A stretch of 58,716 nt of DNA from Silicimonas sp. (GTDB lineage Bacteria; Pseudomonadota; Alphaproteobacteria; Rhodobacterales; Rhodobacteraceae). Shown piece by piece: positions 1 to 58,716 of the stretch. The notes under the pieces were generated by a model. That model ran no database searches, had not been told where the DNA came from, and saw nothing but the letters and a program-made list of their open reading frames with translations. Position numbers and translations under genes: made by a program. The stretch lies in assembly GCA_022820365.1 (NCBI GenBank), contig JAJEFO010000060.1, positions 1-58,716 on the forward strand, read 5' to 3'. Position 1 is the first letter of the stretch. Every line of letters starts with the position of its first letter.

Positions 1-1
1 G

Positions 2-2896
2 TACCTTGCAACTGACAAGGCGATTCCCGGGGACTTGGTGCTGCATGTCGGCGACAGCCAGTTCTCCGTCGCGGCCCCTACCAACCTTGCGATCTGGTCC
101 AACACCGGCCTTTCCTGGTCGACCGGACAGAAGGTCTCGCTTAGGCTGACGGAGTCGTCCGACGGCGCCGGCGGGGACAGCGGCGGCGCCGACTCGGTGT
201 CGGTGACCGGGGTGTCCGTGACCTCGGGCGCGGGCCCGGACAAGACCTACGCCCTGGGCGAGACCATCAACGTCCGCGTGACCTTCAGCGAGACGGTCGA
301 CGTGACGGGCACGCCGCGGCTCAAGATCGACATGGACCCGGCCGAGTGGGGCGAGAAGTGGGCGGCCTACAAGAGCGGCAGCGGCTCGACCAGCCTCACC
401 TTCGCCCACGAGGTGGTGGAGCCGAACATCTCGACGCAGGGCATCGCGGTGCTCGCCAACACGCTCGAACTCAACAGCGGGACGATCCGCTCCGGCGGCG
501 CGGACGCTGACCTCGCGCACACCGGCCTCGCCCACGACGCGAACCACAAGGTCGACTGGCAACTTGAACCGGAGGAGGAGGGCGGCGGAGGCGGCGACGA
601 CGGTGGCGTCGTCGGCCTGAGCGGGGACAGCGGGCCGCCGTCGGTGACCGCGGTCTCGGTGGTCTCGGATCCGGGCGATGACAAGACCTACCTGCTGGGC
701 GACAAGATCCAGGTCCGGGCGACGTTCAGCGAGGCGGTGACGGTGACCGGCACTCCCGGGCTCAAGATCGACATGGACCCGGCGCACTGGGGCGAGAAGC
801 GGGCGGCCTACGAGAGCGGCAGCGGGACGAGGCATCTCACCTTCTCCCTCACGGTGGTGGAGCCGAACTACTCGTCGCAGGGGATCGCGGTGCTGGCGAA
901 CACGCTGGCGCTCGGCGGCGGCACGATCCGCTCGTCGTCGGGCACGAACGCGGCCCTCGCCCATAGCGGTCTCGGCCACGACGCGAACCACAAGGTGGAC
1001 TGGCGCCCCGAGATCTCGGTGGCGGACGCGCAGGCGAACGAGGGCGCGGGCTCGATCTCGTTCGAGGTGAGCTTGAGCCGCGCCTTCACCACCGCCGGGC
1101 ACTCGGTGACGGTGGACTACGCGACGGCGGACGGGACGGCGACGGCGGGCGAGGATTACACGGCGACGAGCGGTACGCTGACGTTTGCGGCGGGCGAGTC
1201 CTCGAAGACGGTGAGCGTGGCCGTGCTCGACGACAGCCACGACGAGGGCGACGAGACGTTCACGCTGAGGCTCACGAACCTCGCGGGCGCTCGGGCCGGC
1301 GACATGGAGGCGACGGGGACGATCGTGAACACCGACCCGGTCCCGAGGGGCTGGCTGGCGCGCTTCGGGCGCACCGTGGCCGAGACCCAAGTTGACGCGG
1401 TCCGCGACCGGATGGGAGCGGACCGCAGTCCGGGCGTTTCCGCGCGCTTCGCCGGCCGTCCCGTTCAGGATCCGGCGGCGGAGGCGCAGGCCGGGCACCG
1501 GCAGGCTGCCGGCTCGGACGGGACCGGGGTCCTCTCCGAGTCTCTCGACATGAGCCCGACCGCGACCCCGGCCTCCTCCGCGGAGGTCGCGGTCCTCGCC
1601 CTGCACGCCCCTGGCCTCCCGGATCCTGAAGCCGGACGGGCCCGTCCTCCGGACGGGTTCCAGGAGGACGGAGTCCTGGCGTTCCGGTCGTTCCTGGCGG
1701 GCGAAGAGGAGAGCGCGGGCGACACCGGGATGCAGACGCTCACGGAGGACGACATTCTCCTGGGCACATCCTTCATCATGACGCGGGACACCGGAACCGG
1801 CTCCTCCCGCGGCTTCTGGGGCCGCGCAGGCCGTTCCTGGTTCAGCGGGCGGGACGGCGACACGTCCGTTGACGGCGAGGCGACGGGCGTGATGCTCGGA
1901 ACCGACTGGAAGCGGAAGGACACGCTGTTCGGGCTGATCGTGTCGACGACCCGCGGCACGGGAACGTATTCCGGCGCATCCTCGGGCGAGATCGACGTCA
2001 CGCTGAAGGGCCTCGTTCCCTGGGCGGGCCGCGAGATCGGCGAGAACCTCTCCGCCTGGGGCGCGGTCGGGATCGGCCGCGGCGACATGACGCTGACGCC
2101 CGAGGGCGCGGACCCGATAGGGACCGGCATCGGCTGGCGCATGGTGGCGGCGGGCGCCGAAGGCGCGCTGGCGCCGGGAGAGAGGCTGCTGGGCGCGAGC
2201 CTGAACTGGCGCGCGGACGCGCTCAGGACGCGGACCGCGTCGGACGCCGCGACGGGCCTTGCGGCCACCACCGGCGCGACCACGCGGCTGCGACTGGGGC
2301 TGACGGTGGACTGGCAGCGGACGCAGGACTCGGGCGCGACGCTCGGCCCGCGCCTCGAGGCGGCGCTGCGCCATGACGGCGGCGACGCCGAGACCGGCTT
2401 CGGGATGGAGATCGGCGGCGGTTTCGGCTTCAGCGATCCCGCCAGCGGCCTGTCGGTGACCGTCGACGGTCGCACGCTTGCGCTGCACGAGGACGGAGCG
2501 TTCGAAAACTGGGGCCTGTCGCTCGGCCTTTCCTGGGATCCTCGCCCGGAAACGCGGCGCGGCTGGTCGCTTGCGGCGAAGCAGTCCCTCGGCGGCGCGT
2601 CCTCCGGCGGCGTCGACGCGCTGCTCGGTCCCGAGGCATTCCCCGGCCTGACAGGCGCCGAGGACGAAGGCGGCTGGTCGCTCGAGGCCGCTTACGGGAC
2701 GGGCCGCGGCAATGGCATGGTCGGCAGCCCCTACGGCCGGGCGAGCGGCACGGGCGGCGTTGACGGGCTGCGGCTGGGCTACCGTATCGAGCCGGACGCG
2801 GCCCATGCCGCGGACGCGAGCCTCGACTTGTGGGCCGGGCGCGGCACGGACGGCGACGGCAGCGAAGCCGGCGCCGGACTGGAGTGGCGCTGGTAA
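2..2896 (+). CDS. Autotransporter-like surface protein with SwmB-like and Calx-beta repeats, 5' truncated by window
   Basis: The frame is open to the left window edge (codons from base 2), so the TTG at 35 is only the first start-like codon and the true N-terminus is outside. Counting from that TTG (953 residues), two near-identical repeats of about 120 residues sit at about 56-176 and 204-326; each contains KTYxLG, TFSE, LKIDMDPA, GIAVLANTL and HDANHKVDW, resembling SwmB-type adhesion modules. A Calx-beta domain follows (about 328-437, with VDYATADGTA and DEGDETF). After a low-complexity linker, residues about 595-953 look like an outer-membrane beta-barrel (GFWGRAGRSWFSGRDG, alternating strands, terminal LEWRW ending in an aromatic residue). 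It is probably an exported adhesin with its own barrel. The domain names are recognised by eye from motifs. Confidence 0.8.
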   Translation, partial: YLATDKAIPGDLVLHVGDSQFSVAAPTNLAIWSNTGLSWSTGQKVSLRLTESSDGAGGDSGGADSVSVTGVSVTSGAGPDKTYALGETINVRVTFSETVDVTGTPRLKIDMDPAEWGEKWAAYKSGSGSTSLTFAHEVVEPNISTQGIAVLANTLELNSGTIRSGGADADLAHTGLAHDANHKVDWQLEPEEEGGGGGDDGGVVGLSGDSGPPSVTAVSVVSDPGDDKTYLLGDKIQVRATFSEAVTVTGTPGLKIDMDPAHWGEKRAAYESGSGTRHLTFSLTVVEPNYSSQGIAVLANTLALGGGTIRSSSGTNAALAHSGLGHDANHKVDWRPEISVADAQANEGAGSISFEVSLSRAFTTAGHSVTVDYATADGTATAGEDYTATSGTLTFAAGESSKTVSVAVLDDSHDEGDETFTLRLTNLAGARAGDMEATGTIVNTDPVPRGWLARFGRTVAETQVDAVRDRMGADRSPGVSARFAGRPVQDPAAEAQAGHRQAAGSDGTGVLSESLDMSPTATPASSAEVAVLALHAPGLPDPEAGRARPPDGFQEDGVLAFRSFLAGEEESAGDTGMQTLTEDDILLGTSFIMTRDTGTGSSRGFWGRAGRSWFSGRDGDTSVDGEATGVMLGTDWKRKDTLFGLIVSTTRGTGTYSGASSGEIDVTLKGLVPWAGREIGENLSAWGAVGIGRGDMTLTPEGADPIGTGIGWRMVAAGAEGALAPGERLLGASLNWRADALRTRTASDAATGLAATTGATTRLRLGLTVDWQRTQDSGATLGPRLEAALRHDGGDAETGFGMEIGGGFGFSDPASGLSVTVDGRTLALHEDGAFENWGLSLGLSWDPRPETRRGWSLAAKQSLGGASSGGVDALLGPEAFPGLTGAEDEGGWSLEAAYGTGRGNGMVGSPYGRASGTGGVDGLRLGYRIEPDAAHAADASLDLWAGRGTDGDGSEAGAGLEWRW

Positions 2897-3057
2897 GGGG
2901 ATGCCGGGGCTGCGGCCCCGGCATGTCCGGGACGTCGGCGGGGTCAAGCCCGCCGGACAAAGGGAACCGCGGCACCTGAAGGGGCGGCGAGCGGGACGAC
3001 GGAGGCCGGATCCGGCCTTTGGTGAACGTGCGAGTTCGGGCAGGCGAGGCGTGAACG

Positions 3058-3779
3058 ATGGAGACCGGGGACGGCGTTCTCGCTTGGAGGATTCTCAGGA
3101 TGGTCGGGGAATACGAGGAGGCATGGGCGCGGCACGGCAACGGGCGGCCGCCCGCGCTGGAGCCGGGTCCGTTCCGGATTCGCGTCCAGACCGAGGCCGA
3201 CCTGGAGGCCGCGCGCTTCGACATGCTCGCCTGGGAGGACCCGCACGACACGGAGGGGCCCGCCTCGCCGTTCTGGCGCCAGGAGGGAATGCCGGAGGGC
3301 TTCCTCGATCCCGGCGCGCCGCCGCTGGCGGTCGTCGTCTGCGAGGGCGGCCGGGTGGAGGGTCTCCGCCTGCTTTGCGGCGACCTCGTGGTCAGGGTCG
3401 AGTGGCGCGGCGCCGCGGTCCAGGTCCGGCTCCGGGACGCCGGGCCGTTCCCGGACGACGGCGGCATCTCGGTGAAGCTCGCATTCGGGCTGCGGATGCC
3501 GCACGCGATGCGGGTCATGGCCGACTTCTGGAACGCGGCGGGCCGGACGGGCCCTCGGAAGGGGCGGGCGGGGAGATCGGGTTCGAGCGGCTGATGACCG
3601 TGATGGCGGGGCTGAAGGCGGGACGGACGCAGCGCGGGATCGCGAAGGACGTCTGGGGCGCGGAGGCCGTGGCCGGCGAGTGGGCCTCCGACAGCTGGAT
3701 GCGCGCGCAGGTGCGGCGCTGGATCCGGAAGGCGAAGGCGTTGGCTGGCGGCGGCTGGCGGGACCACAGGCCGCGCTGA
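3058..3779 (+). pseudogene. DUF2285-type DNA-binding protein, split by a frameshift
   Basis: The first frame (3058-3594, 178 aa) begins with an AWxxLR-type helix (LAWRILRMVGEYEEAW) and DMLAWEDP...SPFWR, as in the transcriptional-regulator-like N-terminal domain (DUF6499 type) found on DUF2285 proteins. It runs into the DUF2285 region (AMRVMADFWNAAG). The rest of DUF2285 (FERLMTVMAGLKAGRTQ, IAKDVWGAE, VRRWIRKAKAL, GGWRD) continues in another frame up to the stop at 3779. The frame changes near 3536-3560, in a GCGGGCCGG stretch, as expected from loss of one G. A repaired product would be about 240 aa. It could be a real mutation, an assembly error or, less likely, a programmed -1 shift. Family members are small DNA-binding proteins of accessory regions; the target is unknown. 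Confidence 0.6.
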
Positions 3780-4168
3780 ACGGGCGGGGCACAAGGGTCG
3801 CGGGACGGTGCGCGGGCGATGCCGGCCAGATCCGGTCGGGCGCGCTGCCGGGGACGCCCGGTTCGGGATCCTCCCGGAGCCGGGCGGACCGGACCTCCGC
3901 TCTTCCGGCCGTGCGAATCACCCGCGGGCCGGGATGGGCGACGCACGGGAGGGTCGCGGCGGGGCGGGTCGCAACTCGCAATCCTGCGGATGCTGCGGCG
4001 CTCGTGAGGGACATGCGGGAAGCCGCACGGACCTGGAATGGAATCAATCCGGTGACTGTTTGATTACGGAACCGGGACCACCGGAGGGGGAGACGGCAGG
4101 TCACCTGGAAAAATCAATGCAGCGCAAGGGGTTGAAGAGCGTCTCTTGGGACTCGACGAAAAGGAAAG
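3780..4168. other. Gene-free stretch
   Basis: About 390 bases between the DUF2285-like gene and the hepT fragment. Several overlapping open frames exist on both strands, but they are arginine- and proline-rich, lack recognisable domains and look like by-products of high GC. No tRNA, terminator or palindrome was seen. Confidence 0.5.
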
Positions 4169-4450
4169 ACCAAGGGCATCATTGATTTCCGGAATCTGCT
4201 CACGCATGGATATGATGTCGTGGATGTCGTGGAGGTCTGGGACATAGTTGAAGAGCATCTGCCCACACTCCGGCTAGCGGTCATCGCGCTCAAGACAGAG
4301 ATTGAATCCACGTCCGCGAAGTCGCAGGAGCCCCCGGAAGAGCCAGGCGGGTCCTCCGTCCGTCTTGACGGCGGCATCCCGCGAGACGCCGTCGAAAGCG
4401 GTTCGGCGCCCAACGCCCCTACTGGCAAGGATGACCTTGCATCGTCGTGA
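4169..4450 (+). pseudogene. hepT: 3' fragment of a HepT-family RNase toxin gene
   Basis: In the frame ending at the stop at 4450, residues from about 4172 read KGIIDFRNLLTHGYD followed by VVEVWDIVEEHLPTLR. This matches the C-terminal part of HepT (DUF86) toxins, whose active site is R-x4-6-H with a Y two residues on (here RNLLTHGY). The N-terminal roughly 80 residues are absent: upstream sequence in this frame has no HepT features and no usable start. No MntA/HepT-type nucleotidyltransferase partner lies nearby. After about 4315 the frame runs into an unrelated low-complexity tail. The call rests on a strong local motif; the piece is too short to work as a toxin. Confidence 0.55.
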
Positions 4451-4795
4451 TCGTCTTTCACGAAAGGGGAAAAAATCCGCTTCTTGAGACATCTGGTTCT
4501 GTCCGTTGCCTGAATGGACTTGACGACGGCCAGCGGGCGCGCACAGGCTGCCGCGTTCGTGTCTGGCTACTCCCGGTCGGCGGCAAAGGCGATGCCTGAG
4601 CGCACGGGAGGATCGATCGACGCGCCGTTCGACAGCGGCGCGCATGCCGGTCCCGGCACGGTCGAGGACCTGCCGGGAAGCCGCCGGCATCGCGGGCGCA
4701 CTTCCGTGGAGATCGTTCCGGAGGATCCCGTTTTCACTTCCGCTGTCGCGCCCGGTTCCGGTCCGTGACAACCCGATTCGGCCCCGCACCGGTGG
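4451..4795. other. Gene-free stretch
   Basis: About 345 bases downstream of the convergent ABC ATPase gene. The small open frames here have no recognisable family and there is no clear T-tract terminator. Confidence 0.45.
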
Positions 4796-5860
4796 TCATG
4801 CGTTCGAGGCCAGGGATCTTCCAGTTTCCACGTCAAAAACATGCAAGCGATCGCGGCGTGCGCTCAGCTGAACGGTCTCTCCAATTTCGGGCGGATGCTG
4901 GCCATCGGCCTTGGCGATGACCTCGCCGCTCGGCGTGTCGACGTAAATCAGCGTATCGGGTCCGAGCGGTTCGCGAACGGTCACCGTTCCCTCCAGGAAC
5001 GGGTTCTCGCCGGACGGATGCAGGTCGTCCGGGCGCACCCCGAGAATGACCGGCTGTCCCTGGGCAACCTCGATGTCCAGCTGGACATCCGGTCCGGACG
5101 CGAGCCGGGCCATCCCGCCGTCCACCCTGCATTGCAGCATGTTCATGGACGGTGCCCCGATGAACCCGGCCACGAAGGTATTCGCTGGCCTGTGGTAGAC
5201 ATCAGACGGTTTGCCGACCTGCTGGATATGGCCGTCCTTCATGATCACGATCCTGTCGGCCATCGTCATGGCTTCCACCTGGTCATGGGTCACGAAGATG
5301 ATGGTGTTCCCGACACGCTGGTGGAGCTTCTTGATCTCGAGGCGCATCTGGGTGCGAAGCTGGGCATCGAGGTTCGACAGAGGTTCGTCGAAAAGAAACA
5401 CGGCCGGGTCGCGTACCATGGCCCGTCCGATCGCGACACGCTGCCGCTGGCCACCCGAAAGCTGCGAGGGCTTGCGGTCGAGGAGGTCGGTCATTTCAAG
5501 AATTGCGGCGACATCTTCGAGGCGAGCCGTTTTCTCGGCTTTCGTCAGCTTCGACGTCCTGAGCCCGAAGCCGATGTTCTTTCGAACCGTCATGTGCGGG
5601 TAGATGGCATAATTCTGGAACACCATGGCGATGTTCCGTTCCTTCGGTTCCAGGTGATTCACGACCCGGCCTTCGATCTCGATCTCGCCCGCCGTCGTTT
5701 CTTCGAGCCCGGCGATAAGGCGGAGCGTCGTCGACTTGCCGCAACCCGACGGCCCCACGAAAACGACGAACTCGCCATCCTCGACCTCCAGGCTGATCCC
5801 GTGCAGAACCGTGGTCTTGTCGAATGTCTTCACCAGGTTGCGAAGAGCAAGGCTCGCCAT
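4796..5860 (-). CDS. ugpC: Carbohydrate-type ABC transporter ATP-binding protein (MalK/UgpC family)
   Basis: This 354-aa ATPase energises the importer encoded upstream. Visible motifs are Walker A GPSGCGKST (residues 36-44), the Q-loop VFQNYAIYPHM (80-90), signature LSGGQRQR (134-141) and Walker B VFLFDEP (154-160) followed by the H-loop FVTHDQ. A C-terminal extension of about 120 residues with GVRPDDLH and EPLGPDTLIYV is the TOBE-type regulatory domain of the MalK/UgpC class (CUT1 importers). It is the last gene of the minus-strand operon, 3 bases after the lyase gene. Such ATPases can serve several CUT1 importers, so the substrate cannot be read from this gene; the ugpC symbol is family-level only. 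Confidence 0.9.
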   Translation of the reverse strand: MASLALRNLVKTFDKTTVLHGISLEVEDGEFVVFVGPSGCGKSTTLRLIAGLEETTAGEIEIEGRVVNHLEPKERNIAMVFQNYAIYPHMTVRKNIGFGLRTSKLTKAEKTARLEDVAAILEMTDLLDRKPSQLSGGQRQRVAIGRAMVRDPAVFLFDEPLSNLDAQLRTQMRLEIKKLHQRVGNTIIFVTHDQVEAMTMADRIVIMKDGHIQQVGKPSDVYHRPANTFVAGFIGAPSMNMLQCRVDGGMARLASGPDVQLDIEVAQGQPVILGVRPDDLHPSGENPFLEGTVTVREPLGPDTLIYVDTPSGEVIAKADGQHPPEIGETVQLSARRDRLHVFDVETGRSLASNA

Positions 5861-5863
5861 GTG

Positions 5864-7348
5864 CTATTCCTCCAGGACGGCGTTGAAGGCAGACTCGAGC
5901 GCGTCGGCCGCCCGGGCTCGACGGGCGATGCGCTCCTCGAGTCTGCTGCGGCATTCCCCGGCCTTCCCTTCGTACACCTTGATCGCCCGTTCCAGCGCCG
6001 TGGCAGCCGGACCGCCCGGCCGGTCACGGCGAAGGACGAAGGTCTCGGGCGCGACAGCGGTGGCGTACATTTCGGGCGTGAGCACCGTTGCACGGCCCGT
6101 TTCTGCCTCGAAAGCGGCGGCAAAGACATCGTATACCCGTGCCAGGCCCTCGCCGCTCGAGACCACCGCGCGCGACGTTGCCGACGCGATTCCATGTGCA
6201 CGCCGAAAACTCAGTCCCTCGTCCCGGACGAGGGTGTCGGCAAGCTCCGTGACCGTTGCGCAGGCGGCGTCGATGTTGGCCTCGACTCGTGACGGGTTGA
6301 TCGAACAGGACGGCAGGAACGCCGAGAACAGGGAAAGCGCCCGTGCGCCGCGTTCGAACACGGCGAAACCGGCTTGCTGGACTTCCGCCTCGCTGTCGTT
6401 CATGTCGGCAAACGGCGTATTGTGCATCGTGTTGATGATCGCGTCGCAGAGGCCGGCCGTGACGCTCGACAGGTGCCGCAGGTGCTCGATCGGAACCGGG
6501 TTCCGCTTTTGCGGCATGATCGAGGAAACCTGGACCAGGCTGTCGGGAACATGCAGCTGGCCGACCTCGAAGGCGGACCATTGCGCCATGTCCTGCGCGA
6601 CGCGTCCCAGGTGCAGGAACACCAGCTTGATCGCGGAGTAGAGACCGGTCACGTAATCCACGGAGGCGATGCAGCCGTAGGAGTTCAGCTGCGGTTTTTC
6701 GAACCCGAGCAGTTCGGACACGCGGTGCCTGTCGACGGGGAATCCGGACGTGGTGATCGCCGCCGCCCCCATTGGACAGAGATCGAGAGTGTCGGAAGCC
6801 AGGTCGAGGCGCTCCGCGTCCCGCAGGAGGCACTCGACGACCGCCGCAAGATAGTGGCCAAAGGTCGTCGGCTGCGCAGGCTGCCCGTGCGTGTAGGCGA
6901 CGACAAGCGTGTCGCGCTCGCAGCGGGCCTTCACGATCAGCGCGTCGACGAGATGCAGGACCTGTTCCATGAAACGTCCGGCCTTCTCGCGAAGAGCCAT
7001 CCTGAACATGGTGTGGTCCATGTCGTTGCGCGAACGTGCCACGTGCAGCATCCCGCCCAGTTCGCCGATCCGCCGTTCAAGCTCGGCTTCAAGCAGGAAA
7101 AAGTAGTCCTCGTGCTCCCCGGTGTAGGACAGGGTTTCGGCGTCCATGTCCAGCTCGATGTCCCTCAGGGCCGCGGCGATCGTTCGCGCCTGGTCCCGCG
7201 AGATGATCCCGGTCTCAAGAAGCATTACCAGGTGCGCCCGGTTGATCGCGTTCACGTGACCCGCGAAATGCGTCTTCATGCCGTCGAATAGAGGGGCGAG
7301 CACCGTGTCCCTGTAGGCCGGGTGGGGGAAGGCCGGATGGTCCGTCAT
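5864..7348 (-). CDS. Argininosuccinate-lyase-like enzyme of the fumarase/aspartase superfamily, inside an ABC operon
   Basis: The protein is 494 aa starting at MTDHPAF. The ATG at 7348 overlaps the stop of the preceding permease by 4 bases (ATGA), so an upstream in-frame extension to 8059 is rejected. Superfamily motifs are visible: ARSRNDMD (104-111), YTHGQPAQPTTFGH (152-165) and the signature loop SSIMPQKRNP (275-284). These enzymes cleave C-N bonds, releasing fumarate from N-succinyl-type adducts. Its place between permease and ATPase genes argues against housekeeping arginine synthesis and for catabolism of an imported N-substituted compound; EDDS lyase shows that this family can do so. 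The exact substrate is unknown. Confidence 0.8.
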   Translation of the reverse strand: MTDHPAFPHPAYRDTVLAPLFDGMKTHFAGHVNAINRAHLVMLLETGIISRDQARTIAAALRDIELDMDAETLSYTGEHEDYFFLLEAELERRIGELGGMLHVARSRNDMDHTMFRMALREKAGRFMEQVLHLVDALIVKARCERDTLVVAYTHGQPAQPTTFGHYLAAVVECLLRDAERLDLASDTLDLCPMGAAAITTSGFPVDRHRVSELLGFEKPQLNSYGCIASVDYVTGLYSAIKLVFLHLGRVAQDMAQWSAFEVGQLHVPDSLVQVSSIMPQKRNPVPIEHLRHLSSVTAGLCDAIINTMHNTPFADMNDSEAEVQQAGFAVFERGARALSLFSAFLPSCSINPSRVEANIDAACATVTELADTLVRDEGLSFRRAHGIASATSRAVVSSGEGLARVYDVFAAAFEAETGRATVLTPEMYATAVAPETFVLRRDRPGGPAATALERAIKVYEGKAGECRSRLEERIARRARAADALESAFNAVLEE

Positions 7349-8226
7349 CCCTTCAGCCCCGCCATGACGACGCCCCTGATGATGAAGCGCTGGAACACCA
7401 GGAAAACGACGAGCGTCGGAATGGTTGAAATCGCCGCACCGGTCATGATCAGTTCCCACTGGACGTCTGCCTCGTCGCCGAAACTCGAGAGGCCGACCGG
7501 CAGCGTGTACATCTCGACCGAATTCGTCACGATCAGCGGCCAGATGAAGGCCGTCCAGTTGCCCAGGAAAACGAAAATCGCCAGCGCCGCCAGCGCGGGC
7601 CGGACCAGCGGCATCGCCACTGTCCACCAGATCGCCAGTTCGTTCAGCCCGTCGATCCTCGCGGCCTCGATGAAGTCGTCCGGGACGGTCTCGAAGAACT
7701 GCTTCATCAGGAACGTGCCGAAGGCGGTCATGAGGCCCGGAAACATGATGCCCCAGTAGCTGTCGAGCCACCCGAACGCCTGCGACATCAGGTACCATGG
7801 AATGACGAGCATCTCGGTCGGGATCATCAGCGTCGACAGGATGGCGATGAAGACGATGTAACGTCCCGGGAAACGGAACTTGCACAGCGTGTAGCCGACG
7901 AGGCTGTCGAACAGGACGTTGGAGATCGTGGTTATCGTGGCGATGACGAGGGAGTTGACGAACCAGCCGTAGAACCTGCCGTCTTCCAGCACGTAGGTGT
8001 AGTTTTCCAGGTGCGGTTCGTTGGGCACGAGGGCAAGGTTGTAGATCTCGTGCGGCCATTTCAGCGACGTCGAGATCATGTAGGCGATCGGCATCACCAT
8101 CAGGACCCCGCCGGCGAAAAGGATCAGCCAGCGGATGACCTGGCCGGTGTTGGCCGGCTTCCGGGGCGTCCCGGGGGCAACGAGGGTCTGCGAGCTCGCC
8201 CTGATTTCAGCAACGGAACTGACCAC
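7345..8226 (-). CDS. CUT1 sugar-type ABC permease (MalG/UgpE-like)
   Basis: This 293-aa inner-membrane protein has a signal-anchor helix (LILFAGGVLMVMPIAYMIS) followed by about five more hydrophobic helices. The BPD_transp_1 EAA loop reads EAARIDGLNELAIWWTVAMP, the site of contact with the ATPase. The C-terminus FIIRGVVMAGLKG is typical of the MalG half of CUT1 importers. It starts 1 base after the stop of the partner permease, and its stop overlaps the lyase start, so translation is coupled. Confidence 0.9.
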   Translation of the reverse strand: MVSSVAEIRASSQTLVAPGTPRKPANTGQVIRWLILFAGGVLMVMPIAYMISTSLKWPHEIYNLALVPNEPHLENYTYVLEDGRFYGWFVNSLVIATITTISNVLFDSLVGYTLCKFRFPGRYIVFIAILSTLMIPTEMLVIPWYLMSQAFGWLDSYWGIMFPGLMTAFGTFLMKQFFETVPDDFIEAARIDGLNELAIWWTVAMPLVRPALAALAIFVFLGNWTAFIWPLIVTNSVEMYTLPVGLSSFGDEADVQWELIMTGAAISTIPTLVVFLVFQRFIIRGVVMAGLKG

Positions 8227-8227
8227 G

Positions 8228-9115
8228 TCAATTGTCCCTGAGTATGCGCAGCTGCACGAGGCTGACGATCAGGAGGATCAGGAACAGCACGACGGTCTGC
8301 GCCGCGGCGTAACCCATGTTGAAGTCGGTGAAAGCGCTTTGATAAATCATCAGGACGAGGGGTTTCGTCGAGTTGAGCGGCCCGCCAGGGTCATTGGTGG
8401 TCATGTTGTAGACGTGATCGAAAATCCTGAGGAACCCGATCGACGAGAAGACCACGATGAACACGATGGTGGGCCTCAGGAGGGGAATCGTGATTTCCCA
8501 GAGAATCGTCCAGGTCGACACGCCGTCGATCCGGGCGGCCTCGTAGTAGCTTCGGGGGATGGCCCGCAGACCCGCCATGAAAATGATGATTTGGAATCCG
8601 AGCCCGGCCCAGACGGCCGGTGCCAGGATGGCCGGCAGCGCAAGCGTCGTCGAGCGCAGGAATTCCACCTGTGGAATTCCTGTCGTGGCAAGGAAATTGT
8701 TGAAGAGCCCGATCGGGACCGGCTGGTAGAACCAGCGCCAGACCCAGGCCATCGCCACGGCGGTCGTCATGAACGGCAGGAAGTAGAGCATCCTGAGAAA
8801 CCCGTGCATGAAGCGCAGCCTGTCGAGGTGATACGCAATTACGAAGGAGATCACCAGGCTGACCGGCGTGCCGATCAGCAGGTACGCGAAGGTGTTGCGA
8901 AAGACCTTCCAGAAGACCGGATCATTCCAGAGTTTCGCGTAGTTGGCCCAGCCGGCCCAGGTCCGGTCGCCGAGCAGGTTCCAGTTCTGGAAGGAAATGA
9001 CCATGGCGTTTGCCGTGGGATAGAACCGGATCACCACGTAGAACAGGATGGGCACGGCAAGGAATGCCCATGCCCAGACGATCTGCTTTTGCCGAATTGA
9101 GAGCCTGTCGTACAT
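8228..9115 (-). CDS. CUT1 sugar-type ABC permease (MalF/UgpA-like)
   Basis: A 295-aa membrane protein with six predicted helices: the first is AWAFLAVPILFYVVIRFYPT, the last is VVLFLILLIVSLVQLRIL. The EAA loop reads EAARIDGVSTWTILWEITIP, the standard coupling helix of the MalF/UgpA half. It heads the permease part of the operon, 88 bases downstream of the solute-binding protein gene, with a hairpin in that gap. Confidence 0.9.
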   Translation of the reverse strand: MYDRLSIRQKQIVWAWAFLAVPILFYVVIRFYPTANAMVISFQNWNLLGDRTWAGWANYAKLWNDPVFWKVFRNTFAYLLIGTPVSLVISFVIAYHLDRLRFMHGFLRMLYFLPFMTTAVAMAWVWRWFYQPVPIGLFNNFLATTGIPQVEFLRSTTLALPAILAPAVWAGLGFQIIIFMAGLRAIPRSYYEAARIDGVSTWTILWEITIPLLRPTIVFIVVFSSIGFLRIFDHVYNMTTNDPGGPLNSTKPLVLMIYQSAFTDFNMGYAAAQTVVLFLILLIVSLVQLRILRDN

Positions 9116-9168
9116 GTTCGTTGCGCTCGCGGGCAGGAGGTCCTGGTCTGGGGTTCCGAGCGCGGATT

Positions 9169-9197
9169 GCGAGCCCCGGACTGCGTCCAGGGCTCGC
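9169..9197 (-). terminator. Intercistronic hairpin between solute-binding protein and permease genes
   Basis: On the minus strand an 8-bp perfect stem (GCGAGCCC / GGGCTCGC) continues past one mismatch into a 4-bp inner stem (GGAC / GTCC) closed by a 3-base loop. It lies just after the binding-protein stop and has no T-tract. It is probably an attenuator or mRNA-stabilising structure, giving more binding protein than permease, as is common in such operons. Confidence 0.6.
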
Positions 9198-9203
9198 CTG
9201 CAT

Positions 9204-10460
9204 CTACTTGTAGTATTCGTTCAGCAGTTCCTGTTCGGCCTCGGCGGCAATGGCAATGCTGTCTGCCACTGCCTGGCCTTCGATGTCGATGCGCTGAACC
9301 ATGTCGATCAAGAGCTGCCGCTGCGCGCTTTCATTGGCGAACTTTGTCGTGTTCGCGTAGGCAAGGCCACGGATGAAGGGCCCGAACACCTCGTCGTTCG
9401 CATTGGCTTCGGTCAGACCGACCGAGGGTTTCGCGGGCAGTTCGCCAACAACGTCGAGCCAGACCTGCATGGCCTCGTCCGACGTCACGTACTGCATGAA
9501 CTTTACGGCGGCATCGTATTTCTCGCCTTCGGCCTTCGTCGTGATGGCATTCACCCAGTAGGACGAGTAGTTCGAACGCATGCCGTCGGAATTCGCCGGC
9601 AGTTCCGTAACGCCCCACTTGAGGCCGCGCGTCTTGTTCAGCGAGCCGATGCGGAACGAGCCGTCGATATGCATGCCCGCACGACCGGCCTTGAAGGCGG
9701 CCTGGGGCTCGTCCATGAATCCGAAAGCGGACACTTTGTGCTCGTTCACAAGACCGGTGTAGAACCCGGCCGCCGCGATCCCGGCTTCGGAGTTGTAGTT
9801 GACGGTCCTGTAGTCATCGAGGTAGGGCTCGCCGCCGAACTGGCGTACCAGGACCTCCCGGAACCAGTGATGGTCCTGTGCGTTCATGCCGGCCGTGATG
9901 CCGACCTGCGTGAGATTGCCCGCAGCATCGGTTTTCGTCAGCATCTTCGCGGTTTCGATGAGCTCGTCCAGAGTCTCCGGCGGACCGCCAATCCCGGCCT
10001 CGTCAAACAGGGTCTTGTTGTAGAACAAGGCGAGCGAGCGGACGGCGGTTGGAAGAGCCCAGTAGTTGTCGCCCTCACGCATGGCGCCGACCATCGGGAA
10101 GAACTCGTCCTCGATCATCGACGGCGGAAAGGCGTCGTTGGGAAGCGGCTGGATCAGTTCGGCCGCCACGTAGTCGTTCAGCCAGCCGTAGAAGAGTTGC
10201 ACGACATCGGGGCCCTCGCCCGCAGGAATCGCGGCAGCGACCTTTGTCCGGTAGTCCGCGTACGGGAAATGGGTCATCGTGACCTTGATATCCGGATTGG
10301 CCGACTCGAAGTTCTCGATCAGCTGCTCCATTGCAGCAACGCGCGCGTCAAAGAAGTACTGCCAGTATTCGATTTCCACTTCGGCCTGTGCGGTTCCAGC
10401 CGCCAGCATCGTCGCGGCCGCAACGCCAGCGACTCTGGATTTTGTCAGTTTCACAAGCAT
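9204..10460 (-). CDS. Extracellular solute-binding protein of a CUT1-type ABC importer
   Basis: The protein is 418 aa from the ATG at 10460, chosen because GGAGGAGG lies just upstream and the N-terminus is a clean Sec signal (MLVKLTKSR, hydrophobic core, AGTAQA cleavage site). The mature chain begins EVEIEYWQYFFDARVAAMEQ, typical of family-1 solute-binding proteins, with later features such as GPDVVQLFYGW, LFYNKTLFDEAG and AGRAGMHIDGSFRIG. It is the first gene of the minus-strand operon binding protein, permease, permease, lyase, ATPase. The family usually binds sugars or glycosides, but the lyase and deacetylase neighbours suggest an N-modified ligand. Confidence 0.9.
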   Translation of the reverse strand: MLVKLTKSRVAGVAAATMLAAGTAQAEVEIEYWQYFFDARVAAMEQLIENFESANPDIKVTMTHFPYADYRTKVAAAIPAGEGPDVVQLFYGWLNDYVAAELIQPLPNDAFPPSMIEDEFFPMVGAMREGDNYWALPTAVRSLALFYNKTLFDEAGIGGPPETLDELIETAKMLTKTDAAGNLTQVGITAGMNAQDHHWFREVLVRQFGGEPYLDDYRTVNYNSEAGIAAAGFYTGLVNEHKVSAFGFMDEPQAAFKAGRAGMHIDGSFRIGSLNKTRGLKWGVTELPANSDGMRSNYSSYWVNAITTKAEGEKYDAAVKFMQYVTSDEAMQVWLDVVGELPAKPSVGLTEANANDEVFGPFIRGLAYANTTKFANESAQRQLLIDMVQRIDIEGQAVADSIAIAAEAEQELLNEYYK

Positions 10461-10803
10461 CTTATGTACCTCCTCCTTGTCGATGTTGCTTCTTGTCGGT
10501 GTTGGTGAGCGTGCCCGGGCCCGGCCCGGCTTCATTGCCGGTTTCGAGCGTAGCGCGGCCACGTTGAAATCACAAGCCGGACAGGCTATCGATGCGAACG
10601 ATGGCGAGTACCGGAGCGACGGCGGATGAGGCGGTGAACGGACGCGGGCCCGGCTGAACGGTGCGGGTTGTACGCCAAGGTCAGGGCAGTCTGTGCGTCA
10701 GGCACATGGCCGGACGAGTGACGGCCGCAAAGCTTGCCTGCTCACGGGACCTGCCTCCCGCCGCGCGCCCGGGCCTGACGGCCACGCGACCAGGGTAAGG
10801 GCG
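10461..10803. promoter_or_regulatory. Divergent promoter region between ABC operon and PIG-L gene
   Basis: These 343 bases separate two divergent genes that probably belong to one pathway and must hold both promoters. I see the ribosome-binding site of the binding-protein gene and a weaker AAGGG before the ATG at 10804. No convincing palindromic operator was recognised by eye, and no local regulator gene is present. Confidence 0.4.
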
Positions 10804-13176
10804 ATGCCGACGCCGGACCAGATCCGCATAATGGACGATCGCGCAAGGCCGCGTGTCATGGAACTCTGGTGGGCGCTCAGGCCGCTGACATCGGTGATCC
10901 GTTTCATGAACACCGGCGCCCATCCGGATGACGAGACGTCAGCGATGCTTGCTGCGCTCGGTGTCCGGGACGGGTTCAACCTGTCATTTGCGTGTTCGAC
11001 CCGGGGCGAGGGCGGACAGAACGACATTGGGAGCGAGCTTTCCGGGGATCTCGGTGCGCTGAGGACGGCCGAAATGGAAAGAGCCTGCGAAATCCTCGGC
11101 ATGAGGATGTACTGGCTGTCTGAAAGCCCGGAAGACCCGATCGTCGACTTCGGATTCTCGAAAAGCGGAATCGAGACTCTTGACCGGTGGGGACGCGATC
11201 ACACGCTCGCGCGGTTCGTCGAGATCGTCAGGACCGAACGCCCCGACATCATCTGCCCGACCTTCCTGGATGTCCCCGGCCAGCACGGACACCACAGGGC
11301 AATGACGGAATCCGCGCGGCTGGTCATGTCCGCCGCGGCCGATCGGGACCATCCGAGCAACCTGGCGCCGTGGCAGCCAAGGAAGCTCTACCTTCCTGCG
11401 TGGTCTGGTGCGGGCCGCTCGTATGATGACGACGTCGAACCGCCGCCGGCCACGGTCGTGGTACCCGGAAGAGGCGTCGATCCGGTCAGCGGCTGGAGCT
11501 GGGAACGGATCGGACAGCAGTCGCGGTCGTTCCACCGGTCCCAGGGAATGGGCCGGTGGATCGGACCGAGCGAGGAAAGGGACTGGCCGCTGCACCTGGC
11601 CGAGAGCCGTGTCGCGGGCCCGGACAGGACACCGGCTTCCGGCCTTCCTGAGACGGTCAGTGACCTCGCGCACGTTGATGGCGCGGAACCGGTCGCGGAT
11701 CGCCTGCGATCGGCAGGGCGGGCCCTCGACGATACAGTGTCCGCGTTTCCCGACTTCGATTCCGTGGCTCAGGCCGCCGCACGTGCACTCGAGTGCATCC
11801 GGGCCGCCCGGGATTCCTGTCCCGAGGACGCGAGAGGCGAAATCCTGCACCGCCTCGATGCCAAGGAAACGCAGCTTGGACATGTCAGGCGGATCGCGCT
11901 CGGGGTGGAAGCCCGTGCGCGCCTCGGGGAACGATGGCTGTACCCTGGAAGCAGGACCGCGATTTCGCTCGAGCAAAGGACGGGAGCGGCGAGCAGCGTT
12001 CACGCGGTGGTTGAACCCCCTTATGGCTGCACAGTGGCAGACGGAACTTTTCGCGTCGGCCCGCAAGCGGCTTCAACCGATCCATACCGCGACCGTTTCG
12101 ATCCTTGGATGCCGGCCGCGCCGGCGCTGTCGCTGGACATCGAGGCCCATGGCATCAAGTCGAATTGCCGCCTTCCCCTCGACGACCCGCCGGTGATCCT
12201 TCCGGGACGCTCTGCCCGGATCGAGCCCGACTCCGAAATCGTCAACCTAGCCGCGAACCCGAGGCGGATCGAGGTGGCGGTCACCGGCGTGCATCCGGTG
12301 TCGGCCGACACGGAGCCTGGCCTGCCACAGGGCTGGGATCTCGAGAGAACTGAAGGAGGATTCGCGGTCACGGCCCCGGAAAATGCCGACGAAGGGCTTT
12401 ATTCGATCCCGCTCTGCCTGGATGGCGAACCCGCTTCCGCCGTCCGGCGGATTTCGTATCCCCATGTCGCCGCGACAGCATCTTTTCGCAGGGCTGAATT
12501 ACGGGTTCGCGTTCTCTCGGCTCGCGTCCCGGATGTCCGTGTCGGCTACATCGGTTCCGGAAACGACAGGATCGACCACTGGCTCGCCGCGCTGGGCGCA
12601 AACGTCACGGCGGTGTCCGATGACGCGTTGCGAAGGACGGCCGCTTTCCGGTCGTACGACACGATCATTGTCGGGATATTCGCGATGAAAATGCGCCCGG
12701 GCCTCGCCCGGGCCATGCCGGCCCTGCATCGCTGGATCCGGGACGGCGGGACGCTGGTAACTCTCTACCATCGGCCGTGGGACAATTGGGACCCCGAAAC
12801 CATTCCGCCGAAGAGGCTGGAAATCGGCCAGCCTTCGCTTCGCTGGCGCGTGACCGACGCAAATTCGGATGTCACCCATCTCGAGCCGGAACATCCGATC
12901 CTGTTGCACCCCAACCGGATCGGACCGGATGACTGGGCAGGCTGGCACAAGGAAAGGGGCCTATATTTTGCGAAGTCCTGGGACCGGGCCTATCGTCCCT
13001 TGATCGAGATGGCGGATCCGGGCGAACGGCCGCACCTGGGTGCGTTGCTCGCGGCGGACATCGGTCGGGGGCGGCACATCCACACGTCGCTGGTCCTGCA
13101 TCACCAGGTGGAAAAACTCGTACCGGGTGCGTTCCGGCTTTTGGCGAACATGATGGGGCTTACAAGGAGAGATTGA
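10804..13176 (+). CDS. Large PIG-L (LmbE) family deacetylase with C-terminal glutamine-amidotransferase-like domain
   Basis: A 790-aa protein from the ATG at 10804 (MPTPDQ), preferred over an in-frame upstream start because the extra 37 residues are low-complexity. The N-terminal domain has the zinc motif GAHPDDE (38-44) and a second metal motif GQHGHH (159-164), as in N-acetyl-sugar deacetylases. The middle (about 380-560) is beta-rich and looks like a NEW3/Ig-type spacer. The C-terminal part (about 580-790) has VRVGYIGSGNDRIDHWL, YDTIIVGIFAMKMRP and GGTLVTLYHRPWDNW, resembling the class-I GATase-like fold seen in long PIG-L proteins. It probably removes an acyl group from the compound handled by the divergent ABC/lyase operon. 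No signal peptide is seen, so it looks cytoplasmic. Confidence 0.8.
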   Translation: MPTPDQIRIMDDRARPRVMELWWALRPLTSVIRFMNTGAHPDDETSAMLAALGVRDGFNLSFACSTRGEGGQNDIGSELSGDLGALRTAEMERACEILGMRMYWLSESPEDPIVDFGFSKSGIETLDRWGRDHTLARFVEIVRTERPDIICPTFLDVPGQHGHHRAMTESARLVMSAAADRDHPSNLAPWQPRKLYLPAWSGAGRSYDDDVEPPPATVVVPGRGVDPVSGWSWERIGQQSRSFHRSQGMGRWIGPSEERDWPLHLAESRVAGPDRTPASGLPETVSDLAHVDGAEPVADRLRSAGRALDDTVSAFPDFDSVAQAAARALECIRAARDSCPEDARGEILHRLDAKETQLGHVRRIALGVEARARLGERWLYPGSRTAISLEQRTGAASSVHAVVEPPYGCTVADGTFRVGPQAASTDPYRDRFDPWMPAAPALSLDIEAHGIKSNCRLPLDDPPVILPGRSARIEPDSEIVNLAANPRRIEVAVTGVHPVSADTEPGLPQGWDLERTEGGFAVTAPENADEGLYSIPLCLDGEPASAVRRISYPHVAATASFRRAELRVRVLSARVPDVRVGYIGSGNDRIDHWLAALGANVTAVSDDALRRTAAFRSYDTIIVGIFAMKMRPGLARAMPALHRWIRDGGTLVTLYHRPWDNWDPETIPPKRLEIGQPSLRWRVTDANSDVTHLEPEHPILLHPNRIGPDDWAGWHKERGLYFAKSWDRAYRPLIEMADPGERPHLGALLAADIGRGRHIHTSLVLHHQVEKLVPGAFRLLANMMGLTRRD

Positions 13177-13181
13177 TGCAA

Positions 13182-13399
13182 GGGAAGCGCCCAACCTTCT
13201 TGGGTTGGGCGCACATGTCCTACACATCGGGCTCTCGTGTGGAGCATCACGCGGGACGCAGATTGGCTTTCGTCCCGCTCGATCTTTCGACCGCCCCAAC
13301 GTCGCCATGCCAATGCACGACGTCGCGATGTTGACGGGTCAGTGAGGTTGCCGATGCAAACGCCTCTCGTCCGTCCAACTGCGCCAGTCCCCGACGCCG
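13182..13399 (+). repeat. Dispersed about 218-bp repeat, copy 1, just downstream of the PIG-L gene
   Basis: This segment recurs, inverted, at 54678-54894 with high identity along its whole length and few indels. It starts 5 bases after the PIG-L stop codon. In the sense orientation it opens with a hairpin (13187-13212: GCGCCCAACC, loop, GGTTGGGCGC) and continues through shared blocks such as ATCACGCGGGACGCAGAT, CTCGATCTTTCGACCGCC and GATGTTGACGGGTCAG. Overlapping ORFs differ between copies, so a coding role is unlikely. It could be a 3'-UTR structural element, a small-RNA source or a miniature mobile element. Confidence 0.8.
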
Positions 13400-13520
13400 A
13401 TTGCCAAAGGCAACGAATCCCTGCTGTCAGCGTCTTCGCCAATGCACAACGTCGTGCCGCGAGAGCGGAACATGGAATGGCGCAGACCTTTCTTTGTAAG
13501 TCCCATACAATACCTGATGC

Positions 13521-13908
13521 TCACACCAGTTCCACAGGCGGGCCATATGGATTCAGCGCTCGGTCTGCCGTCAGGAGCGGCCAGCCTTCATGCCGGGCCT
13601 GGGCAATCAGAATGCGATCAAACGGATCGGCATGGTGCAAGGGCAGGTCTGCAACCTGCAACGTGTGGCTTGTCATGATCGGCAACTCTGCCCAGCCGCT
13701 TTTTTGCAAGCCCGGCCCGCAGGGTGACCGGATCCACTTGGAAATCCGGCCGCCCGAAACCCGCCGTGATGACAATCTCTCAATTGCTCGCTGCCGAAAC
13801 GTTGGGATGATGCCCTTCATCCTCCAGCCGCGCACGTGCAATCTGGCTCAATCGCTCGGGGGCGTAGGCTGCCAAGAGCACCAGATGCGTGTCCACCAGT
13901 AGGCTCAC
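13521..13908 (-). pseudogene. vapC: VapC-type PIN-domain toxin, inactivated by a nonsense codon and a frameshift
   Basis: Reading from a GTG at 13908 that overlaps the antitoxin stop (GTGA), the frame gives VSLLVDTHLVLLAAYAPERL and NVSAASN, then a TGA where family members have Trp (SAASxWEI). It continues EIVITAGFGRPDFQVDP. At an A6 run (GCAAAAAAGCGG) the frame shifts by one base, and the rest follows in the next frame: SGWAELPI, ADLPLHHADPFDRILIAQA, LLTADRAL. All PIN blocks, including the catalytic DPFDR region, are otherwise well preserved, so inactivation looks recent. Two independent lesions make a sequencing error an unlikely full explanation. Confidence 0.75.
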
Positions 13909-14135
13909 CGACCGAATGCCTTGGCGATTTCCTCGGCTCCGATGCGATCAAGTTCGTCCGGAACAACCCCCTTGCCGATCAGGAAGCCGAGGCGGCGCGA
14001 CCCCTCGGGCGCGATCGGTTCGACCTTCACGAGGGGCTTCCCGGCCCGCGCAATCATAAACGCTTCGCCCTTTGCCGCAGCGGCCACCAGCTTCGACAGG
14101 TTTGCTCTCGCCTCATGCATGTTCACGGTTTTCAT
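13905..14135 (-). CDS. Phd/YefM-family antitoxin (VapB-like), intact
   Basis: A 76-aa protein starting MKTVNMHEARANLSKLV, the classical Phd/YefM N-terminal dimerisation and DNA-binding fold, followed by GEAFMIARAGKPLVKVEPI and a C-terminal toxin-wrapping tail ending EEIAKAFGR. The ATG at 14135 is chosen over a longer frame to 14234 because the family begins at this motif. It overlaps the dead VapC start by 4 bases, the normal operon arrangement. With its toxin broken, it survives as a solitary antitoxin that may still repress its own promoter or neutralise related toxins. Confidence 0.8.
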   Translation of the reverse strand: MKTVNMHEARANLSKLVAAAAKGEAFMIARAGKPLVKVEPIAPEGSRRLGFLIGKGVVPDELDRIGAEEIAKAFGR

Positions 14136-14540
14136 CGAATGACTCCTTAGTCCACCACATAAACCAAAACCAATTTCACTTCCCGTGCATTGCCGACGAA
14201 CATGTCGATCGCGCATGAGATTCAATGGACGCACTGGATGCGATCCCGGTCAAGTGAGATTCGGATAGGCCCAATTCCGCGTCCGTGGCAGGGCGCCCCA
14301 ATTCGAGAACCGTCTCGGCGGACGAATGACGATCGCTTGCCGTCGGCAAATGTCCGAAACCGCCGCCTCAGGAAGCCAGGTCGATCATCGTCGAAACGAT
14401 CTGCGAAACCGGCCAGACGTTCGTGTCGAAACGCCAAGAACAGCTTCAAGCGAGGCAGCGTTCAAGCAAGGTCCGAAAAACCCGGGCATGGGCCTACAGC
14501 CGTTTCTCGCGGTCTGCATTCCAGGTACGCCAGCGCCCGG
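14136..14540. other. Gene-free stretch
   Basis: About 400 bases holding the antitoxin promoter region and the region beyond the end of the AAA/nuclease gene. No recognisable gene, repeat or RNA was seen. Confidence 0.45.
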
Positions 14541-16112
14541 TCAGGCGGGTTCGGCCCTGATCTTCAGCAGGTTCCTTGCTTCGCGGCCGCAGGCCACGCC
14601 GAGCAAGTGGACCGGCTCTTCGCGGTCGAGGTACTTCTCCGCATAGCGCCGCTCCCGCATCTGGCTGATTGCCGCATCGAGCGCGGCATCCACGTCCCCT
14701 TCGCGATCGGCCATCTTGAATTCCAGCACGAATGCCTGACCGCCCGTCAGCACCACCATGTCCGCCCGGCCATGGCTCGACGCGTCCTCCACGCGCACGT
14801 CCACCCCGATGGCCCTGAAGCACATGTGCAAGAGGCTCGCGTACCAGGCCTCGTAGCGCGCGAGATCGCCCGTCGCGTGCCACTGGTACGGCATTCCCGA
14901 AAGATACGAGGGGAGCCTGTCGGCGAACCCGTCAAAATCGTTCGCCTTGAGAAGCCCGCAAAGTTCCCGGCCCCGATCAAGCTGCTCCACCCCCGCTTTC
15001 CCCAGATGGTCAAGCAGCCCGCGGTTCAAGCTGACCCGCACCTCGAGGTTTGGATAGTCGAGCCTGTAGAGATTGTCGAATTTGTCCCGCCGCTCTTCGA
15101 CAATGGTCAGGTAGCCGGTCTGGAACAGGAGCGCCTCTATCCCGATGTCGTTCACGTCGAACTTCGAGACGAGCGACATGCCAGCCATCCGGTTCTCAAG
15201 CTCCATCGGGCTGACAGACTTCTCCATCAGCATCCGGAACAGGAATGTCGGCGAACCGGTCTCGAACCAGTAGGGACGGAACTCGCGGTTCCGCAGCAAC
15301 AGGAGCACGTCATATGGATTGTAGAGCCGCTCCCCTCCCCTCCAGTGATAGCCGTTGTACCAAGTCCGAATCTCCTTCCGGTCCAGCCCGTCAAGCTCGG
15401 GTCCGAACACCCGGTCAATGTCCCCATCCGTGTAGCCGCAGATGGTTGCGTAGCGCGGGTTCAGGCTGATGTCCTCGAGGTTGTTGAGACCCGAGAACAG
15501 GCTGACCTTCGAAAACATGCTGACGCCGGTGACGAAGACGAAGCGGACATGCTCGGCGCTGCCCTTGATGATGCCGTAAAATCCGCGCAGGTAGTCGCGG
15601 TTTGCCGTCGCGAGTTCCGGATCTTGCAGCACGTCCAGGATCGGCTTGTCGTACTCGTCCACAAGGACGACCACCTGACGCCCAGTTTTGCGGTGAAGCC
15701 GATCAAGGAGGTCCAGCAGGCGTTCCGGTCCGCTCTTGCGAGGTGCGGCCGGTAGATCGGCGTTGCGCTCGATCATCTCCAGTTGCGTGAGGATGCTGCT
15801 CTCAAGATCCTCTGGGTCGTTGTACTTTCCGTCAAAGCTCAGGCGCACTACCGGATGGGTGGCCGACCAGTCCCAGTGCCCGTGGATGTCCAGTCCTCGG
15901 AACAGTTCCTCCCGGCCCTCGAAGAGCGACTTCAGCGTGTCCAGCAACAGGCTCTTGCCGAACCGGCGAGGCCGAGACAGGAAATAGAATCGTCCTTCCT
16001 CCACCAGCTTCCGGACGATGGGGGTCTTGTCAACGTAGTAGAAGTCCTGTTCCCGGATCGTGCGGAAGTTCTGGATCCCGATCGGAAGGCGGCTGCTCAT
16101 CAGCCTCTCCAT
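14541..16112 (-). CDS. AAA-ATPase-like protein with C-terminal PD-(D/E)XK nuclease-like domain
   Basis: A 523-aa protein of the AAA-ATPase_like / PDDEXK_9 class. The N-terminus reads LPIGIQNFRTIREQDFYYVD then DKTPIVRKLVEEGRFYFLSR. The modified P-loop is RPRRFGKSLLLDTL (about 48-61) and Walker B is QVVVLVDEYDKPI. The middle has FVTGVSMFSKVSLFSGLNNL and TWYNGYHW. The C-terminus carries HGRADMVV and FVLEFKM, matching the D...E-x-K nuclease core, then REEPVHLLGVAC. An alternative start at 16100 sits right behind GGAGAGG. These proteins are abundant accessory genes of uncertain function, often linked to defence or mobile DNA. It stands alone here. Confidence 0.85.
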   Translation of the reverse strand: MERLMSSRLPIGIQNFRTIREQDFYYVDKTPIVRKLVEEGRFYFLSRPRRFGKSLLLDTLKSLFEGREELFRGLDIHGHWDWSATHPVVRLSFDGKYNDPEDLESSILTQLEMIERNADLPAAPRKSGPERLLDLLDRLHRKTGRQVVVLVDEYDKPILDVLQDPELATANRDYLRGFYGIIKGSAEHVRFVFVTGVSMFSKVSLFSGLNNLEDISLNPRYATICGYTDGDIDRVFGPELDGLDRKEIRTWYNGYHWRGGERLYNPYDVLLLLRNREFRPYWFETGSPTFLFRMLMEKSVSPMELENRMAGMSLVSKFDVNDIGIEALLFQTGYLTIVEERRDKFDNLYRLDYPNLEVRVSLNRGLLDHLGKAGVEQLDRGRELCGLLKANDFDGFADRLPSYLSGMPYQWHATGDLARYEAWYASLLHMCFRAIGVDVRVEDASSHGRADMVVLTGGQAFVLEFKMADREGDVDAALDAAISQMRERRYAEKYLDREEPVHLLGVACGREARNLLKIRAEPA

Positions 16113-16691
16113 TCGTAACCTGCGGAACCCTTGACGGGGTTCACGCGGTCTATACCAAAGAACCGTGGCTCACGCCATGCCCGCCGCCTCCGGAATGCTC
16201 TGTTCTCAAGGCGAGCACGGGGGCTGTGAGCCGCTCGACAGGTACGTATCGGGTTGCCCTGGTTTCTTGATCGCGCCCAACCGGGCGGCTTGAAGGAACC
16301 AAATTCCAGAATTCAACGACGATTGTGCTCGCCGCGTCATTTGTCAAGGTGGGCTGTGGAGGCGGGAGCGTCGGTTCTCTGCCGGTGGAGATGTCGGAGC
16401 CGGATCCCACGGCATTCAAGGGCGGACAGCCAGACGAGGTCTCTCGCGAAACACGGCAATTCCCGCTCGACGGAAACGGCGGCCGCGAAGGCCGGCTCCA
16501 GCGCCCGCAGCGGCTACCGGATCATCCGGGACCCGACGGATGCCACCCTCACGGAAGAAGGCCCTGCGGCGGCGACGGTGCCTGGGCCCTCTGCCGGGAC
16601 ATTCGTGGAAGAGGTAGCGGCGATGCGCACTCTCCTTGAATCTCGGTGCGGCACGCGGCATTGAGGGCGCGCACCGAGAGCCGAACAGCCA
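16113..16691. other. Gene-free stretch
   Basis: About 580 bases between the AAA/nuclease gene and the GST gene. Open frames on both strands are compositionally odd and carry no recognisable domain. No tRNA, terminator or IS end was identified. Confidence 0.45.
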
Positions 16692-17357
16692 ATGATCAGA
16701 TTGTATCACGTCCCCCTCTCTCCGTTTTGCCGCAAGGTGCGCCTGTCGCTCGCCGAAAAGCGGCTCGAAGTCGAGCTGGTCGAAGAGCGCTACTGGGAGC
16801 GCAGCTCCGAGTTCCTGCGCCGGAATCCGGCGGGCAAGGTTCCGGTCCTCCGGATCGACGGGCTGCTCCTGACCGAAAGCGGCGCGATCTGCGAATACGT
16901 GGAAGAGCGCAGCCCCGAGCCGCCGCTGCTGCCAGGGGACCCCGCCACCCGCCACGAGGTCCGCCGTCTCGTCGGCTGGTTCGATGACAAGTTTCATTCC
17001 GAGGTGACCACGAAACTGCTCCATGAACGGGTCACCAAGAAAATCGCCCAGCAGGGGCATCCGGACGGTGCCCGCATCAAGTCGGGCGCGAATGCGATGA
17101 AGGCGCATCTCGCGTACATGGGTGCGCTGCTAGACGAGCGTCGCTGGCTTGCGGGTCCCGCGCTGTCGCTTGCGGACTTTGCGGCCGCCGCGCATCTCTC
17201 CGCGCTCGATTACATTTCGGACGTGGACTGGAACCTGAACCGGACGGTGCGTGACTGGTATGCCAAGATCAAGTCCCGCCCGGCCTTTCGGAGCCTGCTG
17301 GCGGACTCGGTTCCGGGCTTCCCTCCGCCCTCTCACTATGCCGATCTTGACTTCTGA
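16692..17357 (+). CDS. Glutathione S-transferase family protein
   Basis: A 221-aa cytosolic GST. The thioredoxin-like N-terminal domain reads MIRLYHVPLSPFCRKVRLSL with the SPFCRK motif, then NPAGKVPVL with the cis-Pro and TESGAICEYVEE with the glutathione-contacting ES pair. The all-helical C-terminal domain includes LAGPALSLADFAAAAHLSAL with the conserved N-capping SxAD motif. It lies 48 bases upstream of queG in the same orientation, a pairing common in alphaproteobacteria. Its substrate is unknown. Confidence 0.9.
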   Translation: MIRLYHVPLSPFCRKVRLSLAEKRLEVELVEERYWERSSEFLRRNPAGKVPVLRIDGLLLTESGAICEYVEERSPEPPLLPGDPATRHEVRRLVGWFDDKFHSEVTTKLLHERVTKKIAQQGHPDGARIKSGANAMKAHLAYMGALLDERRWLAGPALSLADFAAAAHLSALDYISDVDWNLNRTVRDWYAKIKSRPAFRSLLADSVPGFPPPSHYADLDF

Positions 17358-17405
17358 TCCGGGCGATCTGTCCGCCGGGAGCGGCTTCGCGCCGCCCGTC
17401 GCCAG

Positions 17406-18455
17406 ATGAGCGTTCAGGATCCGCTCAAGCAGAAATTGGTCAGGAAGGCCCTGTCCGAGGGATTTGCGGCGGCAAGAGTATGCCGCCCCGACGCCGTGCC
17501 CGAGGTTCCCGGCCGGCTGGCGGAGTTCCTTTCCAAGGGCCGCCACGGCCAGATGCGCTGGATGGAGCGGAGGGTGAAATGGCGCGGGAATCCGGCTGAA
17601 CTCTGGCCGGAGGCGCGCTCGGTCGTCGTTCTGGCCGAAGCCTACACCCCGGATCATGACCCCCTAGAAGACCTGGAACGGCGTGAACGGGGGGTCGTTT
17701 CCGTGTATGCACGGGGGCGCGACTACCATGATCTCGTCAAGAAGCGCCTGAAGCGCGTGGCGCGCTGGCTGGTTGACGAGGCCGCCTGCGAGGTCAAGGT
17801 CTTCGTCGATACCGCTCCGGTTCCGGAAAAGGCGCTCGGGCAGGCGGCAGGGCTCGGCTGGCAGGGGAAGCACACAAACCTTCTCAGCCGCGACCTCGGC
17901 AACTGGTTCTTTCTCGGCGTGATCTGCACCACCGCGAAAATCACGCCCGACGCTCCGGAGGTCGATCACTGCGGGAGTTGCAGACGCTGCCTCGACATCT
18001 GCCCAACCGACGCCTTCCCGGCACCCTACCAGCTGGATGCACGGCTTTGCATTTCCTATCTCACGATCGAGCACGACGGACCCGTGGACGAAATTCTTCG
18101 TCCCAAGCTCGGCAACCGCATCTACGGATGCGATGACTGCCTGGCCGTCTGTCCCTGGAACAAGTTTGCACAAGCGGCCCGCGAAGCGCGCTACGACGCG
18201 AAGGATGATCTTGACGCGCCATTGCTTGGCGAACTCGCGCGCCTGGACGATCAGGCGTTTCGCGAGAAATTCGCGGGCTCGCCGATCAAGCGGAGCGGCC
18301 GGAACAGGTTCGTCCGAAACGTTCTCTACGCAATCGGCAATTCGGAAGATGCTTCGCTGCTGACAGTTGCGGAGGACCTTGCCGGTGACGCGGACCCTGC
18401 CGTTGCGGACGCGGCGCGCTGGGCCGCACGCGTCATCCGCGAATCGCCGCAATAG
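17406..18455 (+). CDS. queG: Epoxyqueuosine reductase QueG
   Basis: This 349-aa cytosolic enzyme performs the last step of queuosine tRNA-modification synthesis, reducing epoxyqueuosine with a cobalamin cofactor and two [4Fe-4S] clusters. Two ferredoxin-type motifs are visible: [12 protein letters not shown] and [11 protein letters not shown]. The N-terminal domain has [12 protein letters not shown] and [14 protein letters not shown], and the middle has [20 protein letters not shown]. Length is normal for the family. It follows the GST gene and is probably cotranscribed with it. Confidence 0.95.
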
Positions 18456-18520
18456 CCGGATCCCTCGACTTTTTCCTGCTGTCGCTCCTTCGCCAGTCGA
18501 ATGTGATTCCAAAAGGCGGG

Positions 18521-19684
18521 CTACGCCAGGCTCACCGTGCGACAGAGATCGCTCAACCCGATTGCCTCGACATCTTCCGTCTTCGGGAAGCGCTCGTTGC
18601 CGGAATGGACGACGAAGCAGCGTTCCGGATTCAAGTCCTCTCGCGCGTGATGGAAGCCTCGTTCAAGCTTCGGGTTGACGCCACGCTTGATCTCGATCGC
18701 CCAGAGTCTCTGGTTCGGCAATTCCAGGAGCAGATCGATTTCCGCACCGGCAGCGGTTCTGTAGAAGCTCGCACGTGTTCGTTCGGGTGCCGCGCGCATG
18801 ACGTTCTCGACCACGAATCCTTCCCAGCTGTCGCCTGCGACCGGATGACCGAGCACCCCTTCCCGGCTGTCGAGACCGAGCAGGGCATGGACGAGGCCGC
18901 TGTCGCGGATATAGGTCTTCGGTGACTTGACCAAACGCTTGGCCGCATTGCCGTGATAGGGCGGCAGCCTGCGAACCAGCAGCAGGTCAACCATGAGGTC
19001 AAGATAGCGGGCTACCGTCTTGCCGTCGACGGCCAGGCTGCGCGCCAATCGTGCCGCGTTCAGAAGCTGGCCCTGCGAGTGCGCCAGCATGGTCCAGAAT
19101 CTCTGCAGAGTCTGCGCAAGTATCCGAGGTCCGAGCAGCGGTATGTCGCGCTCCAGATAGGTCTTGATGAAGTTGTCCCGCCAGATTGCGCTGGCTTCCT
19201 CGGTCTCCGCCAGGAAGCTGTCCGGAAACCCTCCGCGAATCCACAAGCGCTCGCTGCCGTCCGTTCCAGTCTCCAGAACGTCAAGCGGACTGAGTTCGAC
19301 ATAGGCGATGCGCCCGGCGAGGCTCTCGCTCGACTGCTTCAGAAATTCCATCGAGGCCGAACCGAGAAGAAGGAAGCGACCTGTGCGCTTGCCTTGTCGT
19401 CGCCCAAGGTCAATCAGGCCACGGAGTTCCTGGAACAGCGTCGGCATGAACTGGATCTCGTCCAGGGTGACCAGCTTGTCCTCGTGCGCGGAGAGATAGT
19501 GTACAGGATCAGACAGCTTGCCGCGATCCTTTGCGCTTTCCAGATCCAGGTAGACACCCTTTCGGTGTCCGGCAACCAGCTGGGCCAGCGTCGTCTTGCC
19601 GACCTGGCGCGGACCAAGCAATGCCACTGCCGGGAACTGGTCCAGTCGGGCAAGGACGGTCTGCAGCGATCGGCGATCAATCAT
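18521..19684 (-). CDS. AAA+ ATPase with DUF4143 C-terminal domain
   Basis: A 387-aa protein from the ATG at 19684 (MIDRRSLQTVLARL), preferred over a longer frame to 19807 because the family starts here. The P-loop is LLGPRQVGKTTLAQLV and Walker B is LVTLDEIQFMPTLF, followed by FLLLGSASMEFL and LSPLDVLE. The central arm is FIKTYLERDIPLLGPRI. The DUF4143 domain includes LVKSPKTYIRDSGLVHALL and ends in a nuclease-like strand set (GAEIDLLLEL, AIEIKRG). These stand-alone proteins are widespread and poorly characterised. A palindrome overlaps its start codon region, suggesting autoregulation. Confidence 0.9.
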   Translation of the reverse strand: MIDRRSLQTVLARLDQFPAVALLGPRQVGKTTLAQLVAGHRKGVYLDLESAKDRGKLSDPVHYLSAHEDKLVTLDEIQFMPTLFQELRGLIDLGRRQGKRTGRFLLLGSASMEFLKQSSESLAGRIAYVELSPLDVLETGTDGSERLWIRGGFPDSFLAETEEASAIWRDNFIKTYLERDIPLLGPRILAQTLQRFWTMLAHSQGQLLNAARLARSLAVDGKTVARYLDLMVDLLLVRRLPPYHGNAAKRLVKSPKTYIRDSGLVHALLGLDSREGVLGHPVAGDSWEGFVVENVMRAAPERTRASFYRTAAGAEIDLLLELPNQRLWAIEIKRGVNPKLERGFHHAREDLNPERCFVVHSGNERFPKTEDVEAIGLSDLCRTVSLA

Positions 19685-19723
19685 CCTTGCAAATATGGCA
19701 TTTAATTCCAATATTGCAAGGAT
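19683..19723 (-). promoter_or_regulatory. Imperfect palindrome over the start of the DUF4143 ATPase gene
   Basis: The arms ATCCTTGCAAATATGG and CCAATATTGCAAGGAT pair at 13 of 16 positions around a 9-base AT-rich spacer. It overlaps the start codon and probably the leader. This is a plausible operator for autorepression or a translation-blocking hairpin. Confidence 0.5.
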
Positions 19724-20430
19724 AAATCGTTCAAGCGCCTTGTCAACATCGACGTTCAACTTGGACCCCTGCAAACACGCCAATTTTCTGCAATGCTCTT
19801 GCCGCATTCAGCTCAGGCGCCATGCCGTGGAATCAAGGGGTCGTTGACGACCGAAAATTCCTGGACTTGCTCAGCCGGGTGTCGGTCGGCTATCGGCCAG
19901 CGGCACCATGCTGCGCGCGCTACGGCAACTTGGGCCGCTTCCAGGCGGCGGGCGCGGAAGTTGCGCTCGTGCGGATTTTGCAAAGAGACGACTGTCCATG
20001 CTTTAACTTTTTGGACTCGTTACATTATTGTTCGCCCCCCGGTCTATTCATGCGGCGTGTCAACACAATCGCAACACGGCGTCTCGGCGGCAAAGGTAAG
20101 CATTCCGGCGAGCCGTCCGCCAGCGATCGCAGGGCCGCTGTCGAATCGCCCAGAAACCAGTCTTCTCGGCTACGTAGGTTGCGGCAGTGGCCGATCCGCT
20201 TCCACGGTTCGACGGAGCTCTTGCCGGTAGCGGCACGATCATTCCGTTTGGCCGCGGAGATCCGGAGCGGCGCGTTATGCCTCGGATTCGCTTCCGAAGC
20301 CGTGACTGAGGCCCAGATCCTGCGAGAAGGCGAATTTGTGCCTCGCATTGCGGAGCCGACCACCCGATTCATCCGTAAGTGCCTAGCTGACAGATCGACA
20401 GCAAACGACGCGGCTGCGGCTCCGGATTTT
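19724..20430. other. Gene-free stretch before the tRNA-like fragment
   Basis: About 700 bases. A 212-codon frame at 19822-20460 exists but has no family resemblance and odd composition. No intact gene, IS end or RNA was identified. Confidence 0.4.
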
Positions 20431-20454
20431 GCTCTGTCCGCCAACCTGCGAACG

Positions 20455-20503
20455 GCCTGATCTCATAATTTGAAGGTCGTAGGTTCAGATCCTGCCCTTG
20501 AGC
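20455..20503 (+). tRNA. 3' half of a tRNA-like sequence (possibly tRNA-Met), fused to the recombinase stub
   Basis: The sequence CTGATCTCATAATTTGAAGG is followed by TCGTAGGTTCAGATCCTGCC. It looks like an anticodon loop CTCATAA (anticodon CAT), a variable loop AAGGTCG and a T arm GTAGGTTCAGATCCTGC. The acceptor 5' half, D arm and a matching 3' acceptor strand are missing, so it is not a working tRNA. It abuts the truncated serine recombinase with only a few bases (TGCCC) that could belong to either. It may be an integration scar or attachment-site half; confidence is limited because the anticodon stem pairs poorly. Confidence 0.35.
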
Positions 20504-20844
20504 CCGACATGCAACTCGCTGATCTCGCCCTCGGCCAGCGTCACCACGGCAAAGCGCAGATGCTTGTACACAGTCGCCACGTCGGCCTGGTCGCGGCTCA
20601 CCCGGTCGAGCGCCTCCGCGACCAGGATCCCGAACCGGCCGCGCCTCGCGTCCTCCAGCAGGGCCTGGATGCCGGGACGCAGGATCATGCTGGCGCCCGA
20701 GACGGCGGAATCCTCGTACGTTCCGACGACCTGCCATCCCTCGTGCGCCGCGCGTTCGCGGCAGATCCTGAACTGGTCCTCGATCGATGCCGCCCGTTGC
20801 TGGTCGGAAGAGTAGCGGGCGTAGAGCGCGGCGTGCAATTTCAT
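20485..20844 (-). pseudogene. Serine recombinase (resolvase), truncated after the catalytic domain
   Basis: 119 residues from the ATG at 20844: MKLHAALYARYSSDQQ with the catalytic Ser in YARYSSD, then SIEDQFRICRERA, DSAVSG, LVAEALDRVSRDQ and GEISELHVGLKG. This is the N-terminal catalytic domain of a large serine recombinase. Family members continue after HVGLKG with TMNALFLKDLA and a long DNA-binding part. Here the homology stops at GLKG and two foreign codons lead to a stop inside the tRNA-like sequence. The recombinase is therefore inactive. Confidence 0.75.
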
Positions 20845-21199
20845 GATCTCAGCTCCCCCGTCTCCCGCCGGCGTCCTTCGGCGGCATCGACCCGTGCCGT
20901 CGCCTCGCCGTTGTCGTTCGCCGCCACGCCCTGCATGACGAAAGTCTCTCGATCTCCTCTGTCCGGCATTCCTTCGCGCCTCCCGGGAAATTGCGCTTCC
21001 AGGAATCCAACTGGGGATGGGAACCGGCCATGTTAAACGGGACGGGCAGGGGGTTTTCGTCATGGAATCATGCACTTGAACATCCATGGGAGCGAAAGGC
21101 GCGACAGGCGGGGTCCATTGCATGAGCGAAAAAATTTTTGATCGCCACGCGGGTCGCCCCTTCGTCGGGAACCCGCATCTGCACGATTGGCAGCAACTC
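20845..21199. other. Gene-free stretch upstream of the recombinase stub
   Basis: About 355 bases. Intact relatives of such recombinases often have small accessory genes here (DUF2924 or DUF3489 type), but I could not recognise either. Overlapping frames look random. Confidence 0.4.
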
Positions 21200-21781
21200 T
21201 CAGCCATCGATCTCCACCTCCCCGAGGTCCTCTCCAATGCGCCGCCAGGCGGAACGGGACAGGTGGGTCTGGGTGCCGTGGTTCCGATTGTGTTTCGGCG
21301 GATGGGTCGCGTTGTCCTCCCACTGTTCCGGCGTCACCTTGTACAGCTTGAACATGCCACCGGCAGCCTCCTCCACGCAGACGATGCTGTCCACCCGGTC
21401 GCGCATCGTGTTCGTGAGACCGCACTGGCTGGTCGCCGGTTTCGCGCACTTGATCGCGACACGCCTCCCGTCGAGCATGAACTCGTTGGCCAGCGGCTGG
21501 TCGGCGGCCTTTTCGGCTCCGAGCGCCGCGGCCACCGGCCGTGCGGTTCTGATTCCCCATTGCTGCGCCCGCCGTCCCGACGCCGCGTCCTGCGCCCCGG
21601 ACGCAGTCGCTGTCCCGGGTGGCGGCGTTTCCTCCCGTGCCATGCCGGCATCCGAGAGCGCCCGCTCCACGAGCGCCGCAACGGCCATGGATCGCGTCAG
21701 GTCCCGGACCCGGGCGTACCTGTCGACGCCCGCGAGCACGTGCGCCGGAATTCGCACTCCCAAAGCCTGGCTGCCTGCCAT
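21200..21781 (-). CDS. Unrecognised protein: ribbon-helix-helix-like N-terminus with possible PD-(D/E)XK-like C-terminus
   Basis: A 193-aa protein from the ATG at 21781, chosen because GGAAGGA lies just upstream and the RHH-like segment begins at once (LGVRIPAHVLAGVDRYARVR then LTRSMAVAALVERAL). A low-complexity Ala/Gly linker (about 55-90) leads to a C-terminal domain with EFMLDGRRVAIKCAK, TMRDRVDSIVCVEEAAGGMF and LYKVTPEQW. The E...IKxA pattern resembles a restriction-endonuclease-like core, and the rest resembles small sequence-specific nucleases, but this is inference. It sits beside recombinase debris, so it is probably mobile-element cargo. Function unknown. Confidence 0.5.
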   Translation of the reverse strand: MAGSQALGVRIPAHVLAGVDRYARVRDLTRSMAVAALVERALSDAGMAREETPPPGTATASGAQDAASGRRAQQWGIRTARPVAAALGAEKAADQPLANEFMLDGRRVAIKCAKPATSQCGLTNTMRDRVDSIVCVEEAAGGMFKLYKVTPEQWEDNATHPPKHNRNHGTQTHLSRSAWRRIGEDLGEVEIDG

Positions 21782-21979
21782 GATTCCTTCCCGACGCGTT
21801 TTCCGATGGTACACACACTATTTCGAACAGGCCAACGTGTCAGCAGGGGGCGCACAGGCCTGAGCGTTCGTCGGTCGAAGACTTATCCCTGCACGAGGCG
21901 GGTCGCCAGCGTCCCGGGCCCCCTCGTTGCCTGCGCGGCCGTCGCTACACCAGGCCGCGCCATCCTCGCCTCGAGGCTC

Positions 21980-22209
21980 CATGTTCCCGAACTGGTCTCG
22001 ACCGCCGCGTCTTGGACGCGCACGTCGGCCGGTCACCGCACGCTGTGATCACCGCGACGACGGGCACGCTCACCAACGACTTCTTCGTTAACCCGCTCGA
22101 CATGGGCACGGCGTGGACGGCGGCGCCGGACACGGTGCACCTGTTCGAGGGCCGCGACCGCGCGAAGGTAGGGCTCGGGTGGACCGCGACCCGCGTCGAT
22201 CCCGCCTGA
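21980..22209 (+). pseudogene. katG: Fragment of katG (catalase-peroxidase), near its C-terminus
   Basis: One frame reads RRVLDAHVG...GTLTNDFFVNPLDMGTAW then FEGRDRAKVGLGWTATRVDPA and stop. This matches the KatG C-terminal domain block (GLRVLGANxGxSKHGVFT...GTLTNDFFVNLLDM...WTATRVD). The motif before RRVL appears as VPEL in a second frame, pointing to a frameshift. The roughly 45 residues that normally follow TRVD and all upstream domains are absent. It is a relic, not a functional gene. Confidence 0.7.
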
Positions 22210-22401
22210 TGCCGGGGACGCCGTCCCCGGCCGCGGTCAGTTGAATCCGGGCTCGCTGCGGCACCGTCGGAAGCCGGGTCGCGCCTTGCCAGAGCCGCTG
22301 GACGGCACCGGACACCTTGGCTGGTCCGGAACCATCGTGAAACCCTGCACCTTGGATCCTTTCCGGGGCGCACTGCATTCGGTTCCCTTCGCCTTCAGGC
22401 G

Positions 22402-23601
22402 TCAGTGCCAGAATTCCGGTGCCGGCGTGATGAGTTCGACGCCGTCTTCACTCACGATGTAGTTCTGTTCGAATCCTGCGGAGCCGACACCATCAAGGTT
22501 CAGGAACGCCTCCAGGCCGATGACGTCACCGGCATGCAGGTGTGCATCCATGTGGTCGACGATGTTGCTGACATATGGCGGGCCCTCGAAGTACAGGCCG
22601 TTCGGGTGTCCGTAGAACGGGTGCTTGCCGGCCATAGGGTCAACGTCCCCTCCGAACTCCTTCGAAAGCCTGTCACCGATGTCGGCAATTGACTTGTACG
22701 AGACGCCTGCGCGCGCGTTTCGGGCCATTGTTCCGACTATTTCGGCGCATGTTTCGATGAGACGCCGTTGGCTGCGGTCCGGCCTGCCTCCTGACACCGC
22801 GGTTCTTCCAGGATCCATGTAGTATCCCTGAAACATTGGCCCGATCAACCAGCCCTTCACCATGTCGCCCGGTTCTGGAGAGGCGGCGCTGTAACCGGAC
22901 AGTGGCTCCCTGCAGGTAAATTCGATCCTGTCGCCGAAAGTGCAGTCAATCCGCTCTACGACCCCTCCACGCTCGATGATCTCCACTGCGGCTGCTGCCG
23001 CGGCCTCACGCTCTGTCTTCCCGGCAACGAGTGCCGACATCAGCCTGTCGATTGCAACTGCCGCGATGTCACCGGCCTCCCTGCAGCAATCGAGTTCGCG
23101 CGGCGACTTCCTGCGACGCACTTCAAGAACGAGGTCGTCGCAAATCTCCCAGTCGATGGACGCTGTCTTTTTCTTGAACCCGTCCCAGTACTTGACAGCA
23201 AAGAAGTCGCTGCCGACGAATGCCACCTTGCCGCTAATCGGCCTTGCCTCGAGGCTCTGCGCCACTGCCGTCACGGTGTCCGGGCAGTACTGAATCCGGT
23301 CGGTCGGGATCTGGTCCCGGTGAAACCCCGGATCGTGCGCGAAGACTTCGGGCATCTCGCCAGGCCGGAAAACCACGGCGCAATAATCCCGCGCGCGGTG
23401 ACCCGACACGTCATAAGGCTGACCCACCTTGCTGGAAAAACAGTTCACGAGGTACAGGACGTCTCCCGCCCGGTCGAACGACGACGCGTTCTTGCCCCAG
23501 ACAACCGCTCCGGAATAGCCCCGAAGATCGATTTCGCGGTTCAGCCTGGTCCAGCGTTCCTCGTATTCCTCCAACGGGAAATAGCCATTCATCGTGATCA
23601 T
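22402..23601 (-). CDS. M24-family (creatinase/Xaa-Pro peptidase-like) hydrolase
   Basis: About 399 aa (MITMNGYFPLEEYEERW); an internal ATG at 23592 is an alternative start. The N-terminal creatinase-like domain is at about 10-165 and the pita-bread domain at about 170-399. Ligand-region motifs are GYYMDPGRT, FYGHPNGL, GLEAF and FEQNYIVSEDG. The first metal Asp, which should lie 11 residues before the Asp of YYMDPG, appears replaced by Leu (WLIGPMFQGYYMD). That points to a metal-free, creatinase-like C-N hydrolase rather than a peptidase. It faces operator copy A, divergent from the amino-acid ABC operon. Its substrate is unknown. Confidence 0.8.
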   Translation of the reverse strand: MITMNGYFPLEEYEERWTRLNREIDLRGYSGAVVWGKNASSFDRAGDVLYLVNCFSSKVGQPYDVSGHRARDYCAVVFRPGEMPEVFAHDPGFHRDQIPTDRIQYCPDTVTAVAQSLEARPISGKVAFVGSDFFAVKYWDGFKKKTASIDWEICDDLVLEVRRRKSPRELDCCREAGDIAAVAIDRLMSALVAGKTEREAAAAAAVEIIERGGVVERIDCTFGDRIEFTCREPLSGYSAASPEPGDMVKGWLIGPMFQGYYMDPGRTAVSGGRPDRSQRRLIETCAEIVGTMARNARAGVSYKSIADIGDRLSKEFGGDVDPMAGKHPFYGHPNGLYFEGPPYVSNIVDHMDAHLHAGDVIGLEAFLNLDGVGSAGFEQNYIVSEDGVELITPAPEFWH

Positions 23602-23646
23602 CCCAAGAAACGCAACCCGCGCGAGCCTGCATGATCGCAGGTTGCA

Positions 23647-23665
23647 AATATATCTAAAGTATATT
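23647..23665. promoter_or_regulatory. Regulon operator copy A
   Basis: AATATATCTAAAGTATATT, a 19-bp AT-rich near-palindrome in otherwise GC-rich DNA. It matches copies at 30149-30167, 34963-34981 and 39199-39217. It lies 46 bases from the M24 gene start and 81 bases from the ABC ATPase start, in the divergent promoter region. Confidence 0.75.
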
Positions 23666-23745
23666 ACGCTGCCGGTCACACCGTCAACCGAGTGCCGGTC
23701 CGGGTGCGACAGGCGGTCTCTCCGGACCGGCGGCTGGAACAAGCG

Positions 23746-24555
23746 ATGAATCCTGGTTCGCCAACTGAAGGGCCGCTGCTTCGAATCGAACAGCTGCACA
23801 AGTCATTCGGAGATCACGAAGTCCTGAAAGGAGTCTCCCTCTCCGTTGCAAAGGGAGAAGTGATCGCGATCGTCGGCGCGAGCGGGTCGGGAAAGAGCAC
23901 GCTGTTGCGCTGCGTGAACGTTCTCGAGATACCTACCAGCGGGCGCATGTATTTCGGTGGTCGCGAGATCGACTATCACCGTCTGACGCAGAGCCGGGCC
24001 GGGGCAAGGGAACTGGCGGAGCTGCGCGCATCTGTCGGAATGGTCTTCCAGAGCTACAACCTCTGGCCTCACAGAACCGTTCTGGAAAACGTGACCGAAG
24101 CGCCAATTCACGTGAAGGGCGTGCCCCGTGCCGACGCAATTGCCGAGGCGGAATCGCTTCTGGAGAGCATCGGCCTCTCGGACAAGCGCAACGAGTACCC
24201 GGCCCGGCTTTCCGGGGGTCAGCAGCAACGGGTCGCCATCGTCCGGGCACTGGCGATGAAGCCCGAAATCATGCTCTTCGACGAGGTGACTTCGGCACTC
24301 GATCCCGAACTCGTCGGTGAGGTTCTGGATCTCATGACCGTTCTGGCGAGCCAGGACATGACAATGCTTGTCGTGACCCACGAGATGGGATTCGCCAGGC
24401 ATGTCAGCCACCGCGTGATTTTCGTCCACGAAGGCGAGTTCGCTGAAGAAGCGCCGGCCCGAGATTTCTTCACGTCCCCGAATCATCCTGCAACCCGGCA
24501 GTTTCTCGGCAGGATTCTCCGCGATGATCAGGTCGAAAGACATGATGTGCACTGA
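23746..24555 (+). CDS. Polar amino-acid ABC transporter ATP-binding protein (GlnQ/HisP family)
   Basis: 269 aa from the ATG at 23746 (MNPGSPTEGPLLRIEQLHKS). An upstream in-frame start at 23692 would add 18 residues without family support. Motifs are Walker A GASGSGKST, Q-loop VFQSYNLWPH, signature LSGGQQQR and Walker B IMLFDEVTSALDPE, the last typical of GlnQ/HisP ATPases. It is the first gene of a three-gene importer operon; its stop overlaps the permease start (TGATG). Confidence 0.9.
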   Translation: MNPGSPTEGPLLRIEQLHKSFGDHEVLKGVSLSVAKGEVIAIVGASGSGKSTLLRCVNVLEIPTSGRMYFGGREIDYHRLTQSRAGARELAELRASVGMVFQSYNLWPHRTVLENVTEAPIHVKGVPRADAIAEAESLLESIGLSDKRNEYPARLSGGQQQRVAIVRALAMKPEIMLFDEVTSALDPELVGEVLDLMTVLASQDMTMLVVTHEMGFARHVSHRVIFVHEGEFAEEAPARDFFTSPNHPATRQFLGRILRDDQVERHDVH

Positions 24556-25220
24556 TGGACGGGATATTCGAATACCTCATGAGCTTCGCGGCGTATGTAC
24601 CCGGCTATGCCGGAGCGTTCGTGATCGCAATCGAGGTCGCCGCCGTCACGATCGTCATCAGCTGGATGTGCGGGCTGGTCGGCGTTCTCGCCAAGCTGTC
24701 CCGGTACCGTGTCCTGCGCTACCCGGCCGAATTCTACATCTGGTTCATTCGGGGAACGCCGCAACTTGTGCAGGTCTTCCTCGTCTATTTCGGGCTGCCG
24801 CAGGTGGGCCTGAATCTCGATCCGTTCGTCGCAGGAGCACTGGCCCTCGGGGTCGGGAGCGGTGCGTATGTGGCGGAGATATTCCGGTCCGGCCTCCTGG
24901 CGATACCAAAGGGACAGCCCGAATCCGCGCACGCGCTGGGCATGAACAACGCACTGACTTTCCGGCGGGTGATCTTTCCGCAGATGATCCGAATCGTCGT
25001 TCCCGCTCTCACCAACGAGGCCATCAACACCCTGAAGAACACGTCGCTTCTTTCGACGATCACGATCATGGAACTGACGCTCTATACGCAAGCCGTTATC
25101 GCGGCCACGTTTCGGCCTTTCGAGTTTTATGTAATCGTATCAGTTCTTTACCTTCTGATCACAACAGTACTGACACAGTTCGCAAAATGGTACGAGCGCC
25201 GCTACGCGCTCTACCTGTAA
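24555..25220 (+). CDS. Polar amino-acid ABC transporter permease
   Basis: A 221-aa inner-membrane protein with about five helices (first AFVIAIEVAAVTIVISWMCG, last YVIVSVLYLLITTVLTQF). It has the family hallmark WFIRGTPQLVQVFLVYFGLP and the EAA loop region SAHALGMNNALTFRRVIFPQ. It probably works as a homodimer since only one permease gene is present. It is translationally coupled to the ATPase gene. Confidence 0.9.
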   Translation: MDGIFEYLMSFAAYVPGYAGAFVIAIEVAAVTIVISWMCGLVGVLAKLSRYRVLRYPAEFYIWFIRGTPQLVQVFLVYFGLPQVGLNLDPFVAGALALGVGSGAYVAEIFRSGLLAIPKGQPESAHALGMNNALTFRRVIFPQMIRIVVPALTNEAINTLKNTSLLSTITIMELTLYTQAVIAATFRPFEFYVIVSVLYLLITTVLTQFAKWYERRYALYL

Positions 25221-25245
25221 GGAACCGGCAAACAAGGAGATCACA

Positions 25246-26055
25246 ATGATTACCAGACGAAACCTGCTGATCGGCACAGCCTCCGGCATGGCGGCACCGA
25301 TGATCCTTCCTTCGGCCTCATGGGCCGACGATGCCCTTGAACTCAACACGCCAGGCGTGCTGACGGCTGCCGCAGAAGGAACCTTTCCGCCGTACAGTTT
25401 CCTCAACGATAGAGGCGAGTATGACGGGATCGGTCGCAATACGATGGCGGAGATCGCCAGCCGGCTGGGCCTCGAATACAATCCCGTCATCACCAAGTGG
25501 GAGTCGCTTCTCGTTGGCATCCTGGCCAACAAGTTCGACATTGCGGCCTCGGCGATGGGGATCAACGCCGAGCGTCAGGAGCAGGTCTATTTCTGCGATG
25601 GCTGGGTGGAATCCGGTTCGCGGCTCTTCGTCAGGGAAGACTCGCCTTACACGAGCTCGGCCGATCTCGAGGGGAAGAGGGTCGGCGCGATCGTGGCGTC
25701 GATCTTCATTCCGGTCGCGGAGCGCATCGTCGGGCCCGACGGCGAGGTGCCCGTCTTCCAGGCTGACGTCGAGGGAATGCAGGATGTGGCGAACAGGAAC
25801 ATCGACGGCGTCATACTTGACTCCATCTCCGCTGCATACCTGATCACGAAGGCCAGCCTGCCGCTGCGCGGTATGCCGAACATCGAACAGTCCTATCAGC
25901 TGGGATGGCCGGTCAACAAGAGCAAGCCGAATCTGGTCAGGGCCGTCAACGAAAAGCACTGGGAAATGGTTGAAGACGGCAGCTTTGCCGCGATCTGCGA
26001 ACCTCTCATCGGATTTGACCCGACGCCGGCAGACCCGATTCGCAGTCTTCTCTAG
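25246..26055 (+). CDS. Family-3 amino-acid-type solute-binding protein, probable Tat substrate
   Basis: A 269-aa periplasmic protein. The signal MITRRNLLIGTASGMAAPMI has a twin-arginine start, hinting at Tat export, and a likely SWA cleavage site. The mature chain follows the family-3 pattern: LTAAAEGTFPPYSFLNDRGE, then GIGRNTMAEIASRLGLEY, ASAMGINAERQEQVYFCDGW and a C-terminal MVEDGSFAAICEPLIG. The family binds amino acids and related zwitterions, supporting a nitrogenous substrate for this regulon. A terminator-like hairpin follows. Confidence 0.9.
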   Translation: MITRRNLLIGTASGMAAPMILPSASWADDALELNTPGVLTAAAEGTFPPYSFLNDRGEYDGIGRNTMAEIASRLGLEYNPVITKWESLLVGILANKFDIAASAMGINAERQEQVYFCDGWVESGSRLFVREDSPYTSSADLEGKRVGAIVASIFIPVAERIVGPDGEVPVFQADVEGMQDVANRNIDGVILDSISAAYLITKASLPLRGMPNIEQSYQLGWPVNKSKPNLVRAVNEKHWEMVEDGSFAAICEPLIGFDPTPADPIRSLL

Positions 26056-26066
26056 GCAACATGGAG

Positions 26067-26095
26067 GACGGGCCATCACTGCGGCCCGTCTTCTC
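26067..26095 (+). terminator. Hairpin terminator after the amino-acid ABC operon
   Basis: A perfect 8-bp stem GACGGGCC / GGCCCGTC with an 8-base loop, followed by TTCTC. It lies 12 bases after the binding-protein stop. It is a likely Rho-independent terminator with a weak T-tract. Confidence 0.6.
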
Positions 26096-26366
26096 ACCTG
26101 CGGTTCGAGCCGGGACAAGGGGCCGCCAGCCGGGTCGTTCACGGCATTGCAGCGCCAGGACGGAGCGCAATCCTGCAGGCGTTCCCGATGCGTCTCGGTC
26201 TGACGCCGGACCGTGGTGCGACCGTCCGGGCATTCGGTTGCAAGCGTCGGAAGGTTTCACGTTCTTGATATCGAGGAAATCCGGGACCGCGCCCGGCGGG
26301 CACGCTGCATGCGGGTCCACGGCGAGATTCAGTGCCATGGACCGCCACCGGTCCCGTTAAACCGGA
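26096..26366. other. Gene-free stretch between convergent genes
   Basis: About 270 bases between the ABC operon terminator and the end of the GntR gene. No recognisable gene or RNA was seen. Confidence 0.4.
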
Positions 26367-27140
26367 TCAGGGTGATCCGTTCCGATCCGACAATCCGCGG
26401 AAATCAAGGTTCGAATTGCAGTCCTCCGTGATTATCCTGGCCAGGCGAGTGCGGAAGAATATCGCATGATCCGTCAGGACCTCGGTCAGCGTTTCGCGGT
26501 CTTCGCGCCGGATCGCGTCCACGATGCGCTCGTGGTCCTGCCGCGGTTTCTCGAACAGCTTCGACACGTACCCGTCCCGCGCAGCCTCCAGCTTGAATAT
26601 GAAATACGACAGCCGCCGAGCCACATTGTGCAGCTTGTCCGAATACGCACGTATGAAAGAATTCCGGGTGGCGGCAGCAATCCTGGCATGAAACCGCGCA
26701 TTCAGCTCGGTGACCCGAAGTAGATCGGGCCGCCCGAGGCTTGTCACATATTCCTCGTGCAGGCGCTCCACGTCTTCAATGAGGTTCGGGTCGCCGAATT
26801 TCAGTGCAGCGGCGACCATCCGCTCGCTCATGACGTATGCCTCGAACAGTTCTGCAGTGGACTCGATGTTCAGAGGCGCCACCTGCACCCCGCGCGGTTC
26901 CCGCGCGACCACGAGCCCCTCCACGATCAGGCGGTTCAGGGCCTCGCGCATCGGTGTCCGGCCAATCTCGAACCGCTCGAGCATCTGGCGTTCGTCCAGG
27001 GTCGTTCCGGGGGCCAAAGTCAGGTCGAGTATGTGGTTCCGAACGGTCCGTGTCGCCTGATCTGTCATCGACAGGTTTTCCGTCAATGAGCGCGAAGGCA
27101 CCGAACCCTTGGTCTTCTTCCTTTGCCGAGTATTCGTCAT
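26367..27140 (-). CDS. GntR-family transcriptional regulator, FCD type; probable regulon regulator
   Basis: A 257-aa protein. The winged helix-turn-helix includes TLDERQMLERFEIGRTPMRE then ALNRLIVEGLVVAREPRGVQ. The all-helical FCD domain follows (about 100-240), with metal-ligand-type residues around ELNARFHARIAAATRN, QDHERIVDAI and LTDHAIFFRTRL. The start at 27140 has GGAG six bases upstream; an internal ATG at 27068 is possible. FCD regulators usually repress catabolic operons until they bind an organic acid effector. It is the only regulator inside the 22.4-45.2 kb block, so it is the best candidate to bind the four-copy palindrome. No copy was seen before its own gene. Confidence 0.9.
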   Translation of the reverse strand: MTNTRQRKKTKGSVPSRSLTENLSMTDQATRTVRNHILDLTLAPGTTLDERQMLERFEIGRTPMREALNRLIVEGLVVAREPRGVQVAPLNIESTAELFEAYVMSERMVAAALKFGDPNLIEDVERLHEEYVTSLGRPDLLRVTELNARFHARIAAATRNSFIRAYSDKLHNVARRLSYFIFKLEAARDGYVSKLFEKPRQDHERIVDAIRREDRETLTEVLTDHAIFFRTRLARIITEDCNSNLDFRGLSDRNGSP

Positions 27141-27560
27141 CCTGCACTCCGCACCGAAACCGGGAGCAGTTCCTCACAAGGAATTCGCCAGTGAGCTTAC
27201 CCTGCACGCAGTCGTTTTCCAATTCGGAATCGCTGCGCTCCGCAGGATTTCCGTATTCGTCGCCTCCCGCCCAATTCATGCTGATCACCGCGCCCCGCCG
27301 ATTCTTGATCGCGGAGGGCTTGCTGTTCAGCCTGGTTTCCTCGCGAGCCCCGAGACCTTCGCCATTCTCGGGGTTGCCGCCAGCTCGCTCCGAAGTGCCA
27401 CCATGGCCGGTTGGCAAGGCACTCCACCAAGCCGGAGAATGTCAACGCGCACCGATTGAACTTCGTCCAGCCCTGGAGTGCGAGGATTTCCAGGATGTCA
27501 GGAAAACCCCAGCTGGAACCTGACATGCTGAATCGGCGACTCTCCCAAGAATGTCCGCAT
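27141..27560. other. Gene-free stretch upstream of the GntR gene
   Basis: About 420 bases containing the presumed GntR promoter and the 3' flank of the dimethylformamidase-like operon. No recognisable gene was found. Minus-strand frames here have no family resemblance. Confidence 0.4.
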
Positions 27561-29771
27561 TCAAACGGGCGTCACGGTTGAATCATGCTGGGAACACGTT
27601 TGCGGCTCCGAAAATCTGGCATGACCGCCAGCGGCCGGTTCCGGAAATGGCGCTGGATCAAGAAAGCGCCTGAGCACGTTCCGGGTGACCCGACTGACCG
27701 AATTTTCGCCCTTGTTCCACAGGAGTGACGTTGCCCAGGCGATTGATCCGGCAGACCAGACCGCCCCACCCTTCGGCGTCGCGAAGAAGACCATGTCGCA
27801 CCGGACCCGCCCGTTCTGCACACCATCGAGTGCGCGGGTAGTGGTGATGTACTCTTCGCCCGACAGCAGGCCCCCAAGCCCCACGTGTTCCGATGTCGCA
27901 AGAATGACCGATCCCAGCGGCGAGCCCAAATCAGCGTCCCACCGGTCGATCTCCAGTCCCACCGCACCGCCGCCGCGATAGCCGAAGTCGCCGATGATGT
28001 CCGAGTTGAGGCCTTCGAAAATGAATGACAGATCCGGATCGCGACTGTCTTCCGAACGGCGGAAGTAGGTTGAACGCACGAAGAGCGTCGAACTGAAACC
28101 GGTACCCGCCAGCACCTGCGGTGCCCGGCCATGAGTCCGCCAAAGCCCGCCCGGTTCGCCGGTAAAGCTCAGGTGATGTTCGCCCGGCTCACCTTCCCAC
28201 GTACGTACGCCGCTGATGCCGCGACGGTTCTCGATTACGCCTGGATGGTCGTCAGACCAGGCTATCCGCCAGTAAAACCCGTTGCCGCCCAGATACATGT
28301 GGCGACCACCGTCCAACTGGTATCCATAGAGCGCGTCCCACATCTCGGTCGAAAAATACTCGGGATGCGACGCCGTCATCACGACGCGATAAGGGTTGAG
28401 CAATGCACGTCCGTAGCGGTGCAAGTCCTCGTCCGTAGCCACGTCATGGCTGACGCCCTGGTCTTCGAGCCATTTCACGATGTGTGTGTCGTTAAGATAG
28501 TTGAACGTGTAAAGTCCGGGCCGCGTGTTCAGCATCGGGCGGCGTTCGCTGGCATAGACAACGCCGGATTCGTCCGCATGTGTGTCATATTGCGACAACC
28601 CCAATTCGCGGTGTTCGTTCAGGTACAGCTCGTCCTCGCTCAGCACCATCGGCGCTTCGTAGAGATTCTCGGTATTGTGGCTGTCGAACTTGATGTGGGT
28701 ATTGGCGTAGGAGAGATAGGTCGCGGTCGGTGCCAGCAACAAGACATCCGCCTTCGGCTTGCCCGGCCGCGCAGAGACGAAGAACGGCACGTCGCTTTGC
28801 ACGTCCTCGGCTGTCATCCGCGCTATGTAGAATCCGGACTGCGCATCCGCTGGCGGGGTGATCTGCAGGGTCGTTTGCCAACCGCAGTCGGTCATGTCGT
28901 CGTCGTGAAAATGGATCGCGGCATATTGCGACGGATCTCGCACCCAGCTTTCGACTGACCCGTTCCAGTTCGACCCGGCAGCACCCCGCATCGGGGTGTT
29001 GACCAGTGTCAGGTGGCAGCCATCCGGACCAGCGTCGAAGGCGCGCGTGCCCGATTGCTCGCGGCTGAAGTCCCACTGGGCCAGGAGGCGGCCGTCCACG
29101 CGGATCGATGGGACCTCGATCTTGCCATTGTAGGCGTCCGCGACGAATGGCACATCGCCCTGCCATCGGTCCAGCATGGCGGCGAAGAAGATCGGGTCCT
29201 CTGCTTTCGGCAACGCCGTCGCTCCGCGCGGCGCATGCGCGCGGGAAGGGTCTGTCCACACGGCACAGGGAGCGACCGGTGCCACGACAAGCGAAAGGCC
29301 ATCGGCGGCAACGTCCAGTTCGGCCTGGAACCATCGACGTTTCACAAGCGGTCGTTCCAGGGTGGCGGCCATTTCGCCGAGACGGACCTGCAGCCGCCCG
29401 TCCGATGCCAGTTCGAAGCGCAACGCCCCCCAATGCAGGATGCACTGTCGTTTGCCTCGGGTCATGGTCGGCCAGACATTCATCGAGATGCGAAGCGTAC
29501 CGGCCCCGGCCGTATCCGGCCCTGCAGCGGCAAAGGCGAACGAGCCAGCGTTCACCGGCTGATGCCGCACGTGCAGACCCGACGCACCGCCCCAGTCCAT
29601 TTTCTCGAATTCGGCACCCGGTCCGTCGGGATCGATGTCTCCGCAGACGATGCGATGGACCGCGACCGAACAGGTCTCCGGCCCATTGCTGGAAACCTTC
29701 AGCGCGGTCGTCGCGTCGCCATGGATTTTCAATGGCTGGCAATAGCCGATCAGCCCTGTCGTGCTTGTCAT
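27561..29771 (-). CDS. N,N-dimethylformamidase-like large (beta) subunit
   Basis: A 736-aa protein starting MTSTTGLIGYCQPLKIHGDA. The ATG at 29771 overlaps the stop of the small-subunit gene (ATGA), so a longer frame is rejected. The N-terminal region has HRIVCGDIDPDGPG, typical of the DMFase large subunit. A lectin-like sandwich follows, then the catalytic domain with CGWQTTLQITPPADAQSGFY, LLLAPTATYLSYANTH, LEDQGVSHDVATDEDLH and GGRHMYLGGNGFYWRIAW. Known DMFases are iron-dependent amidohydrolases cleaving N,N-dimethylformamide to dimethylamine and formate. The pairing with a small subunit supports a true alpha/beta amidase, but the real substrate may be another amide. Confidence 0.8.
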   Translation of the reverse strand: MTSTTGLIGYCQPLKIHGDATTALKVSSNGPETCSVAVHRIVCGDIDPDGPGAEFEKMDWGGASGLHVRHQPVNAGSFAFAAAGPDTAGAGTLRISMNVWPTMTRGKRQCILHWGALRFELASDGRLQVRLGEMAATLERPLVKRRWFQAELDVAADGLSLVVAPVAPCAVWTDPSRAHAPRGATALPKAEDPIFFAAMLDRWQGDVPFVADAYNGKIEVPSIRVDGRLLAQWDFSREQSGTRAFDAGPDGCHLTLVNTPMRGAAGSNWNGSVESWVRDPSQYAAIHFHDDDMTDCGWQTTLQITPPADAQSGFYIARMTAEDVQSDVPFFVSARPGKPKADVLLLAPTATYLSYANTHIKFDSHNTENLYEAPMVLSEDELYLNEHRELGLSQYDTHADESGVVYASERRPMLNTRPGLYTFNYLNDTHIVKWLEDQGVSHDVATDEDLHRYGRALLNPYRVVMTASHPEYFSTEMWDALYGYQLDGGRHMYLGGNGFYWRIAWSDDHPGVIENRRGISGVRTWEGEPGEHHLSFTGEPGGLWRTHGRAPQVLAGTGFSSTLFVRSTYFRRSEDSRDPDLSFIFEGLNSDIIGDFGYRGGGAVGLEIDRWDADLGSPLGSVILATSEHVGLGGLLSGEEYITTTRALDGVQNGRVRCDMVFFATPKGGAVWSAGSIAWATSLLWNKGENSVSRVTRNVLRRFLDPAPFPEPAAGGHARFSEPQTCSQHDSTVTPV

Positions 29772-30106
29772 GGGTCTGGCACGTCCAGTTCGCGGCCGGT
29801 CAACTCTTGCCACCGGCGCTTGAAGATGTCCCATTCCGCCTCGGCGATGGAGGCATAGGTCACGCCATCCACCATTTCGGGCGGAACACCGCGTTCGCCC
29901 GACAGCCGTGCAAGCGCGAACTTGCGAAACGGTTCGACCACGACAAGCGCAAACCGTCCCTTCATCGGGGTCGAACGCATCTTGTCGAGCACGCGCTGCA
30001 GTTCAAGACTGTACGGCCCGCGCAGCTGGTCGCGGTATTCAAGCGCCAGATCCGTCCGCGTGCCGTCGATTTCGTATGTGGCGTTGTCCGGGTCGTAAGG
30101 AAGCAT
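29768..30106 (-). CDS. N,N-dimethylformamidase-like small (alpha) subunit
   Basis: A 112-aa protein (MLPYDPDNATYEIDGTRTDL), similar in size to DMFase alpha subunits (about 130 aa), with VVEPFRKFALARLSGERG and a basic/aromatic C-terminus EAEWDIFKRRWQEL. It is recognised mainly by its position immediately before and overlapping the large-subunit gene. It is transcribed from the divergent promoter carrying operator copy B, 43 bases upstream. Confidence 0.7.
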   Translation of the reverse strand: MLPYDPDNATYEIDGTRTDLALEYRDQLRGPYSLELQRVLDKMRSTPMKGRFALVVVEPFRKFALARLSGERGVPPEMVDGVTYASIAEAEWDIFKRRWQELTGRELDVPDP

Positions 30107-30148
30107 GTCTTGCCTGCGATATCGTGTTGTCAGCCTAATGGATGACCG

Positions 30149-30167
30149 AATATATTTTCAATATATC
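30149..30167. promoter_or_regulatory. Regulon operator copy B
   Basis: AATATATTTTCAATATATC, the same 19-bp palindrome class as at 23647, 34963 and 39199. It lies between the divergent DMFase-like operon and the aminotransferase gene. It ends 18 bases before the aminotransferase start codon, a position suited to repression. Confidence 0.75.
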
Positions 30168-30185
30168 CTGGAGAGGAAGATCAAG

Positions 30186-31382
30186 GTGCACCTTTCTCAG
30201 CGCGTCCTGGAGGCCCGCACCTCGGGCACGATTCGACTGGCCGAAATGGCGCGCGAACGGACGGCTTCAGGCGTGAAGGTCCATGATCTGGCCGAGGGTG
30301 AGCCGGACTTCGACACGCCGCGGCACATCATCGAAGCCGCGCATCGGGCCGCGCTTTCGGGACAGACGCGTTACACTTCGGTCGCGGGCACGCAGGATTT
30401 GCGCGAAGCCGTCGCCGAAAAGTTCCGTCGGGACAACGGCTTGAAATGCACCGCCGACGCCGTGATCGTGGGCACGGGCGCCAAGCAGCTGATCTTCAAT
30501 GCACTGCTGGCAAGCCTGAACGACGGGGATGAAGCGATCATTCCTGCTCCGTACTGGGTCAGCTATCCGGACATGGTCATGATTGCGGGCGGCTTGCCGG
30601 TGGTGGTGGACTGCTCGAAGACCGGACTCAAGATTGCGCCTGATGCACTTTCGGCAGCGATCACGCCACGCACGCGCTGGCTGATCCTGAATTCGCCCTG
30701 CAACCCGAGCGGCGCGGTCTATTCGGCGGATGAACTTGCTGCCCTGGCAGAGGTGCTGCGGGAGGCCCCGAACGTCGCGATCATGTGCGATGACATCTAC
30801 GAGAAGATCCTGTTCACAGGTGCGCCGTTTGCGACCATGGCCGAGGTTGCGCCGGACCTGGCCGCGCGGGCGCTGACGGTCAACGGCGTGTCGAAATCAC
30901 ACGCCATGACAGGCTGGCGCATCGGCTTTGCGACCGGGCCGAGGGATTTCATCGATGCCATGGCGAAGCTCCAGGGCCAGTCGACGACAAACGCAAGCTC
31001 GGTCAGCCAGGCCGCGGCATTGGCCGCCCTCACCGGGCCGCAGGATCAGGTCGAGGACTGGGGCCGTGCCTATCTGAAGCGGCGTGACAAGGTGGTTGCG
31101 GCAATCCGGGCCATTCCGGGGCTGGAAGCGCGTGTGCCCGATGGTGCCTTCTATGTCTTCATCAACTGCGGCGCAGTGATCGGAAAGGCAAAGCCCGACG
31201 GCACCGCAATCGAGACCGACATCGCAATGTCAGAGTATCTTCTCGAAACCGCGGGTGTCGCCCTTGTACCGGGGACCGAATTCGGAAGCCCGCGCCACTT
31301 GCGGCTTTGCTTTGCGAAATCCGGCAAGGAAGTCCTGGCCGCCTGCGCCAAGATGGGCGAGGCCTTGGCCGCGCTGTCATAG
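30186..31382 (+). CDS. Class I PLP-dependent aminotransferase (aspartate aminotransferase-like)
   Basis: 398 aa from the GTG at 30186, preferred because GGAGAGGAAG lies about 8 bases upstream and earlier in-frame ATG codons sit in or before the operator. The fold-type I pattern is clear: DLAEGEPDFDTPRHI, YTSVAGTQDLREAVA, APYWVSYPDMV, LNSPCNPSGAVYS, MCDDIYEKI and the PLP-lysine motif NGVSKSHAMTGWRIG, then LRLCFAKS near the end. It moves amino groups between an amino acid and a 2-oxo acid. In this regulon it probably acts on an amino acid released by the amidases, making a 2-oxo acid that the neighbouring dehydrogenase could reduce. Confidence 0.9.
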   Translation: MHLSQRVLEARTSGTIRLAEMARERTASGVKVHDLAEGEPDFDTPRHIIEAAHRAALSGQTRYTSVAGTQDLREAVAEKFRRDNGLKCTADAVIVGTGAKQLIFNALLASLNDGDEAIIPAPYWVSYPDMVMIAGGLPVVVDCSKTGLKIAPDALSAAITPRTRWLILNSPCNPSGAVYSADELAALAEVLREAPNVAIMCDDIYEKILFTGAPFATMAEVAPDLAARALTVNGVSKSHAMTGWRIGFATGPRDFIDAMAKLQGQSTTNASSVSQAAALAALTGPQDQVEDWGRAYLKRRDKVVAAIRAIPGLEARVPDGAFYVFINCGAVIGKAKPDGTAIETDIAMSEYLLETAGVALVPGTEFGSPRHLRLCFAKSGKEVLAACAKMGEALAALS

Positions 31383-31393
31383 CCGACCGCGAC

Positions 31394-32716
31394 TTAGCGC
31401 GCGCACAGCAACCGCTGAAGCGCCCCGGCGTCGTGGTTGCGCATCGTGGAAAGGACATCCGCGATCGCTCCGGCACGGGTCGCGCCGATCACCGGGTCGG
31501 TCAGCTTGTGGAACTTTGCCGAAAGGTCCGCGCGGCTCATCCTGTTGGTTGGATCGCCAAAAGCGGCCTCGACCCGGGATTCAAACGTCTGGCGCGCCGC
31601 TTCGACCTCGACGATCGCCCCTGCCAGGCGGGGAAAGAGCGCCTGCATCCCGTCATCGTGCAGGATCGTGACCCGCTTGCCGAAATCCAGCACCTCTTCG
31701 TCGTCCATCAGCGCAAGATCAAGCGGCAAGAGTGCACCGGTTCCGCGACATGCGGTGACAGCCAGACAAAACGGGATCGAAAACTGCGCCTCGGCTTCGG
31801 AACGCGGACGGACGCCGTTGGCCAGGCCGACCGCTCGATCGAACGTGCGCACCGTGACACGCACGATCTCGTCCGCACCAAGGCCCCTGTCGCTCATGAT
31901 CCCCTTCAGCCCGTCGATCGCCGAGTGTATCCAGCGACAACAGGCATAAGGCTTGAAAAAAAGCCCGTCGATCGCTGAAAAGCCATCCAGCTTTGCCACG
32001 AGCCGGTCAGGCGAATAGAGCACACCCTGTTCGAACGTATCGGGATAGGCGCGAAAGCCCGACTTCGCCAGCTCGACCGCATGAAGCGCCGTGAAGACCG
32101 ACCATGCAATGCCTTCCTTCACGTCCGAACCCGCAAACCCGTGGGTCGCGGCTGATCCCACGCGGGGCGCATGCTGTTCCGCGATGAGAATGGCCTCGGC
32201 AATGGTCTCGGGCGGCAGGCCTTGAAGCCGCGCCACAAGGGCCGCCACGCCCGTCCCGCTCCAGCGGCCGCTGACGGTCGAGCCGTGATGCTCCGCCACG
32301 CGGGCAATGCCGACCCGAACCGAAACTTCATAGCCCAGCACCACAGCGGCCAGAAGGTCCGACCCGGCCATACGTGCTGGTGCCGCGCCAAGCGCTGCGG
32401 CCACAATGGCCGCGCCCGGGTGCCCCGCGACCTCGCGGTGCCCGTCGTCAACGTCCAGCGCAGTCGCTGCCATTGCATTCACAGTGGCGGCCCGGATTGG
32501 GTCGGCCGCCTCGCCGGTGAACCAGATCGCTGTCGTCCCTTCGGTGCGCGGCAGGGCCCGGCTCATCGCGGCGGTGCTCCGTGCGCCTATTCCGCCTACG
32601 GCCGAGCCGACGGCATCAAGGATGCAGTCCGCCGCGCGTTCCAAGACCGGTGCCGGTATGCTCCCGGCCTCCGTGTCGTGGACCAGGGTTGCCAGCCTGT
32701 CGACGGCGCGTGTCAT
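31394..32716 (-). CDS. MmgE/PrpD family protein
   Basis: A 440-aa cytosolic protein of the 2-methylcitrate dehydratase / iminodisuccinate epimerase-like family. Motifs include ALDVDDGHREVAGHPGAAIV, LGYEVSVRVGIA, GSAATHGFAGSDVKEGIAWS, FFKPYACCRWIHSAIDGL and SIPFCLAVTACRG. Members act on small carboxylic acids as dehydratases, isomerases or epimerases. It is the last gene of the operon DAO oxidase, 2-hydroxyacid dehydrogenase, MmgE/PrpD; its start overlaps the dehydrogenase stop (ATGA). It ends tail to tail with the aminotransferase gene. Confidence 0.88.
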   Translation of the reverse strand: MTRAVDRLATLVHDTEAGSIPAPVLERAADCILDAVGSAVGGIGARSTAAMSRALPRTEGTTAIWFTGEAADPIRAATVNAMAATALDVDDGHREVAGHPGAAIVAAALGAAPARMAGSDLLAAVVLGYEVSVRVGIARVAEHHGSTVSGRWSGTGVAALVARLQGLPPETIAEAILIAEQHAPRVGSAATHGFAGSDVKEGIAWSVFTALHAVELAKSGFRAYPDTFEQGVLYSPDRLVAKLDGFSAIDGLFFKPYACCRWIHSAIDGLKGIMSDRGLGADEIVRVTVRTFDRAVGLANGVRPRSEAEAQFSIPFCLAVTACRGTGALLPLDLALMDDEEVLDFGKRVTILHDDGMQALFPRLAGAIVEVEAARQTFESRVEAAFGDPTNRMSRADLSAKFHKLTDPVIGATRAGAIADVLSTMRNHDAGALQRLLCAR

Positions 32717-33639
32717 GAGGTCTGGTCAATATGGCTGCGCAAAAGGTTCAGCCCGGCGACCAGCAAGCGGTCAATGGCCTGGGTGGTCAGCCAGGCGGAA
32801 TGCGGGGTCAGCGTGACGGTCTCCATGGCGCAAAGCGGATGATCCCCGGCAAGAGGTTCGGTCTCGAAGACGTCAAGGGCTGCGTGCCCGACATGGCCTG
32901 AGCGAAGCGCATCGAGAAGCGCCCCTTCGTCGATGAGCCCGCCGCGCGCGGTGTTCACCAGCACGACTCCGGGTTTCAGCATCGCCAGTTCCGCCTGTCC
33001 AAGAAACCCGGTGCTCTCAGGCGTCAGGGCCAAATGAACCGACAGGATGTCGGCACGCTGAAGCACCGCCTCTTTCGACATCATGCTTGCCGGAGCGCCG
33101 CGGGACTGCCCGGAAGGTGTCCAGCCGATCACGTTTGCTCCAAGCGCATCCGCAATCCGTGCAGTCTCGGCTCCGATCCCACCAAGGCCAAGCAGGCCGA
33201 AGGTCTTGCCTGCCAGTTCCTCGGTCCGGATCAGGCGGAAGCCGCCGCGTCGCACCTCACGATCCATTTCGACAATGCGTTTCATGCCGGCCAGCGCCAG
33301 CGTCACCGCATGTTCCGCCACCGCCCGGTCGCCATAGCCCTTGACACCTTCGAAACGGATGCCATGCGCCCTGGCCGCATCGAGATCTCCGTGAGTCGCC
33401 AGCCCCGTCGAAAGATAGGCGATGGTCTCAAGATCGGGACAGGCACGCAGCACCCTCTCGGACATGAACGCCATGTAGACAAGCACGTTCTTCCGGCCCG
33501 AAAGCCGCACAATCAGCGCATCCTCGTCCACGGGTTCATCGCGCCAGACCCGAAGGCCCGGAACGATGCACAGCATCTCGTCTGTAAGCCGCTCGGCAAG
33601 GTCGCCATAGCAATCAACGAATGCAGGCTCGGTCGTCAT
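32713..33639 (-). CDS. D-isomer-specific 2-hydroxyacid dehydrogenase
   Basis: A 308-aa NAD(P)-dependent oxidoreductase. The Rossmann motif is GLLGLGGIGAETARI and the catalytic Arg region is LVNTARGGLIDEGALL. The Glu/His region includes DVFETEPL and LTPHSAWLTTQA, the His being the acid/base. It reduces a 2-oxo acid or oxidises a D-2-hydroxy acid. Translation is coupled at both ends: the start shares a base with the preceding stop (TGATG) and the stop overlaps the MmgE/PrpD start. Confidence 0.9.
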   Translation of the reverse strand: MTTEPAFVDCYGDLAERLTDEMLCIVPGLRVWRDEPVDEDALIVRLSGRKNVLVYMAFMSERVLRACPDLETIAYLSTGLATHGDLDAARAHGIRFEGVKGYGDRAVAEHAVTLALAGMKRIVEMDREVRRGGFRLIRTEELAGKTFGLLGLGGIGAETARIADALGANVIGWTPSGQSRGAPASMMSKEAVLQRADILSVHLALTPESTGFLGQAELAMLKPGVVLVNTARGGLIDEGALLDALRSGHVGHAALDVFETEPLAGDHPLCAMETVTLTPHSAWLTTQAIDRLLVAGLNLLRSHIDQTS

Positions 33640-34940
33640 CAGCCGACAACCGAGAAACTGCTTTCGCGGTTGATTTCGCGATTGCGCGAACAGAACTTCA
33701 TGCCAAGAGCGTAGTCCATGTTTGGCAGCGCGAACCGCAACGGGTCGGCGTCATGATCGTTTCCGGCCTCGCAATAGTCGATCAGCGCCGACATCATCTT
33801 GCCGACGACGGGCGCGTTCTTGAACTGGTTTCCGCTCGTGCCGATCGCCATGTAAAACCCGTCGAGGCTGGAACGGTCGTAGATCGGGATCCAGTCATCA
33901 GAGACGTCGTACAGGTCGGCGATGCCCTGCACCGAATTCGGCACGCCCATGTCGGGAAACCGCTGCGCGCCACGCATGGCCTGCAGGCGCGCCTGTTCAG
34001 TGACTTCGGTGTTGTAGTCGTCGGGATCGACCCATTCCAGCGGATCACATTCGGGTTCTTCGGACCCGATCAGGATCTTGTTGCCGACCTCGGGGCGCCA
34101 GTAGCCGCCGATGTCAGCGTCCGAGCAGATAAGACCGTACTTCTCGAAGTCGAAGCCGGCAGGTGACGGCACATGCGCCACCTCCACCCGCAGCGCCCTC
34201 GTGCCAATGTTCATGTCTTCGGCAACACCGGCCATTTCGTTGATCTTGTAAGAATGCGGCCCCGAGGCGTTCACGACAACAGGCGCAGACACGGTGCTGC
34301 CATCGTCAAGCGTCACGCCCGAAACCCGGCTGCCGTCCTTCAGCACGTCCATGACACGCTTGCCGAGGATAAACGTCGCGCCATGGCGTTCCGCTGCCGA
34401 CTGGATGTTCCTGGTCGCAAGCAGCGGGTCGCTGATGTAGCCCGCTTTGGGAAAAAACAGGAGGTAACGCATCTCGCCGTCCTGTGAGGCGAATTCGGGG
34501 TCATCCGCTGCCCTGGCCGGGTGGAAGTGACCTGGGTTCATGATGGGCAGGTTCGCCCGTGCCTTGGCGGGCGTCCAGACTTCGTAGGGAATGCCGATGG
34601 TATTGGCGATCTCTTCCAGTTTCTTGCCGAACTTGTTTTCTTCGAAACAGGTGTAGAGACAGCCCACTTCGCGGTAAGTGGCCAGGACTTCGTCCCCTGC
34701 GGCGCCCAGATATCCCGGGAAGTCCTCCCAGTACGGATAGTTCGACTTGGCAAGTGCGGCCCCGTCCAGGGTGGAATAGTGCGTCCGGATAATGGCGCAT
34801 GAATTGCAGGTGGATCCGGCCCCCGCGACGGCGTTCTTGTCGATGACCACGACAGACTTTCCGGCCTTGGCCAGTTCATAGGCGATCGCGCTGCCTATGA
34901 TTCCGGCCCCTATGATGATTGCTTCGCACCTTTCCGACAT
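33639..34940 (-). CDS. FAD-dependent oxidoreductase of the DAO family (amino-acid or sarcosine oxidase-like)
   Basis: 433 aa from the ATG at 34940 (MSERCEAIIIGAGIIGSAIA), preceded by AGGCGG; a start 15 bases upstream is less likely. The FAD-binding GxGxxG is GAGIIG (11-16). Substrate-domain motifs include CAIIRTHYS, PKAGYISDPLLATRNI, VVVNASGPHSYKI and the C-terminal FAD segment GFYMAIGTSGNQFKNAPVVG. The family oxidises secondary or primary amines of amino acids such as sarcosine, N-methyl-amino acids and D-amino acids. It is the first gene of a three-gene operon starting just after operator copy C. Demethylation of an N-methyl intermediate would fit the adjacent C1 pathway, but this is inference. 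Confidence 0.88.
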   Translation of the reverse strand: MSERCEAIIIGAGIIGSAIAYELAKAGKSVVVIDKNAVAGAGSTCNSCAIIRTHYSTLDGAALAKSNYPYWEDFPGYLGAAGDEVLATYREVGCLYTCFEENKFGKKLEEIANTIGIPYEVWTPAKARANLPIMNPGHFHPARAADDPEFASQDGEMRYLLFFPKAGYISDPLLATRNIQSAAERHGATFILGKRVMDVLKDGSRVSGVTLDDGSTVSAPVVVNASGPHSYKINEMAGVAEDMNIGTRALRVEVAHVPSPAGFDFEKYGLICSDADIGGYWRPEVGNKILIGSEEPECDPLEWVDPDDYNTEVTEQARLQAMRGAQRFPDMGVPNSVQGIADLYDVSDDWIPIYDRSSLDGFYMAIGTSGNQFKNAPVVGKMMSALIDYCEAGNDHDADPLRFALPNMDYALGMKFCSRNREINRESSFSVVG

Positions 34941-34962
34941 GGATGTCCGCCTCACTTGCCGA

Positions 34963-34981
34963 GATATATTTTAGATATATT
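34963..34981. promoter_or_regulatory. Regulon operator copy C
   Basis: GATATATTTTAGATATATT; its complement AATATATCTAAAATATATC is the consensus of the four copies. It sits 22 bases upstream of the DAO-family gene start, in the leader or core promoter. Confidence 0.75.
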
Positions 34982-35289
34982 ATACGCGGCGTGACTCGGC
35001 ACAATGGAAATTTCGCCAGCCGTCCCAAAAAATGCCCACAGAAGGCCGGATGTGCAGAAGTGTTCCGCATGCGCGTTGCTTTCGTCGGCCGTGACGGGCG
35101 GCAATGCGTTTCGCCCGACCTGGTGGCGAAAGCCTGATCCGAGACCTTCCTGCGACGTCATCATGATCGGAGGCGGCGGCCACGGGCGCGCTGCGGCGCA
35201 CATCTGGCGAAAGCCTTCAGGAAGAGGCGAAATCCTCCGGAATCCAGCCCCGCACCCGCTGCACGCCCGGCGGTGCCCGACATGCCGCG
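34982..35289. other. Gene-free stretch between TRAP operon end and operator C
   Basis: About 308 bases upstream of the DAO operon and downstream of the TRAP large permease. No recognisable gene or clear terminator was seen. Confidence 0.4.
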
Positions 35290-36597
35290 TCAGAGAATGA
35301 CGTCCGGCAACCAAAGCACGATCCGGGGAAACACCGTGATGATGATTGCCGCGAGCAACATCAGGAAGAAGAACGGGACGGCACCTCGGGCAATTTCGCC
35401 GATGGACTTGCCGGTAATGCCCTGCAGCACGAACAGGTTGAAGCCGATGGGCGGCGTGATCAGCCCAAGCTCGATCATGATGATGAGGAAAATGCCGAAC
35501 CAGATCGGGTCCCAGCCTGCGGCCACGACGATGGGCAGCGTGATCGGAAGCGTCATGACCATGATCGACAGTCCGTCCAGGAACATGCCAAGCAAGATAT
35601 AGAACACGCCGATCAGGATGACGATGCCCAGCGGCCCCAGATCCATCGCGGCCAGAAGCTTGGCGACCTCTTGCGGGACATGCAGGTAGGCCATGCTCGA
35701 AGACATGAAACTTGCCGCAACAAGAATCGTGACAACCATGCAGGTGATCCGCGTTGCCCCGGTCAGCGCATCGACAAAGACGGCCCAGGAAAACTGCCCA
35801 AGCAAGGCCACCAGGACGATCGAGGCGGCGAATCCAAGTGCCGCAGCCTCGGACGGGGTGGTCACGCCGCTGTAGATTCCGCCCAGAATGATGACCATCA
35901 AGGCCAGAATGGGGGCCAGGTCGAGCAGGCTCTTGGCGAAATCCATCACGGAGTAGCGCACGTCCTCGCTTTCGCCCGTGATTGGAGAACTCCACGCTCG
36001 AAAGACGATGTATCCCGAGTAAAGCCCCGATATCAGCAGGCCCGGCAGGATGCCGGCGGCGAAGAGGCCCGTGATCGACTGTTCGGCCAGAACGCCGTAG
36101 ATGATCATCGAAATAGACGGCGGGATCATCAGACCCAGGCTGCCGGCTCCAGCAAGCGATCCGGTCGCGATTCGGCTGTCGTAGCCACGGCGTTGCAGTT
36201 CCGCCATCGTGATCTTGCCGACCGTGGCGGTGGTCGCGGTGCTTGACCCGCTGACGGCAGCGAAAAGAGTGCACCCGACAACATTGCAATGCAGCAGCTT
36301 GCCCGGGATCAGGTTCGTCCAAGGAGAAAGACCCCTGAACAGCCTGTCGGACACGTCCGTTCGGAACATGATCTCGCCCATGAAGATGAACATCGGAATG
36401 GCGGCGAGTTCCCAAGTGCTGGCGGTTCGCCACATCGTCCCCTTCATGATCGAGCCGACGCGGGCCAGCGGAAAGTCCAGAAGCAGCGTCAGCGATGTCA
36501 GCGCGACCATCAGAAGGGCGACAAAAATCCAGGTCCCGATCCCGAGGTAGAATGCGAGAAAGCCGAAAACGGCAAACGCCAGGACGATCTCCCACAT
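35290..36597 (-). CDS. dctM: TRAP transporter large permease (DctM family)
   Basis: A 435-aa inner-membrane protein with about 12 helices. DctM hallmarks are GSIMKGTMWRTASTWELAAI, FIFMGEIMFRTDVSDRLF, GSSTATTATVGKITMAELQR, GSLAGAGSLGLMIPPSISMI and LITPPIGFNLFVLQGI. It is the ion-coupled channel half of a tripartite importer for carboxylates or other small organic acids. It starts 4 bases after the small permease gene and ends the operon hydrolase, dctP, dctQ, dctM. Confidence 0.92.
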   Translation of the reverse strand: MWEIVLAFAVFGFLAFYLGIGTWIFVALLMVALTSLTLLLDFPLARVGSIMKGTMWRTASTWELAAIPMFIFMGEIMFRTDVSDRLFRGLSPWTNLIPGKLLHCNVVGCTLFAAVSGSSTATTATVGKITMAELQRRGYDSRIATGSLAGAGSLGLMIPPSISMIIYGVLAEQSITGLFAAGILPGLLISGLYSGYIVFRAWSSPITGESEDVRYSVMDFAKSLLDLAPILALMVIILGGIYSGVTTPSEAAALGFAASIVLVALLGQFSWAVFVDALTGATRITCMVVTILVAASFMSSSMAYLHVPQEVAKLLAAMDLGPLGIVILIGVFYILLGMFLDGLSIMVMTLPITLPIVVAAGWDPIWFGIFLIIMIELGLITPPIGFNLFVLQGITGKSIGEIARGAVPFFFLMLLAAIIITVFPRIVLWLPDVIL

Positions 36598-36601
36598 CGG
36601 C

Positions 36602-37132
36602 CTACTCCAGCCCCAGCTCGGCGGCCTTCTTCGATGAAAGATCAGCCTCGCGCATCAGGACTTTCAAAAGGTAGGACAGAAACTGCAGCAGCAGGATTCC
36701 CAGCCCGATCGAGACAAAGCTCTCGGGCAGCCAGAGCGGCACCTGCGCTACGGTTTCGGAGACGTAGCCCCGTTCATAGTTGCGCAAGACGTTCCGAGTG
36801 AAGAACCAGAATGCCATGCCGCAGCTGAAGATGCCGAAGCAGATGCAGACGATTTCCAGGAACCAGCGTACACGCCCCTTGCTGCTGAGCGAGGCCAGGA
36901 GCAGGTTCATGCGGATCAGCGTTCCCTTTTCCAGCGATTGACCAAGAGCCAGAAAGCTCATCGCACCAATGCCGTAGCCCACGAGTTCGTCCGCCATGTG
37001 CGTTGATGCGGAGAAAAAGGTCCTCATCACCACTTCAGTCAGGATCAGGCCGGTCATCATCAGCAAGATCAGCACGGCGACCAGCATCCCCACGCGGTTG
37101 ATGAAAGTTGACAGGCGGTGAACCCAGGTCAT
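36602..37132 (-). CDS. dctQ: TRAP transporter small permease (DctQ family)
   Basis: A 176-aa protein with four helices, the first VGMLVAVLILLMMTGLILTE. It has the DctQ-type segment EVVMRTFFSASTHMADELVG and a last helix region SFVSIGLGILLLQFLSYLL. It forms the membrane complex with DctM. It is separated from the binding-protein gene by 78 bases holding an attenuator-like hairpin. Confidence 0.88.
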   Translation of the reverse strand: MTWVHRLSTFINRVGMLVAVLILLMMTGLILTEVVMRTFFSASTHMADELVGYGIGAMSFLALGQSLEKGTLIRMNLLLASLSSKGRVRWFLEIVCICFGIFSCGMAFWFFTRNVLRNYERGYVSETVAQVPLWLPESFVSIGLGILLLQFLSYLLKVLMREADLSSKKAAELGLE

Positions 37133-37157
37133 TGCGCCCCTGTGTGCCCGGAAAGAG

Positions 37158-37184
37158 AGGGTCGCCGTCCCGTCGGAACGGCGA
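37158..37184 (-). terminator. Intercistronic hairpin between dctP and dctQ
   Basis: A perfect 9-bp stem GGTCGCCGT / ACGGCGACC with a 9-base loop, without a strong T-tract. It lies 27 bases after the dctP stop. It would favour higher output of the binding protein than of the membrane subunits. Confidence 0.6.
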
Positions 37185-37210
37185 CCTTCAATTCTTTGCT
37201 CTGGTCGCTT

Positions 37211-38224
37211 CTAGTTGGCAACCATTTCCAGCTGCTTTTGGTATGCCGCAAGGATTTCGTCCGCGAGCTCTTCACCGATCTGCGCGCGCCATTCATCAAT
37301 GGCAACCTGGGCTGCGGTCTTGAGTTCGTCGACGAAGCTTTCGGGCACGTCGCGGATTGCCTTGACATTGGCGTCCTTGAGACGCTGCACGTTCAAGTCG
37401 ATCCGGGCCTGGGAAGCTGCCCAAAGTTCGTCTTCGACTTCCTTCGCCGTATCCAGCACGATTTGCTGAAGGTCCCCGGGAAGTCCGTCGAACACGTCCT
37501 TGTTCATGTGCACCATGTTCGAGCCCATCGTGAAGTTGAGGTAGTGGTAGTGGTCCAGATATTCTTCGAACTTCGCCGAAAGGCCGCCCTCTTCCGACGT
37601 AAGCACTGCCTCGATGGCATTGGTTGACAGCGCAGGCACCACGTCAGCCCAGCTCATCTGGATCGCCGCGGCACCTAGCTCCTTGAGCGTCACTGTGCCG
37701 TTCTTGTCATAGGTGCGGACCTTCATGCCCTTCATGTCCGCGGCCGACGCGACCGGGCGCTTCGTCCAAAGGCCGACAGGCGTCCAGGGTTCTGCCAAGA
37801 GAAGAATCTGGTTCCCCTTTGCAAATGCCTCGGCATAGTACGGGCGCGCTGCATCGATCAATGCCTTGGATTGCTGCGGGTTCGTAGCCATGAACGGCAG
37901 GTTGTTCATCAGGAACACCGGATCAAATCCGGTAAACACCCCCGTGTAGGTCGAGGCGATCTGGACGGCCTGGTCCTCAACCGCGGCCCAGTGATCCTTG
38001 GACTTGTAGCCAAGGGATCCACCGAAGTGATTGGTGATCTGAATGCGGCCGTCACTGTTTTTTGAAAGACGCGCGGCGAAGATCTTGTCCGCTTCACCCG
38101 AAATGGACGATTCGCCGTATTCGTTCGGCATGTCCCATGCCACTTCCTGAGCTTGTGCTGGCACACCAAGCGCCAGGCTCATGGATGCGAAAGTCGCATA
38201 GAGCATCTTTTTCGGCATTTTCAT
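37211..38224 (-). CDS. dctP: TRAP transporter substrate-binding protein (DctP family)
   Basis: A 337-aa periplasmic protein. The Sec signal is MKMPKKMLYATFASMSLALG followed by VPAQAQ with cleavage after AQA. The DctP pattern is clear: GGSLGYKSKDHWAAVEDQAV, PFMATNPQQSKALIDAARPY, AAADMKGMKVRTYDKNG with the Arg that normally holds the substrate carboxylate, then LKELGAAAIQMSWADVVPAL and the helix-rich C-terminus. The substrate is probably an organic acid or zwitterion. It follows the alpha/beta hydrolase gene by 47 bases. Confidence 0.92.
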   Translation of the reverse strand: MKMPKKMLYATFASMSLALGVPAQAQEVAWDMPNEYGESSISGEADKIFAARLSKNSDGRIQITNHFGGSLGYKSKDHWAAVEDQAVQIASTYTGVFTGFDPVFLMNNLPFMATNPQQSKALIDAARPYYAEAFAKGNQILLLAEPWTPVGLWTKRPVASAADMKGMKVRTYDKNGTVTLKELGAAAIQMSWADVVPALSTNAIEAVLTSEEGGLSAKFEEYLDHYHYLNFTMGSNMVHMNKDVFDGLPGDLQQIVLDTAKEVEDELWAASQARIDLNVQRLKDANVKAIRDVPESFVDELKTAAQVAIDEWRAQIGEELADEILAAYQKQLEMVAN

Positions 38225-38271
38225 GTTCGGTTTCCTACTCCTTGATGTTGATTTTGCCTGACCGGCTTTGG

Positions 38272-39129
38272 TCAGAGTCCCATTTGGGAAAACAGCGCTG
38301 CCGTGAGCGGGCTCAAACGATTGCGGTATTCCCCCACCACGTTCACATGGTCGTGGTTGCCGACTTCAAGGTAGCTTGCCTCGAACCCGGCATCCCGGCA
38401 TGCGTCCGTGTAAATCCGCGACTGACGGCGGAATTCGCTGGTTTCGCCACCACCGACAGCAATCACCGTCGGGGGCATCCATTTCGGCAAGTGGTGGATC
38501 GGGCTGTTCCGGCGCGACGTCTCGCCGTCCATCTTCAGATCGGCATTGAGATAGGAAAGCCGCAGCGGTTCCAGATCGAACAGACCGCTGAGCGGCACGG
38601 CGCCGTTCACCACGTCGAAGGGCAGCCCGTACGCCTCCCAACTGGTCGCCAGGAGAATGCCGGTCAGATGACCGCCCGCCGAATGGCCGGTGACGTGGAT
38701 GCGTCCGGGGTCGCCCCCGATCCTGGCGGCGTTGTCATAGATCCACTTCAATGCCTGACGGTTCTGCTCGGCAATCGCGTCCATCGTGACGTTCGGGCAA
38801 AGATCATAGTTGTTCAGAACGACCGCTGCCCCAGCCTCGACAAACCGTTCGGCGACAAACCGGAACATGTCCTTGTCGAAGGCCCTCCAGTAACCGCCGT
38901 GAATGAACAGGAGAGTGGGCGACCCGCCGCGCCCGGGCCAGACGTCAAGCCTTTCGAGATCGGTCTTGCCGAAGGGGACATCGAGCTGGCATTCGAATTT
39001 CGAGACCGCACGCTCGTTGTGTGGCGCCATCGACTCGAAGGTCTCCGCGAAATGCGGGCAGCGCACGCGCATGTCGTATTCGTAGTCCAGTTCTTCCTGC
39101 GTGAACTCGCCGTAGACCTTCTCCGCCAT
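38272..39129 (-). CDS. Alpha/beta hydrolase (kynurenine formamidase-like)
   Basis: 285 aa from the ATG at 39129 (MAEKVYGEFTQEELDYEYDM), the usual N-terminus of this family. An in-frame ATG at 39189 would add 20 residues, starts only 10 bases from operator copy D and lacks a ribosome-binding site. The oxyanion motif is FIHGGYWRAFDK and the nucleophile elbow is VTGHSAGGH; the C-terminal His lies in VGNHDHVNVV. HGGYW proteins of this type hydrolyse aryl formamides or esters. It heads the operon with the TRAP genes, so it may act on the imported compound or its product. Confidence 0.8.
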   Translation of the reverse strand: MAEKVYGEFTQEELDYEYDMRVRCPHFAETFESMAPHNERAVSKFECQLDVPFGKTDLERLDVWPGRGGSPTLLFIHGGYWRAFDKDMFRFVAERFVEAGAAVVLNNYDLCPNVTMDAIAEQNRQALKWIYDNAARIGGDPGRIHVTGHSAGGHLTGILLATSWEAYGLPFDVVNGAVPLSGLFDLEPLRLSYLNADLKMDGETSRRNSPIHHLPKWMPPTVIAVGGGETSEFRRQSRIYTDACRDAGFEASYLEVGNHDHVNVVGEYRNRLSPLTAALFSQMGL

Positions 39130-39198
39130 GGCCGGATCTGTCCCCAATAGAGAGCGCCCTGAGGCACGGTAAGTCAGGGGAATGTGCATTGCAACCCA

Positions 39199-39217
39199 AA
39201 TATATCTTTAATATATC
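39199..39217. promoter_or_regulatory. Regulon operator copy D
   Basis: AATATATCTTTAATATATC, the fourth copy of the 19-bp palindrome. It lies between the divergent hydrolase/TRAP operon and the ABM, DinB, monooxygenase, hydantoinase operon, 33 bases before the first start of the latter. Confidence 0.75.
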
Positions 39218-39249
39218 TAAGCTCGATTCACTGGAAGGAGACCACCGCA

Positions 39250-39558
39250 GTGCACGTCAGAATGTCGTATTGGAAGTGCAAGCCCGAGTTTTGGGGCAAG
39301 GACGCGGAGCTGTTCGAATCGGGCGCGGTGCCGATCATGCAGACGCACGCAGGCTTCGTTCGCGCGATGCTTCTGGCCAAGCCAGAGGACCCTCAGCGTG
39401 TCGCGCTTACGGTCTGGGCGGATCGCGAGGGTTACGATGCCTTCGTTGACAGCCCGGACCTGCAGCACATCATCGACATGTTCGAGCACATGTACTTGCC
39501 GGGCGGCAATCCAGACCCGGTGGAATACGACGTGCGCGCCCAGGGTGGCGGAGCATAG
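39250..39558 (+). CDS. Small dimeric alpha/beta-barrel (ABM-like) protein
   Basis: 102 aa from the GTG at 39250, chosen because GGAAGGAG lies 9 bases upstream; an ATG 12 bases later is too far from it. The pattern MSYWKCKPEFWGKDAELFES, HAGFVRAMLLA, VALTVWADREGYDAFVDSPD resembles antibiotic-biosynthesis-monooxygenase (ABM) domain proteins. It may be a cofactor-free monooxygenase or a small stabilising partner. It is the first gene of the plus-strand operon under operator D. Function is inferred only at fold level. Confidence 0.7.
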   Translation: MHVRMSYWKCKPEFWGKDAELFESGAVPIMQTHAGFVRAMLLAKPEDPQRVALTVWADREGYDAFVDSPDLQHIIDMFEHMYLPGGNPDPVEYDVRAQGGGA

Positions 39559-39624
39559 CGGACTGCAACCGGCGCTGCTCGCCTTGCAGGACGGCGATGC
39601 GCCCATTCACCAGGGGACAGGAAC

Positions 39625-40155
39625 ATGGCAGAGCTATTGGACGTCGAAACGGCTGCGCGTTACAACGCCTGGGCAAACATTCGCATCTACAACGCGCTTC
39701 GCAAGCTTTCGGACCAGGAACGCAAGCAAGACCGCAAGGCCTTTTTCCGGTCGATTCACAACACGATGAATCACGTTTTGCTTGCGGACCTGATCTATCG
39801 CGAGCGGCTGGAAAGGAAGCCCACCACCTACACGACCCTGGACGAAGTCCTCCATGACGACTTTGACGCGCTTGTGGCGGCACATCGCGCCAACGACGTC
39901 TGGTACTCCGATTTCTGCGCGCGAATGACCCAGGACGAACTCGACGCCAACCTGACCTTCACGGCGGTCGGCATGGATCAGGAAGAGATTTTCTCGCTGC
40001 CCAAGAAGCTGTGCCTGACCAATCTCTTCCAGCACCAGATCCATCACCGCGGCCAGGTGCACCAGATGATCAGCGAAACCGGGCACTATCCGCCGCCGGT
40101 CGACGTTGTGAAATTCGGTCGCGGCGACACCGATCAGTGGAGCGACACGGCGTGA
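39625..40155 (+). CDS. dinB: DinB-family putative metal-dependent protein
   Basis: A 176-aa four-helix bundle of the DinB/YfiT-like type: YNAWANIRIYNALRKLS, then FFRSIHNTMNHVLLADLIYR with metal-ligand His, then LFQHQIHHRGQVHQMISETG with the C-terminal ligands. The family includes thiol-dependent S-transferases and metal-dependent hydrolases; here it probably serves the pathway rather than DNA damage. Its TGA overlaps the GTG of the monooxygenase gene. Confidence 0.82.
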   Translation: MAELLDVETAARYNAWANIRIYNALRKLSDQERKQDRKAFFRSIHNTMNHVLLADLIYRERLERKPTTYTTLDEVLHDDFDALVAAHRANDVWYSDFCARMTQDELDANLTFTAVGMDQEEIFSLPKKLCLTNLFQHQIHHRGQVHQMISETGHYPPPVDVVKFGRGDTDQWSDTA

Positions 40156-41450
40156 GCGAGCGGGAAGAAGACGTCCTGATTGTAGGCGCGGGACAGGGCG
40201 GTCTTTCTGCAAGCTTCCATCTGACGCAGGCAGGGGTGCCTCACCGCGTCGTGGACCGCGGCGGCGTGGGTCACGCCTGGGAATGCCACAGGTGGGACAG
40301 CTTTTGTCTGGTGACACCGAACTGGACAGTGAACCTGCCTGGCCGCCCCTATGAAGGAGACGACCCGGATGGCTTCATGCATCGCGACGAATTCGTCGCC
40401 TACCTGAAGGACTGGGCAGCCTCGTTCAACGCGCCCGTGACCAGCGGGGTGGAGGTCCGGAGGATCGAAAGGGACGGCGAGGGATTTCACGTCGCGACGG
40501 ACCGGGGCGGCATCCGCGCGCGCGCAGTCATCGTCGCCACCGCAACCTACCAGTACCCGAAGCTTCCTGCCGTATCCAAGTCGCTTCCGGGCGACATCCG
40601 CCAGCTTCATGCCGAAGACTACAAGAACCCGGATCAGGCCGCCAATGGCGCGGTCATGATCGTCGGCTCGGGCCAAACAGGTTGCCAGATCACCGAAGAT
40701 TTCCTGCGCGCCGGCCGCGAGACGCTTCTATGCGTCTCCCGCACCGGCCGCTTGCCGCGCATCTATCGCGGCAAGGACGTGCTGCATTGGCAAGAGGTGA
40801 TGGGACTTCTCGACCGCACGCCCGACATGCTGGACGATCCGAGCCAGCGCTTTGTCGGCGATCCGCATCTGACAGGCCGCGACGGCGGCGGCCTGGTCAG
40901 CCTTTACCGCTTTGCCGAGCGCGGCGTGCGCCTGTTGGGCCGGTTCATTGACGTCAGGGGACGAACGCTGAAATTCAAGGACGATCTGCATGAAAACCTG
41001 GAATGGGCCGACAGGTTCTGCGACGACCTTGTCGCGCGGACCGACGGGTTCATCGAGAACAACGGCATCGATGCCCCGCAAGGCAGCGAAGATCTTGGGC
41101 ACATGAACCCGGACCAGCAGCTTCCGGTGTCGCCCCTGACGCTGGACCTGGATCAGGCCGGCATCGGCACGGTGATCTGGGCCACCGGATTTGCCTACGA
41201 CTTCTCCTGGATCGACGGCGTGCCGGTAGACGATCTGGGCTATCCGACAACCGAAGGTGCTGCGAGTCCGCTTGATGGATTGTTCTTTTGCGGACTGAAT
41301 TGGATGACCAAGCGCAAGTCGGGGATCCTCTACGGAGTGGACGAAGACGCGCAACTTGTCGCGGACCAGGTTCAGGCCTTCCTGAAGCAATCCTCTGCGG
41401 TCTGCGTGTCTAGGCGGGGAAAGGGGATCACCGAATGTTCATCGGCGTAG
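40152..41450 (+). CDS. FAD/NAD(P)-dependent monooxygenase-like flavoprotein
   Basis: 432 aa from the GTG at 40152 (SEREEDVLIVGAGQGGLSAS), which overlaps the DinB stop (GTGA); a longer upstream frame is rejected. The FAD motif GAGQGG is at 12-17, the class-B-monooxygenase-like region is RVVDRGGVGHAWECHRWDSF, and the NADPH Rossmann motif is VMIVGSGQTGCQI. GTVIWATGFAYDFSWI near the end is the ATG motif of this family. It could N- or C-hydroxylate an intermediate. Its end overlaps the hydantoinase A start by 16 bases. Confidence 0.85.
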   Translation: MSEREEDVLIVGAGQGGLSASFHLTQAGVPHRVVDRGGVGHAWECHRWDSFCLVTPNWTVNLPGRPYEGDDPDGFMHRDEFVAYLKDWAASFNAPVTSGVEVRRIERDGEGFHVATDRGGIRARAVIVATATYQYPKLPAVSKSLPGDIRQLHAEDYKNPDQAANGAVMIVGSGQTGCQITEDFLRAGRETLLCVSRTGRLPRIYRGKDVLHWQEVMGLLDRTPDMLDDPSQRFVGDPHLTGRDGGGLVSLYRFAERGVRLLGRFIDVRGRTLKFKDDLHENLEWADRFCDDLVARTDGFIENNGIDAPQGSEDLGHMNPDQQLPVSPLTLDLDQAGIGTVIWATGFAYDFSWIDGVPVDDLGYPTTEGAASPLDGLFFCGLNWMTKRKSGILYGVDEDAQLVADQVQAFLKQSSAVCVSRRGKGITECSSA

Positions 41451-43477
41451 ACGTGGGCGGAACTTTCACCGACATCGCGGTCAATCGCGATGACGGTGAA
41501 ACCCTCTTGCTGCACAAGCTGCCATCCACTCCGGACGCACCGGAACGCGCGATCGTCGACGGGCTGTCCGCCATTCTGGGACAGCACAGCTTGTCGGGCG
41601 ACGGGGTCATGCGCCTGGCCCATGGCACGACGGTAGGGACAAACGCCCTGATCCAGCGCAAGCACGGCAAGGTGGCGCTGATCACGTCGGCGGGCTTCCG
41701 TGACCTTCTGGAAATTGGGCGCCAAACGCGCCCGTCGGTTTACGACATGCATTCCGACCACCCGGCCCCGCTGGTCGAACGCCGGCTCAGGATCGACGTG
41801 CCGCAGCGCACGCTTGCCGACGGAAGCACTCACGTTCCGCTTGACGAAAGCGCTGTCCTTGCGGCCGCAGCGCGGCTGGGCGAAGAAAACGTGGACTGCG
41901 TGGTCGTTTGCTTCCTCCATTCCTACGCCTTCCCCGAAGACGAGCAGCGTGCGGCGGCGCTGCTGCGAAAGGCACTTCCAATGAACGTCTCGGTGCTTTG
42001 TTCGTCGGATGTCTACCCGGAGTTCCGCGAGTACGAACGGTTTTCCACGACGGTCCTGAATGCAGCCCTGATCACGATCATCGGATCCTATCTCGACCGT
42101 TTGACGCAATCGGTCGCTGACCTTGGCATCGGATCCGAAGTCAAGATAAGTCAGAGCGCCGGCGGGCTGATGTCGATCCGGATGGCCAGGGAATTTCCGG
42201 TGCGTGCCTCGCTGTCCGGCCCTGCCGCAGGCGTGCAGGGCGCGCAGCGACGGGCCCTGGCGGCCGGGTTCGAGAACATCATCACGCTCGATGTCGGAGG
42301 CACTTCGGCCGATGTCGCCCTCCTGAAGGACGGCAACGCGATCGAGGTGAACGAACGCGATCTTGCAGGATTCCCGGTCCGCATCCCGGCGCTGGACGTG
42401 AACGCGGTGGGTGCCGGCGGCGGCTCCATTGCCTGGATTGACCGCGACGACCTCCTGAAAGTCGGACCGCAAAGCGCCGGCGCCGTACCTGGACCGCTTT
42501 GCTATGACCTGGGCGGCGCCGAAGTTACCGTGACGGATGCGAATGTCATGCTGGGCCGTCTCAACAGCGAGTCCCTGCTTGCCGGACGCATGCCCATCAA
42601 GTCGGAACTTGCCGTGCTGGGCATCACCGCGCTGGCGGAAAGGCTCGGCGTCGCCGCTGACGAGGCCGCGCTTGGCATCCTGCGTGTGGCTGCTGCGACC
42701 ATGGTGAAGGCCATCCGGTCAATCTCGGTCGAACGCGGGCATCACCCGGGCGACTTCTCGCTGTTCGTCTATGGCGGTGCAGGCGCGCTTTTCGCAACCG
42801 AGGTCGCGCGAGATCTTGGCATCCCGCAAATCGTTGTTCCACCCGATCCGGGCATTCTTTGTGCCGAAGGCGCGCTCAACGCCTCGCTGTCCACCGATTT
42901 CGTCGTGACTACGCTTTCAGGGCTCAACAAGGCAGGTATCGCCAAACTCCGCGATGCCGCCGCAGAATTAGACGCACGTTCAACGGAGTGGTTCGCGTCA
43001 GAAGACGTTCCCAGCCACCTCCAACGCAGGGCGTGGACGGTTGGCGCACGCAATTTCGGTCAGAATTACGAACTCACGCTCGAACTGGATCTGGCCAAGG
43101 ACGACGATGCCCTGATCGCCGACCTCACAGGAACGTTCCTCGTGGCGCACGAATTCACTTATGGATTTGCCTCGGAAAGCGAAGCGGTTCAGATCGTGAA
43201 CGTGGCCGTCAAGGCCATTGGCGAATTGAAAAAGCCTGAACTTCCGATGGCACCGGAGATCGCCCCCGCAACGCCCGACGGACACCGCATGACGCTGTTC
43301 GAAGGCACCGAACGGATCGAAACGCCCCTGTTCAGCCGCAGTGATCTGCCCAAGGGGCAGGTCATCGAAGGCCCCGCCATCGTCGAACAGATGGACACGA
43401 CGGTTCTTGTCTTTCCCGGCGACAGGGCCACAACGGACCCTTGGGGCAACCTTGTCATCGACGTGAAGGGCCACTGA
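41435..43477 (+). CDS. hyuA: Hydantoinase/oxoprolinase subunit A (HyuA)
   Basis: A 680-aa ATP-binding subunit of the acetone-carboxylase / N-methylhydantoinase / 5-oxoprolinase family. The ASKHA nucleotide-binding N-terminus is MFIGVDVGGTFTDIAVNRDD. Other blocks are LAHGTTVGTNALIQRK, FLHSYAFPEDEQRA, SAGGLMSIRMAREFP, TLDVGGTSADVALLKDG and DVNAVGAGGGSIAWIDRDD. With HyuB it hydrolyses cyclic amides such as hydantoins, N-methylhydantoin or 5-oxoproline at the cost of ATP. Length is normal. It belongs to the operon under operator D. Confidence 0.92.
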   Translation: MFIGVDVGGTFTDIAVNRDDGETLLLHKLPSTPDAPERAIVDGLSAILGQHSLSGDGVMRLAHGTTVGTNALIQRKHGKVALITSAGFRDLLEIGRQTRPSVYDMHSDHPAPLVERRLRIDVPQRTLADGSTHVPLDESAVLAAAARLGEENVDCVVVCFLHSYAFPEDEQRAAALLRKALPMNVSVLCSSDVYPEFREYERFSTTVLNAALITIIGSYLDRLTQSVADLGIGSEVKISQSAGGLMSIRMAREFPVRASLSGPAAGVQGAQRRALAAGFENIITLDVGGTSADVALLKDGNAIEVNERDLAGFPVRIPALDVNAVGAGGGSIAWIDRDDLLKVGPQSAGAVPGPLCYDLGGAEVTVTDANVMLGRLNSESLLAGRMPIKSELAVLGITALAERLGVAADEAALGILRVAAATMVKAIRSISVERGHHPGDFSLFVYGGAGALFATEVARDLGIPQIVVPPDPGILCAEGALNASLSTDFVVTTLSGLNKAGIAKLRDAAAELDARSTEWFASEDVPSHLQRRAWTVGARNFGQNYELTLELDLAKDDDALIADLTGTFLVAHEFTYGFASESEAVQIVNVAVKAIGELKKPELPMAPEIAPATPDGHRMTLFEGTERIETPLFSRSDLPKGQVIEGPAIVEQMDTTVLVFPGDRATTDPWGNLVIDVKGH

Positions 43478-43480
43478 GCC

Positions 43481-45160
43481 ATGGCGATTTCTCCGATTGA
43501 AGCCGAGATCCTACGGAACGCAATGGCCAGCGTTGCAGACGAGATGTACATCGCGCTGATGAAGGCCTCCTATTCGACCAACATCAAGGAGCGAAAGGAT
43601 CATTCCACTGCGCTTTTCGATCCCGACGGGCGGGTCGTCGTTCAGGGAGAAAGCATGCCGCTGCACCTTGCGTCGATGCTGGGACTGGTCGAGGTCGTGC
43701 TGGAAAAATTCGGCAAGGACGGCATGAAGCCCGGCGACATGTACATGTCGAACGACCCCTATGTCGGGCGCGGATCGCATCTGCCGGACGTGGCCATCGC
43801 AACGCCGATCTTTCACGAAGGGCGGCTGATCATGTTTGCCTGCAACATCGCCCACCATGCCGACATCGGGGGAATGTCACCGGGCTCGATGGCGGGAGGA
43901 ATGACCGAGATTTACCAGGAAGGTCTGCGTATCCCACCGATCCGGCTGATGGAAGACGGCAAGGTCGTTCAGGACGTGATGGACCTGGTGCTTCTGAACG
44001 TCCGCGTGCCCGAGGAAAGACTGGGCGACTACAACGCGCAGATCGCGTCGAACCAACTGGGAGTCCGCCGCGCAATGCCGCTTATCAAGCGTTGGGGGCC
44101 GGATCGGGTGATTGAGGGCTGCGACGCCATCATCGCCGCCGTTGCCCGCCGGACCCGTGCAGCGATCCGCGACCTGCCTGACGGCGTCTACGAATTCGAA
44201 GACCTGATCGACGATGATGGTCTTTCGCGCGAGAACATTCGCATCAAGGTTGCGATCACCGTATCGGGCGATGAAATCGAGTTCGATTTCCACGGCACCG
44301 AAAAACAGGTTGAAGGAAACAACAACGTCACCAAGGCCGGTCTTCAGGCGGCATGCCTGTACTGCATGAAGGTGCTACTGGATCCCGATTGTCCTCAGAA
44401 CCACGGGATGCTCGACCCGGTGACAATCAAGGCCGAGGAAGGCACGATCGTGAATGCAGCCTTCCCGGCAGCGTCCGCGGCGCGAGCGCAAACGGCACAG
44501 CGGATCGTCGACGTGATCTTTGGCGCACTGGCGCCTGCCTATCCCGAACGCATCATCGGCGCATCGAACGGCGCGAACACCTCGGCAGCCTTCTTCGGGC
44601 GCGACGAAAACGGTCGGTACTATGTCTATCTTGAAACGTTGGGAGGAGGCGCGGGCGCACGCGCCTACAAGGACGGAACCGACGGGGTCCAGATTCACAT
44701 GACCAACACCTCGAACCTGCCGATCGAGGCACTTGAGACCGAGTATCCGCTGATGATCGAGCGTTACGAGCTGGTCGAGGATTCGGGTGGTGCAGGCGAG
44801 TACCGCGGTGGCCTCGGACTTCGTCGCGACTACCGTCCGCTTGGCCACGAGACGACGTTCTCGGGCCAGGGCGAGCGTTTCGTCAATCCGCCATGGGGCA
44901 TTTTCGGCGGCGCTCCTGGAGGGACGGGACGTTTCGCGGTGCTCCATGATGACGGCAGGGAAACCAGGCTTGCCAACAAGCCCTCTACTTTGCGCGTCGG
45001 TCCAAGCGGCGTCATTAGTGTCATCACGGCAGGTGCCGGAGGATATGGCGACCCGAAAAGGAGATCGCGGGACGCCTTGGAAGAGGATCTGGAAAGCGGA
45101 AAGTTTTCGCTAGGATTCATTGATGACCATTACGGGAAAGCACGCAAGAAGGCGGACTGA
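43481..45160 (+). CDS. hyuB: Hydantoinase/oxoprolinase subunit B (HyuB)
   Basis: A 559-aa catalytic partner of HyuA, starting 3 bases after its stop. Family blocks are EAEILRNAMASVADEMYIAL, SYSTNIKERKDHSTALFDPD, DMYMSNDPYVGRGSHLPDVA with metal-site residues, NIAHHADIGGMSPGSM, and the C-terminal LETEYPLMIERYELVEDSGG with GGLGLRRDYRP. Together they form an ATP-dependent cyclic-amide hydrolase. It is the last recognisable gene of the regulon block. No palindrome copy or clear terminator was found after it. Confidence 0.92.
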   Translation: MAISPIEAEILRNAMASVADEMYIALMKASYSTNIKERKDHSTALFDPDGRVVVQGESMPLHLASMLGLVEVVLEKFGKDGMKPGDMYMSNDPYVGRGSHLPDVAIATPIFHEGRLIMFACNIAHHADIGGMSPGSMAGGMTEIYQEGLRIPPIRLMEDGKVVQDVMDLVLLNVRVPEERLGDYNAQIASNQLGVRRAMPLIKRWGPDRVIEGCDAIIAAVARRTRAAIRDLPDGVYEFEDLIDDDGLSRENIRIKVAITVSGDEIEFDFHGTEKQVEGNNNVTKAGLQAACLYCMKVLLDPDCPQNHGMLDPVTIKAEEGTIVNAAFPAASAARAQTAQRIVDVIFGALAPAYPERIIGASNGANTSAAFFGRDENGRYYVYLETLGGGAGARAYKDGTDGVQIHMTNTSNLPIEALETEYPLMIERYELVEDSGGAGEYRGGLGLRRDYRPLGHETTFSGQGERFVNPPWGIFGGAPGGTGRFAVLHDDGRETRLANKPSTLRVGPSGVISVITAGAGGYGDPKRRSRDALEEDLESGKFSLGFIDDHYGKARKKAD

Positions 45161-45395
45161 CTGCAACCCGGGCAAGGATCATCGTCAAGCAATCCAATGC
45201 CCTCCGCCCTGCAGAGACCATCTCGAGAACGGATGGCGAGACAAGCCTGTCGCGGGATCGAATCGTCGATCTCACGTTCTTGCCGGGATGCAAATTCGAC
45301 GAAATGAGGCCGTTGCCCGAGCCGGAAATCGGTCGAACGGGCTGTTGCAAGAGTTTGCCGGAGATGCCGGGTGAGTGATCTGGAACCACATCTTG

Positions 45396-45701
45396 TCAAA
45401 ATCCTTGCTGAATCGCGACTTGTTCAAGTTCCGCTCCATGCGGAGACGTCAGCTCGCTCATCATTTCTGGCACGACCCCGAATGCACGTTCGACAAGACG
45501 AACTTCGCCCCTGATGCCGGGCTGAAGCTGGAAGGCGTTGGCCCGCTTCTTGCGGACGGCGCGCATTTCCTCGAAGCCCTTGATCCCGGCGCAGGCCGTC
45601 TTCATTGACTTGAAGCCAAGGGTAGGCTTGATCAGGCGTTGGAAATTCCCGTGATCAGCCTCAACAGCTTGCCCGGATCGCTCACCAAATCCAAGATTGC
45701 A
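45396..45701 (-). pseudogene. C-terminal fragment of an IS6-family transposase
   Basis: In the frame ending at 45396 the sequence AVEADHGNFQRLIKPTLGFK, then SMKTACAGIKGFEEMRAVRK and QLQPGIRGEVRLVERAFG is the IS6/IS26-type transposase C-terminus, including the last catalytic-core Glu region. The N-terminal HTH and the first two DDE residues are missing; upstream of about 45701 the frame enters unrelated DNA. It is a relic. Confidence 0.7.
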
Positions 45702-45919
45702 TCGCCGCCCGTTTAATCTGGCGGCGCTTTCGGGCTTTCGACGGGGATTGCGTGGATCAGTGCCCCGCCGACAGCATTTCGCGGGCCCGCGAACGGCCGG
45801 CCGGGAGAACAAAACGGAATCATCTGCGGGCGGCCTGCCGTCGGCAAGGGTTTCGGGCACGGCTCCGCCGAGGCTGGTCCTGCCAGCGCCCGGCGGCTGC
45901 GATGAGGCGGGTTCCGCCG

Positions 45920-46188
45920 TTACGGCGAGCGCGCCGCCGCGGCACGTCGCAGCGCGAGCGCCACGTGCCCGAAGAGATCCTGGCGCGGATGGACCGAGGA
46001 CAACGACAGCCGGACCCGTCGCACGCTGAGCCTGAGCTGGCAGGCCACCTTCAGCAGTCTCGCGCGGATCGTCCCGTACTGCGCCCGGGACAGCGCCGTG
46101 CCGGCGAGGCCCACCGACCGGACGGTCTGGAGCAGGATCCCGGCGAAGGCCGAGAAGTACAGCCGCAGCTGGTTGGCCGCAAGTGATT
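45920..46188 (-). pseudogene. C-terminal fragment of an IS1380-family transposase
   Basis: The minus-strand frame reads ANQLRLYFSAFAGILLQTVR, SVGLAGTALSRAQYGTIRAR, LLKVACQLRLSVRRVRLSLS and stop at 45920. This is the conserved end of IS1380 transposases (LRLxFSAxAYxLL...LRGTELARAQxGTIRxKLLKIGA). The catalytic core is absent. Confidence 0.65.
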
Positions 46189-46387
46189 AAATTACGACGT
46201 TGCTGGCTGACCTGAGCCATTTTTCAGTAGTTCCCGCTAGAAATTCTTTTCGTTCATTATCAGCCTGTTGCGCTGGCGCAACGGATTTTCGTTCGTAGAC
46301 TTTTTGCGCCAGATCGGCCATTTTGCTGCGAAACAGGCAAAAGCCGAGCAGCAACATGTCCAAAACTCCTTACGCAAGCATCTGTCG

Positions 46388-46603
46388 ATGCCCGGGATGC
46401 TCAACGAGATGCGTGCATGCTTCGACCGCATCCCCGACCCGATCAAGGCACGCGACTTCAGCCTGCCCGACCGCCTGAAGTCCGGGCTCGCGGTGTATCT
46501 GGACCGGCCAGACGAAGTCGTCATCGTTGACATACTGCATTCCCGCAGCGATCTGCCCCGCCATGTTGCCGCACTGACGGCGCTCAAGCACGATGGATCC
46601 TGA
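46388..46603 (+). pseudogene. Chimeric ORF: transposase N-terminus fused to a RelE/ParE toxin C-terminus
   Basis: The first part, MLNEMRACFDRIPDPIKARD then FSLPDRLKSGLAVY, is the N-terminus of a common non-IS5 transposase family (family members continue FSLKIPSLLQFD). At the Y the frame passes into LDRPDEVVIVDILHSRSDLP then RHV, the last strand and tail of RelE/ParE toxins. The join is in frame, making a 71-codon hybrid with neither function. It marks a deletion between an IS copy and a toxin gene; no antitoxin partner remains nearby. Confidence 0.55.
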
Positions 46604-46662
46604 TTCGCGTCAGAGTCTTGCAGCCTTGGTCAGGTTCACGCAGAACCGATCACGCCGAAACG

Positions 46663-46857
46663 GATCTGGACCGCGATTTGGAGGACCTGCCAAGCGAGCT
46701 GCGATGGCGCGAGTGAATGTGCCGGATCAAGGCCGTGCTGTTCGCCAGCGCTTCGCCCGTTGCGCGGGAAGATCTGGCGCGCGAAGTGGTGCAGGGGGCC
46801 TCAGGTGACCTGCTGGTCGAGGATCTCACCGCCGATCTGGATGGGCGCTCCATTTAG
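46663..46857 (+). pseudogene. scpB: scpB-like fragment with an internal stop
   Basis: One frame reads DLDRDLEDLPSELRWRE, then a TGA where relatives have Trp (WREWM), then MCRIKAVLFASASPVAREDL, AREVVQGASGDLLVEDLTAD and an early stop at 46857. This matches the N-terminal winged-helix part of ScpB-like proteins found on plasmids and accessory regions of Rhodobacteraceae. The second half is missing. Confidence 0.5.
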
Positions 46858-47032
46858 GGAGCCACCAAAGTCTCCGAGGTCAATTGGCATGAGGACTCCG
46901 AAGATCACGTCAGCCGAAACATCTCCAGTTCTGCCAACGCAGATCAGAATCAAGACTTGTTAGCGGCGAGTCTCCGCAGATTATGGTGGTCCCCTGCATC
47001 GCGAACGGCGGTCGCAGGGAAGGCGGCGGGCC

Positions 47033-48004
47033 TCAGATCACCCGGTCACGCGGGTCACGGCCAGCGAAAAAATCGGCGAGGTTGTCCAGCACCCGGAACC
47101 CCATCGCCTCGCGGGCTTCGCGCGTGGCAGAGCCGAGATGCGGAAGCATCACCAGATTGCCGCATTGCATCAGGTCAGGTGCAATGCAGGGTTCGCCATC
47201 GAACACGTCCAGTGCGGCGCCGCCGATCGTGTTGAACATTAGCGCCTGAGTCAGCGCCCATTCATCGATGACCTCTCCGCGGGCGGTGTTGATCAGAAAG
47301 GCATCCTCTTTCATAAGATCCAGTCGGCGCGAATTAATGAGGTGCCGGTTTGCGGCCCCACCAGTGCAATGCAGCGAGACGAAATCGCATCGGGGCAGCA
47401 GATCCTCGACGGTGTCGACCTGGGTGGCGCTGCATTGGGCCAACGCCTCTTGTGCGACGCGGCTGCGGTTCTGGACAACTACCCGCATTCCGAACCCGTG
47501 GTGCGCGCGCTTGGCCACTTCCTGACCGATGCGGCCATAGCCGATGATGCCGAGCGTCTTGCCCGACACCTTGGTGCCCACCAGATGCGTCGGGCGCCAG
47601 CCGGTCCAGCGGCCTTCGCGCACCTCGCGCTCGCCCTCGCCCGCGCGCCGCGCCAACATCAGCATCAGCGTCATCGCGATATCGGCGGTGCATTCGGACA
47701 GCACGTCGGGCGTGTTGGTCACGGTCATGCCGCATTTGCGGGCCGAGGACTCGCATATGTGGCTGTAGCCAACGCCATAGTTGCCGATGATCTTTGCCTG
47801 CGGTTTGCCGACCTCAAGGACATCGGCGTCCAGTTTGTCGGTCACGGTGGGCAGCACGGCATCGTAGCGCTTCATCGCCTCGCGCATTTCCAACGTCGCC
47901 AGCGGCACGTCCGACGTGTTGAAGGTGGCATTGTAGTCCATGGCAAGCTGCGCCTCGACGGCGGCAGGCCAGCGGCGGGTCACAAGGACGGAGGGCTTGA
48001 TCAT
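47033..48004 (-). CDS. hprA: Hydroxypyruvate/glyoxylate reductase (D-2-hydroxyacid dehydrogenase) of the serine cycle
   Basis: 323 aa from the ATG at 48004 (MIKPSVLVTRRWPAAVEAQL), just after the mtkB stop; a start at 48046 lies inside mtkB and is rejected. NAD-binding motif LGIIGYGRIGQEVAKRA, catalytic Arg in INTARGEVIDEWAL, Glu in DVFDGEP, catalytic His in LPHLGSATREAREAM. In the serine cycle this enzyme reduces hydroxypyruvate, made by SgaA, to glycerate. The assignment rests on family plus the adjoining sgaA-mtkAB genes; glyoxylate reductase activity is also typical. Confidence 0.85.
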   Translation of the reverse strand: MIKPSVLVTRRWPAAVEAQLAMDYNATFNTSDVPLATLEMREAMKRYDAVLPTVTDKLDADVLEVGKPQAKIIGNYGVGYSHICESSARKCGMTVTNTPDVLSECTADIAMTLMLMLARRAGEGEREVREGRWTGWRPTHLVGTKVSGKTLGIIGYGRIGQEVAKRAHHGFGMRVVVQNRSRVAQEALAQCSATQVDTVEDLLPRCDFVSLHCTGGAANRHLINSRRLDLMKEDAFLINTARGEVIDEWALTQALMFNTIGGAALDVFDGEPCIAPDLMQCGNLVMLPHLGSATREAREAMGFRVLDNLADFFAGRDPRDRVI

Positions 48005-48005
48005 G

Positions 48006-48896
48006 TCAGGCGGCCTTTCCCATGACTTCAGCGACGGTCTTGCCAATCACGGCGGGGTTTTCGGCAATGGTCACGCCGACATTTTCCAGAATCTCGACCT
48101 TTTCGCTGGCGCTTTCGCCAAAAGCGGAAATGATCGCGCCCGCATGCCCCATCGTGCGTCCCTTGGGTGCGGTCAGGCCCGCAACATAGGCAACAACCGG
48201 CTTGGTCACGTGGTTGCGGATGTAGTCCGCGGCCTCGGCTTCTTGCGGGCCGCCGATCTCGCCGATCATGCAGATTACATCCGTGTCGGCGTCATTTTGA
48301 AACCGCTCCAAGATGTCCTTGAAGGATGAGCCGTTAATCGGGTCGCCGCCGATGCCGACAGAGGTGGACACGCCGAGCCCCAGTTCCTTGAGTTGCGCGG
48401 CGGCCTCGTAACCCAACGTTCCCGAGCGACCGATAATGCCCACGTTGCCAGGAAGATAGATATGCCCCGGCATAATCCCGAGCAGCGCCTTGCCGGGAGA
48501 GATCGTGCCCGCACAGTTCGGCCCAGTCAGCACCATGCGACGCTCTTTCGGGTAGCGCATCATGTAGCGCTTCACTCGGATCATGTCGCCCGCGGGGATG
48601 CCATCGGTGATGCAGACGCAATACCGAATGCCCCCGTCGGCGGCCTCCATGATCGAATCTGCGGCGAAGGGCGGAGGGACGAAGACAAGGCTGGCCTCGG
48701 CACCGGTCGCGGTCACCGCTTCCTTCACTGTGTCGAATACCGGTACGCCTTCGACCTTTTCGCCACCCTTGCCCGGCACCACGCCGCCAACGAGGTTGGT
48801 GCCGTACTCCAGCATGTCCTTGGTGTGAAACCGGGCCATGCGGCCAGTGATGCCCTGAATGATAACGCGCGTGTCGCGATCAAGAAGAATGCTCAT
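48006..48896 (-). CDS. mtkB: Malate-CoA ligase alpha subunit (MtkB; succinyl-CoA synthetase alpha family)
   Basis: 296 aa from the ATG at 48896, which overlaps the mtkA stop (ATGA). The CoA-binding Rossmann part has [20 protein letters not shown], the phospho-His segment is [15 protein letters not shown] and [16 protein letters not shown] is conserved. SucD and MtkB are hard to tell apart by sequence alone. Clustering with sgaA, hpr and mcl argues for malate thiokinase, which makes malyl-CoA from malate, CoA and ATP. Confidence 0.85.
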
Positions 48897-50092
48897 TTCA
48901 GGGCCCTCATGCGGGTGGCTTGGGTCAAATCTCTCTGCCATGCACCCACGGCGCGTTCGGCAGCTTCCATCAGAGTGCTGGCGCGGATGATTGGCAGGCC
49001 AGACTTGGCGAGGATCCTCTGACCCTCTTCCACGTTCGTGCCTGCAAGGCGGACAATGACGGGCACGTCGACCTGCACCTCTTTCAGGGCTTGAACGACG
49101 CCTTCGGCCACCCAGTCGCACCGGTTGATGCCGGCAAAGATGTTGACCAGCACGGCCTGCACATTCTTGTCCGACATCACCAGGCGAAAAGCCTTGGCGA
49201 CGCGTTCAGGCGTGGCCCCGCCGCCGATGTCAAGGAAGTTCGCGGGCTTGCCCCCGGCCAGCATGATCGTGTCCATTGTTGCCATGGCCAGCCCAGCGCC
49301 GTTGACGATGCAGCCGATGCTGCCGTCCAGCCCGACATAGCTGAGGCCCCGGTCGGCGGCGCGGCTTTCGCGCGGGTCTTCCTGGGACTTGTCGCGCAAT
49401 TCGCTGATCTGCGGATGACGGAACAGCGCGTTGTAGTCGAAAGTCATCTTTGCATCCAGCGCGATCACGCGATCATCACCGGTGACCACCAGCGGGTTGA
49501 TCTCTACCATCGTGGCGTCGAGTTCCGAAAACGCGCGGTAGCAACCCTGGAGAGTGCGCACGACCTGGCTGACAAGCCCGGGTTCGATCCCAAGCTCAAA
49601 CGCAATCTCGCGGGCCTGAAAATCCTGCAAGCCAACCGCTGGCTCAACGGTGGAGCGGACGATGGAATCCGGTTTTTCGGCGCTGATCTCCTCGATCTCC
49701 ATGCCGCCCTCGGTGCTGGCAACGATCATCACCCGCTGGCTGGATCGGTCCATGACGAAGCCGAGGTAGAACTCGCGCTCGATCGGCACGGCGGCCTCGA
49801 CATAAACGCGGTAGATGCCCTTGCCCTCGGGCCCGGTCTGATGGGTCACCAGCTTGCGGCCGAACATGCTCTCGCAGGCTTCCTGGATCGCGTGGTCGCT
49901 GTCGCAGAGCTTGACTCCGCCTGCCTTGCCGCGTCCGCCCGCGTGGACCTGCGCCTTGACTACCCACTTGTCGCCGCCGAGTTCGCGGGCGCGATAGGCA
50001 GCCTGTTCAGGGGAATAAGCCAACGCTCCGGGCGGAACCTCTATTCCGAAGCCCGACAGGATTTCCTTGGCTTGATACTCGTGGACGTCCAA
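48893..50092 (-). CDS. mtkA: Malate-CoA ligase beta subunit (MtkA; ATP-grasp)
   Basis: 399 aa: [20 protein letters not shown], the ATP-grasp segment [20 protein letters not shown], the metal/ATP region MVEINPLVV and [15 protein letters not shown], and the C-terminal [20 protein letters not shown] with [10 protein letters not shown]. Length and motifs fit SucC/MtkA. It forms a heteromer with MtkB and supplies malyl-CoA for the malyl-CoA lyase encoded about 2.2 kb away on the other strand. Confidence 0.87.
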
Positions 50093-50104
50093 GGCCCTGG
50101 CTCC

Positions 50105-51349
50105 TTACTCGGCGGCGCAAGCCACGCCGTAGTGACGGTGCAGCACGTCGCTGATGCCTGCCTGATTCGCCTTGCCTCCCAAGTCGCGGATGGCTTGGGC
50201 AAACCGGGTTGCAATTTCTTCAATGGCGCGGCGGTTCAACTGGTTGAGGATGCCGATGCGTATCTGCACCGGGGTGCTGAGCGTCGGCCAAATGCCGAAG
50301 TTCTGCGCGCGGCAATGCTGCACCAGTTCCATTTCGCGGCCCGCCATGTCACCCGGCAGATTCAGCACGACCAGCGAGGTCATGTTCGACGTCACCTCGC
50401 AGCCCATCGCCTCGAGCGCATCGCGCAGCACGGCCTCGTGGCGGATGTATTCGGAGGCACGCCTGGCGACGGTCTGTTCCAGCGTCAGGCGCAACGATTC
50501 ATGGAAGGCCGCGACGGCATAGCCGGAGTGGGTGCGGTGATAGGTGCCCTTTTCGACGTCCTCGCCCTCGATGATGCCCCAGTGGCGCGCCTCGAAGATC
50601 GGGTGATTGGCATAGGTAGCGGCCCCTGTTTCCTTCAGGCTGTCGATGAACCGGTCGGTGAAGGAAACCGGCGCATAGGTCAGCGGCAAGCAGCAGATGC
50701 CCTTCTGCGGACACGATGCCCAGCCTGCGGCCCCGGGGTAGTCATCGATACGGAAATTCTCGACACCGAGGGAGGAGACGGCGTCGACCAATCCCATGAC
50801 TCCATGGCGGTCGCAGGCATCCGAGAAACCCTTGAGATCGTTGATCCGGCCTGAGCCGGTTTCCCAGTGTGCCATGAAGGCCCATTTGGGCTGATGTTCT
50901 GCCAGGGCCATTTCAATCTCTGCGAGGCTGACCGATTGCCCATGCGGGACCTCGATCACGGTGACGCTCGCGGCTTGCGGGTCCATCGGGCTCGCGGCCA
51001 GCTCCCTTTCTGTCGCCGCCTTGATCCGCAGCGTCAGCGCGTCAATCCCTGAAAATGTGCCATTGGCAAAAGCCACGACCTTGTCGCCGGGGCGCACGGC
51101 GGAAAACATCATGTCCAGCGCCGTCCAGCCGGTCCCGGCGGCACCGAAGGTGTGAACGTTGTCCGTCCCCCAGATTTCGCGCAACATGTGCTTGCACTCC
51201 ACTATGCCGCGCAGGACGTCCGGCTGCATGTGGTCGGCAACGCCCGCGGCGGCGAACCGTGCCAGCACACGGGCATCGGTGTTGCCTGGACCCGGGCCGG
51301 CTGCCAGTGTTTCGGGGATTTCCAGCTGCGGAAAGATGTGGACTGTCAT
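50105..51349 (-). CDS. sgaA: Serine-glyoxylate aminotransferase
   Basis: A 414-aa class V PLP enzyme. Motifs are PGPGNTDARVLARFAAAGVA, FGAAGTGWTALDMMFSAVRP, VETGSGRINDL-type cofactor region (HWETGSGRINDLKG), DAVSSLGVENF and the PLP Lys in CPQKGICCLPLTYAPVSF. It transfers the amino group from serine to glyoxylate, giving hydroxypyruvate and glycine. It is the first gene of the minus-strand operon sgaA, mtkA, mtkB, hpr. Confidence 0.93.
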   Translation of the reverse strand: MTVHIFPQLEIPETLAAGPGPGNTDARVLARFAAAGVADHMQPDVLRGIVECKHMLREIWGTDNVHTFGAAGTGWTALDMMFSAVRPGDKVVAFANGTFSGIDALTLRIKAATERELAASPMDPQAASVTVIEVPHGQSVSLAEIEMALAEHQPKWAFMAHWETGSGRINDLKGFSDACDRHGVMGLVDAVSSLGVENFRIDDYPGAAGWASCPQKGICCLPLTYAPVSFTDRFIDSLKETGAATYANHPIFEARHWGIIEGEDVEKGTYHRTHSGYAVAAFHESLRLTLEQTVARRASEYIRHEAVLRDALEAMGCEVTSNMTSLVVLNLPGDMAGREMELVQHCRAQNFGIWPTLSTPVQIRIGILNQLNRRAIEEIATRFAQAIRDLGGKANQAGISDVLHRHYGVACAAE

Positions 51350-51439
51350 CGTGGGCCGCCTTTCTATTCGAAATTACTGCCCAAGAGGCCCGAGCTTGCG
51401 AAATTGCACAACGTCGGTTACTCCTGTTTTTGGTAGCTA

Positions 51440-51465
51440 AATGGGTGGGAAATTACCAACCCATT
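51440..51465. promoter_or_regulatory. Candidate operator between sgaA and the LuxR-type gene
   Basis: Inverted repeat AATGGGT / ACCCATT with a 12-base spacer in the 194-base divergent region. It could be a site for the divergent LuxR-type regulator. Evidence is only the symmetry and position. Confidence 0.3.
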
Positions 51466-51543
51466 ACGGTAAGTATTCGGGTGTATGCTAAAAGTGGTCC
51501 CATCCGTACGGGCAGTTTTCTGTGAATCGCGCTTGGAAAACAC

Positions 51544-52179
51544 ATGGTTAGCGAAATCGAGCGACCGATCGACATCATGCTGGCGGACCGAAATCCCCTG
51601 ATCTTGTCCGCCATGTCCGAGATTTTCGAACGTGATCCCCGATTCTCGCTCGTGGCAACTTCCGCTACTGCCGAAGGGTTCTTGGGCGCGGTGATTCGGG
51701 TGCCGGTCGACGTCGGTGTCATCGACTGGGACCTGCCGGCCCTTGGCGGCTCGAAATTGATCGAAGTGCTGCGAGAGCAGGAGCACGCGCCGAAACTGGT
51801 GGTCTATGGCGACGACACCGGCGATCTGCCCCGGCTGGCGATGACCGCTGGTGCAGCCGGTTTCGCTGCGCGGTCGGGCGAAGTGGAAGGACTGCTGGCC
51901 ACCTGTGCCGATGTCGCGGCGGGCAAGATGGTGTTCCCGTTCGTCGACATTCGCGAACTGCAGGCCGACCCGATCCAGACGCTCAGCCGCAAGGAACGCG
52001 TGATGCTGGAGGCGCTGTCAAAGGGACTGACAAACCGGGAGCTGTCGTGCGAGCTCGGAATCTCTATCAACACGGTGAAATTCCACCTGTCGAACCTTTA
52101 TGACAAGCTGTCGGTCAAGAACCGGGCGCAGGCGATCACGTTCTTCTACTCGTCCAGATTGCCGGGGCAGTCTAAGTAA
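51544..52179 (+). CDS. LuxR/FixJ-type response regulator, probable serine-cycle regulator
   Basis: A 211-aa protein. The receiver-like domain (about 8-125) has DIMLADRNPLILSAMSEIF and a likely phosphoacceptor Asp61 in GVIDWDLPALGG, but the usual acidic pair near the N-terminus is reduced to AD, so phosphorylation is uncertain. The LuxR HTH (about 142-200) is clear: LSRKERVMLEALSKGLTNRE, LGISINTVKFHLSNLYDKLS. It lies between the divergent sgaA operon and mcl, and no kinase gene is adjacent. It probably controls the flanking C1-assimilation genes. Confidence 0.85.
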   Translation: MVSEIERPIDIMLADRNPLILSAMSEIFERDPRFSLVATSATAEGFLGAVIRVPVDVGVIDWDLPALGGSKLIEVLREQEHAPKLVVYGDDTGDLPRLAMTAGAAGFAARSGEVEGLLATCADVAAGKMVFPFVDIRELQADPIQTLSRKERVMLEALSKGLTNRELSCELGISINTVKFHLSNLYDKLSVKNRAQAITFFYSSRLPGQSK

Positions 52180-52290
52180 TCTTGTTTCGTTTGCACGCAA
52201 TCGCACGCAATAAAATTGCTTGACAGATTGAGAATTCGCCTGTCTGTCTGGCCCACATCTTGAATTCGCCAGACTCCAGGAGTGGCCGAC

Positions 52291-53265
52291 ATGAGCTTTC
52301 ACCCCATCGAACAGGCGCCCGCTCGCCTAAACCGCAGCGAATTGGCCGTCCCCGGCAGCCAGCCGCAGCTGTTTGAAAAAGCGGCGCAATCCGACGTCGA
52401 TGTCATCTTTCTCGATCTCGAAGACGCGGTCGCCCCGGACGAGAAGGAACGGGCGCGCAATAACATAGTCAAGGCCCTGAACGAGGTCGATTGGAACACC
52501 AAGACCATGTCGGTTCGAATCAACGGCTTGGACACGCATTACATGTATCGCGACGTCGTCGATGTCGTGGAACAGGCAGGGGAGCGGCTCGACTTGATCA
52601 TGATTCCCAAGGTTGGGACCGCAGCGGACGTCTATGCCGTGGACATGCTGGTGACGCAGATAGAGGATGCCACGGGACTGACAAAGCGCATCGGGTTCGA
52701 GCATATCATCGAGACCGCACTGGGCATGCAGAATGTCAGTGAAATCGCCGGTGCATCAAGGCGTAACGAAAGCCTTCATTTCGGGGTTGCCGACTATGCC
52801 GCCAGCATGCGCGCCCGTACCACGGTGATTGGCGGCGTGAACGAGAATTACGCAGTGCTGACAGACCCGGGCAGCGACGGATCCCGGCAGGTGCATTGGG
52901 GCGATATGTGGCATTCAGCCATCGCCAACATGGTCGTTGCCGCCCGCGCCAATGGCCTGCGCCCCATCGACGGTCCGTTTGGGGATTTCAGCGACCCCGA
53001 AGGCTACAAAGCCGCCGCCTATCGCGCCGCCGCTCTTGGCTGCGAGGGCAAATGGGCCATCCACCCCAGCCAAATCGCTCTGGCCAACGAGGTGATGAGT
53101 CCGTCCGAGGCCGAGGTTGAAAAGGCCAACCGTATCCTTGCGGCCATGGCAGAGGCCGAAGCGGCGGGCAAGGGCGCGGTGTCGCTGGACGGTCGGTTGA
53201 TCGACTATGCCTCGATCCGGCAGGCAGAGGTCTTGGTCGAAAAGGCCAGACAGATCGCAGCCTGA
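52291..53265 (+). CDS. mcl: Malyl-CoA lyase (HpcH/HpaI aldolase family)
   Basis: 324 aa from the ATG at 52291, with CCAGGAG 8 bases upstream; a GTG at 52282 overlaps that site. Family blocks are RSELAVPGSQPQLFEKAAQS, DVIFLDLEDAVAPDEKERAR with the Mg-binding acidic residues, MIPKVGTAADVYAVDMLVTQ, RIGFEHIIETALGMQNVSEI and ESLHFGVADYAASMRA, then GKWAIHPSQIALANEV. It cleaves malyl-CoA to glyoxylate and acetyl-CoA, completing the serine cycle with MtkAB. The symbol mclA is also used. Confidence 0.9.
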   Translation: MSFHPIEQAPARLNRSELAVPGSQPQLFEKAAQSDVDVIFLDLEDAVAPDEKERARNNIVKALNEVDWNTKTMSVRINGLDTHYMYRDVVDVVEQAGERLDLIMIPKVGTAADVYAVDMLVTQIEDATGLTKRIGFEHIIETALGMQNVSEIAGASRRNESLHFGVADYAASMRARTTVIGGVNENYAVLTDPGSDGSRQVHWGDMWHSAIANMVVAARANGLRPIDGPFGDFSDPEGYKAAAYRAAALGCEGKWAIHPSQIALANEVMSPSEAEVEKANRILAAMAEAEAAGKGAVSLDGRLIDYASIRQAEVLVEKARQIAA

Positions 53266-53277
53266 CGGATCAACAAG

Positions 53278-53390
53278 ACCAGCGAAATTCCGCCCGCTCC
53301 CTGTTCGAGATCGCGTTGCGGGCGGTTGATCCTGCCGCCGCGGTCGACGCGGCATAGCGCTTCGACCCGGTGGCGCGCTTGTGGATGGTC
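53278..53390 (+). pseudogene. Possible N-terminal stub of glycerate 2-kinase
   Basis: Shortly after mcl, one frame reads NSARSLFEIALRAVDPAAAV, then DAA, an in-frame TAG, then RFDPVARLWMVAS before losing resemblance. Glycerate kinases of the GckA/TtuD type begin with a similar LFxxALxAVDP...LWxVAxGKA pattern, and this kinase completes the serine cycle, so the location fits. The match is short and broken; it may be coincidence. Confidence 0.35.
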
Positions 53391-53914
53391 GCTTCCCGCC
53401 CCGAGAGGCTTTCCGCCTTCGGTCCAGCAGACGGTCGTGCGCTGCGAAGGCATGGATTTCGCGGCGTACAGGACATTTCGCTCGATCAGAAACTTTCTGG
53501 ACGGAAGGCACACTGAAGGCCATCTTCAAGGCACGGGATGGTTCATAGAACTCCGATACGACTACCAAGGCCGGGAGCAGCGTGAATTCGAACGCCTTGC
53601 TCGTTGCCTGGTAGCGTCTCTCGTAGAATTTGGTCGGCGGCCTTGGGGGCAGAATGCGGATGAATGTCCCTTTGGCAGAAACTCTCCAATAGCAATTGCC
53701 GGCATCTTTGAGTGCGGCCGACATACCTGCAAGGTCTGGCAAACTCAGAGTTTTGGGAACACCGTGTAGAGGTGCAAAATGAAAATCGTGCAAGCGCCCG
53801 CAGCCGCGTCATGCGCGTTCTTGACAAGCTCTGTCACTGCGCCATGCGACGTCGAAACGTCTTCACGGCCGATGAGGCGAGCGGCCCTGGCGGAAACCTT
53901 GAACGGTACTTTCT
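53391..53914. other. Gene-free or degenerate stretch
   Basis: About 520 bases between the possible kinase stub and vapC. Frames on both strands show no recognisable family. It is probably decayed DNA. Confidence 0.4.
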
Positions 53915-54319
53915 TCACGACACTATCCAGTCTTCCAGCCGAAGATCAGGTACACGTTCGAATTCTCGGACGTTGTTGCTTATGAGAATGAGATCACGGG
54001 CTCTTGCCTGCCCGGCGATCAACACATCGTAGGGACCGATTGGGCTCCCCGATTTTTTTAGCTCTGCCCTAACCTCACCGGCCTGGCGGGAGTCCTCCTC
54101 GTCAAAGGGTAGAACAACGAAGTCTCTCAAAAGCAGTCTGATTGTCTCAAGATTGAACGAGACCTTCTGGCTCTTGTAAGCACCAAAGTAGAGTTCGTGC
54201 GATACTATCGCGGGAATAGCGATCTCGCCCTCAGAGCAGTCCAGCACGCGATTGATCAGGGCCTCGGACTTCTGTCCGAGCAGTGATATGACAGCATTCG
54301 TATCAAGCAAGAACCGCAT
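53915..54319 (-). CDS. vapC: VapC-type PIN-domain toxin
   Basis: A 134-aa intact PIN ribonuclease: MRFLLDTNAVISLLGQKS with the first catalytic Asp, then IPAIVSHELYFGAYKS with the Glu, then GPYDVLIAGQARARDLILIS and NNVREFERVPDLRLEDW with the later acidic residues and the NxxEF motif. The family cleaves specific RNAs, often tRNA or rRNA. Its start shares bases with the antitoxin stop (TGATG). Confidence 0.9.
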   Translation of the reverse strand: MRFLLDTNAVISLLGQKSEALINRVLDCSEGEIAIPAIVSHELYFGAYKSQKVSFNLETIRLLLRDFVVLPFDEEDSRQAGEVRAELKKSGSPIGPYDVLIAGQARARDLILISNNVREFERVPDLRLEDWIVS

Positions 54320-54579
54320 CAGTTGAAGATCTTATCCAGATCGGCTCGATCATTTTCAGCAGGCTGCTCTCGCCCTTCTTTCATGAAGTCGTCGCTCACC
54401 CCACGTTTCAGAGCGGACCTAAGCGAACTCCAACCACATTCGCTTTCCGGATGTGGGCGAAGAATGATCGCATCTCCCTCTCGTGAAACTTCAACTTCAC
54501 CAACGCTAAAGCGAAACTCCTTCGGCAGACGGACTGCCTGAGAGTTTCCGGACTTGAAGACTTTTGCTACCTGAGTCAC
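54319..54579 (-). CDS. vapB: VapB-type antitoxin (AbrB/MazE swapped-hairpin DNA-binding domain)
   Basis: An 86-aa protein: MTQVAKVFKSGNSQAVRLPK then EFRFSVGEVEVSREGDAIIL, the swapped-hairpin AbrB fold, followed by a toxin-binding tail. It is encoded before and overlapping vapC. The palindrome just upstream is a probable site for autorepression by the VapBC complex. Confidence 0.9.
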   Translation of the reverse strand: MTQVAKVFKSGNSQAVRLPKEFRFSVGEVEVSREGDAIILRPHPESECGWSSLRSALKRGVSDDFMKEGREQPAENDRADLDKIFN

Positions 54580-54594
54580 GTTGACCTCGCGAGA

Positions 54595-54618
54595 TGTATA
54601 TACTGCGTAGTATATACA
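54595..54618. promoter_or_regulatory. VapBC operator palindrome
   Basis: Perfect 10-bp arms TGTATATACT / AGTATATACA around GCGT, 16 bases upstream of the vapB start codon. Position and symmetry fit VapB-type autoregulation. Confidence 0.7.
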
Positions 54619-54677
54619 TTCTCCATTCGGGATTGCAAAGTGATTTTGGAAATCATCCCAGGAACTCGACCTGACAC

Positions 54678-54894
54678 CGGTGTCGGGGACTGGTGCAGCT
54701 GGACGGCGAGAGGCTCTTGCATTGGCAACCTCGCTGACCCGTCAACATCGCGACGTTGTGCATTGGCATGGCGACGTTTGGGCGGTCGAAAGATCGAGCA
54801 GGGCGAAGGCCGATCTGCGTCCCGCGTGATGTTCCACACGAAAGTCCGATGTTCAGGACATGTGCGCCCAAACTATGAAGGTTGGGCGCTTCCC
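54678..54894 (-). repeat. Dispersed about 217-bp repeat, copy 2, just downstream of ilvE
   Basis: Inverted copy of 13182-13399. In the sense orientation of the minus strand it begins 15 bases after the ilvE stop with the same hairpin; one arm has a change (GCGCCCAAAC against GGTTGGGCGC) and the loop differs, so the stem is mostly kept while the loop varies. The rest is highly similar to the same end point, GTCCCCGAC. Confidence 0.8.
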
Positions 54895-54909
54895 GTGCAT
54901 GCGGGGACA

Positions 54910-55776
54910 TCACTGCCGCACCAGCGCTTCGTAGCCTTCCGCAATGTCGCGCGTCAGGGTGCCGACCTCGAAGTTGTAGTCGCCGATCTGGCCGACCGGG
55001 GTGACCTCTGCCGCGGTGCCAGTCAGCCAGCACTGTTCGAAGCCTTCGAGTTCCTCCGGCATGATGTGTCGCTCGTGAACCCTGACCTGGCGCTCTTCCA
55101 GCATGCCGATGACCGTCTGCCGCGTGATGCCGTTCAAAAAGCAGTCTGGCATCGGCGTGTGCACCTGCCCGTCCTTGACGAAGAAGATGTTCGCCCCGGT
55201 CGCTTCCGCCACGTAGCCTCGATGGTCGAACATGACGGCATCCGAGCATCCCTTTGCCTCGGCCTTGTGCTTCGAAATCGTGCAGATCATGTAAAGACCC
55301 GCCGCCTTCGCCTGGTAAGGGGCCGTTTCGGGAGATGGCCGCTTCCAGTCCGAGATGTCGAGCTTGGCGCCCTTGAACTTGGCGGCGCCGTAATAGCTTC
55401 CCCAATCCCAGGCCGCGATGGCCAGCCGCACCGGGTTGCGCGCCGACGCCACGCCCATGTCCTCGCCGACGCCGCGCCAGGCAACGGCTCGGACATACGC
55501 GTCCGCGAGACCGTTGACGTTCAAGACCTCGATCTTCGCGGCCTCGATTTCGTCAATGCTGTACGGGATCTCGAAGTCGAGCTGCCTGGCCGAAAAGTGC
55601 AGGCGTTCGGAGTGCTTGCGGCTCTCGAAGATCTTGCCGCCATAAGACCGCTCGCCCTCGAACACGCTCGAGGCGTAGTGCAGCGCGTGGGTCAGGACGT
55701 GCACGTTTGCATCCCGCCACGGCTGCATTTTGCCGTCCATCCAGATCATTCCGTCGCGATCGTCATATCCAGCCAT
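54910..55776 (-). CDS. ilvE: Branched-chain amino-acid aminotransferase
   Basis: A 288-aa fold-type IV PLP enzyme: MIWMDGKMQPWRDANVHVLT, HALHYASSVFEGERSYGG, the Lys in APYQAKAAGLYMICTISKHK, then GYVAEATGANIFFVKDGQVH, NGITRQTVIGML and LTGTAAEVTPVGQIGDY. It makes valine, leucine and isoleucine from their keto acids. It is divergent from the MarR-type gene, an arrangement often conserved in alphaproteobacteria. Confidence 0.92.
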   Translation of the reverse strand: MAGYDDRDGMIWMDGKMQPWRDANVHVLTHALHYASSVFEGERSYGGKIFESRKHSERLHFSARQLDFEIPYSIDEIEAAKIEVLNVNGLADAYVRAVAWRGVGEDMGVASARNPVRLAIAAWDWGSYYGAAKFKGAKLDISDWKRPSPETAPYQAKAAGLYMICTISKHKAEAKGCSDAVMFDHRGYVAEATGANIFFVKDGQVHTPMPDCFLNGITRQTVIGMLEERQVRVHERHIMPEELEGFEQCWLTGTAAEVTPVGQIGDYNFEVGTLTRDIAEGYEALVRQ

Positions 55777-55917
55777 CGGCCGTCCCCATTTGCAAAAGTT
55801 GCGCGAATTGTTCCGAACCGGACATAAAGTTGCGGAAAATTCGAGAATCGCTACCAGTTGCCTCTTGGAATGTCAACAAGGCTGACATAAATTGTGTTCG
55901 AGGCACGGAGGTTGTTC

Positions 55918-56424
55918 ATGGCAGAGAACGCCGGACCAGCGGCCAACGAAACCCTTCTCTTCCTGACCGATGACCAGATCAGGAAGGGAATCGAGGCAAT
56001 GTTCTTTGCCTATCGGGGCTTTACGGCGGATCCGGACCGCATTCTTGCCGTCCAGGGCTATGGCAGGGCCCATCACCGCGCGATGCATTTCATCAACCGT
56101 TCGCCGGGAACCACCGTGAACAATCTCCTGGCGATCCTGGGCGTGACCAAGCAGTCGCTCAACCGGGTGCTGAGGACACTCATCGAGGATGGCCTGGTGC
56201 GGAGCGAGGTGGGCACGCGCGACAGGCGGGAACGCCATCTCTACCTGACAGATGCCGGGGCAGCCCTGGAGCACGAATTGTCGACGGCCCAGCGCGACCG
56301 CATGCGTGCGGCCTTTCGCCAGGCCGGGCCCGAGGCCGTCGCCGGGTTTCGCAGGGTGCTGGAAGCCATGATGGACGGCGACATGCGACGGCACTACGTG
56401 CGGTTCAGGGAGACCGATTCATGA
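55918..56424 (+). CDS. petP: MarR-family transcriptional regulator (PetP-like)
   Basis: 168 aa from the ATG at 55918, with CGGAGG upstream; an earlier start at 55894 is less likely. Winged-helix region: RAHHRAMHFINRSPGTTVNN, LLAILGVTKQSLNRVLRTLI, EDGLVRSEVGTRDRRERHLY with the DRR wing motif. The named relative is PetP, encoded with the response regulator PetR in Rhodobacter. Here petR lies 440 bases downstream with a coupled ORF between. Confidence 0.85.
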   Translation: MAENAGPAANETLLFLTDDQIRKGIEAMFFAYRGFTADPDRILAVQGYGRAHHRAMHFINRSPGTTVNNLLAILGVTKQSLNRVLRTLIEDGLVRSEVGTRDRRERHLYLTDAGAALEHELSTAQRDRMRAAFRQAGPEAVAGFRRVLEAMMDGDMRRHYVRFRETDS

Positions 56425-56867
56425 GCAACGGAAACGCCAGGGAGACCGCCAAACCAGTTTGCGCTGTCCGGCACTCGATCCGCGATATCTGCCCGTCTCT
56501 GCGAGAGTTCGGTCACGCCGGCGCCCGCCAGGCCGTGGGGCCTTGGAACGAAGTTCACGCTGTTCGCGAAAATCCCGCAATTGATCGAAGCCCGATGGAC
56601 CCTTGGCCGCCAGCGCGGAAGCGGGTCGCCACGGGCGAGGACATCCATGGGATCACGGAGCGGCGGAGACTGCGACAGACCGATCTGGAAGGACCTGCGA
56701 CAGCGGCTGCAGGCACACGCACGTGCGAACTGCACGCGCATCTCGTCTCGAACGCGGCGCGTGTGCCCCGGGCAGCGTGGCAGCGGGACGTCGCGCACGA
56801 GCCAGGCGTATTCGAGGGTCGGAAGAGGGCGATTAAACGCAGCCGGGACGGAGGGATCGAGCGATGA
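56421..56867 (+). CDS. Orphan 148-codon ORF overlapping petP and petR by 4 bases each
   Basis: The frame starts at ATGA overlapping the petP stop and ends in a TGA overlapping the petR ATG, as a translationally coupled gene would. No domain is recognised. The product (MSNGNARETAKPVCAVRHSI and onward) is Arg/Ala-rich and its third-position GC looks lower than in the neighbours, so it may be inserted DNA kept in frame, or a chance frame. A competing minus-strand frame of 191 codons covers the same region. Function unknown. Confidence 0.4.
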   Translation: MSNGNARETAKPVCAVRHSIRDICPSLREFGHAGARQAVGPWNEVHAVRENPAIDRSPMDPWPPARKRVATGEDIHGITERRRLRQTDLEGPATAAAGTRTCELHAHLVSNAARVPRAAWQRDVAHEPGVFEGRKRAIKRSRDGGIER

Positions 56868-57565
56868 CGGATCCAGACGCACATCTCCTGATTGTAGATG
56901 ACGACGAGCGCATTCGCGGGCTGTTGCAAAAATACCTGATTCGACACGGGTTCCTCGTTTCGTCCGCACGCGATGCCGCTCATGCCGACGCCATCCTGCG
57001 CGGGCTCGAATTCGACCTGATCGTCCTGGACGTGATGATGCCGGGCGAGGACGGCGTGAGCTTTTGCAAGAGATTAAGGGAAAGCCATGACGTACCAGTC
57101 CTTCTGCTCACCGCGAAGAACGAAATCGAGGACCGGCTGGCCGGCCTTGGGGCGGGAGCGGACGACTACCTCGCAAAGCCCTTCGAGCCGAAGGAGCTTC
57201 TTCTCCGCATCAATTCGATACTCAGGCGAGTGCCGCCCACCGAACCGGCCCAACTCGCACCAAAGTTCCTGTCGCTCGGCGAACTGAGATACGACGTCGA
57301 AAAGGGAACGATGTGGCATGGCGACCGGCCCGTTCGACTGACGGCGACCGAATCGCGCCTCATGCGGATATTCTCATCCAGCTTGCGGCAGCCCTTGAGT
57401 CGCGCCAGGCTTGTCGAGGACCTTGGCCGCGACGGCGGCCAGGCACAGGAACGCGCCGTCGATGTCCAGATCACCCGGCTTCGCCGCAAGATCGAGGCTG
57501 ATCCCAGGCAGCCCCGCTACCTCCAGACGGTGCGAGGGTCCGGATACATGCTCGCCCCGGATTGA
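56864..57565 (+). CDS. petR: OmpR-family response regulator (PetR-like)
   Basis: A 233-aa protein. Receiver: LLIVDDDERIRGLLQKYLIR with the acidic cluster D12-D14, phosphoacceptor Asp56 in LIVLDVMMPGEDG, and Lys105 in DDYLAKPFEPKELLLRI. The winged-helix C-terminal domain has LSLGELRYDVEKGTMWHGDR, LTATESRLMRIF and QITRLRRKIEADPRQPRYLQ then TVRGSGYM. Known PetR proteins are encoded with PetP in Rhodobacter. No histidine kinase gene is adjacent. Confidence 0.9.
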   Translation: MTDPDAHLLIVDDDERIRGLLQKYLIRHGFLVSSARDAAHADAILRGLEFDLIVLDVMMPGEDGVSFCKRLRESHDVPVLLLTAKNEIEDRLAGLGAGADDYLAKPFEPKELLLRINSILRRVPPTEPAQLAPKFLSLGELRYDVEKGTMWHGDRPVRLTATESRLMRIFSSSLRQPLSRARLVEDLGRDGGQAQERAVDVQITRLRRKIEADPRQPRYLQTVRGSGYMLAPD

Positions 57566-58220
57566 ACGCTCCGTCGCGCCTTTCCACCCTTTGGGGCGCA
57601 TTCCAACAACTGGGCATTATTGGGGAATTCTTATGAGCCATCCCTTGTCAAGTCCTGATCCGCGCCCATTCCGCAGCCACGCCTGACGGTACAGATGGCG
57701 GGAATGCGCTGTATTTACAATCACTTTCGCCGCAAGCGGTTTTGCCCCTTCGCCTTCTTCGGTGCCCCGAACCGGCAGGACGCCTGATCTTGGGCGGGTT
57801 TTCCGGCCATGAAGAGGAGTCCGGCGTCAGCCGGTTCCTGCACCCGCAGGTGCGGCCAGTGTCCGGTTCCGCCGCGCCGCGTCCTTCGATCGCGGTCGTG
57901 CGACGGCCTTCCTTCCCGGCAGTTCCTTTCCAGTTTCCGAGAGCGGCGAAGGCTCTCCGGGCGGAACGTCGCTTTCACAGCGCGCAACGCGCGTCTCAAC
58001 TCTTATCCGGTTCGGTTTCCGGCCTGCGCCGGCCCGGGACCCTGGTGCCGCTTTCAGGCAGTGCGACGTTCCGAACGGACGGGATCCATCTATAAAACGG
58101 TGCCGCGGGATGCGGCCAACCCAACTCCCCAACGATCACGCGTCCGCCCGGCTTCCTCCTCGGCCCCGTCGGGCCGCCTCGGAATTCAGTTTTCTCTCCC
58201 CGTCGTTCTCCCGGCGCGGC
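57566..58220. other. Gene-free stretch after petR
   Basis: About 655 bases between petR and the IS110 remnant. No recognisable gene, tRNA or clear terminator. The frames present lack family features. Confidence 0.45.
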
Positions 58221-58566
58221 TCACGCCGCCGGCTGCAGCCGGGCGCCCGTCGGCACCAGGCCGCAGGTCGCGTATCTCCAGAGCGCGATCAGCAGCTTGC
58301 GGGCGACCGCGACGATGCCCCGCTTCCTCGACCGTCCGTCGCGGGCTGCGCAGTACTTGCGGAACCATCGCGCGATCTCGCTGTCCGGCTGCCAGCGCAC
58401 CCAGCGCCACGCCATCTGGATCAGGTGCTTGCGCACGGTTGCGTTCCCCGCCTTGCTGATGCCCTGTCCGTGCGAAACGCCACCGCTCGCCCAGGGAACC
58501 GGCGCGAGACCCGCCCACGCGGCGAGTTCCCGCCGGTTCCGGAAATCGCGGTAGAACACCTCGGAA
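58221..58566 (-). pseudogene. C-terminal fragment of an IS110-family transposase
   Basis: From about 58566 to the stop at 58221: SSEVFYRDFRNRRELAAWAG, LAPVPWASGGVSHGQGISKA, GNATVRKHLIQMAWRW, RKRGIVAVARKLLIALWRYA. This is the Transposase_20 domain of IS110 elements, including the serine-containing SGG..GISKAGN block. The same frame stays open to the right window edge, but the upstream part (RIKAENYTVLL and before) does not look like IS110, so the N-terminal DEDD domain is missing or replaced. Confidence 0.75.
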
Positions 58567-58716
58567 GACAGCAGAACGGTGTAGTTTTCTGCTTTAATCC
58601 GATCCGTCTGGCAGGTTTTTTCCCGGATAGTTTCGTGCACGGATTGCCGGATTTCCGAGACAACGCGGGAAGCCGGGATTCCGAGGCGGCTGATCCTCTT
58701 TCCCGGCAGACGCCCT

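Follow-up and report, generated by a model that had tools for sequence, protein, structure and literature searches.

Four copies of a palindrome mark a putative catabolic regulon with a probably replaced GntR regulator in Silicimonas sp.

Introduction

Can a short palindrome repeated in front of neighbouring operons define a regulon, and which protein would read it? The question is raised by a 58,716-nt stretch of DNA from Silicimonas sp. (contig JAJEFO010000060.1, assembly GCA_022820365.1), hereafter the window, where four near-identical 19-bp palindromes lie among genes for catabolism and uptake. A search of the open-access literature by title and the start of the abstract found no paper with this cluster or motif as its subject. 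Judging from sequence comparisons, we consider it probable that the four palindromes serve as operators for a single catabolic regulon, with the cluster's own FCD-type GntR protein binding them.

Results

The palindrome is confined to one gene cluster

The core of the palindrome is ATATAY-N5-RTATAT, and its four near-identical copies in the 4.71-Mb genome all lie in this cluster. The initial annotation had located four 19-bp copies in promoter regions, tying about 18 genes in six operons together. The copies were found where it had put them (Table 1), all four upstream of start codons and three between divergent units, as had been claimed. The tie to the cluster also held, with the count corrected to 19 genes. 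The operon count did not hold, as the sites face seven transcription units: M24; the ABC importer; the small ORF with the DMFase-like gene; the aminotransferase; DAO-2HADH-MmgE; hydrolase-TRAP; and ABM-DinB-FMO-HyuA-HyuB.

A degenerate 19-mer with up to three mismatches gave eight strand-matches in the window, which are the four places on both strands, and none in 100 dinucleotide-preserving shuffles. A search of all 4,713,777 bases (135 contigs) found AATATATNNNNNRTATATY at four places, each of them in the cluster and none scattered elsewhere, and did not find its reversed control. With one mismatch allowed, the relaxed core ATATAYNNNNNRTATAT was found at three further scattered places genome-wide; since its reversed control was found at five, the one-mismatch matches outside the cluster are background.

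The flavin monooxygenase-like protein scored 406 bits, below the cut-off of 498.35 for TIGR04046 (MSMEG_0569 flavoprotein family), and alignments of relatives of the alpha/beta hydrolase begin at residue 1 to 21.

Table 1 Features of the cluster, in window coordinates.
Feature	Position	Strand	Basis or remark
M24 family hydrolase/peptidase	22402..23592	-	Pfam PF00557; start at ATG
Operator-like palindrome	23647..23665	+	M24 / ABC importer divergent promoter
ABC importer ATPase, amino-acid type	23746..24555	+	Pfam
ABC importer permease	24555..25220	+	Pfam
ABC importer solute-binding protein, family 3	25246..26055	+	Pfam
GntR/FCD regulator, intact, xenologue of original	26367..27140	-	Pfam GntR and FCD; phylogenetic profile; tree
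DMFase large-subunit-like amidohydrolase	27561..29771	-	Pfam DMFA2_C; PDB acylase and DMFase matches
112-aa ORF in DMFase small-subunit place	29768..30106	-	Conserved position beside DMFase-like gene
Operator-like palindrome	30149..30167	+	Small ORF-DMFase-like / aminotransferase divergent promoter, 79-nt gap
Class I/II aminotransferase (aspartate type)	30186..31382	+	Family match
MmgE/PrpD family (IDS-epimerase / aconitate decarboxylase relatives)	31394..32716	-	
D-2-hydroxyacid dehydrogenase family	32713..33639	-	
DAO-type FAD amine/amino-acid oxidase	33639..34940	-	
Operator-like palindrome	34963..34981	-	DAO-2HADH-MmgE operon promoter
TRAP transporter DctM	35290..36597	-	
TRAP transporter DctQ	36602..37132	-	
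TRAP transporter DctP	37211..38224	-	
Alpha/beta hydrolase (esterase / kynurenine-formamidase relatives)	38272..39129	-	Start may be 39189
Operator-like palindrome	39199..39217	+	Hydrolase-TRAP / ABM-DinB-FMO-HyuAB divergent promoter
ABM-domain protein	39250..39558	+	Start placed downstream of palindrome
DinB family protein	39625..40155	+	
Flavin monooxygenase-like protein	40164..41450	+	Start approximate
HyuA (hydantoinase/oxoprolinase/caprolactamase alpha family)	41435..43477	+	
HyuB	43481..45160	+	
Remnant of original hyuB-linked GntR gene	about 45127..45375	+	N-terminal part only; start overlaps hyuB end

The sites overlap predicted promoter elements

Two of the best three sigma-70-like matches in 18 kb overlap palindromes, whose arms supply TATATT or TATATC as -10 hexamers, the arm used differing between promoters. 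The 39199 site is overlapped by TTGCAA-17-TATATC. TTGCAA stands exactly 17 nt before TATATY of the right arm at six of seven ABM-side promoters, although this spacing was noticed before being counted and three of the six cases represent one genus. A -35/-10 pair overlapping the site was present in 12 of 37 gene directions, compared with a mean of 5.35 for shuffled flanks, and this number was reached in 1 of 300 shuffles. Since predicted -10 elements overlap the sites, occlusion of the promoter by a repressor is the most likely mode of action.

We considered the possibility that GntR acts on these sites as an activator or dual regulator instead of a simple repressor. The sign of control is not readable from sequence. 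Under a strict promoter rule, moreover, there was no overlap in the ABC (0/3) or small-ORF (0/6) directions and little in the DAO (1/5) and hydrolase (1/7) directions, so that a clear -35/-10 overlap is missing from the first two directions and from the majority of promoters in the other two. The overlap with -10-like elements at the ABM, aminotransferase and M24 promoters, on the other hand, suits repression, and we regard activation or dual control as unlikely.

The regulator tracks the motif and appears to have been replaced

Of the 26 window proteins scanned, 24 had a Pfam match, and the GntR protein is the only transcription factor among these. An N-terminal winged HTH (PF00392, residues 27-87, 52.2 bits against a cut-off of 27) and a C-terminal FCD domain (PF07729, residues 105-225, 53.5 bits against 24.3) together assign it to the FadR (FCD) subfamily of the GntR family. 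Among 90 genomes of the same taxonomic family, the exact motif was present in all five with this GntR and in two of the 85 without it (Fisher p = 4.8e-7).

In each of the six other genomes that carry the cluster, the GntR gene follows hyuB. A remnant occupies this place in the window; tblastn with the orthologue of the same-genus genome G007 aligned it with 56 of 83 residues identical (E 6e-32). The intact gene is closest in the tree to that of G377, a relative from another genus; this pairing is all that was used of the tree, in which the branches of G021 and G200 are long, the G200 protein being cut by a contig end. Judging from tree and remnant, the intact gene is a xenologue, a distant relative of the decayed hyuB-linked original. 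In a plasmid search, all 48 records were under 60% identity, the 20 listed being at 30-35%. The initial annotation had named the intact GntR as the shared regulator. That it tracks the motif supports this, with the amendment that it would be a stand-in for the original.

Alternatively, the palindrome could be bound by another, unlinked factor, with the linked GntR regulating something else or using another site. The motif is unlike the usual FCD operator with its GT...AC boxes, and the GntR gene here has no palindrome of its own within about 460 bp upstream. Both same-family genomes with the exact motif and no such GntR (G061 and G074) would also fit an unlinked factor, as would the six of 57 genomes from other families in which a motif-only scan found it. 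Across regulator pairs (19, excluding G001-G007 and G000-G377), identity was 0.38-0.48 in the FCD part while the motif is constant. The HTH identity of the same pairs was 0.52-0.66, a contrast that lends weak support to the GntR, since the HTH is better kept than the FCD across this family at large. Against an unlinked factor stand the co-occurrence of GntR and motif, the place of the GntR gene behind hyuB in the other carriers, which would put it in a motif-controlled operon, and the lack of a second regulator among the window proteins scanned. We consider such a factor improbable.

The palindrome recurs at orthologous promoters

Six related genomes (G001, G007, G377, G047, G200 and G021) have the palindrome at orthologous promoters, so it is not absent from orthologous clusters. 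The 39199 site is in the same place in all six. The 30149 site is shared by G007, G001, G377, G047 and, with one mismatch, G200; the 34963 site by G007, G001, G377 and, with one mismatch, G047; and the 23647 site by G047 (L036:10111, one mismatch) and G377 (C73:15638). The same-genus G001 and G007 thus have three sites each, while the remaining five genomes of the genus have no motif; a GntR match (E<=1e-15) is absent in four of these and is a 26% one in G006. When the window's genome (G000), G001, G007, G377 and G047 were pooled, 16 of 17 perfect ATATAYNNNNNRTATAT places fell at promoters orthologous to the four in the window. The 17th lies before an AFOR gene adjoining the DMFase-like operon of G047. 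A site matrix was built from 21 sites, all of the 22 except the one between M24 and ABC in G377; as the sites were picked by match, the matrix is inflated and the evidence is where the sites lie.

The cluster is split in G047. Its contig C5 holds orthologues of the small ORF, DMFase-like, aminotransferase, MmgE, 2HADH and DAO genes with their sites, while its GntR gene is on C2, the nearest sites being at least 55 kb apart (a lower bound from contig extents). The DMFase-like, aminotransferase and DAO genes, at first missing, were located through motif matches alone. G377 has one perfect site off its main contig, between M24 (76% identical) and ABC importer (85-92%) genes; the two contigs could be neighbours in the genome, and this case is therefore no proof of separate loci.

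Two carriers are less informative. The AT-rich G200 genome holds 14 perfect core places, so the motif is not specific there and its sites mean little. One of the two perfect places in G021 is outside the cluster, no site accompanies its DMFase-like homologue (48%), and its cluster contig stops about 1 kb past the hydrolase gene. Among 147 relatives of G047 there were two carriers, both already known. A search for DinB across the class found it in 11 of 385 genomes, one of them the window's own. Larger stretches were examined for two of the ten others, G592 and G761 (6.2 and 18 kb); both have the DinB-FMO pair, with no HyuAB match, GntR match or motif within these stretches. In G592 the genes nearby (TctA/TctC, FMO-like, hydrolase, UPRTase) give no answer on the substrate.

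The arms provide -10 hexamers, and the palindrome could on that account be nothing but a conserved -10 feature in GC-rich DNA. A general promoter element would be widespread, however, whereas in G000 the two-armed palindrome with its fixed 5-nt spacer is found at these promoters only, and the -10 element sits in different arms at different promoters; this explanation is very improbable. It is scarcely credible that the near-identical sites cluster by chance or arose by recent copying of a single promoter segment: no shuffle matched, the same promoters bear the palindrome in other genomes, and between genera the sequence flanking orthologous sites shares only 21-40% identity, yet the sites persist (G001 and G007 rows dropped as near-copies, AFOR site left out).

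Discussion

We propose that, most likely, GntR binds ATATAY-N5-RTATAT as a dimer and covers the -10 element at several promoters; RNA polymerase would then be kept out until the FCD domain takes up an intermediate of the pathway. Two importers (TRAP and amino-acid ABC) would thereby be coupled to enzymes acting on an amino compound of the amide or lactam type, with HyuAB possibly opening a ring and the DMFase-like amidase, aminotransferase, DAO oxidase and others acting as further enzymes. That the genes form one pathway, as the initial annotation had supposed, is suggested by their predicted co-regulation and their co-occurrence. A creatinine or hydantoin pathway was weighed in view of M24, HyuAB and DAO; none of the genes found settles the matter. 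The hyuB-linked regulator copy has decayed, and the xenologue beside the M24/ABC block would have taken over its role.

This is a directly testable regulon, in which one regulator, four operators and seven transcription units would govern an uncharacterised alphaproteobacterial catabolic route. The motif also served as a gene finder, leading in G047 to a second, remote block of enzyme genes joined by an AFOR gene, and in G377 to an importer block on another contig. The decayed old regulator and the foreign copy amount to a natural experiment on the strictness with which operator recognition is preserved. More tentatively, there may be a clade of FCD-GntR repressors with a new operator class, in which ATATAY arms 5 nt apart double as -10 elements and specificity is strict enough that a distant copy could replace the native regulator of a multi-operon amide/lactam pathway.

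Comparison with known systems

The best NCBIfam matches of HyuA and HyuB are CapA and CapB of the Pseudomonas jessenii caprolactam pathway, at 513.2 and 299.3 bits, far below the curated cut-offs of 1000 each. That pathway reportedly includes an aminotransferase step; the cluster here adds oxidase, MmgE/PrpD and DMFase-like genes. The DMFase-like protein matched 6lvb with an E value of 2.4e-105, and it is homologous over most of its length to the large subunit of N,N-dimethylformamidase (PMC7686228) and to N-acetyl-(R)-beta-phenylalanine acylase (PDB 8huy). As in N,N-dimethylformamidase, a small ORF precedes the large-subunit gene. It is present at five of the seven loci searched, those with an orthologous DMFase-like gene. 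This 112-aa ORF has no sequence match to a DMFase small subunit, no Pfam match and only unrelated weak matches in PDB.

PMC4494728 lists LldR, PdhR, ExuR, UxuR and GlcC among the FadR/FCD-subfamily GntR regulators. The proposed regulon has in common with theirs a GntR winged HTH with FCD, a promoter palindrome, single sites in divergons, and catabolic and transport genes. Most FadR-subfamily operators described there have TKGT/ACMA boxes with GT and AC 2-3 nt apart, NanR and BioR being exceptions. The 21-site matrix has no such GT...AC core, and the regulator gene here appears to have been moved and swapped. If bound by this GntR, the palindrome would be an operator outside the FadR-subfamily consensus. 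A parallel in form described in the same source is BioR of the GntR family, whose site TTATMKATAA is likewise an AT-rich palindrome without the usual GT/AC boxes; that site is shorter, lacks the 5-nt spacer, and controls biotin genes.

Sites in the cluster and in the genome

Re-reading the sequence bore out the positions of the four palindromes in the initial annotation. Across all 4.71 Mb of the genome there are four exact matches to AATATATNNNNNRTATATY, each of them within the cluster, and none to its reversed control, so the genome-wide rarity that the annotation wanted checked is confirmed. With one mismatch, ATATAYNNNNNRTATAT gains three scattered places in this genome versus five for the reversed control; since the control gives more, the one-mismatch places outside the cluster are background. 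A second AT palindrome, TGTATATACTGCGTAGTATATACA at window 54598, is not part of the regulon. Core-to-start distances were measured from the 17-bp cores after start codons had been re-set from the sequence. The sites accordingly face seven units comprising 19 genes; the annotation had correctly placed them in promoters, but its counts (six operons, about 18 genes) were too low.

Features of the regulon and of related loci
Feature	Location	Strand	Core to start (nt)	Remark
M24	window		55	
ABC ATPase	window		81	
Small ORF before DMFase-like gene	window		43	
Aminotransferase	window		19	
DAO	window		23	
Hydrolase	window		70	10 with longer start
ABM	window		33	
112-aa ORF	window 29768-30106	-		the small ORF listed above; conserved; overlaps DMFase-like gene by 4 nt
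Remnant of original hyuB-linked GntR gene	window 45127-45375			56/83 residues identical to N-terminal part of G007 reading frame, E 6e-32
AFOR gene, G047 C5	L055:5816-8053	-		perfect site upstream, L055:8083
DMFase-like paralogues	G007:C4, G377:C96, G003:C121			about 48% identical
Exact motif in GntR-less G074	C24:93160-93178 (L041:8162)			near ArsR-type gene

Conservation of the sites in relatives

Two of the seven same-genus genomes (G001 and G007) have three sites apiece, at the hydrolase/ABM, DAO and aminotransferase/DMFase-like promoters, and the other five have none. Of these five, only G006 gave a match in the GntR search (E ≤ 1e-15), at 26%; the other four gave none. Among 394 same-family genomes, GntR was found at E ≤ 1e-30 in five: the genome under study (G000), G021, G047, G200 and G377. 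The sites placed in seven genomes number 22, 19 of them perfect and three with one mismatch, and the hydrolase/ABM gap holds a perfect core in all seven known carriers. Between genera, compared without the near-copies G001 and G007, orthologous sites have 60-nt flanks that are 21–40% identical and arms that are 83–97% identical; because the arms were selected by match, it is their placement rather than their identity that is informative. When the perfect places genome-wide in G000, G001, G007, G377 and G047 were pooled, 16 of 17 were orthologues of the window's promoters, so the motif is present in orthologous clusters, a point the annotation had left to be checked. The 17th is the aldehyde ferredoxin oxidoreductase (AFOR) site of G047.

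One of the two perfect places in G021 lies elsewhere, which counts against specificity, and the DMFase-like homologue of that genome (48%) has no site. The core is uninformative in G200 because this AT-rich genome holds 14 perfect places. The paralogue contigs G007:C4 and G377:C96 lack a core match up to one mismatch; G003:C121 was searched for the exact 19-mer only. In G001, two short M24-like matches adjoin the DMFase-like gene (L032:18661-19404) and are perhaps a decayed M24 gene. In G377, about 7.8 kb separates DctM from DAO (L034:11786-18986); this stretch, which encodes a large TPR protein and a regulator of AbiEi type, is absent at that place in the window, G001 and G007.

The regulon is split in G047. 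Its three perfect places lie one on C2, in the hydrolase/ABM gap, and two on C5, in the small-ORF/aminotransferase gap and upstream of the AFOR gene. C5 also has orthologues of the DMFase-like (69%), aminotransferase (65%), MmgE (57%), 2HADH (66%) and DAO (78%) proteins. The AFOR gene lacks a counterpart in the window's regulon and is a possible extra member in G047. A further two places, with one mismatch each, fall at the DAO promoter and in the M24/ABC gap. The GntR gene is on C2; as the lengths of the two contigs (220,025 and 168,442) put the nearest sites on C2 and C5 at least 55 kb apart, GntR would act in trans on C5. Off its main contig, G377 has a single perfect place, C73:15638; M24 (76%) flanks it on one side and the ABC importer (85, 92 and 91%) on the other. 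C73 stops about 115 bp past the importer genes, which in G047 directly precede the GntR and hyuB genes; C73 and C52 may therefore adjoin in the genome. This site is a correct prediction made by the motif, not proof of separate loci.

Probable replacement of the GntR regulator

A sample of 90 same-family genomes (own, seven same-genus and 82 others) was profiled. The exact motif was present in all five having GntR (E ≤ 1e-30) and in two of the 85 without it, G061 and G074 (Fisher p = 4.8e-7, only a guide as the genomes are akin). The motif of G074 could be chance or belong to another regulator. Among 57 other-family genomes, scanned for the motif alone, six carry it.

The GntR gene follows hyuB in the same direction in all six other carriers and would therefore come under the motif there. 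In the window a remnant marks this position, and nothing recognisable of GntR lies downstream of its N-terminal part. The ORF after it (45396-46220) has a weak IS240-type DDE match below the Pfam cut-off. The intact GntR (26367-27140) groups with G377 and HyuB with G001 and G007, each with 100/99 support; in tblastn, GntR is 70% identical to G377 versus 47–50% to G001 and G007, and HyuB 76% versus 96–98%. The window's M24 and ABC importer are close to those of G377 (76–92%), and the order M24-ABC-GntR is shared with G047. We infer the acquisition of an M24-ABC-GntR block whose regulator took over from the native copy. No site, up to three mismatches, lies upstream of the GntR gene (27101-27600). 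Across seven GntR proteins the HTH is better conserved than the FCD domain and includes the invariant stretch RTPxREAxNRL.

Promoter overlap and proposed pathway

TTGCAA lies exactly 17 nt before TATATY of the right arm at six of seven hydrolase/ABM gaps, a spacing spotted in the output before it was counted and with three of the six cases from one genus; the seventh (G021) has TAGCAA. The frequency of TTGCAA in the window is 0.0003. A stricter rule demanded a -35-like hexamer with the -10 in the arm and excluded TATATC. For the aminotransferase, the hexamer lies 16–18 nt before TATATT of the left arm in five of six genomes. The M24 promoter passes in 2/3, ABM in 3/7 (a low count because TATATC is excluded), DAO in 1/5, hydrolase in 1/7, and the ABC and small-ORF directions in 0/3 and 0/6. 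Overall, 12 of 37 directions pass; shuffling the flanks gave 5.35 on average, and 1 of 300 shuffles reached 12. A GntR dimer, if it sits on the palindrome, would mask the -10 element, as would suit a repressor; effector release would proceed via the FCD domain, as expected from the family (PMC4494728).

HyuAB and the DMFase-like protein are related to amide/lactam hydrolases, the aminotransferase to aspartate-type aminotransferases, and the MmgE and DAO products to MmgE/PrpD proteins and DAO oxidases. The 112-aa ORF corresponds in position and length to a DMFase small subunit, with no Pfam match and only weak, unrelated PDB matches. A somewhat favored reading is that the pathway takes up and hydrolyzes an amide- or lactam-type amino compound. 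HyuAB fall below the curated caprolactamase cut-offs.

Comparison with known GntR operators

Judged from sequence, the regulon is real and conserved, its presumed operator is atypical and its regulator was probably replaced. PMC4494728 gives the FadR-subfamily consensus as TKGT/ACMA boxes, with GT and AC 3 or 2 nt apart, and names NanR and BioR as exceptions. The site matrix here contains no TKGT/ACMA-type core. By its domains the GntR of the window is a member of the FadR subfamily, whereas its presumed operator is atypical against this consensus.
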